From the NCBI RefSeq assembly GCF_036711975.1, contig NC_091972.1:6205001-6269000 (forward strand): DNA of 64,000 nucleotides, given 5' to 3'. The position numbers were made by a program, and so were the translations under genes. Under the pieces are notes generated by a model. It was not told the DNA's origin and searched no databases. It worked only from the letters and a program-made list of their open reading frames with translations. Below are positions 1-64,000 of the stretch, one piece after another. Numbering within the stretch: the stretch's first letter is position 1; each line of letters starts with the position of its first letter. This DNA comes from Onthophagus taurus. Lineage: Eukaryota; Arthropoda; Insecta; Coleoptera; Scarabaeidae.

Positions 1-1582
1 ACTGTAATAGCTGTCATTACCGTCGCGAATTACAAAAAGTACTTTACAAAATCATTGATAGTTTCATGAATTCTGAGCATAAATATATCCAAAATCAATC
101 TTATATCTAGGGCAACAAAACCACTGTAGACTAGTGTTAATAAACGTTTACAATCGACATAAATGGTGATTATCTAATACTATTTGTTCAATTTGTTTAG
201 GTTGCCCTTAAAAATTAATTTGTCAAAATCTAATCAAAATATCAAAAAGCGGGTTTTCCAAATTATTACCCAAAATTTCGTTCTTCTAACTCTATAATAT
301 ACCCCAGCAATATTATATCAGCGATTTATTGGAAGGAGATGAGGAAGGGAAGAAGTTGGTGGCTAGGTTCCGTTGTGGAAACGAGGAGAGAGCTAATAGA
401 TACTGGATGGCCGATGAGGAGAGGTGGTGTAGGCTATGCAGGGAGGAATGGGAAACGTTGGAACATATGTTGAATGGGTGCAGTGAGTTGAGGGAGGAGG
501 AGTTGGACCGAGGGCAGATCTTAGGAGAGGGGGGAGAGGGGAAACGATGGATGAGAATGGTTGTGGGGGTAAGGAGACAAAGGGAAGGATGAGGGGATGA
601 TTGGGCCGAGGAGCCGAGGGTATGGAAATGGAGGAAGAGGGTAGAGGGTGAAAATAATATACTAATAATATATATTAGAATGTATTAAGGGGATAAAAAT
701 TGTAAATATTAAAAACAATAAAATGCTTATTAATTATTATATCAGCGAATAAAAAGTATAACTGTTTGCTGAATGTCCAAAAAATACAATTTTTTATAGA
801 TTGATTTAATAATGTAATCATTGCATTAATAAATTTATTACAGTTACCACTATTGTTCTTGTTGTTACATTTCGTAACAACTGAAACGACACATTTCCTT
901 TGCAATCAAGAAACCAAGCATACTCGGTGACTAAATCCATTGTCGTGTTGTGCTAACAACTGTCGTTTCCTCTTTTTTAGATTTTTAAAACCCTACTTGT
1001 GTCACTTTATAACAGCAATCTTTTAACTTACGCTGTAATGAACTAAATACCCACTTAAAAAATGAAATGTTCGTTGAATTTCTCTTATATATTTTTAAAT
1101 TTCTTATACATTGTTATCCTTTTACTATTGTCCCGATAGTTTCCCCATTTAAATCAGATAAAATTATAATAGCCGGTGAAATCCTAAATCTTCGATATCT
1201 CCTTGCAAAGTTTTTTTTTTGTTATTCAAGTATAAAGTAAGACAATGGACGATTGACCCTAATTCTTAATTCTTCGCCTACGCCACGTGCAAAACTTAAC
1301 GAAAGACGACGATTTAAAATTTAGAATACAAATCCTAAAGAAATCCTTGGAATTTCATTCCGCGCGACGATTTAACTTTAAATAGTCGCAAAAAATCTTT
1401 ACAATTAAACTAAATGCAACGCCACGCGATTTAATAAACCTCAATTTAGCGTTTGCGAAATTGTGAAAACCAGGTTAACATCGCGTTTCTTTAATTGAAA
1501 ATTATATATATTTCTTTGGGCGTTAAAATAACCTTGTTTCAAATACTTGCTATAGAAAATATGTAATAAATCTTTTACTTAC
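1..1582. other. Intronic DNA at left edge, with one LINE insertion
   Basis: This is most probably intron of the minus-strand ADAMTS-like gene, because the exon at 1583-1678 ends in a donor (GTAAGT on the minus strand) and the protein is incomplete there. I found no further exon before the edge. Apart from the LINE fragment at 325-734 it is AT-rich unique-looking sequence without a supported gene. Confidence 0.5.
325..734 (+). mobile_element. 5'-truncated non-LTR retrotransposon (R1/jockey-like 3' end) with target-site duplication
   Basis: An open frame from about 329 to 592 encodes the extreme C-terminus of a non-LTR retrotransposon ORF2. It has an RFRCGNEERANRYW-type stretch, then a CX2CX8HX4C zinc knuckle (CRLC...EH...C), the usual carboxy-terminal finger of R1/I/jockey-type elements. 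A 140-base AT-rich 3' tail follows. The insert is bracketed by a perfect 14-bp direct repeat, TATTATATCAGCGA, at 311-324 and 735-748, so both ends are defined. The whole reverse transcriptase and endonuclease are missing, as expected for incomplete target-primed reverse transcription. The local base composition (G-rich plus strand, about 330-640) contrasts strongly with the flanking AT-rich intron. It is dead as a mobile element. The clade assignment is from memory of the motif and is less certain than the insertion itself. Confidence 0.88.
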
Positions 1583-4500
1583 CACTAATAAGGCGCCGTT
1601 TCTGTCATCGTTTCTCAACAAAATTGCGGCTTGATTATCTTCATCTTGATATATATCGCCGATATTTTCATTTAAATTCTGTAAAATAAGAAAAAATTAT
1701 TTTCGTTTAAAGGTCATTACCATTTTCTATACAAAAGGAAACAACTTTCGATTTAAAACCAGATTCGCTCTCAATTTCAATTTTACATACAACGTGCGTT
1801 GGTTAGATAACGACATACACAAGCTTTCTACACCGCAAGCTACTAAACTATCTTTATAAAATAATTTAGAATTTATTTGAACATATTCTACAATTTTAAT
1901 GATTTATGACGGCCTTTTACAAATCGTAACATTTTAAATCTTTTTTACATTGATTTTTATTAATCTTAAGCCATTTTAAGTAATAATCTTAAAAGCCAAC
2001 CAATTAGTGTGATTTAGACGATTCAAGATGGATTTAAACTTCTTCAGGTCATCATTAAGCATTATAAAAGAGTTTTGAAACTAATTTCCAACAAGTTTAA
2101 GCGATTTAAACAAGATTAAGGATTTTTAAACGCTTACAAATGATTTTAATGGTTTCTTGAACGACTTTAAATTATATAAAATAATATATTATGAATTAAT
2201 ATAAAAATTGAGTCATATCACATAATAAATTCAAATTGAAAGCTAATAACTTATATTTTTCTTAACAAGTATAATAGAAGCAAAATTTGTTTTTTTTTAA
2301 ACGTGATACCACCCACTGTTTGATTTAAAAACGATCAAAGCTCTAACAGAAACGTTTTCGATTGCAAATCCAGATCGTATGAGCAATAAAATAGCTATGG
2401 TCCATAAAAGCACGCCAGTCACGTACTATTGTTGTAGTAACGTAACTTTTAAGTGTACGACACAAAGGAAATTTTCGATGGAAAAGTCAAGAACGCGTAG
2501 GCTAAGGCTGAGATGTATATAATAGATTTAATAAATCGAATAGATCGTACAGTTCGAATAAATCGAATAAGCGGAATGTTACGGTACTAAATTGAGTTAA
2601 TGGTTTTGGATATCTGAACACTCCCTATATGTAAAGCAAATTCCTCTCTTCAAATAAATTAGAAACTAAAAGATTTATTAGGGGAGTTTCTCGTTTGACC
2701 CATCGATAGTATCTCCCCATTCATGAACTGTTAAAATTATTGTTATAAAGAATTTACAACGATTTGTTACTTAAATGTAAAAGAACGAAATGATGCAGCA
2801 ATATTTAAGATGCTTTCACTCTCACGCGAGCATTTCTCCGACGTAATCGTGCGATTTAAACTATTACGTGATACCCCGAGAGAAAATTGCTATAACCTTG
2901 CTAACCTCTTTGATATTTATTAACATTTTCTAATGTTGTTTCAATAATTTCGCAAACAATGAAAATAATTTTAAGTATTTAAATTTTTTGTTCACGATAT
3001 ACAAAGAGGTCAATAAACTAATTCCTGGTATTGATATGGTTTGGTTTATTGGATATTTTGGAGTTAGTTCCAAAAAATTAGTACAAATAATTATTGTAGT
3101 TGTTGAGGTAAGTGTTAAGATTAATTTTGAAGGAAAGTTTGCTGCGGAGTTTAGTGTGTCCAAATTAGCTAGTTGAGCTGCAATCAGTGAAATATGATTA
3201 GCAGTCATTTCTCAATTTACGAAAGTTCTCAGACTAATCTTTTTTGAAATCTAATTCCTCTATTTTAGCACGAGAAGTTTTTAAATCAAATGTGATTCTC
3301 AATCTCAACACGTTTATTGACTTTAGTAAAGATAACATCAGAAAATACAATCAACCTTGTTTAACCGGAGCGACAAAAGAACAAAACAACAGTAGTCCAA
3401 CGGCCCAATAATAAGATCATGGCCAGGCCAAGAGATACTCTTCCTCGCCAACCTGAATTTATTATTTAAAGTATTATGTTGTCACTTATATATTGTAATA
3501 TCACACAATCTAGCATATCTATCATATAATATCAATAACTTTTTCTCCAGTCACTTCTTATAGTTTTACACACTAATTTGTGAGCCCCCATAACGTGAGA
3601 AAACTCGGGCATTGTAGTAATTCATCGTTAGATAAGATAACATACTTCTAAAAAACTGTAGCCAGCAATATATCCTCACCTCGTTAAGATTATGTATAAC
3701 TCCTTTAAATTTAACACGTCTTCAACATTTTGAAAATTTATCCTGCAACCATGATCCCTCAAAAAACAACTTATACCATCTAGATCCCTTACAATACTCA
3801 TAGAACTTTTTGCATGTCTGATACATAAAACGATCTGCACAACTCAGTATCATCACCATACAAATGACAATTTCTATGGCTATAGCTCCAAATATTCATT
3901 GTATATGTAGTAGAGAGAAGTAAGAAGTGAAAAAAGTGAAGGAAGAAGTGGTTAAGTAAATAAAATAACTTTGTGAGCTTCAGAAGTATTATTGGCTAGA
4001 CATCTACTATCCCTCAAGACTGAATTATATTTGATATTCATTAACATAGATTAGCAATGAAGCCAAGGTTTAAAAATCTTGAATTTTTCAAGTATTTTGC
4101 ACAGAAAAGGGAGTACAGATATAGGTTGCTAATTAATATTGGTTGATGCAGTTGTTCACAAGAAAACATCAACCGCGGAAAGAAGACAAGCATAGTAACT
4201 TAAGTTAGTCAGTAAAGGAAAACTTAGGAGAAACAGAAGTATCTCTACATTGTCATGATAGTATTAGCAATATCTTATCAGGTACTTCAACATAAGACAG
4301 AAGCAAAAAATTGATCTAAAATATTATATCTGTGCGAAATTAATTTTCACTATTTTAATTAACCAAGGTGCCGGAGTTCCACAAAACTTTTTGGAACGCA
4401 ACGGAACACGCTTATATTTAAAATGTTATCATTCAAAACCAATAAGTTGTCATCTACATAATCTCTCTGGTTCAAGTTAATAAATACAGAATGACGTTTT

Positions 4501-7500
4501 AAGTATGTCAAAGACACTTGATAAACACTGCGCATTCTAGCAAATTGGTCAACTGTCTATACACTTAATGCATACTATAAATGTAGCAGTTATCTTAGTC
4601 TTAATAAATTTCAATTTCAACGATAAGTTTATATAAAGTTACTAAATACGTCAAGTGCTGATTTTATAATATTAATCCTAAGGCGTTGTTAACTTAAACA
4701 GAATTTACTGCCATTCAAACATATTGATAATCTTAACTTTAAGTTATCCTTCGCATTTTTGTATTATATTAAATGTAATGTTAATGATATTAAATAATAT
4801 TAGAATACAACGTTCTTAAAATATATCGGAGACGATTTACGCTTAAAAATTTATGTCCCAATACGGATGGTACTTTTGTACGACATAGGTTAATGTATTT
4901 GATGTAAGAATTCTGTTGGAAGTTTGCAAAACGATGTATTAATTTTTAAAAGTTATTCAAACATGAACATGAAGCTGGTATCGGTCTTGTCATGGTTGGT
5001 ATTGTATCTACATATCACAAAATTATGATTAGTCAGATTCACCGACATGGTTAGTCTTCTGAACAGAAACCATCTAATACTGTCATTCGAGCGGCGATAG
5101 CAATTAAAGAGTTTATCTTCTTGATTGGGATTAATAATGATACTTCGTTTTGTTACTTGGTTTTTGGTAAAGTTTGGGAAAATTGGAAACAAGAGATAAT
5201 AACTAAGCTAAGCTGGAACGAACCACCTTAAGACATAGTAGATAACTTTAAAAACTTTTGACAGATCAATTTGAATTTGTACAAAAAATGATACAACAAA
5301 TGATCAGTTGTAAGATATCATTTTCAGAGACCTTTACCTATATCTATTTGCTCTTTTAGTTCGATTTTTAGTTAAACTAGTTTATTGTTCTATTTTATCT
5401 CTCTTTAATATTCGTTTTCTGACTATTGGGGAAAAAAATTATCAAGCTGTATTTCAAAGATGTTAAAAATTAAATTTCAAAAACGTTTATACAAATCAAG
5501 GCCGTTATTGGCAAAATTCTAAACTCTAGCCGCATAATTTGTGTTATAATTAGTAAAAAAAATTATTGCGTTGCATAGACTAAGTTTAAAATTACGTTAA
5601 ACCATATTCCGGTTCAGTTCAAATGGATAACTGTAATTAACCAAAATTTCTTCACTAGCTGCATTTCGCTTTCCGTTGCTCGCTCAATTGCACCCGCGGT
5701 TGCGCAATTTTTTGGTTATTTACCTTTTGCGAGCGAATTAGTCTCGATGAATGTTTCACAAGAAACCATGGTAAACCAGCGATTTTCAAAATATTCATTA
5801 TTTTAATGAGAGAAGACAGATAATAAAATGTCGAAACCATTAATCATTTTAATGTACTTTTTGTACAAAAGTCATATGATTTATTGACCTAAATGTTTCT
5901 GTCTTCGATGCAAAAGAAATACATAAATCGATTCGATGACTTCGGGCGGTGTAATTCCGAACACGCAACTTCCTCCTGAAGGTATTTAGTAGGAAGTTGT
6001 TCGAGCGGCACGCGATGAATTACCAAAGAATTCTCAACGATCAGTAAAACGCTTCAAAGAACAATGGTTTTAATTAACTTTTACTGCCGATTTCGATACT
6101 TATCTTTATTCGCTTACGATCTGATTAACTCGTGCTGAACTAACAGGACGAATTTAATTTATCTGATTTTAATTATCTCTACATCGATTCGTAATCGTTC
6201 TTTTAACAAGATTTTATTACTACCAATTGTACTATTGAATTCTTTTTAATACCGCTAATTAAGGTTATAGATTTATTTCATTACACAACTTTTAATTCAT
6301 TAAATTTCTTAAAGGTAAATCGATTTTATCTGAAATAGGTTGAGCGTAGGTGTAAAATGTTGCCACAGAGCGAAATTCTCATGTCGAATTTAGCATTCAT
6401 ACCTCAAGACCATATGACAGCAACAGCACACAAGACCGTGTCCCAGCCGGTTTCGTTTGGTTTCTGCGTAAAAGCACAGCAACGTTCGTTGTTGCCCAAT
6501 CGGCACGATTTTGCAGACAATGGACCAACGTGTCCTTACCGCCCTCCTTTTTGCATAACAGATACGTTTATTTTTGACGGAAATAAACCAACGTTATTAC
6601 CACTGTTAACTAAATTAAATTGTTTCAATTAAGAAAGTTTAAAATTTATAATCGACAAATGTTTTCAAGAATAACAAAAAAAAACATATATTTCCGCCTA
6701 TTCTGAGAAAGTAGATTTGTCCAACCCACCCAAATACGTATAGTTTTCCCGAAGTCATTGGACCATAAAATTTAACGATGGAGTTACATGAAACGAAAGG
6801 ATATTTAAAGCCACTTAATAGTACCAGAAAGAAACCGTACGATTATTGTTTTTTTTATATAACAACCACATATCAAATCACCAAAAAACTCGTTTTTTAA
6901 ACTTTCAATTTCCTTCGATTTTCTTGTTTTAAAAGCATTTAAGATTTTAAAACCAAACTTGTTTGGTGATTTTCCACCAAACTAGGTAAATGGTATTTGA
7001 ATAGGATGATGTTATCGCATTCCCACGCAGGGTTAAAAAGTAAATTTGGCACGTTTTCAGAACTCATTTAGGAGCGCCGCGTAAATGTTTAGCAACAACA
7101 ACGGTCAATACTGTAATAAAACTTATCTTTCTCTCTCGTTTTGCGTTGAGAATGGATGTTATGCAAGGGTTCCTCGCCTATTTTGTTATATAACATATGA
7201 GTTTTCGAGTAAAGATTTTTTCTTTTACCTCGTTTCAACGATCGCTTATTTGGTACATCAAAACCCATTAAAGTTGCGCCGCTCGCAGAGACGCGTTTGC
7301 AAAAAAAAAAAGTTTATTACTTAGTTGAAGCGGCTTCGATATGCTCGAGGCGTAACGAATAAAATAGGATTATTTATTACTTTTATTAATACTAAACCTG
7401 GAAAATCAAGGATATATTTTTCTGTTTCATAAAGAATTAGTTGAATAACTAATTTTTTTTTAAATTTTGCAAGAACCTAATTGCAAAAGAAACTAAAAGT

Positions 7501-10500
7501 CTTCTTTTAAATAATATTATTGAGACAATAGTGACAATTAGCATATTCTAATATTGGTTTCCTTTAAAAATATATATTCAAAAGAGGACATGATGTGTTA
7601 TTCAAATTTCTAAATTGGTATTCAAATATGAACGACGCAGTATGAAATAAGAAGTGATGTTATGAAATTTCACTCGTTACATAATGTACAAGAAAGAAAT
7701 AAACTTATGGTTTAACGTCCGAAGACGGTGACACTTTTAAATAATTTAAGGCACGACCTGGATTTGAACTCAATCGACTAAGGTCAAGGTTAACAAAATT
7801 TCCATAGATATAAAAAAATCGTTTAAACTATAGTTTTAAGAATTAAGATTTATATTCCAAATTAAGGTTAAAAAGTAAGTTTAAGGGTTTAATCAAATCA
7901 ATCCATAAATATTTTCTAAGGTATTAAGGTGATTTTATTATATCATAAACGATTTTTAAATTAAATGCTAAAGCTAGAGATCCTTCGTACTCTTAATTTT
8001 GGATACAAGTCTTTCCATGACACTTGTACTCAGGATATCAAAAATTAAAAAAAGCGGTTTGGATTAAATTGTTTGGGACATTTTGTCACACTTTATGACA
8101 TTCTATCAAATACATTTAATTTTTATAAGTTTCCGATTGGTTTGGCATTCGAAGGAATCTTTCTGCAGTTTTAGTACAATGAGGTTCGAATAAATTGGGT
8201 TTCTTGAAGTAGAGAAAGAACTGCTGAAGAAAGTGCTACCTTGGAGCCAACCTCACTTCAACGAACATTCCAACAGGATTCAGCACCACAAAACGGCCTA
8301 TCTGAAGGCGAATGATGGATACTTCGAACTTTAATTGACCATTGTTGTTAGTTAATGTTTGAATAAAATTTATACCAAATTTCAAGTCTCTATGTGCTTC
8401 CATTCTGTTTTTAACAACCGTGATATACAGTGCTACCAGACTTTTGTGACACTATGTATGATTTTGAATCTTTTATTTAATTATAAACAAATTTTTGAGA
8501 TTGAAATGATTTTAACAATTTTCATTAAACGATTTAGATAATTTGCACCATTTCCAAAAGATTTTAATTCAATTTCAGAATTATTTTAAACATTTACATT
8601 TTCTTTTAATAATTTTAACACTGAAACAATTTCAAATATGTTTCTAAAGTTTTAATTGTCCCTAACTTATTTCATTTTAATTAATAATATCAATAAGCGT
8701 TAAGGTTATAAAACCAAAGGAATTTTAACGTAAATCTGCCATGGTAGGTATTAGAAATGCAAGGACAATATACGTTATTACTTTTAGTTTTGCAACCCAT
8801 TTATTACCACCAACCTAATGAAATATTCTCAACGATTATATAACAAAATACTTTAAATAAAAAAAAGAAAACATTTTCCTTACCTCTGGTAATTCAACAT
8901 ACTCGACTCCGTGTTGCGAGGTGGTATTCGGTTCAACGGTCCACAATTTCAATCCTTTCTTGAACAATCCATTATTCGGCACCAAATTTAAATGAACATC
9001 TTTACCAAAAGCACGCAATTTTAAACTAGTTCTATCATCATCAATATCATCACTAAGAATTTTTTCTTTCGACTTTTTTGAATCACTTTTATTTGATTTT
9101 TCTTCGTCATTTTCTAAACTATTAATTTGAGATGATCCTAAACTTCTTTTATTACGCTGTTTCAAATGGCTTATGTTTATCACCTCGTACTCAGGAACTA
9201 AAAATATAAAAAAGAGGTTAAAAAATGATAATGTTAAAAAATTAAGATGTATGGCACTGACACGAATCTCATTCAGTTAAGAAAAAAATTAATATTTAAA
9301 TATATTGACAATGCGAATTATTGTACGTGTGTTATGTGTATCTTTTGTGTTGAAAATGTTTTTGTGGATATAACATCTTTTTTAAAAGAATTATGTAAGA
9401 AGCTGTTACATAAAAATTGTCATTCCAAGGAAAGGAATGAAAAATCTTCTTTTAATGTAAGTAAATAAATAATAAAAGTATAAAAATGTTATAAAAAAAT
9501 TACGATGTTTATGTTAATTGTTATTTAAGAAAGATATTTTTAAAAAAAGGATAAGGATGAGGAAGTTGGAAGTTTTTAGTTTTTAAGAAATAAATGCCAA
9601 GGAGATGACGTTAAATCGGTCATTAACGGATAATTAAATGAACTTACTTAAACTATGATCATCCACATGAAATGTACTCTTTAATTCCTCGATAGTCATA
9701 TGATTGTGTATCTGCAACAAAAAAAAAAATAATAATAACAAAAAATTTTAATTTCATTTTAAATCGTTGCTTAAATTAATGTCAAAGAAGTAACTTTAAG
9801 AATTAAAAAATTATTTTCTTGAACTAAATTTCTAATTTCGTGTGTCAGGAAGTAAGTGTTTCGCAGGTGCTTCAATTAAAAGTGAAACGCGTTCTTTTCG
9901 CGTTTACCTTACGAGAGCTTTGTTCACGAACGAGTAACGTGAGAGAGTCACTCGGCATTTCCGGAAATTGAGTATCTCTCTCCGGGACTAATTGGCGTTT
10001 TAGTAAAGAAGGAAGAGATTAGTGCTTATTCGGAATGTTTCGCAGGAAGAGTTTTATGGAAAGAATGTTCCATAAACTGAAACAAAATCGACATCAAATG
10101 GGTTCAAAATAGAGAATGTGCGAAATGGGGAACAAAACAAAAATTTTATTGTTTGTCTTTTACTTTCAAAACTATTGAACAATGCAAGACTGAATGCGAA
10201 AACGTGACTGCATAATGTATTAATTTTGTGAACGGGTGTTGGTTTTCTAAAATTAGAAAGGTTTTTCTATTTTAATTAGTACAAAATTTTAATGTCAACC
10301 AAATATTTTTGTTTATTATGATGACTCATAGTTGGTTTGTTGTGTAAAATGGGAATCTGCATTGAGGTCATAAAGACAAAAAAGTTACGAAGTCGTTTTA
10401 TTTTGTGAAAACAATGGGATGTTTTTGCACGTCCTGGTAAGTTCCAAAATTTAGTGGATGTCGTAAAATTTCGAAATCAAAATTTTAACACAATTTTGCA

Positions 10501-13500
10501 ATTTTAGTATTCAAATCAAAAAATTAGAAATTATAACTCTATTCTGTTACAAGATCTTGTGCAACGAATTACCAAAGGAAATTAAATCGAAGGCGTGAAA
10601 TACGATCGATTTTACATCGGAGAAAACATGCAACTTTCACTGTTGAAACGAGAAAACATGGATTTAAACAAAATAAATTTTTAAGTTTCTTTCATAATTA
10701 ATACAAAATATTAACAGTATATTTTTGTTGATTTATAACGGCAAATGTTATATTAAGGAAAAAATGAGCGAGTCTAATACAATAACAATGATTAGAGGTC
10801 AATTTTTGACATGGTTATTTTGTTAAATTGGTACAAGGTGATTCTGAGCGCGAACAATTTTTGGCGTCGATATGCCCAAATTGAAAATGTGCCAAAAACC
10901 CGACAATGAGTTAGAGGCCGAATCTGGTACAAGGTTTAAACAAAATTTAACTGTCAAGGATTAACACAAAAACTACCAGAAGTATCAAATAAAAAATAAA
11001 TCAATCTTATTTAATTATAAATTCCTTTTTTTTCCAAAAAGAAACGTTTTCTCTTTCTCTTCTGACACTTATTGCATAAAATTAAACTTATTGTTAGTAT
11101 CAAACAATAGTTGTATATCTTGAACGAGATTTGCAAATGAATAAATAATAGATATACTATACATGCATTAAATAACTACCAGTGAGAATTGTCTCACAGT
11201 ACAATACGTACCAAGTTTATTAATATAATTTTATATTAAATGAAATCCTCGTATTAATGCAATATTAATATTAATACAATTGAGCAACACATTATTAATT
11301 CCGAAAGAAAAAGAAACTTTGGTTCAGTAGGTCGCGAGGTCGTTTGCGAACAAAGCGATTTCATTGATGATATCGATCGATATAGTATTGGACAGCACAT
11401 ATTGAAGCGCCTCGGCCGCGAACGACCTTGGCTAAACTTTGAACGAAAAGCTCATGTTTTTGGTTGGGTAAGCCGAGGTCACTTGCGGTCAATACCATCA
11501 ATATGATATCAATGAAATCGAATTTAAACATCATGTTCATAGTAAAATATGATGTCGACTAAATGTCCTCCATGACTCTGCTGACATGATACCATTCTTT
11601 TAGCGATGTTTTCCGTAACAACTTTCAATAAATGTAGTTCGATTTCAGCAGCTGCACGTCTGATATTCTCCTTTAGTTCTGGAATCGTAGCAGGGTTGTT
11701 AACATCTCAACTCTCTGGCACTTCAAATAGTCCCAGAAGAAAAGTCTAGTGGGGTTAGTTCGCAAAACCTCGCTGACCAATTGATGTCACCCCTCTAAGA
11801 GATAACAAGGAAATTTGGTTTAAAGTAAAGTGGCTGTTTCATGTGCTGTGTGACATGTGGATCCATCATGTTGAAACCACATGTCATTTAAGTTTAAATC
11901 ATTGGTTTCATGATGTAACAATGATTCCTCCAGCCCACAGTGCAGACCAAACAGTTCATTTTTCTGGATGTATTGGCTTATTAAATAGCATGTAGATTTT
12001 CACTAACCCAGATGTGACAATTTTGGCGATTCACATACCCATTCAAATGAAAATGGGCTTCATCGCTCCATATGATTTTCTTGCAAAAATCAACATCCAC
12101 TTCTTTGTTTAGTGAAACCGAGTTCACAAATAACGACGTTTCTGGTGGTCTGCTGGTTTAAATCCTTGGGTGAGTTGAATGAATGGGAAGATAAACATTT
12201 TTGATGTGAAGTATATCAAAAACTTTAAACACATTCTCACGTGATAACTCAAAAAGTGTTCATTTATTGATGTTAAGACTGATCTATTTTCACATTGATC
12301 TGTAATTAAACATTGTTCAAAGAAATCTAAAGATATTAACCGATTCCTAAACAATATTATCTTAATGTCATCGCAATAAAAACAAATATCTAACACAAAG
12401 CCACCATTGACGTAAATAAACCACAACAAAAAAAATAACTATTTATCGTAGCTAATTTTGGAAGTTTTTTCTTTCAACTTCTTATTAATTCGCATTCTCA
12501 TATTTCGATCGATTTAATAAAAAAAAATTGATCACTATCATCGACTCGAACGACGTCACGTTTTTGATATACGTAACACGAAACCCAACCGTCTCTTTGG
12601 GAATTATCCAAAGTCGAAGTCGTGACATTGCACTTTCGCAATATTATTATTGTTCCGGTATCCCCAAGCATAAATCTTTTTCTCTTTCAATACGGTGTTC
12701 ACTTTTGAACTAGAACGTCTGGTATACGCAAATTGATTAAGAAAAAAAAACCGGATCAAACAAAGAAGTTTAGTTACGGTTTCTTTTTTAATCAAGATAT
12801 AGTGTCGATAGAAAAAGTATTAATAACGTTTTGATTCATTGGGTTTTCGTGTTATGACCTTAAAAGGTCGCTTGTGACGTTAGAAAAATATATTTTTTTA
12901 AATTTGAATTTAAATGACAAAAAAATAATACAATAATTATTAAATAAGCATCGTTTAACTTTCTAAAATCTACTGACACATAATTACGTTTGTATATTCT
13001 TAAAAAACCTAAATGTTACTAAAAGCTCACACGACCTTTTAGTCCTAGGCAATTAATAAAAAACATCTACGATGGAAGAGATACCTCGATTAGAAAGAAA
13101 AAAATCTACACACACAAGAACCACATGGTTAAATTGGTTATATAATCCAAGAGCTATTACCCGATTACATTACCAACAACAAGATTTTATGGCTGACAGT
13201 AAATTTATAGATGAAATTAAGTCGATTTCGTGGCATCAAAAAGATTACCTTCACTCCTCATTTTCCCATTTCAATTTTAACTTCTTCAAGGTTTTTAATT
13301 CATATTTTTTAAATAAAAATTTCACTTTGAATAATGATGTTTGAAGAATTAACAAGGATTCATTTTCCTTGAGCAAGAATTAGTCACGATTTACAAAATG
13401 CAATAATATAACAACAATTATTTCTCATAAATCATTTCAAATCAATCATCTTGTTCATTATTTTTAGTTCAAATTCTTTCAATTCTTTTATTCAATTTAA

Positions 13501-16500
13501 AGATAAACATCTCCATTCTCCCCATACTTGGGCGATAAAAACAATTTTTTTTGCTGTTTTGGTACCTCTCTTCTCGTAAATCCCCGAAGGAAAAGAATTA
13601 AATGGCGATTTTAAATCGTCCCTTGCGAAACATTTTAAAGACTCAACGGCGAAGATCTCCATCTCTCTTAAGTATCTTTAAGAGGAGGAGAAGTCCAAGC
13701 AAAATGTAGGTTAACCTCTGAATTAAGCACGGTCGTTTTTGGTGTAATCATCTGAAGTTTACGACTGCATTGAGGATATTTTAACCCAGCTTAACCGTCA
13801 AGTTACATCATCAACAACATCTCACAAACAAGTACTTAATCGAAATTTTATACAGAATGTTTTAAAAATAATTTTGAATATTATTTTTTGTTGGTGTAAT
13901 TACAGTACAACGTCGATGTAACGGATTAATATGGAGAAGGGAGTGTCCATTATATGAATAATTTCATAAATTCGGACAGCTATCCACATCGTTGCGTTCA
14001 GTGTACGTGGGCTTATATTTATACCAAGAATGGTAGAATCTAAGAGGACTGCTACATCCCGGGAACAGGTGGATAGACCGAAGGCCCGTTCGTGACGTCA
14101 ACGCTGAATAACAATTAAACACAATACCTAGAACTAGAATCATTCAGGTTTAGCCGAACGTCTCTCAAGAAGGCTAAACCCGAACGATTCTAGTTCTATG
14201 TATAGGTTAGTTCTAGTAACACTGTTAGTGTAAATCTAGTGACAGTACTAGTATAAAACTAGAACTATCACCAGACCTAGAACTAGAAACATTCTGGTTT
14301 AGCCGTCTTAAGAGAGCCTAACCCGAATGTTTCTAGTTCTAGGTCTAGTGATAGTTCTACTTTTAGTTTAATAAAAATATATAAAAATTTAGCGCTGTAA
14401 CCAGAAACCGAACCAGAAAGTTTCGGACTTAGGAGTGTGTCTTCAGACGCTATACAAATTTACATTTATATTTTTTAATGTAAAAAAAATTTCAAGGAGA
14501 TGAAGTAATTATAAATCCTTCATTTTCAAAAAATGTACGTTGTAATCAACAAGATGGAACATCCTGTATCTTTACGGAAATTCGATCGGCTAAAACAATG
14601 GGTTGGAGACCTTCGGATTCTTTTTCTTTCTTTTTTCTTTAATATTTCGTTAGCTCTAAAAATCTCGTTATTCACTTGAAATTCAAATAAAAGATTTCAA
14701 AGAGATAATAATCAGAGATCTACATGGAATTTGACGCAAGATGAAGAGAAACTATTCGAGGAGCTTCTTAATTACAACAAAAACAGCATAAAAAATGTTT
14801 ACAACGACGTGGGTTCTTTTTCTTTTTCCTTTTTCGTGTTGCAGTGCTCTAAATTACTAAGCGCTTATAAAGAGTGGTCGCTTCGATAAATGTTTTGCAA
14901 TGAATTTTTTTTTTCGTTTGCGAAACTCTTCTCGCAAAATGATCGTGCTTCTTGCAATTCGGTTTCTTATTATTCTTACGGATATTAAAGAAAATGTTGA
15001 AACCGAGTTTTAAAATGATTTCGTAAAAATAGGTTGCATTAAACAAGATTAAAAAATGTAGAGATGTCGATAATTGTTTTCAATTTTATTCTCATGGATT
15101 GTAATTTACATCATAAATACCATAAATACCGTAAGAATGGCATCACGACCTTTAATTTTTATTACAAGAAAAAATAAAGTTGCTATTATAACGGAGAATT
15201 GTAAATGTTATTTGTAATCTTCCTTAAAAAATTGTTTTAATAAAAACATATTTGATTTCGTTTATGTAATAAAGATTAATTACTACTATATAATTGAAAA
15301 ATTCTTGAAAATCTCTTAAGTGTTAAAGTTAAAAGTTTTGCGCAAAAACCCAACCCAACCTAGTTTTGATGTTTTAAAATCGACTACTAAATAGAGATTG
15401 GCATCCTGTCGTTAACCGTTTCCAGTTGTGTTTATCTTTTTTTCACTTCACCTGGATATTAGTCAACAGAGGAATGAAAATTAAAAGTTATAATTATTTT
15501 ATAACTCACTATGCATAAATGTCAATGCTAAATGGCTAAATGGAATTAAAAATCGTTTTGGAATGGTGACAAAAATAGGTCAAATCAATTCATTTATTGG
15601 TTAAAATTTATATTGATTGAGTTCAAAAATTGTGAAATTCACTTAAATTAATTTTCTGATTGCTTAACACATTAGTTAATATTTTATTTACATTTAATGA
15701 CACTGATTTAGCTTTGTATAATCTTTACTCCAAGAGGAAGATCCTGATTATCGGACTTGTTAATCATTACTTTTGTACAGTAGTATAATAAGATGAATGA
15801 ATATACAGTGTTTCCCAAAAGTAATGTAAAATAAATTCGCTGAGACGGGTCTAAAGATTTAAATTTTTTGCAATTTTTTGGTAACCATGGTAACCAATTG
15901 TTAGGAATATTTTATTAAAGACAAATTGATTGCCATATCTTGGAGAATTTTGTAGATAGTTGATGTTTCAAAATGTCGTTTTCATATATTCTGGGCGTTT
16001 AACATATTTAGTCAGTACGGACAAGACATTGCAGTAGAACTTTAGCGTTGCTCAAGAGTACCATTCCGGCTCCTTCAGTTTCATTTAAGCAACTTAGGCA
16101 GTATTCAATAATGTAGACTCCAATAACTCTCTTCCAGTTAATTTTCAATATCGTATCATCTTCCAGTACAGATTGTTGGTTTCGTGTGGCATCACGTCAT
16201 CAAGTTTCAAGGTGCGGTCGAAGTATTGAAATCGGCTGTTTTTCTTTTCCGGGCGGTATTCTCAATTTGGTTCTGGTATTAACGCTTTTGTATTTCCTAT
16301 CGGTGTTGGGTTCCGCGTCAATTCGGGGCATAATGTGTTTATGGCATCTCTTGCACAATTTTGAAGTTGTTAATCGTCGATACTTCTGAATTGAACTGCC
16401 CGAAATCATGTCTTTCTAGATTCTTCGAGTCCTTCCCCGATAGAGTGGGTTTCCTATTATGACGAGTCTTAGGCAAGCATGTAACTGTCCCTGTTTGCAA

Positions 16501-19500
16501 CCTGGAGCCGTCCCTGGCCTCAAATGTAGCTCCATCCTATCACAGTCAAATCTCAGTACAATGTCAAATGTGCTTCTGTCAATTTCGTTCTTTATTACCT
16601 GGATGTAGATGATAGCATTTGTATGATAGATGAGTGAATCTTTTTCGATTTTCGGCAGATTTTGACTAATTGACAATGATACAAATATATGCGCCAACAA
16701 GATTTGATAAAAAATTTGTTCTTAAATCTTTCAAAACACTCTGTACATTATAATTTTCTTTTTAATTAATTTACATAATTTCAATTGTATATAATTTTTC
16801 ATCAAAACGACATAAAATTAAAATATTGTTGCGATAGAACAACTTAAGCAATAAACGACCAATATCAACTAAATGACGACGGCTACGTCTCGTTGCAGAA
16901 ACGCACTCATAACCATTAAACCGTTATATTGTGACATAATATCATAACTGTATACCGATTTGAAATTATCCCGTTCGAAGGTCTGCTGATAGAAAACTAT
17001 TGCAACTCGCCGCATACCACCAAGCCACGCAGCGTTTTTAGCATTGAAGGCCAAAACTCAAAGTTACAATTCCAACCAACCACTTTTCCCCCAACCCTTT
17101 CATTGTTGTTGTAATAAGTTTGTTGTTAAATGGGCGCGTCCGGAATTGCGTTTGTAATTATTATTAAATCACGCCGACCGACGGTTTCTTTCGTTTCCTA
17201 TTTCATTATCATCGCCATCACGGTTGTTATTATCGATTGGCAATTAGCCCTGTCCCCGGCTTCTTCGATTTGACCTCTTCGACATTTGACATTACTACAC
17301 TGTGTTATGTAAGGAGAGAGAGGCGAAGTGCCGACCTGGATTGTAAAAAAAATGAAGCTAGATGAAAAAAAACCTCTATAAAAATTGTGTTTTGTGGTCG
17401 TCTGCGTAGAAATTAAAAAAAATTATTTGGAGAAACCTCTACTTAGAACTTCTTTGCATAAGTTTTATTTTTTTCAAAACTGAAGGTTATTATTGTGTAT
17501 TTTGTATAAATGGATTTGAAATAGATGTTAGAAAATAGAAAAAAAACTGGAAGAAAAATTGTTACTGTAAACATTACAAAATTGACCTAAGTTTATTTTT
17601 AACCAATTGTGCCGGATCGTTAATCTAGATTTATTGTCAATTTTTATTCTGATCAAGATGATTATGGAACCAGGATAATAAACGAAAAACCTTATACAGA
17701 GTTAATAGGTTGTCTGATGTATTTATTGTTGGTGATACGACCTACTCGAATGTAGCCGTAAACTACTTTAGCAGATTTCAAAGCAATGCGAAAGATACAC
17801 ATTGGAAAGGACTGAAAAGAATCCTTCGACACACTCAAGAATCGTTGAACGCTTATTTTATGGAAGAGATTCAATGAATGGGATTTTAACTTATACAGAT
17901 GCTAGTTGTACCACAAGTAGTTGGAATTTAATGAAAAATGTTACCAAGTTGAATATTATCAAATTGTATATAAGCAGAATTTTAAGAAATAGAGAATTAA
18001 TTAAATGTTTCGCTTTAAGACTTACTTTCTCTTTCATTAACATGTACTTACTAAATAAAATGTTAATGAAATAAAATAATTTCAGAGATACAGTTATCCA
18101 GAAATAAATCTCATAGCCAACATTAACACTTAATAATTACCTTCAACCACTAATGGCCCATAATAAAATTACTAGTACTTGACATTTAAAGATAGATAGA
18201 TACATACTTTTCTTTTTAACCCACTAAAATAAAACCAATCCATACTTACAACTTACAGCAACTTTACAGTTACCAATTACAACACCTATGAGTTAAAATT
18301 AATTACTTGGCGCAGTAAAAATTAATTAATTAGCACGTAAATGCAATGATCCCAACAAAAAATTCTCCCTTTTAAAAAGAACATTCCTTTCTAAACAAAC
18401 ATTTACGGAAATCTTGCAAAATTTAATTAAAATAATTTAAAATTAAGTAAACAATGAAGTTTTGATTTCATCCTCGTCTTCGAAAAGTAGAAACCGTAAA
18501 ATCTTTCATAACCCAATCAATACATACTAATTTTGTTACAAAGTAAAATTGAATAATAGAGAACGTCTTGTTTGTACTAAAATGATGTAAGATTTCGTGT
18601 CGGTTCTGCACTCTTAAACATAACCAGGTAATCGACGTGTTTCTCCCATAAGATGCAAAGTAAACAAGAATTTTTTGTTATTTGCAAGTTTCGTGTCGCG
18701 TTTGAAAACTTTCACCAAAACATGAAATAAAAATTATTTGTACTCACAAAATTGACAAAGTTTTAAATAGCGAGACATTATTAATTTTAAAATGAAAAAT
18801 TACATAAGATTATCGATGAAGTAAGCTATTAAAAAATCACTTAAAAAATTACGACTAAACAAAACGTAATGTACCGATAATAATTTTGTTATTAATAGAA
18901 ATATTATATCATAAGATGATATATGTCCACCCATTAAATAATACAGTAAAATGTATAACAGTAACAACTTATAACAAATTACATAACTCTTTAATCAGAT
19001 TTGAAACAAAAAAGAAACAATTCTTTCAAATGAATCAACTAGTTATCAAACACGACAATTATCGATTGGTAATTGTTAACTTAATTACCCCTTGTTATTA
19101 CAGTTTTATGCGTTTATGGCGAAACGTATAGATGGAAAAGATAACCGTCCTATTAGAAATATAAATACAAATTTTTTAAGACTTTGAGGATATCTTGTGT
19201 TTCACTTTTACCATTTAGAACGTACCGTACGCGTTCCTGTCTCAATTGTTGTTTATTGTTACGATTATGTAACACTTTACCATTATTTATTAGTAAATCT
19301 GATTCCAGTGACAATAAAATTATCAATAAGATTTTTTCCTTGAAAATCCAATTAAATAATTAAGTGTAAAAAATATATCACGAACATTTGTATTCAAAAA
19401 ATCAAAGAATCCATTGGAAATAGTTTTTAAAGAATGCTCCATTCCGCTTAATTGGTCCGCTGTTTAATAGAGCATTCGCTTAATAGGGACAAAATATGGA

Positions 19501-22500
19501 AGAACGAAACTTTTTATGTACTAAAAGTTAATACTATGTTTCAGTTTCACATAACTATCGTGAACCTCAAAATTAACACAAAACATAAATTGCCTTGAAT
19601 TAATTCGTCCTGGACCCACCATATTTGGGAAAGATTCCGAGGGGTTCATAAAACATCTCTACCCCATGATGATGGCCACATAAATTTGCACAGTACAACC
19701 CTAGTACAACTTTCTACACTTTGTCACCACCTCGATATGATGAATAATGTTAATAAATAAGGATTCTACCTTTAGCTATGAAAAGGTCCAAACTGCTATT
19801 TATAACATATATGGAGCTATGTGCTGTCTCAATTTTCGGCCACCGATGTTACGATAATTAGGTTACATTTAGCTGTTAACCGCAAGGAAAGAGAGAATAT
19901 GGTGGTATCGTTTTATCTCTACCACATTCAATGTCGTCGAGCTAAATAAGTACATAGAATTATGTCATCGAATGCGACGACAAAACTCACTCAACAACTT
20001 GAAGAAGTACCTTCTTAGATTATATATCGTTTATGAATACTACTACAGCTTCCATGGATATCTCGTAATCAATCCATAATTAGCTTCCGATATCGTGTCA
20101 ATGTCGGGTCAAAAAAAGAAACTGTGGCTTGAGCTAGTAATCCAGCAAAGTGTCCCGATTGAAGAAATGACATTGAAGGATGACAATTCTTACATCGACA
20201 ACCTATGAAAAAGTCTTCAGTTTCTAATAACTATTTTTTTTCTACAGCTTTGAATGTATCTACTGTAGACAAATGACTACTGGCTAAAATTATCTGCGAT
20301 GAGGAAAAAAATGAGCTGTAAATACGTTCTCACAGTGCAAAACATTAAGATCGAAGAACAGAAGAGATTACACCATCCATATTTCAACAAGGACTAGTAC
20401 TATATATGAAGAAAATCTTCTAAGACTGTCTGGCGCTTCACTAGGATCGAAGTCTTTCACATCGATTGACTTTTTTTGAGTGAATTCGTTGAAAAGGCAA
20501 TGAAAAGAAGAGTACCTGTGCAATTACTACACAGGGACTTTTCTCTACACAATAGACTATCAGATCCTAATAATGCTAACATTCAGGGCGAGTCTGCAAG
20601 AAATCCGCACTGGGTAATAAAACCACATTCTTTATAATTAACGAAGCTTTATTAGAATTTATCTAAATTCATCACCCCGAAACACACAACAATTTGTTTT
20701 AGTCATCAAGTAGAATAGTGATTCTACACTATTCTAGTGAGTCTATTTTGTACTCATCACCAAACTACAGATTTCTTCACCAAACTCTGGATAAATACTC
20801 CAGAGTTCCTCAAAGAGAACTGACGAATCACAGATGATATCCGAGATGCACCTCTAGGTGCAGTGTGGTACGTACAATTTTATTCGTAGATAATAAAATA
20901 TTATAAGCAACTTCGTTTATGTTAAGTAATCCTCTCACGTTTTAGCAGATTTGTTTACATTATTTGACATTTGCAAATAAAGTTTCCAGTTTTCATTCAG
21001 AATCTTTTAACCACTTGTATCAACAAATCTAATAAAAAGAACCGAATTCTATAACTAACCTTGAAATTCGCAAATATTTGAAGAATTCAGGTTTAATTTT
21101 AATGATTTTTTTATTTTTGAAATAAAAAGGCCTTCATATTAATTAAAAAGTAGTTTAGGAAATTTTATTTTCATATTTAGTGTAAAGAAATGGACGAGAA
21201 AAATACAATGTCATCAACAATACCTTACTTTTTTTTTGGATATTAGTCATATTTGGACTTTACTCACTTTCAGAAATTTATTTCTCAAAATATATTACAA
21301 CTTTGAATTAGTTTGCATTATTTAAGATAGAAGTGAATTGTCTTACGTAATCAAATAAGTTACCAGACCCATATTTCCTCAGTTAAATGATTCAAATAAC
21401 GGATTATATAATCAAAATGTTGTTGCCCTTTTTCGTACACCGAGACAAAAACAACAACAAATGCATTGACATTTTCGGTAAAATATTGTTTTTAATTTTT
21501 ACAGTTAGTGTGCTTTATGCAATAATCAATTTCCTTAAGTATTAAATTTCAGGGCGAAACGAAATATCGAAACGAATTTTCATTATACAATCGTAAAGAA
21601 TGAACTTTCGACATTTTCGTTTCTCAAGTGAACCAAAAAAAGCTAACAAAAGTGGAAATAATACATAAATAAATTGTTGTAATTGTTAAATTATGTAACC
21701 TAAAATTATTATTTTTTTAAATATTTCTTTCTTTATAATTAAATTCCATTTTGATTCATACTGACAAGCTCAATGTCTCACGGAAGTAAATACACCATAA
21801 ATACATAAGTAGAGATCGGGCACAAGGACTTTTAAAGAAACAAATTATGTAAAGATCAAGCCGACAAATTCACTTAATCATATTCCTTTAATAAACGAGA
21901 GAGAAAAGGAAAATCCATCTTCTTCGTTCATAAATCACAAGATAAAACGTAATTATGTGTATAATAAGACATAATAATGAAGTATAAATATAAAAAATAT
22001 ATATGGAGATTGTTGGCTTTAAACAATTCCAATAACGAATTTAATACGTTATGCTTTCTATTTACCAGTTAAGAAATAGTTTTGTTATATAATCTGCAAC
22101 TAATCGTGAAAATTATTTAATTAAAATGTAAAAATAAAATTTTGATTAACCATTTATATTATTTGAATTAAAATGTACCAGATGTTTCAAAAGTTATTTA
22201 TTTTTTAGTTGATTGTGTATTTAATCGACATTAAAGTGTTAGATTACAAGAAATTACAACACCATTTTTTTTATTTCATTGAGTTATATCGTGATAAAAA
22301 CTTGATATAATCGTGTATCAAAACGTAATTACACAAGATTATAACTTGCTTGACATAACATTTTTCTAACATTACAGTTACTTTACGTTTGTGTCAATAA
22401 GCACGGTTTATTTTCAAAAGGAATGGGTTTGAATAAATGCTTTTTTAACAAAGTTGTTATATGTTGAATAATGTAGAAGCAAATTTTGATTACGTAAAAC

Positions 22501-23938
22501 CGGTCGTTTTGTATAATCGGTGTCGTTTTATACCTTTTTAATCATTCAACCGACTATTAATTAAATTATTAATTCCGAATTTTTAATAATTTTTTATAGA
22601 CTTTTAAAAGAACAAGAAGAAATAAAAGTAAAGATGACTCTATTAAAAGCTCGTCAATATTGTTATTGCTATTAAAAGTGAGGAAAATGCGACTAAAATA
22701 AAATAACTTTTAAATTAGTAAATAAAATAAATCAATTATAAATGTAAATAAACTTAATCTCGGTTAGTCTAGTAAAAACACTAAAATTCAGTACTTAATA
22801 GTTATTAATAGTAATATAATATTTATGTGCTAAGGTCATGAAATTGTATCATAGGGCTACATTTACTCAAAGCCGAGGTGCTACAATCAACACCGTCAAA
22901 GATAGCAATGAGATTATTGTACCTTTACAACTAAAAATTGACGTAAATTTTTTGTATGGCCTAAATCTATCATTGATAATACTACATATATGCTAAGACT
23001 ATGACATTTTGTCTTTGGGGCGAAATACCTTGTAGCCGAGGCGCTACAATCGATATTATAAATGAAAGACTTAGGTTGGACTTTGATAAGCAACTATATT
23101 TAATCAGTGTTACTTGACATTTAACACGATATGCCCCCTAACATCGGAAACCACGCAAACACGATCGATTTTCCCGTTGTTAAGCAGACGTAGTTTCGAG
23201 TCTCATACTTTTTGACAAAGATGTTAATATCTTTGCGTATGAGATCTGGACCTACAATGATGACTGGCAACACTACGATTTGTTCAGGACGTCCCAATAC
23301 GAAATACTGCTCATTGATCAATGCTACAAAAGTTGTGCAGCATAAGGAAGAGTAACTATTTGCTAGATAAACCTGAATGTTTCTAGTGCTAGGTCTAGTG
23401 TTAGTTCTAGTTTTGCCTTAGCATTATTATTAGAACTAACACTAGACCTAGAACTAGAAACATTCAATATAATATATTGAAACTGCTTATACAGTACAGA
23501 GTTCCACAACGATCAGTCCTTGGGCCTATTTCATTTTTATTCATTAATGACCTATTGACACAAAACAATATCAACAATAAAATTGTTGTGTTTTCTGACT
23601 TTAGTAATGAATGATATAAAATGAGGAATACAAATGTTTTGCCGAAATCGTCTTAACATTAAGACTACAAACTTTAAATGATACTAAATAAATAGGCTAA
23701 TTAAATAATTCGGAATCCACTTTGATACTAAATTGTCATGGAAAGAATATGTTTTTATTTCGTTAGAAGATTAGATAGATTACCTAACAGTAATTGATGC
23801 CTTTACGAATGAAAGTTTTTTTATAAAACCTTTTATAATTATTAATTATCTAAATTTACTTACATCATAAGCACACGCAGTTAAGATCCACGTCACGATC
23901 AGCACCAAAACATGTCCAAATAGCGACGACGTTGCCAT
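1583..23938 (-). CDS. ADAMTS-family secreted metalloprotease, N-terminal part (signal peptide and propeptide), continues off the left edge
   Basis: Four minus-strand exons join in frame at good splice sites: 23864-23938 (25 codons from ATG), 9648-9711, 8884-9197 and 1583-1678. The first encodes a hydrophobic signal peptide (core HVLVLIVTWILTACA). The rest reads as an M12B/ADAMTS prodomain: a MTIEELKSTFHV stretch, PEYEVI, a possible furin-type RNKR site, a low-complexity Ser/Lys/Asp region, the diagnostic LKLRAFGKDVHLNL motif, and a DEDNQAAILL segment near the end. The metalloprotease (HEXXH), disintegrin and thrombospondin repeats would lie beyond position 1 and are not seen. ADAMTS enzymes are secreted and cleave extracellular matrix proteoglycans and collagens; which insect member this is (AdamTS-A, -B or stall type) cannot be decided. 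Introns of about 14 kb and 7.2 kb make this the largest unit in the window. Exon joins are inferred by eye. Confidence 0.75.
1679..8883 (-). other. Intron of the ADAMTS-like gene (about 7.2 kb)
   Basis: No coding exon is recognised here. The sequence is AT-rich, with patches of higher GC and mixed sequence, notably about 6350-6560 and 7000-7300, that could be regulatory because they stand out from the background. Short open frames on both strands look like chance. About 3300-4150 has a repeat-like texture but I could not tie it to an element family. Confidence 0.4.
9198..9647 (-). other. Short intron of the ADAMTS-like gene
   Basis: This intron lies between the exons 8884-9197 and 9648-9711. 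It begins with GTAAG and ends with a pyrimidine-rich tract and TAG, read on the minus strand. AT-rich; nothing else seen. Confidence 0.6.
9712..11345 (-). other. Intron of the ADAMTS-like gene, left part
   Basis: No gene or recognisable element. A patch at about 9880-10050 has more GC and CpG than its surroundings and might be a regulatory element; this is a composition judgement only. Confidence 0.35.
11346..11525. repeat. Imperfect inverted repeat
   Basis: A 13-bp perfect arm, CGATTTCATTGAT at 11356-11368, is repeated inverted at 11508-11520. An imperfect extension runs inward (GATATCGAT..ATAGTATTG against its near-complement before 11508). The GC-richer interior contains further partly complementary stretches. 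It lies directly beside the transposase remnant and may be part of the same or another insertion. Confidence 0.5.
11565..12120 (-). pseudogene. Degenerate IS630/Tc1-mariner superfamily transposase
   Basis: Read on the minus strand with frame changes, this is a decayed DDE transposase. In order it shows DFCKKIIWSDEAHFHLNGYV, a cysteine/histidine QNCHIWVSEN stretch, then DMWFQHDGSTCHTAHET containing the catalytic-region aspartate, then LTPLDF followed by a damaged LWGYLK-type motif, and finally a C-terminal helix region with NPATIPELKENIRRA and a QQSHGGHLVDIIF end. This is the pattern of the mariner-like transposases found in many copies in insect genomes. At least three frameshifts or stops (for example just after the VSENLHAI stretch and in the LTPLDF region) make it non-functional. 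It sits in an intron of the ADAMTS-like gene, on the same strand. The N-terminal DNA-binding part is not recognised, and terminal repeats were not found. Confidence 0.85.
12181..14124. other. Intronic stretch with no firmly supported gene
   Basis: AT-rich DNA in the large ADAMTS-like intron. A plus-strand open frame at 13072-13344 is listed separately as doubtful. The stretch at about 13905-14060 begins with CAGTACAACGTCGATGTAAC, a style of end seen in pogo/Tigger-type elements, but no partner end was found. Confidence 0.35.
13072..13344 (+). CDS. Doubtful small open reading frame, 90 codons
   Basis: It starts MEEIPRLERKKSTHTRTTW and has a mixed, protein-like amino-acid composition for the first 60 or so residues before becoming Phe/Asn-rich. 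I do not recognise any family, signal peptide or domain. It lies antisense inside an intron of the ADAMTS-like gene. It could be a nested single-exon gene, an exon of something larger, or chance. The last third looks like background AT-rich sequence, so if it is real the coding part may end earlier. Confidence 0.2.
   Translation: MEEIPRLERKKSTHTRTTWLNWLYNPRAITRLHYQQQDFMADSKFIDEIKSISWHQKDYLHSSFSHFNFNFFKVFNSYFLNKNFTLNNDV
14125..14370. repeat. Foldback repeat family, locus A (two hairpins)
   Basis: Two consecutive palindromic units are built from the words CTAGAACTAGAA, CATTCGGGTTTAGCC and TTCTAGTTCTAGG. The first arm pair is at about 14128-14155 and 14172-14200, the second at about 14275-14304 and 14316-14343. 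The loop carries a TCTCTCAAGA-type core. The same words occur at four other loci in the window (about 23.4, 36.2, 50.3 and 60.5 kb). Confidence 0.85.
14371..16011. other. Intronic stretch, no gene seen
   Basis: AT-rich. From about 15808 the words ACAGTGTTTCCCAAAAGTAA resemble the outer end of a dispersed repeat, but the other end was not located. Confidence 0.35.
16012..16700 (-). pseudogene. Unidentified coding-like remnant in several minus-strand frames
   Basis: GC-richer DNA in which minus-strand frames stay open in succession. About 16416-16700 includes FDCDRMELHLRPGTAPGC. About 16200-16409 includes a CKRCHKHIMPRI knuckle (CX2C). A frame without an ATG from about 16196 to 16012 reads QQSVLEDDTILKINWKRV and ends CLSCLNETEGAGMVLLSNAK and a little more. 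The pieces are in different frames, so if they belong together the gene is broken. I do not recognise the family. It could be a retrotransposed or transposon-derived remnant. Plus-strand frames over the same DNA look like shadows. Confidence 0.3.
16701..17690. other. Intronic stretch with a GC-richer block
   Basis: No gene seen. About 17010-17340 has higher GC with CpG-containing words and no coherent reading frame, which fits a non-coding regulatory element better than an exon. This rests on composition alone. Confidence 0.3.
17695..17930 (+). pseudogene. Ty1/copia retrotransposon fragment (end of RT / start of RNase H region)
   Basis: Plus-strand frames read LIGCLMYLLLVIRPTR, then after a one-base frame change AVNYFSRFQSNAKDTHWKGL followed by KRILRHTQESL and, after a stop, ILTYTDASC. 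This is the copia Pol signature usually seen as GCLLYL..TRPD..AVN..SRF..P...HW...KRILRYLKGT, then the TDADW of RNase H. Frameshift and stop show it is dead. Only about 240 bp are left; no LTRs are recognised nearby. It sits antisense in an intron of the ADAMTS-like gene. Confidence 0.85.
17931..23370. other. Intronic stretch, about 5.4 kb, no gene recognised
   Basis: Mostly AT-rich background. About 19440-19495 contains CGCTTAATTGGTCCGC and CGCTTAATAGGGAC, sub-repeats like those in the ends of Tigger/pogo elements. The following kilobase (about 19600-20620) has higher complexity but no readable transposase. About 22870-23060 contains a near-repeat, GCCGAGGTGCTACAATC and GCCGAGGCGCTACAATC, about 165 bases apart. 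Confidence 0.35.
23375..23465. repeat. Foldback repeat family, locus B: near-perfect 35-bp hairpin
   Basis: Arms at 23375-23409 and 23431-23465 are complementary over 35 bp with a single mismatch (position 14 of the left arm), around a 21-base loop. The arm begins GAATGTTTCTAGTGCTAGGT and contains CTAGTGTTAGTTCTA, the same words as the other foldback loci. This is the simplest copy, one hairpin only. Confidence 0.92.
23490..23800 (+). pseudogene. Jockey/CR1-like LINE reverse transcriptase remnant
   Basis: The plus strand reads YRVPQRSVLGPISFLFINDL followed by a short spacer and VVFSDFSNE. This is the non-LTR RT block normally written VPQGS.LGP.LF..YINDL...FADD; the catalytic FADD has decayed to FSDF. 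A stop follows, and further along FGIHFDTKLSWKE matches the FLGI..D..L.W region that follows the catalytic domain in these elements. It ends next to the signal-peptide exon of the ADAMTS-like gene, on the opposite strand. Confidence 0.85.
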
Positions 23939-23945
23939 TTTGGTC

Positions 23946-26900
23946 CTAAAATAAAAATAAATATAAATTAATAAAAGAAAAGTTAAAACATCAGCTGGTG
24001 GGCATAACTTCGAGAAGTGAAAGTAAAGCTCTCATCATCGTTATGGTTTTTATTACACAAAAGATCTTAAAAAGACTTCATTTAAATGTGATCTTTATTC
24101 ATTAGTAATCAATAATTTTAACTCAACAATAATACGGGTAAAAAACGTTCTAAATAGTATTGTTTAAAGTTAACAACTTTCACAAACTCGTACTCTGGCT
24201 ACATAACTTTTACCCATAATGCACACTAAACATATATACAGAAAATAGACATAGCTTAGTTGTAGATTGGAAACTGGTTTTTGCAGAAAGTCGGCTTCTC
24301 GGCACTCAACAGCAGAAAATCGTATGGTTACAAAAGATTTTTCTTCTTCTCTTTTTTAACAGTTATCAATTAGGGGTCCAGTTGATAGAAAGGTCACTCT
24401 ATTAAAGAAATTAGACAAAGACATGAAGAGAGGTTCGTTTCGTTTCGTTTTAGTGAAAGTTTAAATAAAAAAAAGAAACACTTTCTTTAGGTTACCTTTT
24501 TCTTATACTACACCGAATTTTTTACCGATTTTCAAAACACCCAGAATAATTTTTGTTAGTTATTTGATAATATTATGAAAAATTTTTATGTTGAACCTGA
24601 TTTTTCGTTAATTTTTTCTGACCTCGAATAAAAGATTGCGAGATCACGGATATTTTTATACAGAAAGATTTTTTTTTGAAATTTAATAGCCGAACAACGG
24701 TTTTCTACATCGATTCGTTATGTTAAACAAATACTAGGTGGAAAAAAATAAAAATAAACAACGTGTGTGGGTTTTTGAGTAAGAAGAAAAAAATTTGTTA
24801 TTGTTATTAGTGATTTAAAAAAATTCTTTGGTTTTAAGTTTTAAATGAAAAGAATGAAATGTTTTTTTTAAGTCAAAGTTGACAAAAACCTTGAAAAAAC
24901 TTGTAAATTCTAAAAAACATTAATTATAAGATTTTAATTTATTTTTATAGAGATCGTTGAACCAAGATGATGTCATTAGTATTTTCATTAAATGTTTAAT
25001 TTATTTTTATTAAGAATAAAATAAACAGTTAAAATTAATCATCGTGTTTATATTGTTGAATCAAATTAAATAACAAAAATTTTATAACAATTATTTCAAT
25101 TCAACCATAATCACTTTCTAAAAAGTTAAAGCAACATCATTTCCTTCACTGTCTATTTCTCATTTGACTCATTTCCTTTTTCCTTTCCCTCCAATTTAAA
25201 GACGCTTCCTCACTCATTAATCACTCGAAACTATTAATGCTTTCGAAGAATTCTTAAGATAAGATTACATAACAAAGGAAGAAAATAACTGATAAAGTAT
25301 CCCAAAATTAACAACAATAACAATTAACATTTTACTTTAATGTTGAAAATAATATATATGTTGAATTTATCAAAATAAAATAAAACTTAATTGAAACATA
25401 AAATAAACGATGTATTCTAAGTTCTCTTTTAAGTGAAACCGATTGAGTAAACGTTCTCAAAATCACCAAGAATAGTAAAACGGTGCATTTCATCGCCTTT
25501 CGTAAACTTTATAAAACGTTTCCTGGTTGTTAGCAAAACTCAATCGACTGTTAAAAGTTGTCAGTCCTCCTGAGAATAAAATAACACCTTTTTCTAAACG
25601 TCATTGTTAGATAAGATTTTTTTTTAAAGTCTCTTTTATAATTTAATTTATGGATGAAACAAAAAATAATACAAAAATATTCTTGACATTTCCGTTTTTT
25701 TGAAATGATGCAAAAGAAAAAGCTTATTTTAAGATATGCAAATTAAATGGCCAATTTATTAAGAGAATCAATGGTTAATATTTGCGATAACGTTTTTTTT
25801 TTGAATAAAACGCGACGTTGAGATTGAAAAATACGATTAAGGAAAAACGTGAAGAGGTGAAATCTTTCTTTAAGTTTCAGGAAGAAATACTAAAAAGATC
25901 CATTCAAGTTCTCTGGTAAAGGTGAACAAAAAATCGAACTCTCTCCCAGTTTCTTTTTATTATTTTTAGGAAGAAGAGGTTTTTGTTGACCTTTGCCTGA
26001 TTTGTCTTATAAATGTATGCGCATTTTTTAATTCGAATTTAAATCCGAATTTAACGACTGCTCCTTTTTTTCGGTTTTGTTACTTTTATTTTATTATTTT
26101 TTTCTTTAAAGTTTTTTAGATTATTCAAAAAGGAATAAAGGTGAAGGATTTTTTTTCTAGACAGGAAATTATTTACAATAGAAAAACTGTAAACTCTTTA
26201 AGTTTACAGTTCATTTTTTATCGACGTGTAAAAGTTATAAATTGAATTTTGAAGTTGAGAGTACAAGTAAAACGTGCGGTCCTTCGGAATTTATGTAACC
26301 AATTGAAAAGGTTACAACGAAGAAGCGTGTTACGATGAGAATTGAACGTAATCATCATAAAACTGCACCTAACTTAAACACTTTTTTTATAATATTCCAT
26401 TGAATTTATATTTTACATTAAAATTAATATCAAAATAACTTACAACCATAAGAAATAGACACAAATGGAAACAATGATTTACATAAGAAAAAGAACAGAA
26501 AAAGAAAGTTTTATAACTATCATCATAAATTCTTATATTACTCAATAATAAAATTTTTCTTTTCCAAGAATTAAAAAAATTGACGTAATAACTAACATCA
26601 TTAATGCTTTCCTTAAAATCTTCCCCATCATCTATCCCACAAAAACTCCCTGATTTCACTCAATACTATCAAACTTTCTTATTTTTCTATATCAAAAAAA
26701 ATTGTGATCACAAGAAGCTGCAGATTAATCGTTTAACACAATATTTTTCTATCTTATGGAAATAATTGGTAAATTAATTGGTACATTTTAAAATTCTCCA
26801 CAACTCTTGTAAATTATGGCTAACAAGGTGTGAACTATTTTTATGGCATTTTTCTGCTCCATATGGGTCACAAGTTTACCAACTAAAACGAAAAAAAATT

Positions 26901-28426
26901 CTACACAATTGACCATTGTTACATTTTCTGAGTTGTCTTGACGCTATTCACATTCATAGGACGTAATTATCACTAAATGAAACCAGGAAACATTAAAAAT
27001 AAGAAAAATACTAAAAGAAGTAATTGGAGCGGTCTACACACAAGTTACAGAGGGCTTAAGTTACAATAGATTTTATAGGTCGCGGTGACGAGAGGAGCCA
27101 CCCCCTGATTAATAGGCTTGGAAATGTTTAATTGTTTAGTACTATATTTACTCTCAACTTTACAAAGAATCGCATATGAACAATTTATATACGACATGAT
27201 AAACAAAACTCTAGGAGTACTACCAGCAAGATTATTAGAGAACATTCTTATCACATCCAATTTGTACAAGACCTATTACATTTGGACCGTGATAAAAGGT
27301 AATGTTTATGTGAAATATTTTTCAATCATAGAGTTAAAACATATTTAACAAGGCATGGTGTAACAAATTTCCATCAACGAGTTTATTAACATCAAAATCC
27401 TCTTGCAATAAGAACCAGACATTTCTAAACAGGTTAAAATCAATGCTTGAAATATAACTATTGATTTAGTTAGTTTCTTTCGAATGCCGGAAAGTCGTAA
27501 AAGTAACAATTCTTTAATTTTTTGCAATAAAATCTGCGAGGATCGTAAACATGATTTTTATGCACACCATTAGTTTGACCCGCAACGTAAAACTCACTAA
27601 ACTGATAAGAAATCACACATCCCTTTAAAGATGAGATAAAGAAAAGCGTTGTTTCATGAACCAGAGTTACTAATTTAAAAATACATCGTTAATTTATGTA
27701 AATGTACATAGTTAATTGAAATAATTATTCTTACAAAAGAAAAGAGAAGGCATTTTTTTTCAAAAAGTGAACAAAAGGTATTATCTTTAGTTCTTTAAAG
27801 TTAAATAATTGTTGTTATACAATTTCTGGTAATACACCTTTCTATTTTATTGAATAACAATTTTTGTTTTAACGCTTCGCTGAATAAATATAAAATAAAA
27901 TAATATTAATTAAAAGTAGAAATGTGAATTAATGAAGTATAAAAATGTAAAAATCACCAAATCTTACCGTAATTTAATACATCCTACGTTTCAAATTGGA
28001 TAAAAATAAAGCAAATAAAAGAAAAAATCATAAAAATTTAATCCAACACAGTTGGAGGTAAACTCTTGAATAAAACAATAGGAATTGAATGATTTGTAAA
28101 GAAAGGTGTGGTTTTAAAAGATATTTTATCATTCCTTCAATTAAGAATACAAACTTCTTGAAGGTAACACAACTTCTTCTCAATCCAGTTAGAAACAAAT
28201 ATTAATAAACAATTAAAATTATACTAATAAATGTATTTCAAAAAAAGTTTATGGCTCTCGATTTACGATTATTACCGAAACTACTGAAATCTATGTAGAA
28301 TTACCCATACAATCCGAAAGAGTAAAACAATAATTGGTGTTTCAATAGAACACAAAAATCTAAAAACAGCGTCGAAAATTAAAAAAGTGTTTTGAAAATA
28401 AGAAAAAAGAAATCAGATGTATTTAC
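23946..28426 (-). other. First long intron (in the 5'UTR) of the ADAMTS-like gene
   Basis: The acceptor at 23947-23946 (minus strand TTTTAG, then GACCAAA and the ATG at 23938) shows that at least one non-coding exon lies upstream. The intron is AT-rich with no gene. An 11-bp-arm hairpin occurs at 26185-26211 (AACTGTAAACT / AGTTTACAGTT). Confidence 0.45.
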
Positions 28427-28540
28427 CGACCAAGGTGAAGATAGATATGTTCCATTCATTCTTTAGCTCGACAGCAGTTCGATCTCACCGCGAAAATTTT
28501 CACCACAATACTCATAGTAGAAGAAGAAGATCACGACCCG
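28427..28540 (-). other. Possible 5'UTR exon of the ADAMTS-like gene
   Basis: On the minus strand the sequence CTTGGTCG is followed by a donor GTAAATAC at 28426-28419. Upstream lies GC-richer sequence with candidate acceptors (TTTAG, TTTTCCAG) at about 28545-28560. It has no open frame joining to the signal-peptide ATG, so it would be untranslated. An alternative is an independent start site, since a TCAGATAC initiator-like word occurs nearby. The left boundary is firm only as a splice-site match; the right boundary is approximate. Confidence 0.35.
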
Positions 28541-28599
28541 TATCTGATACTAAATACTACTGGAAAACGTGTTCGGTCGATAGAAAGTGAGTATGACCA

Positions 28600-30590
28600 C
28601 CAGCGAACGATTCTCATTGTGAAAAGATTAAAAGAACATAGAAATACAAATTTAAAAATAAAAATTAGTTATAGAGGGACTAAAATTATTATTTTAATGA
28701 ATTCTATTTTTTGGCGATTTTAAATAAAAATATTTGAAATCAATTCTTAAGTATTCTTGCAGATTTTCATACTAGGTGGATTACAAAGATACTTGGTCTG
28801 TGAAATATCATTACTGTCACAGAGAAGGAAACAGAGATAACAGAGAAACAGGGCAAAGATAATGGAGAAAAAATGATATTAAGAGACTTGATAAGCGATA
28901 TATGCTTAAGTTTGGTGCAACACTCGCAGAGCATAGAAACTGGATGTGTATAAGCTCCAGATTAAGAATAGGAAACCCAACGGTACAAGAGCAAATGGAA
29001 ATCATACTTACGTAATTAAAAAAGCAAAGATTATTACAAATCATACTCTGGGTCCAGCCAATTCGACCAAAAAGCCAACAAAGGAGTCAACAAACAATAT
29101 ATAACTTAGATACAATAGAAAATATAAGAGTGCTGAACGCACAAAATACATAAGAACGCAACTAGAGACTTCCTAAAACGTAAATTAAAAATGGCATAAA
29201 TTGGGAATAAAGTCAAAGGCAAAATTAAGTAGAAAAGATGTGGGCAGATTCCAGAAAACAAATATAGATGAAGATAAAGTCGTGAAAAAGCAGTAAACAA
29301 GCAAACCGTGCCTAATGGGAAGAGTTCCATTACAAGGAACAAAGTTTCAGAGTTATACCATGCATAATGCAAAGTTTGACACGATTTAGTCCATTGCTTT
29401 TAGAAGTCAGACTATAAATTTGGTACTTATTTTACTTACAGAGTTCAATTTGAACTCAATAGCTTCATGTCCAGCAACATCACATTTATAACTGAAAAAA
29501 TCTATGTCGCATTCTCTATCTACCATTTCTTGGTATGCAATGTAGTCTGTAGGAATCATATGATCTTTTTTATTTCAAAACTAGGAAATAATGTGGGATT
29601 AAAGGTGAACTTTATCGTGGCATAATAACCCAGTTCTTTGTATCTCAATTGCAAGATATTACTCATGATGTATTTTCCCACTTGCCATACCGCTCATGAA
29701 ACATCATCAAAGATTATAAACAAACCAAATGCCTATAGAGCTTTTATGCCAATTTATAAATATCGATTTTTTAACAATTCCCTGTTATTAAACTATTAAG
29801 ATTCTGCTGAAGCTATTGATTTTCAAAGACTAAGAATAAACTTTGAATAGTATTCAGAAAGTTTAACACCTTTAAAAACATTTTGATTCTGATTTGTATC
29901 AATTAACACAAAATTAGACAATTTTAAGCAAATATTAACAAATCCTATTAGTTGTTTCATTTTAATTCAATTTTGTTTTTTTTTTAACAATTTTTAACAT
30001 TTCTAGAAACATTTTGGCACGTTATAATATTAAACAAAAATTTCTTTGTGCTCTTTACATTTTATGAAACAACAGTTCTTTTATTTCCTTTAAGTTGTGT
30101 TGTATTCGGTTGCGCTGTGCTGAACCCGACCCGTTACGTTCTCGTTTTCCCTTTCACTCGAAATTCACTTTCAAAAATTATGTATTATACAATAACCGAT
30201 TTTAAAACAACCAATAAATAAGATTCTTAATTTAAAGATAAGAAAATTGACTATTACCTTAAAAATAATAAAAATCCTTTTGTTGATCCCTTTAAGAAGC
30301 ACTTCTTAAAAAAAATGTATTCTTTTTCCTTCGCGATTATTATTAAGGCAAAACGAAAAAAAAACTAAAAGGTCAACATAAGAACACAACCACCAACTAA
30401 ATATTTTAATTTACAAAAATCTAAATAATTAATTTTTTTCTTTTATCGATCGCGATTAAAAATATGAAAAAGTTCTCCGCGTCGCTCCTTCCTCATCTTT
30501 TTTTCTACAAAAACCGATTAAAACAATCAGGAAAAATTGGAATTTTAACTTTTAAGAAACACAAAAGTTTTTTTTGTAGTTATTAATATT
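28600..30590. other. Non-coding stretch, probably intron of the ADAMTS-like gene
   Basis: AT-rich. Minus-strand open frames at 28817-29044 and 29106-29372 have Leu/Phe/Ser-rich, Alu-like chance composition and no recognised motif. Nothing else is supported. Confidence 0.35.
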
Positions 30591-30796
30591 AGTAATAATG
30601 CGCGCGCACTTCTCTCTTCAATCTCTTCTACTACTAATACTACTTCTGTATGATGTCGGAATAAAAGAAGAGAAGAAAAAAATTGTCCGCGCGCGCAAAG
30701 AACTAAAGAGAGGGAAAGTGTTAAGTGAAAGGAAATCGAGTAAGGTGGTGGTGTTTGGTAAAGGACATGCCACGGAGTTGCCGGACGTCGTCGAAC

Positions 30797-30830
30797 TGAA
30801 CGTCGTTTTCGGACGGCGTCGCTCTTTATA
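30797..30830 (-). promoter_or_regulatory. Core promoter: TATA box plus initiator, probably of the ADAMTS-like gene
   Basis: On the minus strand TATAAA starts at 30830, and an initiator TTCAGTTC has its A (+1) at 30797, 33 bases downstream. TCAGTT matches the arthropod initiator TCAKTY exactly. The promoter lies in a CpG-containing block (about 30590-30890) that contrasts with the AT-rich flanks, and it points toward the signal-peptide exon with no other minus-strand gene recognised between. Assignment to the ADAMTS-like gene is inference. Confidence 0.6.
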
Positions 30831-31433
30831 ACATGCTGCGTGTATCCAGAGAGGTAAGGTTCGAAGGTGACGCGTTCTTTTTGCACACACACATAGGATT
30901 TCGTGTTGACGAAGTCTTATTTTTTTCTTCCGTTGTATTTATTTAGTTTTTTATCCGTTTTATATATATTTTTTTTGAAAAGTTTTTGTTCAGGCGAATG
31001 ACGTCAAAAGGGGATAAAGATAAAAATCATTCAAAAAATTTATTAAGATATTTTTCCATCTTATTTTTTTAATATAAGGTGAACAAGAGATATATCACAA
31101 CTATAACTCCATCAGTTAGCTATTAATTAACATTTTAGATATTCTAAAAAATAATAAAATAATGTATTGAAAGATTTATTTCGAAATCAATTGCGAAGCC
31201 TTCAAAAAATTTTCTGACCAATCGCAAAAATGTTGCAGATTTTTTTTAGGTGATTTATTAACTATTCATTGCGATATTCACGTATACACAATCATGTGAT
31301 GATTTCAGAAATGACTGATATAATGATTAAAAATATAACGAACAGAATGTTACATTAATTATTGATTATGATTTTAAATCAAAATATGTCAAAAAATGAT
31401 AAAAATAAATTTTGTTGGAACCCAACATATGGA

Positions 31434-31682
31434 TCAGTAGTGTGAGATGCGGGGTTGTTCCAGGAGCAAGAATTTCTCTTTTAGTCGTGAACCTAGCAGT
31501 TCAGATTTATCTTTAGATAAACCTAAATCCCTGACCAAATCATTTAGTGCAGCCTGATCATACAGAACCGGCAGAAAATTAGAATCTTCATAATCAAGTG
31601 AATCGATGTCTTCAGCCGGTATCATCATCAGTTTTGGGGGAATATCGTCAGATTCAAAAGGAGAGGGTTTCGTGACACTCAT
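31434..31682 (-). pseudogene. Fragment of a multicopy arthropod gene or transposon-associated ORF
   Basis: The 82-residue frame starts MSVTKPSPFES, is acidic in the middle, and contains LNDLVRDLGLSKDKSELLGS followed by RLKEK. I recall this stretch from uncharacterised proteins present in many copies in arthropod genomes, where it precedes a longer conserved region. Here the frame ends soon after RLKEK and the continuation is not readable, so I regard it as a truncated copy. The function of the family is unknown to me, and the resemblance is from memory and unverified. Confidence 0.45.
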
Positions 31683-34600
31683 TATATTCGGATACTTAAT
31701 ATTATGAGAATTTTTAGAATTAAGTCATCGTGACTGAAAAAAGATTCACGCCCAAACATTATAAGTGATAGATAAGGAATTGTTGTAATTGTGCTCTTGG
31801 CATTATTTCAGCATCTTAAGTTCTCAACTCATGATTTACAAGCTATATGTACAGCCCAAGATTTATCTTAATTGCAAATTGGTATCTTGAAGTAATTTTG
31901 ATAAAACATTTTGACATCGTTATTAATATAAATTTTTTGCTTGGCAAATTTAAAACGATCGTAAATGTGACCGAAACTGTCAGGATCTTACAAACACTTT
32001 CAGGAGTTCATAGTGAAGAAAAGATACCATAAGAACGGCCGATAAAAACTTGCGAAAAAAATTTGTTGCAAATATAGACGTGAAAACGACTAATGAAAAA
32101 CTGCTCAGGATTTAACAGTATACAAGGGTCATAACTTATGAAGGAAAAATAGTACAGTCCCATTCAATAGCGCATTTGAAAGGGTAAAGATTGCACTGAA
32201 TGATGTAATACATACAATAGAGCAAAAAAATATTGTGCGTCTCACACATAAGTTTTCAACATTCAAAAGTAGCCAAAAAGTCATTTTCTGTGTTATCAAT
32301 CAGGGGATATTTGTCTAGAAACTCTAGTTCAACAAAACCCCAACAGGGTTTGATTTTAATAAAAACATTCACTATTGAAATTAATCAATAACTGCGGGTA
32401 CAAAAGCTGTACAGTTAACATGTTTACATATTATATTGTAGAAGTATTAATAATAATAACATATCATCTAAAGCGTTTTAGTAAAGGGCTGTCAAGAAAT
32501 AAGAAAAAATAAATCCAAACTTATTTTAGAGTTTTATAGATTTCATTTAAAAAAAACTAAGTGTTAATTGTAAACAAAGCGCTGGAAAGTGTGAAGTTTT
32601 ACATTTCTTTTTCGTTCTAGCCGTCGAGAAATTGACGACAATTAGCGAATCGGTTAACGCTAAGGTAAAATCTTGTAATTAAGACGGAAATTACGTAATC
32701 GGAGAGTATTATGCAAAACGTTTTCTTTGCAAATCATCTAATATCCGACTCGCGATATTTTTTTTTATCTCTTTAAGTACTCAATTGGACAAAGATTCGC
32801 TTCGTCAATTTTTACAGAAATAATCGAGCGAAAACATTACTGCAAACCGTAAATGATTACTTTATTTACGCCGAAAAATCATTTTGTAAACCCTACTTTA
32901 AAAGGGTATGTTAAAAATTGTTTTTTTTTTTTTGAGTTTTGTAATAAAGTTTTAAGTGTTTTTCTGTTTAGATTGATTAATAATAATGTTATCGATCAAT
33001 ATGATCAACTTTAAAGGTTTCAATTTGCAACTCCATTTGGTTAATTATAAGTTTCGTTATAAGTTAAGGTAGAGTTGATATTAAACAATAAAGAAACCGC
33101 GGATTTGCGAAACATCACATCGTTGTTTCTTCGCCTATATTGAGATTGTAATCCGTCTGGAATAATATTGACCCGAATCGCACGGCTTCGGACAGAAAAC
33201 TGAATCGATCATGCTGATTGATTCTTATGTAACCGATTCACAGACGGACAATTCCTTCAAAAAACCCCTAGTGGCAATTAAAATTCGCGTGGGAAATACT
33301 AAACTTTATTGTTGTCAATTTTTAATATATAGTTCATTATTAACTTTCGAAATTTCATTACGCCTTTCATAAATTAGATTTGATTTAATTGATCTAAAGT
33401 CAGGAAGTTTAAGTTTATCAGTTCATAATTAAGATTTGTAGCATAGTAAAAGTCAAACCTAAATCAGTCTGATTAACCGATAAACTGGTTTTCTAATACT
33501 TTTTAATGCGACAGGCAATTGACGAGATTTTTTTTATTGCTACCGTTTCGTCTCGTTTAAGGAAAGATCAAGGAAATCGGATACCGTTGTTGTTTATTCG
33601 ATCGAAAGTCGTAAATATTTCTATGTCCGTTTAAATAATGTAACTTTAAAATTGACTTTCTAAATGACGCGTATGACGATTTTTGAAGATAATATAGATT
33701 TCTTAAGAATCGTTGTTAATTCTTAAGAAATCTTTATGTTGTGGTTTTTCAAGTTTTAAGGTGTGAAATACGAGTAAATGTTTTGATTCTCTTTGTCATC
33801 ATATTAAAAAAAATACGATTAAAGCGATTAGATGGTTATAAAATTTAAATTAATCTCTCAGATCTTTTGTTACATTTTTTGTCGCTTTTATATTATAATA
33901 AAACCATTAACGCAATTTCTTTTCGCCGATAATAAATTGTACGTTTCAATTTTTTTTTAACCGTTTCATATATTTCCCGGGCTATTTACAACTTATAAGT
34001 ACATATTTATATGAGGTAAAAAGTAAACATTTACATGAGGAAATCGGTACGAAGGTTTTTCAAATAATTGTTACGCTATTAACACAGGCATACATGCCAA
34101 TAATCGTTTAACATGATTCTTAGAATAAACAGGTTTCAGGAAAAACTGAAATATGTAAATCAGACAAAATCGCATAATAAAACGATTTTTAATTTTTTGT
34201 AATTACGGTTTTTATATCATTGTAAGATTATGGTAATATTATAAAATATCACAAAAAGTACTTACCGATACGAAAAAACTTCTCCATGAGCCCCAATCAC
34301 CGTTAAAATACGTTGAAAATTTAAAAAGCCGTAACACTGACATTTCAACTTAATTTTGACAATGACAGCAGAAAGTTGATAATATAGAAAACTGTAATGT
34401 AGGTAATAGTTCCATTAACGAAACATGTGTTGCCATGGCAACCCCAATTATCTGGACAAATACAATTAAAAGTCATCTTTTTATACAATTCTGCTTTATT
34501 GATCAAAATAACGTTATTTTCTGTAATGTGTTTAAATTTGTAATACAATTTAGGGGTCGACAGCAATAAAAAGGTGTATTCATTTTTTTGAGTTTGTAAT

Positions 34601-36154
34601 AAGAATAAAATAAAAAATAAGTTGACAGGTGGTGCAATAATCAACTAATGTACAGTGACTCACAAAAGTATTTATACCCTCCTATACAATACAAAGAAAT
34701 TGTGTAAGCCCAAATCTCAAGCCTCATCGGTGATTACTTAAATGTTCTTAAATTCTATCTTCAAGTAGGCAATCCATTGGTGTTTGAGCAACGTTATGCC
34801 ATCACTATAAAATTCAAATTTAGCTTGAGGTTGTTTTTTTTTCTGATTGAGGGTCAAAAATTATATAAAAAAAAAGACAAACGTCAAACCTTAAGAAAAT
34901 AAATTCTCCTATGAAAAAGATTATTTTCGTATTTAGATTTTCAGTTATTTTCCGTTAAATAACAACAAGATTTAAAGAATAGTGAAGAAAAAAATTAATT
35001 TATTATTTATTTCTTTTTTGTTAAAGGCAATTTAAACGAAAATTGAAAAGCAGCATGTGTCCAAGGTATTAAATTCACTGAACCCTGAACCACCATCAGT
35101 GTTAATAAGTCACCTCTGGCAAATTGTCGCCAACAAAAACCATTAAAAAGATGTTCTGTGTGAGTTTGAGCTTTTTTGTAGTTTGGGACTTTTTTTAGAA
35201 GAAAACCGGTCGACCAGGTGGACAAAGCTTTTTAATCTTTTTAAAGATATATTCTTGTCGCAAAATGAAACAATATACATAAATAAAAAAAAGAAAATCA
35301 TTAAAAGGAGACAATTTTTTTTTGTTGAAATAATTAATTGCAACTTCTTGGCCAATCTTTGGACTTTAAGTTTTTTTTTATTTATAAATCGTAAAACACT
35401 ATCGCTGTCTGCCGGAATGTCTGGTTGATTCGAGATATTTACGTAATAGTGACTCGAAAAATCATCTATCATAATAAATTTCAATTATCGACTATTAGAT
35501 TTTTTTTCTTTTTTTATAAAGCCAGGTGGTTTGTCCGTTTCGATTTAATGTGGCGAACAAAACAGATCGTTAGTAAACTGCTAATAAAAATCTATAATAA
35601 GACTAGTTTTTATAACAAAATCTTAATGATATACTTAATTTCCTTTTTTTGATTCCAAACTATCTACTAATTAAGACTTTAAATACTTATAAACAATTAA
35701 AATAAAAACTTAAAGAACAAAAAAAGAAATAAAAAATATCTATATACATTTTTTTAGATGTTTAAATCTTTTTTTAGATAAAGATATTTTCTTAGAAAAA
35801 TATATTATAAGTATTAACATATTTATTGTGTTTTTCCACGAATTCACATATAATCGCCTTTTTTTTTCGAGTTTTAGTTAATTTGTCATGCTGAATTTTA
35901 ATTGATCTATTAGACTACAAGTAAAGGTAGGCTTTCAAACAAAAAAATAATAAAATTATCAAAATTTATGATTACGATGTTGTGCTAATTGCCCTGACCT
36001 TTTTATAACTCTTAAAATTCTAATATTTTCCACAAACTTCTTAATTATTTTTTAAATTTAACACATTACTCTCTATTTAAACAACAATTTTAATAATGAT
36101 AATTCGATTTTTTGAGGTTAAATTCTTTTTAAATCATATTTGATAAAAATGGGC
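31683..36154. other. Gene-poor AT-rich stretch
   Basis: No supported gene. About 33115-33250 is GC-richer without a clean frame. At 34266-34338 (minus) there is a possible transcription start with a tiny first coding exon, described under findings. At about 34652 CAGTGACTCACAAAAGTAT looks like one end of a Tc1/mariner-type element; no second end was found. The remaining short frames look like chance. Confidence 0.35.
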
Positions 36155-36440
36155 ATGTTTCTAGGTCTAGTGTTAGTTCTAGTTTTACACTGCCACTATC
36201 ACTAGAACTAACACAAGACCTAGAACTAGAATCATTCGGGTTTAGCCATCTTGAGAGAGGTGCGGCTAAATCCGAATGTTTCTAGTTCTAGCTCTAGTGT
36301 TAGTTCTAGTTTTACACTATCACTAGAACCAACACAAGACCTAGAACTAGAATCATTCGGATTTAGCCGTCTTGAGAGACGTGTGGCTAAACCCGAATGT
36401 TGCTAGGGTTGCTAGTTCTTGTTTGAGCGTCTCTTAAGAC
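36155..36440. repeat. Foldback repeat family, locus C (several hairpins)
   Basis: Successive palindromic units run from ATGTTTCTAGGTCTAGTG near 36155 to the GCGTCTCTTAAGACGGCC near 36424-36441. The words CTAGAACTAGAATCATTCGG, TTTAGCC and GTTTCTAGTTCTAG are shared with the other loci. The unit TCTTGAGAGACGTG forms the loop between the CGGATTTAGCC and GGCTAAACCCG arms. Confidence 0.85.
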
Positions 36441-36633
36441 GGCCGATAACTCAGGGTTATCATAAAGATGTTACCTTTTTCCAAGCAAAACTCCTTCTTT
36501 GCAAAACTACCCAATGCCTGTACTATTAAGCTAAAAATGTTGCATTTTATATGGGACAGTGCAAGTGCATAGTAGTTACATAACTATGGTTACTGCATTC
36601 ATATATTGCGAATTATATGAAATTCCCTGTACA
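36441..36633. repeat. Conserved non-palindromic arm next to foldback locus C
   Basis: From about TTTTTCCAAGCAAAACT to GAAATTCCCTGTACA this stretch matches 50709-50863, beside locus D, in the same order and orientation. Shared words include TGCAAAACTACCCAATG, CTGTACTATTAAGCTA, ATGTTGCATTTTAT, GGGACAGT and CATTCATATATTGCGA. The similarity stops abruptly at AAATTCCC(T/G)GTA in both, so this looks like the end of a defined repeat element. Confidence 0.85.
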
Positions 36634-38451
36634 TTAATGTTCATTAAAACCTTTTACTGGTTTTCTGACCTCTGAATGAACTGTAAATTAAAGGGGATGT
36701 ACAGAGGACCCGCTGGGGCCTAAGTGCTATGAAATTCACCCCCACATGACACTACATACACATACATCATGTTTGACGTTTAAACGTCAAAGTTTGTCTC
36801 AATTTTTAGGTTAGAAAACGATTTTGGGCACAAATCTATAACGTTGAAGTAAATTAATGTTTTTTATATTTCGATTAAATCAATTTTTATGTTTAATTTA
36901 GTTTTCGCCGTCTAAATGCACGAGTTAAAGATAAGGAGACATGTAAAATATTAAATGTAATGATTTTTGACGTTTAACGTCAAAATTGAAAATTTCTAGG
37001 TTAGAAATCGATCGAATTTAAATAATTTATTGATTTTAATAAATTTTAACCGATTTTCAACCAATTTGCAGAATAAAAGGATAAATAACGACAATAAAGG
37101 TGAGTTTCCCAATTTTAATTTATACCGATACCGGATTTCTGTGGAACAGATGATAATTAGCGATTTTTTTAATCAAAAAAGAAGTTTCTGGTCTCCAGGT
37201 GTACAAGTTCAAGGTTTTCTTATATATACTTTTTTTGTTAAATTAACGATTGCTTACAGAATCACTAATCGAACCATATCAAAACGAAAAAATAGGCCGA
37301 AAATTAGCATTATAACATATACATTACAAAAAATCTTTCCTTTTTTATGTTTCTATGTACGATTTGATTAATACTATTATGTAAGAAGGCGAGATGATGG
37401 TATAACTTATGTACAAACCACATATTTAAAAAAAAGTGTCACCCAAACCAGGTATACGAATCCTAACGGTAACGAGTTGGACGAAGAAAAATAAAACCAA
37501 AAAGAATGAAAAAAAATACACACAGCCTTTATCTCCATTAATGGTTTCGCTGGAATAAATTTGCAAGAATTATTCAAAATTTTTAATAGCACCCATATAT
37601 ATTCGACGGATATAAATTTGCCGGGCGTTTTCTGACGTAATTGTATAAGCATAATTGACAATTTTTTTCCTTCTTTTTAAATTTCTCATAAAGTATCACG
37701 AATTACTCAAGAATGATAGTACAAATTTCACACAATTTTGATGATTTATTTCACTTAGAAGAGTAAAATCAAAAGTAATAGTAAACGTAAAAGATACACA
37801 CCAATTAGCTAATTTTGTGTTTGAGTCTGAAATTTCCATAAAACATCCCTTTTAATGTTATTAATTTATTTTGTTTGAAAATTCGTGATTTTTTTTCCTT
37901 GTTTTTGAACAAAGTGGGAAATTACCAATGATTACAAAATCAATTAAATGTAGAAATTTCAATTTAAAGATTTCGAGACGATTAAGTAAAAAATAAAAAC
38001 TGGTTTTATAAAGTAATAACGTCGTTATTGCAGAATAATACGTAATAAAACGCTTTCGTCAAAGTCTTGAGTTCAGAAAGTGTGAAGTTCATACCTCACT
38101 TATTCCAACACGATTCAGGTGCGTCCTAAATATTTTGTATCCGTTTCCGTACTTATATAACAAGATTGTAAACTTTATTAATAAATGTATCTCAAAAAAA
38201 AAAGGAAAATAAAATTTTTGAATTTCATAAAGAGCACCATCTTTTAATGAAAATCTTTTACTTCATAATAAGGAACGTAACTCTATAAAAATAAAATAAA
38301 ATTAATTTATATATAATTCTTTATTTTGAAATGAAATTTCCTTCATTTATTTAAATATATAATAATCGAAAAATTAAAGCGTACTTATTAAATTAAAAAA
38401 ATGTATGGACTTAATACTTGTAAGATATCAGAAAAAATAAGAAAATGCCAA
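36634..38451. other. Intergenic stretch with two palindromes and a LINE-end-like word
   Basis: At 36772-36791 there is a perfect 20-bp palindrome TTTGACGTTTAAACGTCAAA. At 36965-36985 a second one (TTTTGACGTT, one base, AACGTCAAAA) occurs. Both are followed by a TAGGTTAGAAA word and a near-ATCGAT. At about 36708 CTGGGGCCTAAGTGC matches a word in the dalmatian-like intron repeat on the opposite strand. Frames at 37030-37371 and 37407-37661 are not convincing. Confidence 0.45.
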
Positions 38452-38461
38452 TTTATTATAA

Positions 38462-39438
38462 TTAGTGATGTCCAGGACAACAATGAGATTGATTGTGAGA
38501 GTGTCCATGGCCGTGATGTGCCTCCATCTCCTCAGTTGAAATCAGCTTTTTATTAACTTTACTAAGAATCTCATAGGGATGAGAAGCTTCATCTTTATGG
38601 CAAAGTGATGGTTCATCTATTTGATATCTAAAAGAACCAAATATGTAACATATTAAAAGACAACTATAACAAAACTTACTTTATGTGCTTAAAAAAGTTG
38701 CTACAAGGATTGTTTTTAAGAATTGTTAAAACAACTTTACGCATATTATTTGTAAAAGCTATCAATTCTAATATTTGCATCATAAACTTCCCTAAACCTT
38801 TTCCAACATATTCAGGTTCAATTTGCAATTCATAACTAAAATTTTAAATAAAAATGATTAAATAAAAAATTCTTCTGACAGTTTGATTAATTACCAATAA
38901 AGAACTTCAATTTCCGATTCTAAATCAAAACGAAAATGTGAAAATCCGATCTTAACCCCATCTATAGTTTGTGCAATTAAATACCAAGCGGAATCATGCA
39001 TTAATTCGTCCTTTTTCTTCCAATCTCGCCAACCCCACGAGCAATCATCATATCTAAAACATTTAGAAGTAAATAATATATAAATTAAATTATATTAATT
39101 ACTTTTGCTTCATATTTCGCTTTTCCAAATCAAAAATCCACTCTTTTATAGCTTCGTCCAAATGAATAACTCTTTTAACATAAAGTTCGGCATCAATCCC
39201 GTTTTTTTGAAACTTTCTAAAAGCTGGAAAAGGTTCCATGGGATCTTCTAATTGATTTGCTTTTTGTATAGCTTCTAAAGATCGTGCTAATTTAGCTTGA
39301 TGTTCTTTTTGGGCCAAACGCTTTTCTTCTCTTCTTTCTTTACCTTTATTATTGCTTTTGCGCTAAAAATTATTGATATCTTATAATTGTGATCATTTAT
39401 TGCATATTTATTACAATTTATTGATTACTTACGCCCAT
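38462..39438 (-). CDS. NAA40: N-alpha-acetyltransferase 40 (NatD), histone H4/H2A N-terminal acetyltransferase
   Basis: Five coding exons join in frame to 248 codons: 39433-39438, 39103-39362, 38895-39053, 38680-38835 and 38462-38627. The protein begins MGRKS, the start expected of NAA40, with ATG-GGC alone in the first exon. A basic N-terminal helix is followed by PMEPFPAFRKF, IFDLEKRNM, CSWGWRDWKKKDE, AWYLIAQT, FSHFRFDLE, EVLYCYELQIE and the GNAT acetyl-CoA loop GKGLGKFMMQIL (about residues 153-164), then NNPCSNFFK and YEILSKVNK. NatD acetylates the N-terminal serine of histones H4 and H2A. Odd points: residue 152, the usual Arg/Gln of the R/QxxGxG motif, is Val, and the last 18 residues (231-248) are a His/Cys-rich tail absent from the vertebrate protein as I remember it. 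A polyadenylation signal AATAAA lies only about 5 bases past the stop. It is divergent from TTLL12 across 491 bp. Confidence 0.93.
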
Positions 39439-39929
39439 TTTTAGTGGTACTCTCTGTAACAAATTGCTTTAATTCGCATAAAAACCTGCCATTAATCCTG
39501 CAAAAATACACAAAAACGTGCTGTTTCTATTACAGTTGGGTTGCATATCTTAAAAGATTATTTATTATATTCAAATTTTCATTACTTAAATCACAATGTA
39601 TCGCAATTTTAAAACACGAAATCGTTAGAAATCACCATTTAATACAATTTATGTTCTATATATAACACATAATAGTAAAATTGTATTTTATATCAATAAT
39701 AATGTTAAAATTTGCATTATTTAAATTTTAGCTCCTTTCAATTTTAAAACGAAATTTGTTAAAATTAACGTTTATATTGAATGCTTATGTTCTATTTTCA
39801 ACATAAAATCCAAAAATAAAATATAAATCACAAATTATATTTATTTTAGACAAAAATTAAATTGAGGTTATGTTATTGTGTCAAAACCGCAAGTTTTGTC
39901 ACGCGTAATTCAAAATTTTTATACTAACA
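39439..39929. promoter_or_regulatory. Shared divergent promoter region of NAA40 and TTLL12
   Basis: The 491 bases between the two start codons must hold both promoters and 5'UTRs. The stretch is AT-rich, and I see no clear TATA+initiator arrangement like those at 30.8 and 59.7 kb. That fits housekeeping-type promoters, but the exact start sites cannot be placed. Confidence 0.5.
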
Positions 39930-41747
39930 ATGACAAAAATAACGTATCAAGAGTTTTTAAACGATCACCGCCCTCAACTTGTACATTCTGCGATACCGGA
40001 AATTTACTGGGAAACGATTTATACGAAATTAATCGAACAAACTTTTGATGCTGGAAATATTTTTTCTCTAATGCAAATTGAGTATGATGTTCAGCGAAAT
40101 CCTGAGGATCCTACTTGGGCGTTACAAATAAACGTTGAAGAAGGTATACAAGCTGATGATAAGCAACATGTATATCTTGTTGATCATGCTTGGACTTTTC
40201 GTATGGAGGATGCTTTGAAACAATTAGAAGTTGACGATTCTTTGAAACAACGCATGGCTTCTATTGTGGGATGTGATCCAGAGGAGGAAAGGAACGTTTT
40301 GACGCAGAAAATTTTTAATGAAATGTGGAAATATTGTTGTTTTTATTGCATAGGAAGTGCCACACAAATTGAGGATCGATTGGCAGTTTGGTTTATTATG
40401 GATGAAGTAGGCTCTGCTATTCATCATAGTGATGATCCTAATTTTCGAGTGGTTCCATTCATTTATATTCCAGAACAATTAGGTGTATGTTTGATTTATC
40501 CTTTAAAAAATTTAAAATGTGAAGAAGTTATTACAAGAGATTTCTTGGAAGGTGTTACCGATTCTTTAACCAGATCAGCTTTATCATTACCTTGGAAAAA
40601 ATCGTCTTTAACAAAGCATAGTTTTGATTTTGTTCCACAAGATGAAAAATATTTTACATCTGGTCATATATTGGAGACTTTACCAATAAAAGAAAACTTT
40701 AAAAGTCGCCCAGAAAAGAAAGAGAAATATAAAGTGTATTGCGAATATGATGTTATTAAGAAAGCTTTAAATGATCCAAGATTTGAGTTTGTTATTAATG
40801 AAGAAGATGCTGATATTCTTTGGTACACAAAACATTTTAAATATTACGAACAATTAAGTGAAACACCTGAAGTATTTGTAAATCAATTTCCTTTTGAGTA
40901 TATAATAACGATAAAAGATTTATTAGCAATAACATGTCGCCGAAAAAATAAAAAGAACTTTAATGGATTAGAAAGCTTACCAGTTTGGCTACCTACAACT
41001 TACAATTTACAAACTGAAATTGTTCAATTTGTATCTTATTATCAAAAAAGACAAGAAAAAGGGCTTAATAATCTCTGGATTATTAAACCTTTCAATTTAG
41101 CAAGGGGCTTAGACATGCATATTACAGATAATTTGAATTACATCATGAGATCAGCTACAACAAGAGTAAAAATAGCACAAAAATACATTGAAAATCCCGT
41201 TTTATTTGATCGAGATGACGTTGGAAAAGTAAAATTTGATATTCGTTATGTAATTTTATTAAAATCAGTTAAACCCTTAGATGTTGCTGTTTATAAAGAA
41301 TTCTTTTTACGATTTGCTAATAAAGAATTCGAGTTGAATTCATTCGATGATTATGAGAAACATTATACTGTTATGAATTATACTGAAACTGCAACATTAA
41401 AACACATGCTTTGTTCGGAATTTAAAGGCCATTGGAAAGAGCAATATCCTAATAATCCATGGGAAATTGTAGAAGAATCTATTTTTAGTATGTTGAAAGA
41501 AGCTTTTGAATGTGCGGTTATGCTGGATCCGCCTTGTGGAATATGTGACAGTCCCCAATCTCGAGCTGTTTATGCAGCAGATTTAATGTTAACTTGGAAT
41601 GGGGAAGATATGCAACCTAAATTATTGGAAATAAATTGGACTCCGGATTGTCAAAGAGCATGTGATTACTATAAACATTTTTATGATGATATTTTTAAGT
41701 TTTTATTTTTAAATGAAATTAATATTGATACTATAAAACCGTTATAA
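39930..41747 (+). CDS. TTLL12: Tubulin--tyrosine ligase-like protein 12
   Basis: A single uninterrupted frame of 605 codons, close to the usual TTLL12 length of about 640. The N-terminal half carries the TTLL12-specific SET-like region, with motifs DHAWTFR, ALKQLEVDDSLKQRMA, CDPEEERNVL, WYFMDEVGSAIHH-like (here VWFIMDEVGSAIHHSDDPNF) and VCLIYPLKNL. The C-terminal half is a TTL ATP-grasp domain, with NNLWIIKPFNLARGLDMHI (about residues 380-398), KFDIRYVILLKS, CGICDSPQSRAVYAADLML (about 535-555) and PKLLEINWTPDCQRACDYY near the end. TTLL12 is a cytoplasmic/nuclear pseudo-ligase-like protein linked to tubulin detyrosination and histone H4K20 methylation in the literature; no ligase activity is firmly established for the family. 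The intronless coding region is a lineage trait or a retrocopy; because it has the full length, no decay, and a divergent partner NAA40, I take it as the working gene. Confidence 0.95.
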   Translation: MTKITYQEFLNDHRPQLVHSAIPEIYWETIYTKLIEQTFDAGNIFSLMQIEYDVQRNPEDPTWALQINVEEGIQADDKQHVYLVDHAWTFRMEDALKQLEVDDSLKQRMASIVGCDPEEERNVLTQKIFNEMWKYCCFYCIGSATQIEDRLAVWFIMDEVGSAIHHSDDPNFRVVPFIYIPEQLGVCLIYPLKNLKCEEVITRDFLEGVTDSLTRSALSLPWKKSSLTKHSFDFVPQDEKYFTSGHILETLPIKENFKSRPEKKEKYKVYCEYDVIKKALNDPRFEFVINEEDADILWYTKHFKYYEQLSETPEVFVNQFPFEYIITIKDLLAITCRRKNKKNFNGLESLPVWLPTTYNLQTEIVQFVSYYQKRQEKGLNNLWIIKPFNLARGLDMHITDNLNYIMRSATTRVKIAQKYIENPVLFDRDDVGKVKFDIRYVILLKSVKPLDVAVYKEFFLRFANKEFELNSFDDYEKHYTVMNYTETATLKHMLCSEFKGHWKEQYPNNPWEIVEESIFSMLKEAFECAVMLDPPCGICDSPQSRAVYAADLMLTWNGEDMQPKLLEINWTPDCQRACDYYKHFYDDIFKFLFLNEINIDTIKPL

Positions 41748-41944
41748 ATATCAAATTTGGTATACAAATATAAATTTTTTGTTTATAAAAATATATTGAA
41801 TTGATTAATTTTGGTTGCTGCCAGAAGAGGTAATTACTACCACAAAGAATAGACTCTTTTCAAAAGAGCGAATAACTCTTCCAAAACCACTAAAAATCCC
41901 ATAAAAAAATGACAGGAATAAGTGATGTGTGACCTCAACATGTA

Positions 41945-42325
41945 CAGTTTCCTGTAAATTATAACTAATAATTAAAAAAACATTTCTGATATTTGAAACA
42001 AATACATTTGTTGAACTATTTAATTTATATTCGTTTTAACAAAAGTTGGAATAGATATTATTTCACATTTTTTATTAATATTTAATATTATTATTAAATG
42101 ACTTAATAAATTATTGATAGACGGCGCTCATATAGTTTTTTTGAATTCAAATAAACAGCAACATTTGTTTGTATTCAAAAATTTTCTGAAGTGTCAAATT
42201 AAAAATCCTATTTTTTAAGATGGATTACGAAAAGTTTAACATGTTAGATTGTTACATATTAGAATATAAAATAAATTTTTTGTAGAATAATTTTTAGTTA
42301 TAGTACCGTAATTTACAGGAAACTG
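41945..42325. mobile_element. 381-bp MITE with 17-bp terminal inverted repeats and TA duplication
   Basis: The left end CAGTTTCCTGTAAATTA at 41945-41961 is exactly the inverse complement of TAATTTACAGGAAACTG at 42309-42325. Both ends are flanked by TA (41943-41944 and 42326-42327), the target preference of Tc1/mariner elements. The repeats continue less perfectly inward (TAACTAATAATT against AAAATAATTTTTAGTTATA). The interior is AT-rich with no transposase frame. It lies about 200 bases downstream of the TTLL12 stop codon, so it may overlap that gene's 3'UTR. Confidence 0.9.
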
Positions 42326-42327
42326 TA

Positions 42328-43329
42328 AATTTACTTTCTTTGACAACACTAAAAAAAAGGTTATTTTAAGTTTTATTCTAAAACAATAAGAAATAGACCT
42401 ATCTAATCCCATATTTTTGTAATCAAAAAAAAATAACGAATTTAATAAACGAATAATCAGTGGTTGTTTCCATTAAAAAAAACTAAAATTGTCACCTCAA
42501 AATCTAAAACCGAAAAAAATTTTTTTACTACGTCATCAAATTCTCTGTAAAACAGTGTCCGTATAATCTCTTAGTTATAATACTCCACCTATAATAATAA
42601 CCAAGATAATTGCACTTGCTGGTTTTACGATATTTTCAATTTTGGCCTCTAGGGGAAAATCAAAAGACGATAGCTAAAAAAATAAAATACGCCACTCATT
42701 AAGAACACATCAAGCTACCACCTGTTCAAAATTAAAACTTTTTCGTACGATAATTTTCGAGAAAAAAAATCGTAAAGTTGACAAAGTTGCCGGTACCGTA
42801 AAAAATCGGGTACTTTTTTCATTTAACTCGTGATAAAAAGCAAACCGTGGATCCGAAAATTTTCAAATTAACATATGTTACGTAGAAATGTTCAGTTTTA
42901 TCGAGCGGTTGCGAAGATATCGATCTCTAAACTGAGGGGTCTTGACTTTTTGCATTGATAGTAGTCTGTGGTTGGTTTCCATTTCTGTTTCTGCTTCAGT
43001 CTTTACCTCATCCATTCTGTTTTGGAGATTCTAGGTGTATGTGATGTAATCAATAAAACTTTTAGCATTCCATTCTTCTGCCACAAACGTATATTTATCT
43101 TGCCTCCTCTGACTCTACACCCACCAAACCATTACACAAAAACAAACATATACAGATGGTGTGTAAAGTCCCACCGCAACCATTCACATGATAAAACAAT
43201 AACAGCCACATTATTGTTCAGCCACATTCAAATATTACTTTTTAATAATTTTATTTTGATTTATATATAGCAAACATGAATATAACAGCTATTAATTTGT
43301 ATAATTATCTATAAAATCAAGCAAATATA
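42328..43329. other. Intergenic stretch between the MITE and TRAPPC13, repeat-like
   Basis: Between about 42480 and 42960 the sequence has the texture of an old dispersed element (higher complexity, a GCCGGTACCG core at about 42788, a GAGCGGTTGCGAAGATATCG word near 42902). No open frame or terminal repeats are seen. The frame at 42968-43270 is not convincing. Confidence 0.35.
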
Positions 43330-44745
43330 TCACATATGTTTAGATATTAAATCATTTTTTAACATAACAAACACCTGACCTAAATCTTCATAAGGATAAT
43401 TTCGTTTCAATAGAGGATCATACAATTTTATTCCACCCAATGTCCTTAATCCAGGAATTAAGGGTACAACCTTTAATTGGATATCAAGGGTTGAATGTGC
43501 AGAAATTGATTTTAATGTTTTCCCTGATACTCCACTCCAAGTGATACCTTCACGATCTTCCAATGCTAAAATTAGTTCCACATTCCTTTCCCTGTAACAT
43601 TTAAAATTAATATTATCTGATTACAAAAAAAGGAAGACTTACGAATTATTCAAAATTCTACATTTAAAAGCAAAAGGATTTTCTAAAATAACAAAATTAG
43701 GTAACTGAACTACAGATAATCTTATATCTTGATAATCTGGTCCCATCCTTTGCAATTGACTTGTTTGTAATCTTCCTTTTTCTCCTAAATTACTCCTCCA
43801 AATAATATCTAACTTTCCGATATTAGTAGCTCCACTCAACAATTTTAAATCATTAAATAATTTAGGATCTGGAGTCAAACAATACAAAAATTGACATATT
43901 GATTGGGGCTGCAACAATGTTGTTCTTCCAAAAACGCTTTTACCACTTGGTGTCATATTTAAGCATGTAACATTAAATAAATGTGAAGCATCCAATGAGA
44001 CTCTCTCTAAACAAATTGGACCGGAAGTTATATTTTGTACTTGAGCCTCTAAATAAACATCATCATTTTCAGCGTTATAAAATTTTGTTTTGACATCTAA
44101 GGGTTTTAAAACCATTATTTTAAAGAATTTTCTAAAAGACATTGAAACTCCACTGGGTGCTTGATAAGATACCTCACAAACCAATCTAAAAAAGTCAATT
44201 TAGTAACACTTTTATCAAATTAAATCCATACATATGGGCTCCAATTTCTTTAACTTCATGATGTATAACAACATTAACTGTATCATCGGGATTTAAAGCT
44301 GCAGTAGCTGGATTTGATGATAAAGCCAATCGTTGTGACGATGTTTGTAAATCCACCTTAAATTTATTAAATTATTCTTTGATATTATAGTTAATTAAAC
44401 TTACTTTAACCGCAACATTATTAACTATTTGCTCCGTTTCACTATAAACACAAATGTAGCTTGAAAATGTTTCACCTAGATAAATGTTAACTGGATTTTG
44501 GGGCAATAATAGAAACTGGCCTATTGCTAAAGTTTCTGTGCCTGGAACTGTTGTGGAATCTTTTTGTAAGGCTTCATTAAGTAAGTTTCCTGGTAAATCT
44601 TTTGTATCAGAGGTTACAGGTAAAGGACTTGCTAAGGTAGGTCTTGTTAACCTCATAACTAGAAAGGAAATTATAAAGATTAAAACGGATTAAAAAAAGG
44701 TTTTTTTATACCTTTAAGGGCTACAAAATGCTCTTCTGGTTCCAT
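43330..44745 (-). CDS. TRAPPC13: Trafficking protein particle complex subunit 13
   Basis: Five exons join cleanly to 405 codons: 44712-44745, 44405-44658, 44232-44356, 43643-44185 and 43330-43591. The protein begins [11 protein letters not shown], then [60 protein letters not shown], a [20 protein letters not shown] block, [40 protein letters not shown], and near the end [11 protein letters not shown]. These match the known family in order and length (the human protein is about 417 residues). TRAPPC13 is a beta-sandwich subunit of the metazoan TRAPPII/III tethering complexes that act on Rab GTPases in ER-Golgi and autophagy traffic. All introns are short. The start codon is supported because the first exon gives the conserved EHF.ALK start and splices in phase. 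It is transcribed toward TTLL12 (convergent). Confidence 0.95.
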
Positions 44746-45256
44746 TGTATTGGTTTTTATTTCATAAAAATACTTTTTAAGAATACTATTTATTTACAGA
44801 AATCGTGTTGACAGATTTTGACAGTTACATAACCTCACAAAATTTACAATTTTATATCAATAATTTAGTATTATTTATATTATACAAATCATTTCATTAT
44901 TTGTTAGAAAATAAGTTTCTGTGCTATTGTATTGTTTATTTTTATTTTAAAAATGTGCTTTTAAAGAAATATTAATTGTTTTATTTTCTTAATTTTTTGA
45001 GGATTGATCTGGACTTCGCAATCAAACTAATTATTTATTTATTTGTAGCAATTTTATTTATAACACTAATATCCTTACACATAAACGCTATTAATTAGAA
45101 ATTTTATTAAGTAAAATAATAAATGTGCTTAAAAAAATAAATTATGTTGCTTAATGAAGATTCAATGGTGGTACCCCTCAATGGATGATTTCCTAAACAT
45201 TATTAATTCCATATAAACAAATTAAAACTACAAATAAAACAATTAAATGAATTTAC

Positions 45257-45587
45257 CTGACGATCAGTTTCGTTATTTTGATTATACATATTTTTCAGTA
45301 TTTTTTGTACAAACTCATACTGTTTTTCTAGTTTAATTATACACATTTCACAAACTGTTTTGGGTAACTTATCATACTTTTGTATCTAAAAAAAAAACGA
45401 ATGAAAAGGTTACTTATTAAAATTTAGATTTTAACCGATGATTTACATCTAATGGTATGAGTTTAATCTTGTGCAAAAGGCTCTTTTTTCTTGCGGATAC
45501 TCCATATAGATGAATTACTTTCTTTTTATGCTCTGAGCAAAGTCTGCACATAAAACCAACTTTTACGGCTTTCAAACAACTTCCCAT
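45257..45587 (-). CDS. Small ZAD (zinc-finger-associated domain) protein
   Basis: Two exons, 45447-45587 and 45257-45385, give 90 codons: MGSCLKAVKVGFMCRLCSEH at the start, then TVCEMCIIKLEKQYEFVQKI in the second exon. The four cysteines (residues 14, 17, 59, 62) form CX2C-X41-CX2C, the treble-clef ZAD fold, an arthropod-expanded dimerisation domain normally at the N-terminus of C2H2 zinc-finger transcription factors. No C2H2 fingers follow: after the donor at 45256 the next possible acceptor (exon from 45192) adds only EIIH and a stop, giving about 94 residues, and TRAPPC13 begins 500 bases further on. It is therefore either a ZAD-only protein or the N-terminal remnant of a larger gene. It is divergent from the dalmatian-like gene, with 439 bp between the start codons. 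Confidence 0.75.
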
Positions 45588-46026
45588 TTTATTATTAAAA
45601 ATATAATATTTCTTTTAGTTTTAAGATAACCTGTCAATTTACCAATCACACAAACGTCAAAATAAAAATTTTTGTTGCTACCAACCTTAAATAATTAAAG
45701 TAACTATTAATTTATAATTTCTTTTATTATTAATGTGTTGTAAACATCTAATATGATTATGTTTAATTAAAGGCAATTGTAATTAAAAATTAAAGATTTA
45801 TTAGAAATATATTTAAGATGTATAATAAATTTCATGAAAGAATGTTTAGGTTGGCATTTTTGAAAAAGCGGTTTTAACCTTGTTTATTCTTGTTTGCTAT
45901 GTTTATTCTGGATATTTTATATTCTTCTGTAAGTGTTTATGTTATAATGTTATGGTTTGTGCATTCATAAAAGTGTCACGAAAGAAGAAAATATCATGGT
46001 TAATAAATTAGTTTTTATATCATAAA
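45588..46026. promoter_or_regulatory. Divergent promoter region of the ZAD gene and the dalmatian-like gene
   Basis: These 439 bases separate two start codons facing away from each other. AT-rich. No clear TATA+initiator pair was picked out on either strand, so only the region can be named. Confidence 0.4.
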
Positions 46027-49000
46027 ATGAAGAGTTATAATTTAAGAGTTAAAAAGCAACAAACTTTAGAAACAAAACGAGTGCCTTTAAAAGATTATAC
46101 TAATGTTATTAGTGCAAGAAGTAGAGGAAATGTGAGTAAAACAGCCGAAAAAGATAATTCTTGTAGTCAGTGTTACATGAGAAGAAGAAAATCTGGGAAA
46201 AATCATTACCAAAGTCAGACTAAACAAGTTTTAGATGATATAAGGCAAAGAAAGTGCCAAGTTGTTTTAGATAAAGATAAATCAATTGAAAATAAAATTA
46301 TTAAGATGATTGGTAACAAAACTATACAAAAAGATGATAAGAATGAAAAAAATTATGGAAATTTATGTTCTGATACTACTAAAGATACTCAACAAAGAGT
46401 TCATGCTCCCAAACCATGTCAAGTTATATTAAAGAGAGACAAATCAATTGAAAGAAATGTAATAAAAACGTTTGGTATTAAAATTATGCAAGAAGATGAT
46501 AATGTAACGAATAAAAATAGGAATAAAATGATGGGTTCTTCCAATACCAATAAATTTATTCAAAAAAGTGTTGAGACATTAAATGAACCAAAAGAGAACA
46601 AGAAAAATAGAAATTTGAGACAAACTAATCTTTCAGATTTTCCCACAAAAAGACAAAAAGGTGATTTTAAACAGAAGGTAGGTTCTTCTGATAATAAAGG
46701 TGTTCATAGAAATTTACGTAAAAGAAATAGTAAACAAAACTTTGCTGAGGAATCATTAAAGGAATTGCAAGATGAACCAAAATCAACTAATGATAATAGT
46801 ATAGATAAAAGGCCAATTTATAGACGAATGTCTCAATTTAAAGAACCAAAAGGGAAAAAGAAAAATGATGTTTATGCCTTTGATTTTTCATTGGAAAATG
46901 ATACTAAATCACCAAGTAAACGAAAAAAGAAGAAAGGGCATTCCTTAAACACAAGTTTACCTTTTGAAAGATATATGAAAGAAATGGTTAGAAAGTTAGA
47001 TGAGAAACATGACAAAGAAATGGGTAAAAATAAAAAAGGAAATGTTAAAAAAGCTGAGATTAATAATAAACCTAAGGTTAAAATTAATCGAAAGGATAAG
47101 AAAATAAAAAATGTTAAAAATAAAAATATAACCACAGAAATTGTTTTATCCAATTTATCAAATAACCAAAAAGAAAGTGCAAAATCACCTGAAATAGATA
47201 AAATTAAAATCATTTCAAGTATAAAAATAGTTCCTTTGATATCAAAAAACATTGGAAATGAAAAACAGTTTACATCAACACCTTTACATGAAAGATATTC
47301 TTCTCCAAATATTTTTGAATCCGAAAATAATGAAGAATATGAACCAACAACTGATTTTGATCAGATTTCGTTAAATAAAACGCCAAATATAAATCGTTTT
47401 CAACAGTTAAATACTCCAATGTCTCCAATTGTTGATAAAACAAATAGTGTTGAAGCCAGTCCATGGAGATTTAACGTAGAAGTAAGAAGAAATCCACATT
47501 TTCTTCAATACAAACGATCACTTCTACCGAATTATAATCAAGACATGGTTCTTGATAGTACTTTAATTGAAAAACGATCCTTTTCTAAATCAACGAGTGA
47601 TTTTAATGTTAGACCAATTCCAAAACAAACTAGTATTTTAAAATACGTTTCTGGTGGAAAAAATCTTGAAAATTTTGATTCAATGAATTCAATGCATCAT
47701 TCGAGTTTATTTGATGCACACGATTTTATTAGTCCAGAAAGAAAAAGAAGTTTGGAAAATAAAGAGAATAAAATTATTGGAAAAAATGTTAATGTTGCTA
47801 AAAGAAATATTTTTGATATTTCAAATAATTCGAATAGTTTTGAAGAAAATATTAATTTTGTAACAAAAAGGCTTCCAAAAAGAAACATACTTGGTCCTAA
47901 AATAGACAACGAAAAAAATATAAATAACATCTCAGAAATTGATGGTGAAGAAAACTTAAATGAATCATCTCTAAACTCCTCCTCTTCTCAATCAAAATCC
48001 GATTTCTTTGGTTTTAATGTTTCCGAAATTACGCATCAATCTAATCAAAATACACCCCGGAGAATGGAAGATATTATTAAAAAACTTATTAAAGAAAAAA
48101 AGAAAGTTTGTTTTGTAGTAAATGAGACTAAAAAGAATAAAATATCGTCCGACATAGAGGTGGATGATGATAATGCAGAAAAGAAATTGGAAGAAATTGG
48201 ATTTTTTGACTATCAGGATAAAGAGCCTGAAAGAAATTTCGATTTGGATATGATTAAACAATATAAACGTAGACATGGAAAACGGCGAAGATCTCCTTCA
48301 CGTTCCGGTACAGAATCCGAAGATGATGAGGAATGTACGCGGAAGAGGAGAAAAAAGAAAAATGAACGAACTAAAGCAGAAGTAAGTTTTTTATACAGTG
48401 AATTTCAGTTCAGATGCAATACAGGGTGTCTCAGCGAGACCGCTCATTAAACGTTTCTGGGGTTCTGGCCAAAATCTCTTTGACTAAAATATTTTCAGAT
48501 TTCTAGCACTTCCGGTTATACCGGAAGTCGCCACCTATTTAATTTTTTTAAATGGAACATCCTGTATATTTTTACATATTTGGATTTGTCTGTTTTCAAG
48601 CTTTATAAATAACTTTACTTTTTGCAATTTGATTCGGCTGTTCTCGAGTTATTCGAATTTTTTTAGAAAAATCTGCTCCAGCAGACATTTGTTAAAAAAA
48701 TCAGAGAACACTCGATTTTTGGGATATCATTTTAGGATTCAGAACATGCTTAAGCAACATGATGGAGTATGTTTTGGTGCCACTTTACTATGGCATTAAC
48801 TGGCACATTTCTTTTCGAAATTTGAAAGTACCATAACTTCATTTTTTTAAATGGCACCCCCTATATTTTATTACTTAGTCGTCTTCGGTGTCTCATTCTA
48901 CATCTTTTATATCCCATGTATGTATGGATGGTGGAGTGCGTAATTTTTACGCGCGCACTTAGGCCCCAGTGGGCCCCTTGTGCATTCTCCCTTGGGGTCT

Positions 49001-51004
49001 TGAGGTGGTGTGAGAGAATATCTCGTTAGGTGACGATACCGCTTACTCGTTGCCAATGACGAGTTACCGCCGCCCCAACCTCTACGCCACATATGTCCCA
49101 TACCTAACATTAGTAGTTTGGGAGATTATTAGGGTTTTTTGAAAAATACAGACATACAGGGTGGTTCAGTTTTTAATTGGGAAACTTTACTAGGATGTAG
49201 TACTTACAAAAATAACACAAGTCTTTTCTACTGGTTAAGAACTTATTTTCAAGCATACCTTAAACTTCTTTAGCGCCCTCTAAGGGGATGAAATTCACCA
49301 CCCGCTTGATTTTTTTTATGAGAACTTTTTAACGCTATGGAATGTTAACATAAAAAAATATGGGTTGTAAAGCTCATTTTTTAGTGGTACTTTTAGGTCT
49401 CTTTAGTATTTTCCTTAAAGTTAATAGTTTCCGTGTAAAAAAATAAAATATCGTGCCATGTATCGCTATGTGCCGCCATGTTGAGCTAAAATTATTCTAA
49501 AAGTTGGCTCTGAGAACTTGTAAGTTTCATTTACGGTGAATCCTCATAATTGTTGATGATTATTAATAATTTTTGACTGTTATTAATCAAGAGTATCAAT
49601 TTTTGATACTCTTGATTAATGAGACTGACCTCAGATTCTCGTTATTTACATACTTGTGTCTCAAATTTTCTGTCTTACGTAAATGTCTTTCGATATTTAG
49701 GAATGTTTTTTGTATCAGGTTGTCTTTACTTACAATTTGTTTCCATAGGCACCTACGATTAATGAAAACATTCCAAAATCGAGGTTGTATCTTTTTGTAA
49801 ATATCTCAAAAATGATGCGTTTAATCAAAAATTTCTAAGAGTGAAAATAATTTTTAAATGAAATAGGCTTTTAGAATCAGTTGGAAAATTTAAGGGTTTA
49901 TGACATAATAAAACAGTTTTAATGAAATAACCTTTGTGAACATCCTGTATAGCATTGATCCCGTCGTTCGATATTTCCAACAGTGATCTTAAACGATGTC
50001 TTATGATAACATTCCACTGTTTGCCAAACTTAGTATTTCTAAGATAAATCATATTGAAAATATTTAAGAAAATGTTTGAAAATTTCTTAACTTTGAAGGC
50101 CCATATCTTAGCCATTTATGGTTTTAGATCAAAAATTTTTACACGAATCGTCATCATTTTCACTCTACTATTTGTAATCAAAATGCCACGACTTACAGAA
50201 ACATCCCGTATTTTTATTAAACGAAAAGTAGAACTAACCCTAGAACCAGAACCATTCGGGTATAGCTATGCATCTCTTAAGACCTCTGAACCTGAATGTT
50301 TCTCGTTCTAGTTCGTGAAGTGTTAATTCTAGTGACAGTGCTAGGTAGCGCTAGTTAGCATTAGATATCACTGTGTCTAAAGACGCACGGCTAAACCCGA
50401 AACTTTTTACTTCTAGGTCTACTGTTAGTTCTAGTTTTGCGCTAGCACTATCACTAGAACTAATACAAGACCTAGAACTAGAATCATTCGGGTTTAGCCA
50501 TCTTGAGAGACGTGCGACGAAATCCGAATATTTCTAGATTAGGGCTAGTGTTAGTTGTAGTATTGCACTATTACTAGAACTAACACAAGACCTAGAACTA
50601 GAATCATTCTGGTTTAGCCGTCTTGAGAGACATGCGACTAAATCCGAATGTTTCTAGATCTAGATCTAGTGTTAGTTCTAGTTTTGTAGTAGAACTATTA
50701 TACAACCATTCGGGATATTTTCCAAGCAAAACTTTTCCTTTGCAAAACTACCCAATGTCTGTACTATTAAGCTATGTTGCATTTTATGTGGGACAGTAGT
50801 TTCGTAAATATGGTTACTTCATTCATATATTGCGAGTTATATAAAATTCCCGGTATATCAGATTAGTTTGTATTTCTACTTATAACATTTTATTAATAAT
50901 TATTTTTTTTATAGGAAGCTGCAGCTGAAAAATGGTATTCAGAATTCAATAAAATGTGTGACGAGGTTGATAAATTCCCATTGGAAATCGAAAAAGTCAA
51001 ATAG
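46027..51004 (+). CDS. dmt: Dalmatian/sororin-like sister-chromatid cohesion protector
   Basis: Two exons, 46027-48381 and 50915-51004, give 814 codons. The joined C-terminus reads EAAAEKWYSEFNKMCDEVDK then FPLEIEK, which matches the sororin C-terminal signature (W, a helix ending in an acidic EXXXF, then hydrophobic-IE). An FGF motif (FFGFNVSEI, residues 661-663 FGF) fits the Pds5/Wapl-binding motif of sororins, and a KEN box (579-581, RSLENKENK) fits APC/C-Cdh1-controlled turnover. The rest is long, Lys/Asn/Ser-rich and disordered, as in insect dalmatian, which combines sororin and shugoshin roles. A repeated module starting CQVVLDKDKSIE (from residue 77) and CQVILKRDKSIE (from 131), and a SPWRFNVEVRRNPHFLQYKR block (478-497), are visible. 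Sororin protects acetylated cohesin from Wapl until mitosis. The long exon's open frame past 48381 is intron read-through. Confidence 0.78.
48900..49130 (-). mobile_element. Probable 3' end of a non-LTR retrotransposon or similar repeat
   Basis: A GC-rich block quite unlike its surroundings. On the minus strand it is open over 67 codons, ending TPPQDPKGECTRGPLGPKC and a few more residues, with several Gly-rich stretches. The word ACTGGGGCCTAAGTGC (minus strand, near 48965) recurs almost exactly at about 36708 on the plus strand, showing that it belongs to a dispersed family. Which family it is remains uncertain. Confidence 0.45.
49582..49620. repeat. Perfect hairpin, 18-bp arms, 3-base loop
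   Basis: ATTAATCAAGAGTATCAA at 49582-49599 is followed by TTT and then its exact inverse complement TTGATACTCTTGATTAAT at 49603-49620. It lies in the dalmatian-like intron, so it would form a stable stem in the pre-mRNA. It may be an internal part of the neighbouring repeat. Confidence 0.95.
50225..50863. repeat. Foldback repeat family, locus D, with the conserved arm
   Basis: From about 50225 to 50700 at least three palindromic units made of GAACTAGAATCATTCGGGT, TTTAGCCGTCTTGAGAGAC and ATGTTTCTAG words occur. From about 50709 to 50863 comes the non-palindromic arm shared with locus C, ending AAATTCCCGGTA. An additional word, GGTAGCGCTAGTTAGCATTA at 50344-50363, is shared with locus E near 60374. 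The element ends about 50 bases before the last dalmatian-like exon. Confidence 0.88.
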
Positions 51005-51560
51005 GTTTTATTTTTTAAAAAATATACATATTCTTTTATAAATATTACTTTTAAGGAGTGAAGCTTTAAATAACCGAATTATGACGATAATGACTTTTTA
51101 TTGGGTTATGTTCTTATTACTGTATATTTTTAAGTTATATTTCTTGCATATTGGTTTATTTTAAACATAGAATTGTATATTATTTTAATTAATATAAAAA
51201 ACGGGTTGAAATTGTAATTTCGTATTATCTGTCTTGTATACATATTGTATAGATAATAATATTAAACATTCAAGTATCATATACACATAATTGTTATTAA
51301 TTCATTTTGTAAAAATTGTAGAATCTTTTAAAACCTTTGGAACATGTTAATGTTCTTGGTTAATTAAAATGAGTCATTTCTAATTTGTAACCTAACCCAA
51401 AAAAAATATTTTTAAATAATCCTAACTCGGTTATTTTTATAAATAAACCCTACATGTTTGAGTGATTATTTTTTTATAATATGTATTTGAAATGCTTTAC
51501 TTATCTTTTAATGTTTTGTATTATAATGAGTGTGTACATTTAGTTCAGATTTATTAACAT
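51005..51560 (+). other. 3'UTR and downstream flank of the dalmatian-like gene
   Basis: AT-rich, with several AATAAA-like words on the plus strand (for example ATAAATATT, AATAATATT and AAATAAACC), so the polyadenylation site cannot be placed. Nothing else is seen. Confidence 0.45.
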
Positions 51561-51723
51561 CTATTTAAGTACAAATATATATATTTGAAAAAAATTCTTT
51601 AATTTTTTAAAATTATCATCATTAAAAAGAATTGCTGGCTGGTTATTATAACAACAATTTAAAATTTCTCTTTCACGCTTCTCAGCATTTGCAATGTCAA
51701 GTTCTGCCGCATTGAAAGACATT
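51561..51723 (-). CDS. Doubtful small open reading frame, 53 residues
   Basis: It starts MSFNAAELDIANAEKREREI and continues with CCYNNQPAILFNDDNF before an AT-rich end. The first 40 residues have a mixed, protein-like composition, and the ATG follows AGGAGGGTTCA on the minus strand in a GC-richer block. I recognise no family. It could be the first coding exon of a minus-strand gene, the end of one, or chance. It is convergent with the dalmatian-like gene. Confidence 0.25.
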
Positions 51724-51755
51724 GAACCCTCCTCAACTTGGCGAACGTAAAGCAA

Positions 51756-54700
51756 GCGTTCAAGAAGCCAACCGAGCTTCTCATTTTAACATAGAACAAG
51801 AAGCGTTACCCGCGGTATCCGTGACACTCACCGCTTCTCTATCGTATTTCTACTACTATATCATTTTGTTCGTGTTGGCTGGTGAAAGTGATATTCACCA
51901 CATTTAACGAACCAACCATATACGTTATTCGTTTACCCAGATTTCAAATGTCGACCTCGAATCATTGGCAAACCGAAAAATTATAACCGATTTTCTTTCT
52001 TTTTTTAATAGCTGATGGGTTGGAAAGTTTTTCACACGTGCCATCTGTTACAATTCTTCATTTAATAATGGTTAACAATTTTTAAATAAAAACGGTTTTA
52101 TATTCTTGTTTTGATATAAATTTAAGTATAAATTCTATAAATATCCACATAGTTGTGTTTCGATTTGTTAATAAACCAATCACTTTGTTTGAAGGCCACC
52201 TTTTGGTGGTGTTCCACTTCTCGTGGCTTCCGTTCTATGGCCCCAATCTTGTTTGGAACGGTCGAACAACCTCGAAACTTGGGTGTTAAAGTTGTTATCG
52301 TACAAACGATTCACTTCATTTTCTTCTATTTATATACATCATTTACAAATAGGTAATTATAAGTATAATTATCATATTAGATTTCACGCGCAGTTCCAGT
52401 CTCCTAAATGCTGAAATTCGTCTGTTGTATTCCATGATTGAAAAGGTAGCGATGAATCTCCTTTCTCGCATTCACAAATTCATCTAGAATCTTTCAATTA
52501 TAAAGGAAAAGTAGCTTGTAAAACCGTGTAAACTGCGCTTTATAATTTACAAACGACAAAATGGACTATATTTTTTTTTAGGTTACCCGTGCGTTTTCTG
52601 AAAAAGTCTTTGACATTACGAATACTATGTTGCTACCCCGATGGATCTCTATGGTTTTTGCCATTCTTTGGTAGTAATTTCCCGTTCTGGCTAGTGGCTT
52701 GGTGGCTTTCAAATCAACCGTGTATCCCTCTGTTAATGATGCGAGACTGCTAGATCTTCTCGTCTGGTTTATGGAATTTATGTATGCTGGGTTCTTCTTT
52801 GCTTAGATAATAACTTGGTTTGATGTTGCAGACAAGTCTCAAGATACATATTTTGCCACATATCTAGCTGTGATGCGCACATCAGGAGCAATAAACCAAA
52901 TAGTGGATATAATAAATCTTAAAAGACTTTTCTGCACTACCATTTGAAGAAGATTTTTCTGCCAATAACTGTTCTGTTTATTTATTATTCATCAACTTTC
53001 TTCCTTCCTGCAGTTGTATACCTTTTGACACTCTCTGGTACTTTTTAACACTTTTAACAACATATTTACCACTGCATGACACTACATGATACTTGAAATC
53101 ATAGAATTGAAGACTTTTGGAACTTGCTTTGAGAAATATTTTCAGACACATTGCTTTACTTGTTCGTATAAATTGCGCTTTAGACTTTTAGGAGCAAAAA
53201 AAATTAATGTAATAGTTGAAAAGTCCCAAAAAAGTAGCTACACGTACTTAAAAAATAACATTCCTCTAGAAATAGGATTTAAAATATAGGACTTAGAAAT
53301 ATTCCTTCAGAATGTTCGTTATTGCGTCTTCTGAGCAACAGTTTTGACAGAATCTTTTCTTTAAGTTTGGAAACTGAAACTGATAACTTGTCCAAATGTT
53401 TATGGAATAATGACTACTAAAAATCTGGATCAACTTAAAACTAAATCTTGACTTTGTTACAACTTTCTCTTAAACAATGCAATTAATATCATACCTAAAA
53501 AAAGATTTACTACGATGTTTTTTAAGATAGGTACGGTTATTTTCCATTGTTATTTTCACTTTTCTAAAAACGTTAAGGTTTATATGATAACTAAATAATG
53601 GTAAAGTTAAAATGCTTGGTTTATTATTTACTATAATCCTATTGTTTAGCAATAAATAAATAAAACGTACAAAAATAAAATTTAAATATTCGTAAATTAG
53701 TTACGTAGACTAAAAATGCTGATAAGATGACGACATAAGGACATTTTTCTGGTCTCAAAGTCTCAAACTTAAAGTTCTGGGCGGAATTCCATAGAATAAA
53801 GAAATATCGTTTAAATACGAATTCGTTCGATTCAATAGACGGCAAATTGCATTTACATTCCATTTCAGAATCGATGAAAGTGTGCGCACACTTTCAGTTT
53901 GTTGGATTCGATATTTGGTATTCAGCGAAAGCGTGCGTTATGTATATTTTTTTCAGAAACAAATCTTAAACGTTTAATTTAATCTTGTTAACATGTACGG
54001 TGAAATCAAGAAGGAAGAAGGAAATTTATTCAATTAACTTTGTTTTGTAGCTACAATTTTTTTGTGATTAGAAAATTTCATATGGTAAAGAGTAAAATAA
54101 AAGTTACTAAAGTCGTTGATGTTATCTTGTACAGATTTTTTTTTAACTACAACATTTTCGCTTAAGTAACTCTGTTGGTGATGAGGTGATGACCTGTTAT
54201 GGTGTAATAACAAGAGGAGACACTACCGTTACTAGAATCGAGTTCTTCATGGATATATAGTAACCAGGAAGAAAGTCCGGTTTGAATGAAACGGGTTGCG
54301 GTTAAAAGCGAATGGCAGACGTTCGCTTTGAAAGAACGAAAACATAAAATGGACTCCTAAAGTGGAAAGCTGTTTAACTCTTTTTGCGGAGTTAATTGAA
54401 ATGAGCCAGGTGAGTTTTTATTAAAAAGACCAAGCGATCACTAACCTATTTTAACAAGATATAATAAGATATAACCATGATCTTTCCTAAATATCAAATT
54501 TAATAAATAAAATAATCGTCTTTTCGTTATAAACAATTTTGTTGTTGTTAACCTGTGTAAAATAGTACAGTGAAAGTTTGATAAGGAGAACACTGACCGT
54601 ATCGAGGTCACATTCTAAATTCATGAACAATTAACTTTTTACGCTTCGTGTTTCGCGATCTCGTTGACATTTCGTGTGCTTTCAACGAGTTAAAATTATT

Positions 54701-55162
54701 TCACATCTTCAGGTTATCTTAAAAATCTTTTTTTTCTTTTACACGTTTTTATCTTACCTGATATCGAAAGTTTTTATAACTTTAATAAGTACAATTCTAA
54801 ATATTTTAAACTTTTTCATTTATACTTTTTAAGTTATAAATTTATAATTATATACGTTCACCGAAGCTTTAATAATAAATTTAATGTCTTTGATTAGTAT
54901 CGCCATCAGGGGAGAAGATTAAAGAGGAACTAGAGCGGAAATTTCTCTTTTTACATCCGTTCTCGATTCGGTTTTCAACTTTAAACCTTCAATTTCAACT
55001 TGTACTTCAATTGCAATGATTGATTTTCTTTATTTGCCCTTGAATTCAAAACCATCAATTCGATTAATTCAATTAAGTTCGATTTAAGTTATATCCTATT
55101 CTGACTTCTGGATAGGGGTTTTCTATTATCGATAGCTTTAACTTAAAACGTAATTTATTACA
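51756..55162. other. Intergenic stretch, no gene recognised
   Basis: Some GC-richer patches (51720-51900, 52185-52310, 54180-54420) lack coherent frames and could be regulatory or untranslated exons. A 22-bp perfect palindrome lies at 53875-53896. The many short frames here have no recognisable content. Confidence 0.4.
53875..53896. repeat. Perfect 22-bp palindrome
   Basis: TGAAAGTGTGC followed by its inverse complement GCACACTTTCA, with no spacer. A partial echo, GCGAAAGCGTGCG, follows about 30 bases later. It could be a dimeric transcription-factor site or a recombination-prone cruciform; nothing in the surroundings decides this. Confidence 0.9.
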
Positions 55163-55688
55163 TTATAATTGTGTTCCCAAAAAAGAATCATCACTATATG
55201 ATCCGTCCAACTATCATCCTATCTTCCTTCTTGTCATTGGTAAGATCTGCTGTCTCAAATAAAATACCTTCGTACCAGTTTGACTTTCAGTCTGTTAGAT
55301 CTACGTCCCACACTCTGACTATGCTGATTTCCAACTTTCAAATGACATGCTTCCAAAAACGTCATTCTGCGGCACTGTTCTTGGATATTCGAAAAGCGTT
55401 CGATTCAGCGTGGCATCGGGGACTCCTATACAAGCTTAATAAGACTAAGAAGCACTTCTCTCGCAGATTTTCCCCTCAGCAAGGTCTTCCCGAAGGGATC
55501 CCGTCTCACCAATACTCTACAACGCTTTTTGCTGCGATACAATGACAACCCAAATACTTTTGATTTGCCTTACGCTGACGACACCACTTTGTCGCAAGTT
55601 GCAGGCGCTGATTCAATCTACAGAGAGCTGACTGCAGAAATGGTGACTTCAAGTAAAGCCCTCCAAAATCTCCTTCTTCCACCGTAAC
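55163..55688 (+). pseudogene. Jockey-like LINE reverse transcriptase, broken
   Basis: In order along the plus strand: PKKESSLYDPSNYHPI (the PSNYRPISLL block of non-LTR RTs, one frame), then YQFDFQSVRSTSHTLTMLIS and AALFLDIRKAFDSAWHRGLL (RT blocks with the first catalytic aspartate in FLDI), PQQGLPEG (the PQGS block, damaged), and in yet another frame LPYADDTTLSQVAGADSI, which holds the YADD catalytic pair. At least two frameshifts and several substitutions make it dead. Endonuclease and C-terminal parts are missing. It ends about 50 bases before the satellite array. Confidence 0.92.
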
Positions 55689-55735
55689 TATCCAATCCAC
55701 GGCCATATTTTGTTTACCAAGTTGTAAAACTACGA

Positions 55736-56760
55736 ATTCATCTAATTTTCATATTTTCGTATTTATCTCGATATTTTTGCATCTGAGAGCAAAACTGAAA
55801 GAGAGCAATATTATTCAGAACAAAATTTGCTACAACTTTTGTTCTAAAAGTTTTTTTGTAGTATGCTTCAAATCCAAAGTGTTACTATCAACAGTACATA
55901 AAACTACACATTCATCTAATTTTCCTATTTTCGTATTTATCTCGATATTTTTGCATCTGAGAGCAAAACTGAAAGAGAGCAATATTATTCAGAACAAAAT
56001 TTGCTACAACTTTTGTTCTAAACGTATTTTCGTAGTATGCTCCAAATCCAAAGTGTTACTATCAACACCATGTAAAACTACACATTCATCTAATTTTCAT
56101 ATTTTCGTATTTATCTCGATATTAATGCATCTGCGAGCAAAAGTGAAAGAGAGTAATATTGTTAAGAATTAAATGTGCTACAAATGTCGTTCTTAAAGTT
56201 TTTTTGTAATATGCTTCAAATCGCGAACATTACCTACCATGAACAAGTAGTAAACACGCATTCATCTAATTTTCATATTCTCGTATTTTTCTCGAAAGTT
56301 TTGCATCTAAGAGCAAAAGTGAAAGAGAGCAATATTGTTCAGAACAAAATTTGCTGCAACTTTTGTTCTAAAAGCTTTTTTGTAGTATGGTCCAAATCCG
56401 TAGTGTTACTATCAAGAGCATGTAACATTACGAATTCAACTAATTTTCATATTTTTGCATTTTTCTCGATATTTATGCATCTGCGAGCAAAAGTGAAAGA
56501 GAGCAATATTGTTAAGAATTAAATGTGCTACAAATGTCATTCTTAAAGTTTTTTTGTAATATGCTTCAAATCGCGAGCATTACCTACCATGAACAAGTAG
56601 TAAACTACGCATTCATCTAATTTTCATATTTTCGTATTTATCTCGATATTTTTTCATCTGAGAGCAAACCTGAAAGAGAGCAATATTGTCCAGAACAAAA
56701 TTTGCTACAACTTTTGTTCTAAAAGTTTTTTTGTAGTATGCTTCGAATCCAGAGTATTTT
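55736..56760 (+). repeat. Tandem satellite: six units of about 174-177 bp, two alternating types
   Basis: The word ATTCATCTAAT (or a one-base variant) begins units at 55736, 55910, 56084, 56260, 56434 and 56611, giving periods of 174, 174, 176, 174 and 177. Each unit holds TATCTCGATATT, GCATCTGAGAGCAAAA and GAAAGAGAGCAATATTG words. Units 1, 2, 4 and 6 continue CAGAACAAAATTTGCTAC. Units 3 and 5 continue GTTAAGAATTAAATGTGC and end ATTACCTACCATGAACAAG. The order is therefore A A B A B A, a dimeric higher-order pattern. Because 174 is divisible by three, long open frames cross the array; they are not genes. Confidence 0.95.
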
Positions 56761-58073
56761 ATCATGAAAAATTGATTAATTCTGGTGGTTTTAAATGACT
56801 TATATTAAAATCTTAGTTTCTTACCTTTGTGTTTGCTTCGTAGAACGAATTCAAGACGAAGAAAGCATTGATGTTAATCATTTTATTAAAGATTTATATT
56901 TGTAAATGGAAATAGAAATTACACACTTTGATTAAATCTTTTAAGAACAGATAAATTTGCAAAATTAAGAAAGGTAATAGAAAAATTTGGTATAAATCAT
57001 TTTGTCATAAGACCACTATAAATAATTGATCAATCTTTTTGTTCATCATTATAAACTATAATAATAGGTCACAAGAAACTTTTTTTTCCTGTGCAACTTA
57101 CCGTAATTATAACTTAAAATGTAGGACAAATAATTTTAGCTCTTTCCAATCACGAGAAAAATAAAAAAAATGCAATAAAATAATCAAATCTCTCCCGATT
57201 CACCAAGCGTAAATTTAGAAAGCATTCGTGTAACTTAATCCGAACAATGTTTATATAAAAATAAGGATAAGCATAAAAAGGTCTATATAATTACGGAGAA
57301 AGGTCTTTCTATTGAATTTTATAATAAAATGAAATCATGCAAGAATAAAAAGATTTTAACAGGACTGAAATGGATCAACACAAAATAAGGTGATGTTTAT
57401 AAACAATTTGTGTAATAACTTACATAATTGTCGTTGTTTTAGCAAAGTCGTAAAATTAAAAGAATAAAATAGAATTTGAATTTTTTAATTGAATTCTAAT
57501 AAAAGTAAAACTTAATACAGTTACTTTCTCCCTCGAAAGTGCCGCCTCGAAGAGAAACTACCATTTTTTTTTAGTGAGGGATAGAAATTTAATGCTAAAA
57601 CTTTATAATCTGCAAAATTCGTTGTCAAATTTAAATAAATTGGTATATTTTGATATTATGTTATTAGGAATTAAATAAATAAAACACAACACACAACTTG
57701 GGAATGCTTTTTTTATGTATAAGGAATAATAATAAATCGAAAACTTACAAAGTAAATAAATTAAGTACGTAAATAATACGAGATTTGAAAGACCCTTAAA
57801 GTTTACAAAACGAAATTTAAAGGACAATAATAAATTACAAAAAGAATTTTAAAAATAGAAAATAAATTACAAAGAAAAACATAAATATTCAATAAAATAA
57901 AAATTTCAAGGTTTTAGTTGGTGGCATTTTTTCATCACCTTAAAATAATCAAAAAATATTAATAGAACATATTTCAATCAACAATCTAAGTACGAATTTT
58001 CAATTTCACCAACTAATTTTTTGAAATCAATTTTTATTTTATTGGACATAATCTTAACCTTTAAAAAAAATTT
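56761..58073. other. Intergenic stretch and probable LARP6 3'UTR
   Basis: AT-rich with no gene. The right-hand part must contain the minus-strand 3'UTR of LARP6 (stop codon at 58114), but there are too many AATAAA-like words to choose a polyadenylation site. Confidence 0.4.
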
Positions 58074-58113
58074 TTAGCAGTAACAATAATGCGGTTTTAA
58101 AAAATGGTAAATT

Positions 58114-59448
58114 TTAAGCTGGTATTTGTCTTGGTCTCCCAAAACCTTTAGACCCATCCGGTCCTTTTGGTAATCGTACCAAATTATCATTATGAAAAGC
58201 TGTGCTATTACTTCTCGATCTACCACAGCTGCTATCTGATGTTTGGCTACACGAAGACATTCTACGGTTATAACTGCTACTTCCACTACTTTCAAAACCT
58301 GATAAAGTACTTGCCGAGCTTAACCTTCTTGGTGTATACAAACTAGAATCGCTTGAATCTCTACTACCATAAGATAAACGTCTCGGCATAAACAAAAAAT
58401 TTGCTTCGGCTGTTGTCGCTGAAAATCTTCTTTGTAACCAAGCTGCTGGTTCGATATTTCTCGATGGAAAATGTGATGAATTGCCTCTACGTAATTTTAA
58501 TCGTGGATCTAAAATTTTATCTTCTTCGTTAATTTTTTCAATTGATGATTTTTTATTATTTATGGTTTTCTTGTTGTTTTTCTTTTTACGTTCTGGATGT
58601 GGAACACCGTTAAGTTCGTAAACTTTAAGTTCTTCGTGATTTTCTTGTAATTTAATAGCGTTTCTCGCCGATTCCGAAACAACAAATTCGACTAAAGCGC
58701 ATACTAATCCAGCTAAAGACGGATTTTTATTAATAAATTGCCGAACATCTGCAGGTATTGGATTTCCAGGTCTTAAAATTCTTATTAAAGAAATTTCTCC
58801 GCATTCTTTAAATAATTCGGCGACATTTTCAATTGTAGGTTTTTCAATAGGCATATTAACAGCAACTATGGTTCTTGAAGGTGTTGTTTCATCATATTGT
58901 GGTAACGGATCAATTCTCCTTAATTTTGTTCCAGGTTCGTTGATTTCTAATTTTTTTGATCTTGCTAAAGCGTGAGCGACAACTCTCCAATCTTTAGTGA
59001 TATGCTTAACTCTTTTAAAACTTGAAATTAATTTTAATGAAACGTACCCTTCTTTATTCCTTTTAACGTGTTTTAATAAAAACGCATCTTTGCTGATGTT
59101 TGCGTCGGAGAAATAAAATTCGACTTGTTGTACGATCTTATCGGCGAGTTCATCAGATGGTGGTTGGAAAGGAGGTTCTTCAACTACTTCCGGAGTGACC
59201 TCACAACCTGAATCTTTCCCTCCTCCTTGCGATCCGGTATCCGAAGCAGAATCAGAAAGATCTCCCATATGTGCACCTTCATCTTCAGCTTCATTTTGAG
59301 AATTTTTACGCGGTTTATCAAATGATAAAGAAATGTTTGAATCAATTGAGGAAATACTATCTCGGGTTTCCAAAATTTTTGATGGGATATCTTCGTTTTC
59401 TTCGATTATCGTTTCCGTTGTGGTAACTGTATCCTCAATTACGGGCAT
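58114..59448 (-). CDS. LARP6: La-related protein 6 (LARP6/achilles)
   Basis: A single 444-codon exon. After an acidic, Ser/Thr-rich N-terminal region comes the La motif, about residues 94-183: PSDELADKIVQQVEFYFSDA, then ISKDAFLLKHVKRNKEGYVS, and KRVKHITKDW. An RRM-like domain follows at about 192-283, with RTIVAVNMP and LIRILRPGNPIP, and its ALVEFVVSE near 251. A Lys/Asn-rich basic stretch and repeated RRLS-type serine clusters (356-404) lie before the C-terminal LVRLPKGPDGSKGFGRPRQ, the SUZ-C (LSA) motif that ends LARP6 proteins. LARP6 binds stem-loops in mRNAs (collagen in vertebrates) and promotes their translation or localisation; the insect protein is called achilles in Drosophila. The length is typical of the family. 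The ATG at 59448 is the first after an in-frame AT-rich leader, and a good promoter lies 220 bases upstream. Confidence 0.95.
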   Translation of the reverse strand: MPVIEDTVTTTETIIEENEDIPSKILETRDSISSIDSNISLSFDKPRKNSQNEAEDEGAHMGDLSDSASDTGSQGGGKDSGCEVTPEVVEEPPFQPPSDELADKIVQQVEFYFSDANISKDAFLLKHVKRNKEGYVSLKLISSFKRVKHITKDWRVVAHALARSKKLEINEPGTKLRRIDPLPQYDETTPSRTIVAVNMPIEKPTIENVAELFKECGEISLIRILRPGNPIPADVRQFINKNPSLAGLVCALVEFVVSESARNAIKLQENHEELKVYELNGVPHPERKKKNNKKTINNKKSSIEKINEEDKILDPRLKLRRGNSSHFPSRNIEPAAWLQRRFSATTAEANFLFMPRRLSYGSRDSSDSSLYTPRRLSSASTLSGFESSGSSSYNRRMSSCSQTSDSSCGRSRSNSTAFHNDNLVRLPKGPDGSKGFGRPRQIPA

Positions 59449-59664
59449 TTTGACGTCTTCGTTTTCTTTCTTTCTTAATAATTAAACTCTTAAACTTAAG
59501 TATCACAAGATAATATCACTTGTAGTTCTTTTTAACAATTAATTTTTTTTTAAGGAATCAAAAAAGTGTTGATTTGTCGACGGGAAAGCCACGTGTCTTA
59601 GTTACACCCGTAGCTTTAAAAAAATAAAGCTACACCGGCGAATTGGTGACCTACCTTCTGCTGC

Positions 59665-59701
59665 GACTGAATAAGTCGTCGAGAACTCCACGGCTTTTAT
59701 A
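59665..59701 (-). promoter_or_regulatory. Core promoter of LARP6: TATA box plus initiator
   Basis: On the minus strand TATAAAAG starts at 59701, and a perfect TCAGTC initiator has its A (+1) at 59668, 33 bases on. Transcription would begin about 220 bases upstream of the LARP6 ATG. A GTAGGT word about 15 bases past the start could be a donor for a short 5'UTR intron. The spacing is the same as at the promoter near 30.8 kb. Confidence 0.75.
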
Positions 59702-60424
59702 AGTTTTATTCGACTCCCACCAAGTTTGTTGGCGCATTTGAGCGTGGGGATCTCACGACTACAGTGTCACGGTCGTAACAATGACCTACCACAACGTCGG
59801 TTACTTCGTTGAATACGTTGTCACCTCCAAATGAAATTGTGACGACTTCTTTTTGCGTTTTTTTGATGTGTTTATATTTTAAATTTTAAATCTACCCTTG
59901 GAATTTATTTTTAAATCAAGGTTTTGATATTAACCTCTTTTTGGGTGCACTTATTATGGTGTTAATTTTGGTATTATTGATTTAGTTCACGTATTGTATC
60001 TAGATTTTTCTCTTTTCCGAAGCGCATGGAAAGAAGAAGAAAGTTTCAAGAAAGCTTCTTGAAGGCGTGCGAGAAATAATTGCACTTTTAATTAGCTTAT
60101 TATGCTTGGATTGATTCATTAATGTTAAATAGGTGTATTAAAATTTTATTAGTTAAGGTAATTTTAATTAAATGCAAATATAGATATTACCATCACACTA
60201 ATTCTTTGAAGATTCTTCATGGTTTAAAGAAATGATTGTTTTTGTAGTTGATTTCTGGATATAACAAAAAATATTGTCTCATAATTAGATACCTATCTTA
60301 AAGTTACTTTAAAACACTATCAATATAGTGAATTTCACTTAAGATGCAATAAACAAAAATATATTTCAGTGGTAGGTAGTGCTACTTAACATAAGATATC
60401 ACTATGTAGTATATTTGTATTGAA
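59702..60424. other. Upstream flank of LARP6
   Basis: The first 130 bases are GC-richer and may hold proximal control sites of LARP6. Beyond that the stretch is AT-rich with no gene. The part from about 60370 shares GGTAGTGCTACTTAACAT with the foldback locus D region, so the locus E repeat probably starts there. Confidence 0.4.
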
Positions 60425-60662
60425 TTAAAACTAGAACTAACAGTAGTAGTCTAGTTCTGCGCTAGCACTAGAACTAATACAAGACCTAGAACTGGAATCA
60501 TTCGTGTTTAGCCGTCTTGAAAGACGTGCTGCTAAATCTGAATGTTTCTAGATCTAGGTCTTATATTAGTTTTTGTGACAGTGCTAGTGCAAAACTAGAA
60601 GTAACACTAGACCGAGATCTAGAAACATTCGGATTTAGCCGCACGTCTCTCAAGACGGCTAT
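60425..60662. repeat. Foldback repeat family, locus E
   Basis: Palindromic units of AAACTAGAACTAACAGTAG, CTAGAACTGGAATCATTCG, GTTTAGCCGTCTTGAAAGAC and CTAGAAACATTCGGATTTAG words occur, ending in a CTCAAGACGGCT. The conserved right arm of loci C and D is absent, so this copy is incomplete or is a different subtype. Confidence 0.85.
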
Positions 60663-63600
60663 GTTTTTATAAAATTCATTGCAACAGGAAATCTACTAAC
60701 TCTTATAATACGAAATACAGTATGTGTTATATTTAGGGTATAATTACTTAAGAAACATCTACTCCAAATATATTCCAGAATTTCATAACACCATAAACTT
60801 CATATAAAGAGAAATGCGAAGTTATGTTTACCACATTCATCATTTTTCATCTACATGACGTAAATTATACATTACTTGGTACTGATATACAAGTCGAGCA
60901 ATATACGTCTTAGCTAACTACAAATACTAAATCTGCATGCTGAAAAGCGCGTACATATTCAGTATTTTGAATGACATCATCATCGGAGAACTCAACGGAT
61001 TCAATTCGCCTACCAGACTTCATATAGACAGTGCCGAAGAGTACGATGCGGTTAGATGGACGTAGATTCATTAAAAACAATATAACAAATCGAAAAACGT
61101 GATTTGTGCCGTACGTGTCAACCTTCCCGTACGTAAAAGCATACGCCTATCTTAAAAAACCACAAACTCTGGTATTTCTCTGATATACAATCTAACTTAT
61201 ACATTTCGCAAGATTTAGTGGCAATCTCTTTATATAGATTTACTATTTATTGACAGATCAAAACTAAGTCTAAAGGCAGTTTTACTCTATAACAGAAACA
61301 TATTTTCATCTTTACTTGTTGCGTATGGAGCTTTTTTAAAAGAAACCTATGAGATTTGATTCTGGAAAAAATTAAATACATACATAGCATTTAAATGGCG
61401 TATAGTTGATTCCTCTGTGGATAAGATAGCAGGACGCATTCAGAACTTTATTTTAAATAAAACTTGTCTTCAGGATCTGTGTGCGTTGAAGTGGGTCTTG
61501 AAGGTCCAAAAATTTTTTGAAAGCACTTTGTAAAGATGAAGCATTTCTGACAAATAGATTTTCTACGCTCAGTGAAGCCAAAATTAAAACAGGAATGTTT
61601 GTAATCTAAGCAAATTCATCTATAATCCCACTTTTTAATAAGTCTTAATTCCATAGAAAAACAAGTATGGTAAGCTTTTGCCGATATCACAAATAATATC
61701 CAAATAATGTCAGCAATTACAAATCTCCAGATTTCCATGAAAAAGTTAAATTATTGCTAAATTCCTCTCATAATAATGCAATATATCATTTAAAATCCAT
61801 TTTCAAGAGATGATCATGAAAATCGCTTTCACCAGAATATAATTTAAGGGTAATTTGAGAAACGATACTGAGACAGATGGAAAATTTCAAAAAAAGGTAA
61901 TGTTACTTTTATTTTTCAATAAAAATCAAACTAAACTATACCAACTTACTATTTTATAAGCATGTGGTCAAAAGCCGAAGAACATATTTCAGAAAAAGTT
62001 TCAATAAAAAAGAATTTTAGAATTGAATAAAAACAATTTATTCCATAAAGTCTTTATTAGAAAATGCAATTAAAATTATTGAAGTAATTAAGAAATTTAT
62101 AGTATTTATATAATTCTATTAAATAAGTGTTTCAGTATTAGAAAGTTTACTTTTTGACAAAATCTAGAAATTAAATTAATTAAATTCAAGATATGAGTTT
62201 TTTCTCTAACTACAAAATGTCTTCCTATAGATGTAAAGATCGGATACGGATAATATTTATAGTCAGTTGATAAATTAACAAAAAGTTTACCTTTATTTAA
62301 TAAGTAATAGAAAAAAGCTTGGTGGCGATTTAATCGGTGAATAATAGATTCGTCTATGTCAAATGATAAGAATTGAGTCATTTTCCTGTTGTGATACCCT
62401 TTTCTGATATAATCTTGGTAATTGGAGGTTTGAAATTTGGACTTTAACTCATTGACCGTTAAAACATGTGTTAAAACTCTAAAGGTAATTTTAATTTGGT
62501 ACAAAACAAGTTTGTAATAAATGATTAATCACCAATTGAATTTTTTGGCAAACTATTTTGGTTACTATTCGATCGTTATCATGGATTAAAACGATTTCAA
62601 AACTTGTTTACTATTTAAACATTTGTTTTAAAATTTTTCTAGATATATTTAAGAAAGCCTTTTACGTGAAATAAAATAAAACTCTCATATTCTCTCTTGT
62701 TGAATAAGCTTTGTGGTCGATTCTAGAGCACGATTTACATTAAATGGACGAGTTGGCTCTAGGCTTCAACTTGATTAGCATTCCATTAGCATTTTGTTTC
62801 ATATAAATTCAAAGTTATTGAACTTTATGCTAGATAACTTTTTTTTTACAACCACTTTTAATTTTTTCAATCAAGATAATTTCATTTTGAATAAAGTTGC
62901 ATCATTAGAGTATATATTAATAACGTTTGATTTTCGATTATGTTTTTGAATTAATAATAATTAATTCGTCTTTTTTTATGAAGGTAAAGTGCGCAACTTT
63001 GTTCGTAGAATAAATGAAAAGGACCAATTGTTTAAATTAAAAAGTGACGGAAGCAAAACCTTGGCCCCAAAAAATAAAAAATATTGTGAGCTGTTCTCCG
63101 AATGAGATTAAAAGGACCAGTTTCGATTAATTAGACCTAGAATTATAATTTGATGAAAATTTTGTAACAGCCAATTTATTTTTTTTATAATGATTTAACA
63201 ATACTTTGTTATTTAAAATTGTAAATTTTCTAAATTGTTTAGGAGCGCATAAAAATATTATTCATAATCCATCTGTCGAGAAAAATATTTGTTTTGTGAT
63301 GGCAAAAACATTTGTTGTTTTGTTGAATTGTAAATAAGAATTTTTCCAAAAGTATTTGAGATATCCAAAAAGTGTTTTTATCATTAAACTTATTTTGATA
63401 AATTTATCAAAACAACAAAATTTCTTATTTTTACTCCCATTTAGTTGTATTAATTAAAATGAATCTATTTAAAAAAATTTATGTTGATTGTTTATTTATA
63501 AAAGTTGATCAATTCTAAAAAGATTATTATCTGTAGTTACATTTCCTCCTTTTGAAAACTATTCGTACTTTTTCTACGATTTGCGGAACTAATTTTCCGG

Positions 63601-64000
63601 TGATTGAATACCCGTTCTTCAATTTTTGTTTTACTTTTTCCCCTTTCACATTAATTAAGAATCGAACGACCGCAAAAGAAAATTTTCGTACCCAATATGG
63701 CTTCGACAAATGACGCGATTTATTCTTAAATTAAGCACAGAACACGCGTTCTTCATATAACACACAATAAACCCAAGAAAAGCAATCTCGGTAACATTTT
63801 TATTACTCTGTTCTTATACATTTAATGGGTAACTGTATCAAACAACTTTCTCTTTTTGATTAAGAAAAAAGGAAACTTTATCGATTATTTTTTTTATATT
63901 TACTATCTTTTAAAACATAAAGATTCGTTTAAAACATCAAACTTTTCCACTCGATACGATCATTATATTTGCAGATAGCGGAATATTAAATACACCACTA
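60663..64000. other. Intergenic right end, no gene recognised
   Basis: AT-rich. Minus-strand frames at 62106-62504 (132 codons) and 63527-63709 show no recognised motif. The longer one (ending with LNRHQAFFYYLLNKG-type residues in the middle) is hydrophobic and lysine-poor, with no similarity I can name. About 60900-61150 has more complex sequence, possibly a remnant of an element, but it is unreadable to me. Confidence 0.35.

Follow-up and report, generated by a model that had tools for sequence, protein, structure and literature searches.

The question raised by this locus is what kind of element underlies five clusters of palindromic sequence lying within one 64,000-nucleotide stretch of the Onthophagus taurus genome (hereafter the window). 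The original prediction was that five loci, at about 14.1, 23.4, 36.2, 50.3 and 60.5 kb, are built from the same palindromic words (CTAGAACTAGAA, ATTCGGGTTTAGCC, TCTTGAGAGACG and TTCTAGTTCTAGG), and these words are indeed shared, with the first three occurring far above chance. CTAGAACTAGAA was matched 21 times in the window (at most 1 mismatch) against 0.31 expected, ATTCGGGTTTAGCC 14 times (at most 2 mismatches) against 0.27, and TCTTGAGAGACG 8 times (at most 1 mismatch) against 0.14. None of 100 shuffles per word reached these counts, and all matches to the three words lie inside the five loci or at most 12 bp from them. Tandem Repeats Finder retrieved two copies of a 121-bp period at 36159-36406 and two copies of a 120-bp period at 50445-50686. 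When one piece per locus was folded as single-stranded DNA, the tested piece surpassed all 200 of its shuffles at each of the five loci, with z-scores of -12.9 (14.1 kb), -13.3 (23.4 kb), -12.6 (36.2 kb), -4.9 (50.3 kb) and -7.1 (60.5 kb, for 60475-60600). Like foldback elements, the family has internal tandem repeats that can form hairpins. An Rfam search of the window gave 0 matches.

The original description needs correcting at 23.4 kb, where a single 106-bp palindrome (23361..23466) yields one long hairpin, a solo unit with neither an array nor end modules. The hairpins were also found not to be the whole element, which at 36.4 and 50.7 kb continues rightward for about 140-190 bp. An array of two 121-bp palindromic units (36147..36427, forward strand), without a left end module, adjoins a right end module of about 190 bp, termed T3, from the same copy (36440..36629, forward strand, its left border fixed by the query); this module ends in AAATTCCCTG and is flanked by TA at 36630-36631. 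The array with the 120-bp period (50208..50706, forward strand) likewise has no left end module and adjoins a T3 module (50718..50853, forward strand) that ends in AAATTCCCGG and is flanked by TA at 50854-50855. At 60.5 kb, a remnant of a left end module, T5 (AGTGAATTTCACTTAAGATGCAATA; 60327..60369, forward strand, within a match at 60327-60441 of 72%), lies beside a palindromic array (60442..60665) that has no right end module. The 14.1-kb array (14111..14456) contains about two hairpins and a piece of a left-internal module, I5, with neither T5 nor T3. To its left is an I5-like stretch (CAGTACAACGTCGATGTAACGGATTAATA; 13903..13954, forward strand, 74% over I5 positions 1-55), which may be a separate Tigger/pogo-like MITE. 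All five loci are decayed copies: two retain T3, one a T5 remnant and one an I5 piece, and one is a solo hairpin.

The family was also proposed to be dispersed, and genome-wide counts confirmed copies elsewhere. Allowing at most 1 mismatch, we counted 9,748 occurrences of a 24-base half-unit in the 290.8-Mb genome, and 307 and 252 sites for 30-mers from T5 and T3, respectively, while the reversed control of each gave 0; the window loci are therefore no mere local duplication. An apparent chromosome-scale strand bias of the half-unit among the matches listed was rejected as an artefact of the listing, since an exact minus-strand match at L019 (C1:4.89 Mb) is missing among them. Exact 26- and 27-base words of the unit had 0 occurrences in collections of viral contigs and genome contigs.

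A full copy reads TA, T5 (starting CAGTGAATTTCACTTAAGATGCAATATA), I5, an array of units, T3 (ending TTGCGAGTTATATGAAATTCCCGG) and TA, and the central array consists mostly of head-to-tail units of 121 or 127 bp, each with one large and one small hairpin. Palindromic units lie near T3 in all 20 loci fetched by T3 (one of which is a window copy) and near T5 in all 30 loci fetched by T5 (L049 being the same place as L031). In the T5-fetched loci, I5 is usually found between T5 and the units, and many copies have further I5 pieces, in inverted orientation, near T3. Short two-ended copies of about 600 bp also exist (L055, L036 and L078). The earlier description of the family was thus right as to dispersed hairpin arrays but lacked the two mutually inverted end modules and the TA flanks; the end modules were missed because the five window copies are truncated.

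The match of T5 to inverted T3 is 62-69% over about 90-118 bp and is best across the outermost ~28 bp and a stretch of ~22 bp further in; the two modules constitute imperfect terminal inverted repeats. TA was found before 35 of 41 left ends and after 30 of 34 right ends above the score cut-off, in a sample that favours well-preserved copies because these were chosen by similarity. Both sides carry TA in 15 of the 21 two-ended copies, as a TA duplication would leave, and in the remaining 6 of 21 it is absent on one or both sides. The flanks are alike over at least five bases in 0/21, which is not the pattern of an 8-10 bp target duplication. A TATA match over four bases was seen in 6/21; a duplication slightly longer than TA is formally possible from these, and a TATA target preference accounts for them. 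The flank comparison yielded no empty site of this element.

We consider it highly probable that the family is a non-autonomous (MITE-like) TA inverted-repeat DNA transposon of the Tc1/mariner type, with a central array of hairpin units. The foldback/MITE-like nature initially suggested is upheld. We infer that both ends are bound by an outside transposase, most probably one from the Tc1/mariner (IS630) superfamily, and that the whole element would have moved in trans into TA sites surrounded by AT-rich ATAT sequence. The internal array would grow and shrink locally via unequal exchange or replication slippage, with hairpin formation probably helping, and the longest arrays would shed their ends and come to act as a dispersed, satellite-like DNA. 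Against a MITE speak the likeness of the two ends, which is unusually low for such an element, and the lack of an autonomous partner among the few transposases inspected.

Internal expansion, which the variable number of hairpins per locus had suggested, fits that variation, and units are more alike within arrays than between them. Across 333 full units, divergence was 7.8% within loci versus 11.3% between them, a difference beyond all 500 label shuffles, and units were more alike inside than outside in 18 of the 20 loci with at least 7 units. In the end-bearing loci L034, L039, L065 and L067, units are no more alike inside than outside, and local growth is therefore not visible in every copy. 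Among the long-array loci listed, unit direction is uniform in 13 of 19, and the other six (L010, L017, L018, L021, L026 and L028) mix the two directions. Of 20 long arrays, 6 keep a T5 or T3 match; the fetched flanks of the other 14 contain no recognisable end module, and these arrays look as if they were becoming satellite DNA. Pairwise matches between the flanks of long arrays exist as well and look like other repeats.

The long arrays without ends in the fetched flanks, together with the solo hairpin at 23.4 kb, would also fit a double-hairpin monomer that drives its own amplification (for example, by hairpin-primed replication or through circular DNA), with arrays growing and jumping independently of T5 and T3 and the MITE being one carrier; this seems doubtful to us. 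Over 49 arm pairs in 334 units, double changes were compensated in 45 cases and uncompensated in 46, and single changes numbered 1,481. Global shuffles gave a mean of 23 compensated (maximum 41) and 1,584 single changes, and shuffles within loci a mean of 37 compensated (maximum 46) and 1,529 single changes. Maintained hairpin pairing was rejected, the compensated changes being not above what relatedness gives, and the test lends no clear support to a self-propagating monomer. Single changes in the arms are somewhat fewer than in shuffles. It is likewise unlikely that the family is satellite DNA dispersed by itself, such as through circular DNA, with T5 and T3 as mere common neighbours. Such an origin would fit the lack of an end module in the fetched flanks of 14 of 20 long arrays, the mostly greater likeness of long-array units inside than outside, and the finding that no module or long-array border besides T5, I5, the units and T3 is common to at least four other loci. 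Yet palindromic units lie close by in each of the 50 loci retrieved with an end module alone, the two ends are inverted relative to each other with TA beside them, and two-ended copies of about 600 bp exist.

Helitrons end in TC...CTRR and leave no target duplication, and DINE and CgHINE have ends of this Helitron type, whereas the ends here are inverted with TA on both sides. A Helitron- or DINE-like element is for this reason extremely improbable, even though, in the excerpted text of PMC9659126, DINE and CgHINE (Helitron/Helentron) typically have tandem repeats at their centre and resemble our family as mobile elements spreading satellite-like repeats of this kind. A classical foldback element (FB/Mutator or Galileo-like), in which hairpin units make up long inverted repeats, would account for the palindromic units, the inverted I5 pieces near T3 in many copies, and the presence of both unit directions in 6 of 19 listed long-array loci. 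We judge it very unlikely, as the flanks are TA, unlike those of Tetris, for which duplications of 8-10 bp are reported (PMC4079207, in part), and 13 of the 19 are one-directional and not two inverted halves.

In agreement with the original prediction that no transposase accompanies the hairpin loci, none of the element's own was seen. It has no coding capacity of its own, only T5, I5, the units and T3 recurring across loci; the coding pieces of L079 and L083 appear to belong to other elements nested in these copies, and a further one, in L074, is by eye similar to part of a LINE. We scored 150 of 1,708 DDE_3 candidates and 150 of 1,691 DDE_1 candidates and inspected those lying close to an array or end module (L079, L081-L084), few of all copies. 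No autonomous partner was found among these few, each of which is nested, bounded by different ends or located beyond the element. L079 was rejected as a partner: its DDE_3 element, inside a T5-T3 copy, is nested, since it has its own inverted ends of ~306 bp and the same element occurs in L080 without a T5 or T3 match. L081 and L082, which share a DDE_3 element with ends TACCTTTTACAG and a 363-aa frame, were rejected as well; in L081 this insertion breaks a palindromic unit at TA, and the flanks join by eye as an uninterrupted unit, so this element is also nested. The Tigger-type remnants inside the T5-T3 copy L083 were read as nested because L085, a relative, ends differently and matches neither T5 nor T3, although no right-hand Tigger end was found by eye at L083. 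The DDE_1 match at the array copy L084 lies beyond T3.

This kind of element is already known. By description, our family resembles miDNA4 of Xenopus tropicalis (Scalvenzi and Pollet), a satellite-carrying, non-autonomous Tc1/mariner-type MITE whose internal monomer is single or forms a variable array and whose long arrays later lose their inverted ends, according to the excerpts of PMC9659126 and PMC12628747; it differs in its unrelated host, and our monomer is a 121/127-bp double hairpin. The Xenopus Xstir / Xmix MITE, found as a MITE, as an array and as a composite, is similar by description in its tandem repeats riding on a MITE, again in an unrelated host (PMC9659126 and PMC12628747, in part). 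Tetris of Drosophila virilis, for which Mutator was suggested, is likewise non-autonomous and modular, with many rearranged forms, no transposase found, and internal ~220-bp tandem repeats grown into kb-size satellite-like arrays; its repeats lie inside the TIRs and its target duplications are 8-10 bp, whereas here the array is central and the flanks are TA (PMC4079207, in part). Text searches of 5.39 million open papers gave 0 hits for our hairpin words and end sequences, a result of little weight because sequences mostly sit in figures and supplements, and we found no earlier record of the family.

One genome thus offers a well-sampled case of a small transposon seemingly turning into dispersed satellite-like DNA, in which ~600-bp two-ended copies and few-hairpin copies occur alongside kilobase arrays that have ends and long ones that have none recognisable. 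In genome annotation, these should be masked as a single transposon family and not as unrelated hairpins or satellites. Hairpins this strong are likely hot spots for assembly trouble, recombination and small RNA. We would add that IR/DR-like direct repeats in T5 are only suggestive, as the motif was picked after looking: 12 of 5,000 shuffles were equally good, and for direct repeats within T3 the number was 662 of 5,000.

The original prediction had described palindromic words common to five loci of the window (at about 14.1, 23.4, 36.2, 50.3 and 60.5 kb), and this was borne out: three of the four named words were counted, each far exceeded the expectation from shuffled sequence, and in a pattern search of the window all of their matches lay inside these loci or within 12 bp of them. 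When one piece per locus was subjected to DNA folding, z-scores ranged from -4.9 to -13.3, and none of 200 shuffles was as good. The search for further copies that the same prediction had proposed found many. In the 290.8-Mb genome, where the window is placed at C7:6205001-6269000, at least 406 matches to a 321-bp segment starting at 36.1 kb were counted (the best 40 of 3,601 first-look candidates were scored), in clusters of up to several kb, and a 24-base half-unit occurred at 5,075 + 4,673 genome sites with at most one mismatch, against 0 for the reversed control.

Common ends, for which the original prediction had proposed a flank alignment, were found at the flanks of copies as two mutually inverted, TA-flanked modules. 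The right end module, T3, is a ~190-bp sequence common to the right sides of the 36.4 and 50.7 kb arrays, while the left end module, T5, was recognised from the left sides of loci selected by a genome search with T3 (best 40 of 1,133 candidates scored). T5 starts with CAGTGAATTTCACTTAAGATGCAATATA and T3 finishes with GCGAGTTATATGAAATTCCCGG; inverted T3 matches T5 at 62-69%, with the best agreement over the outermost ~28 bp and an inner block, GTCCCACATAAAATGCAACAT. Palindromic units lay within ~50 bp of T3 in all 20 T3-selected loci (one being the window copy) and within ~120 bp of T5 in all 30 T5-selected loci (L049 being the same place as L031), mostly past the left-internal module, I5; at one locus, L059, the palindromic part near T5 is a mere 46-bp scrap. 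Genome-wide, a T5 30-mer and a T3 30-mer had 307 and 252 sites, respectively, at up to one mismatch, and controls had 0.

Flanks were counted for ends above a score cut-off in loci L009-L028 and L030-L078. TA directly preceded 35 of 41 left ends, directly followed 30 of 34 right ends and stood on both sides of 15 of the 21 two-ended copies, whose flanks agreed over four bases in 6/21 and over five bases in 0/21. A preference was also seen next to the TA (ATA-element-TAT, with A at 34/41 and T at 28/34). Palindromic AT-rich target sites are a feature of Tc1/mariner elements, and the context here is like theirs. Two-ended copies measure 467-2,764 bp, and in the longest (L014) ~1.2 kb of other sequence separates T5 from the array.

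I5, located between T5 and the array, starts with CAGTAAAACCTCGATATAACGGATC after a TA, a start that we take to resemble Tigger/pogo ends. A 29-base I5 word had 148 sites at no more than one mismatch, and among the sites listed many one-mismatch words share one C-to-T change. The second half of I5 reappears inverted ahead of T3 in many copies. I5 may thus be the end of a MITE that was either captured by the element or nested in it.

The five window loci are read as decayed copies of the element. Those at 36147-36427 (two units) and 50208-50706 (several units) each carry T3 without a left module; the array at 60442-60665 has a T5 remnant on its left and lacks T3; that at 14111-14456 is followed on the right by a piece of I5, with words resembling I5 to its left; and the locus at 23361-23466 is one solo hairpin. 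To the right of the latter, at 23484-23600, an open stretch resembles a LINE reverse transcriptase motif by eye (RVPQRSVLGPISFLFINDLL).

Most array periods reported by Tandem Repeats Finder are 121 bp, 127 bp or a multiple of either length, with up to ~27 copies in two loci (L024 and L027), and the majority sequence of the unit folds as a large hairpin (~35 pairs) plus a small one (~14 pairs). Among 19 long-array loci with at least four full units, chosen as best unit matches (L009-L028 minus L022), units run in a single direction in 13 and in both in six (L010, L017, L018, L021, L026 and L028). Across 333 full units, with the duplicate L049 left out, divergence was 7.8% within loci versus 11.3% between them, and none of 500 label shuffles came near; the nearest relative lay in the same locus for 185 units. 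Shorter, end-bearing copies were mixed, L040, L061, L030 and L064 being more alike inside and L034, L039, L065 and L067 not. A T5 or T3 match was present in the fetched flanks of 6/20 long arrays (L010, L012, L014, L018, L019 and L027), a count that omits a 29-bp end scrap at L017 and covers L013, whose array reaches the edge of the fetched stretch, without its right border. Besides T5, T3, I5 and the units, no further module common to at least four other loci was found among the fetched loci.

Exact T5 and T3 ends were scarce in the middle third of the two contigs compared, at 1/26 on C1 and 1/47 on C7 (T5 and T3 of one copy counting twice), versus 11/21 and 11/34 of the matches listed to the transposase family DDE_1. 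At C5:2772005-2773448, three exact T3 ends on one strand, spaced 710 and 704 bp apart, suggest tandem duplication of the whole element.

Transposase searches of the genome scored the best 150 of 1,708 candidates for PF13358 and the best 150 of 1,691 for PF03184, and PF01359 gave 34 matches, 30 of them with internal stops. Candidates near an end or array were rejected as the element's own, being separate nested elements by their look or lying outside the copy; therefore, the element's own transposase was not found among the fetched PF13358, PF03184 and PF01359 candidates near ends or arrays. A transposon of the DDE_3 family was seen at L081:240-2080, L082:145-2005 and other places (of 17 equal-score matches listed, 15 have an open frame of 363 aa). 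The long inverted ends of this transposon consist of ~42-bp subrepeats that by eye are themselves open reading frames, and in L081 it sits within the hairpin array, at a TA.

Satellite-carrying MITEs are known from reviews, in whose relevant passages the Tc1/mariner MITE miDNA4 of Xenopus is, by description, nearest in outline to the present element (PMC9659126, PMC12628747). Tetris of Drosophila, likewise repeat-carrying, is close in outline as described in passages of PMC4079207, where its own transposase is likewise reported as not found; unlike Tetris as presented there, the present element shows TA flanks. The present element would work like miDNA4 and Tetris. Its words and ends had no match in the text of open-access papers; the family may already be catalogued in supplements or repeat libraries.

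A second tandem repeat of 174 bp (~6 copies, double period 350 bp) lies at 55720-56755, separate from the hairpin arrays, and, judged by eye, L030 and L033 have similar-looking sequence next to their hairpin arrays. Host genes among the window's repeats encode a tubulin-tyrosine ligase family protein with a SET-like domain (39930-41747), a TRAPPC13 middle domain (43639-44184) and a La-domain protein (58114-59448).
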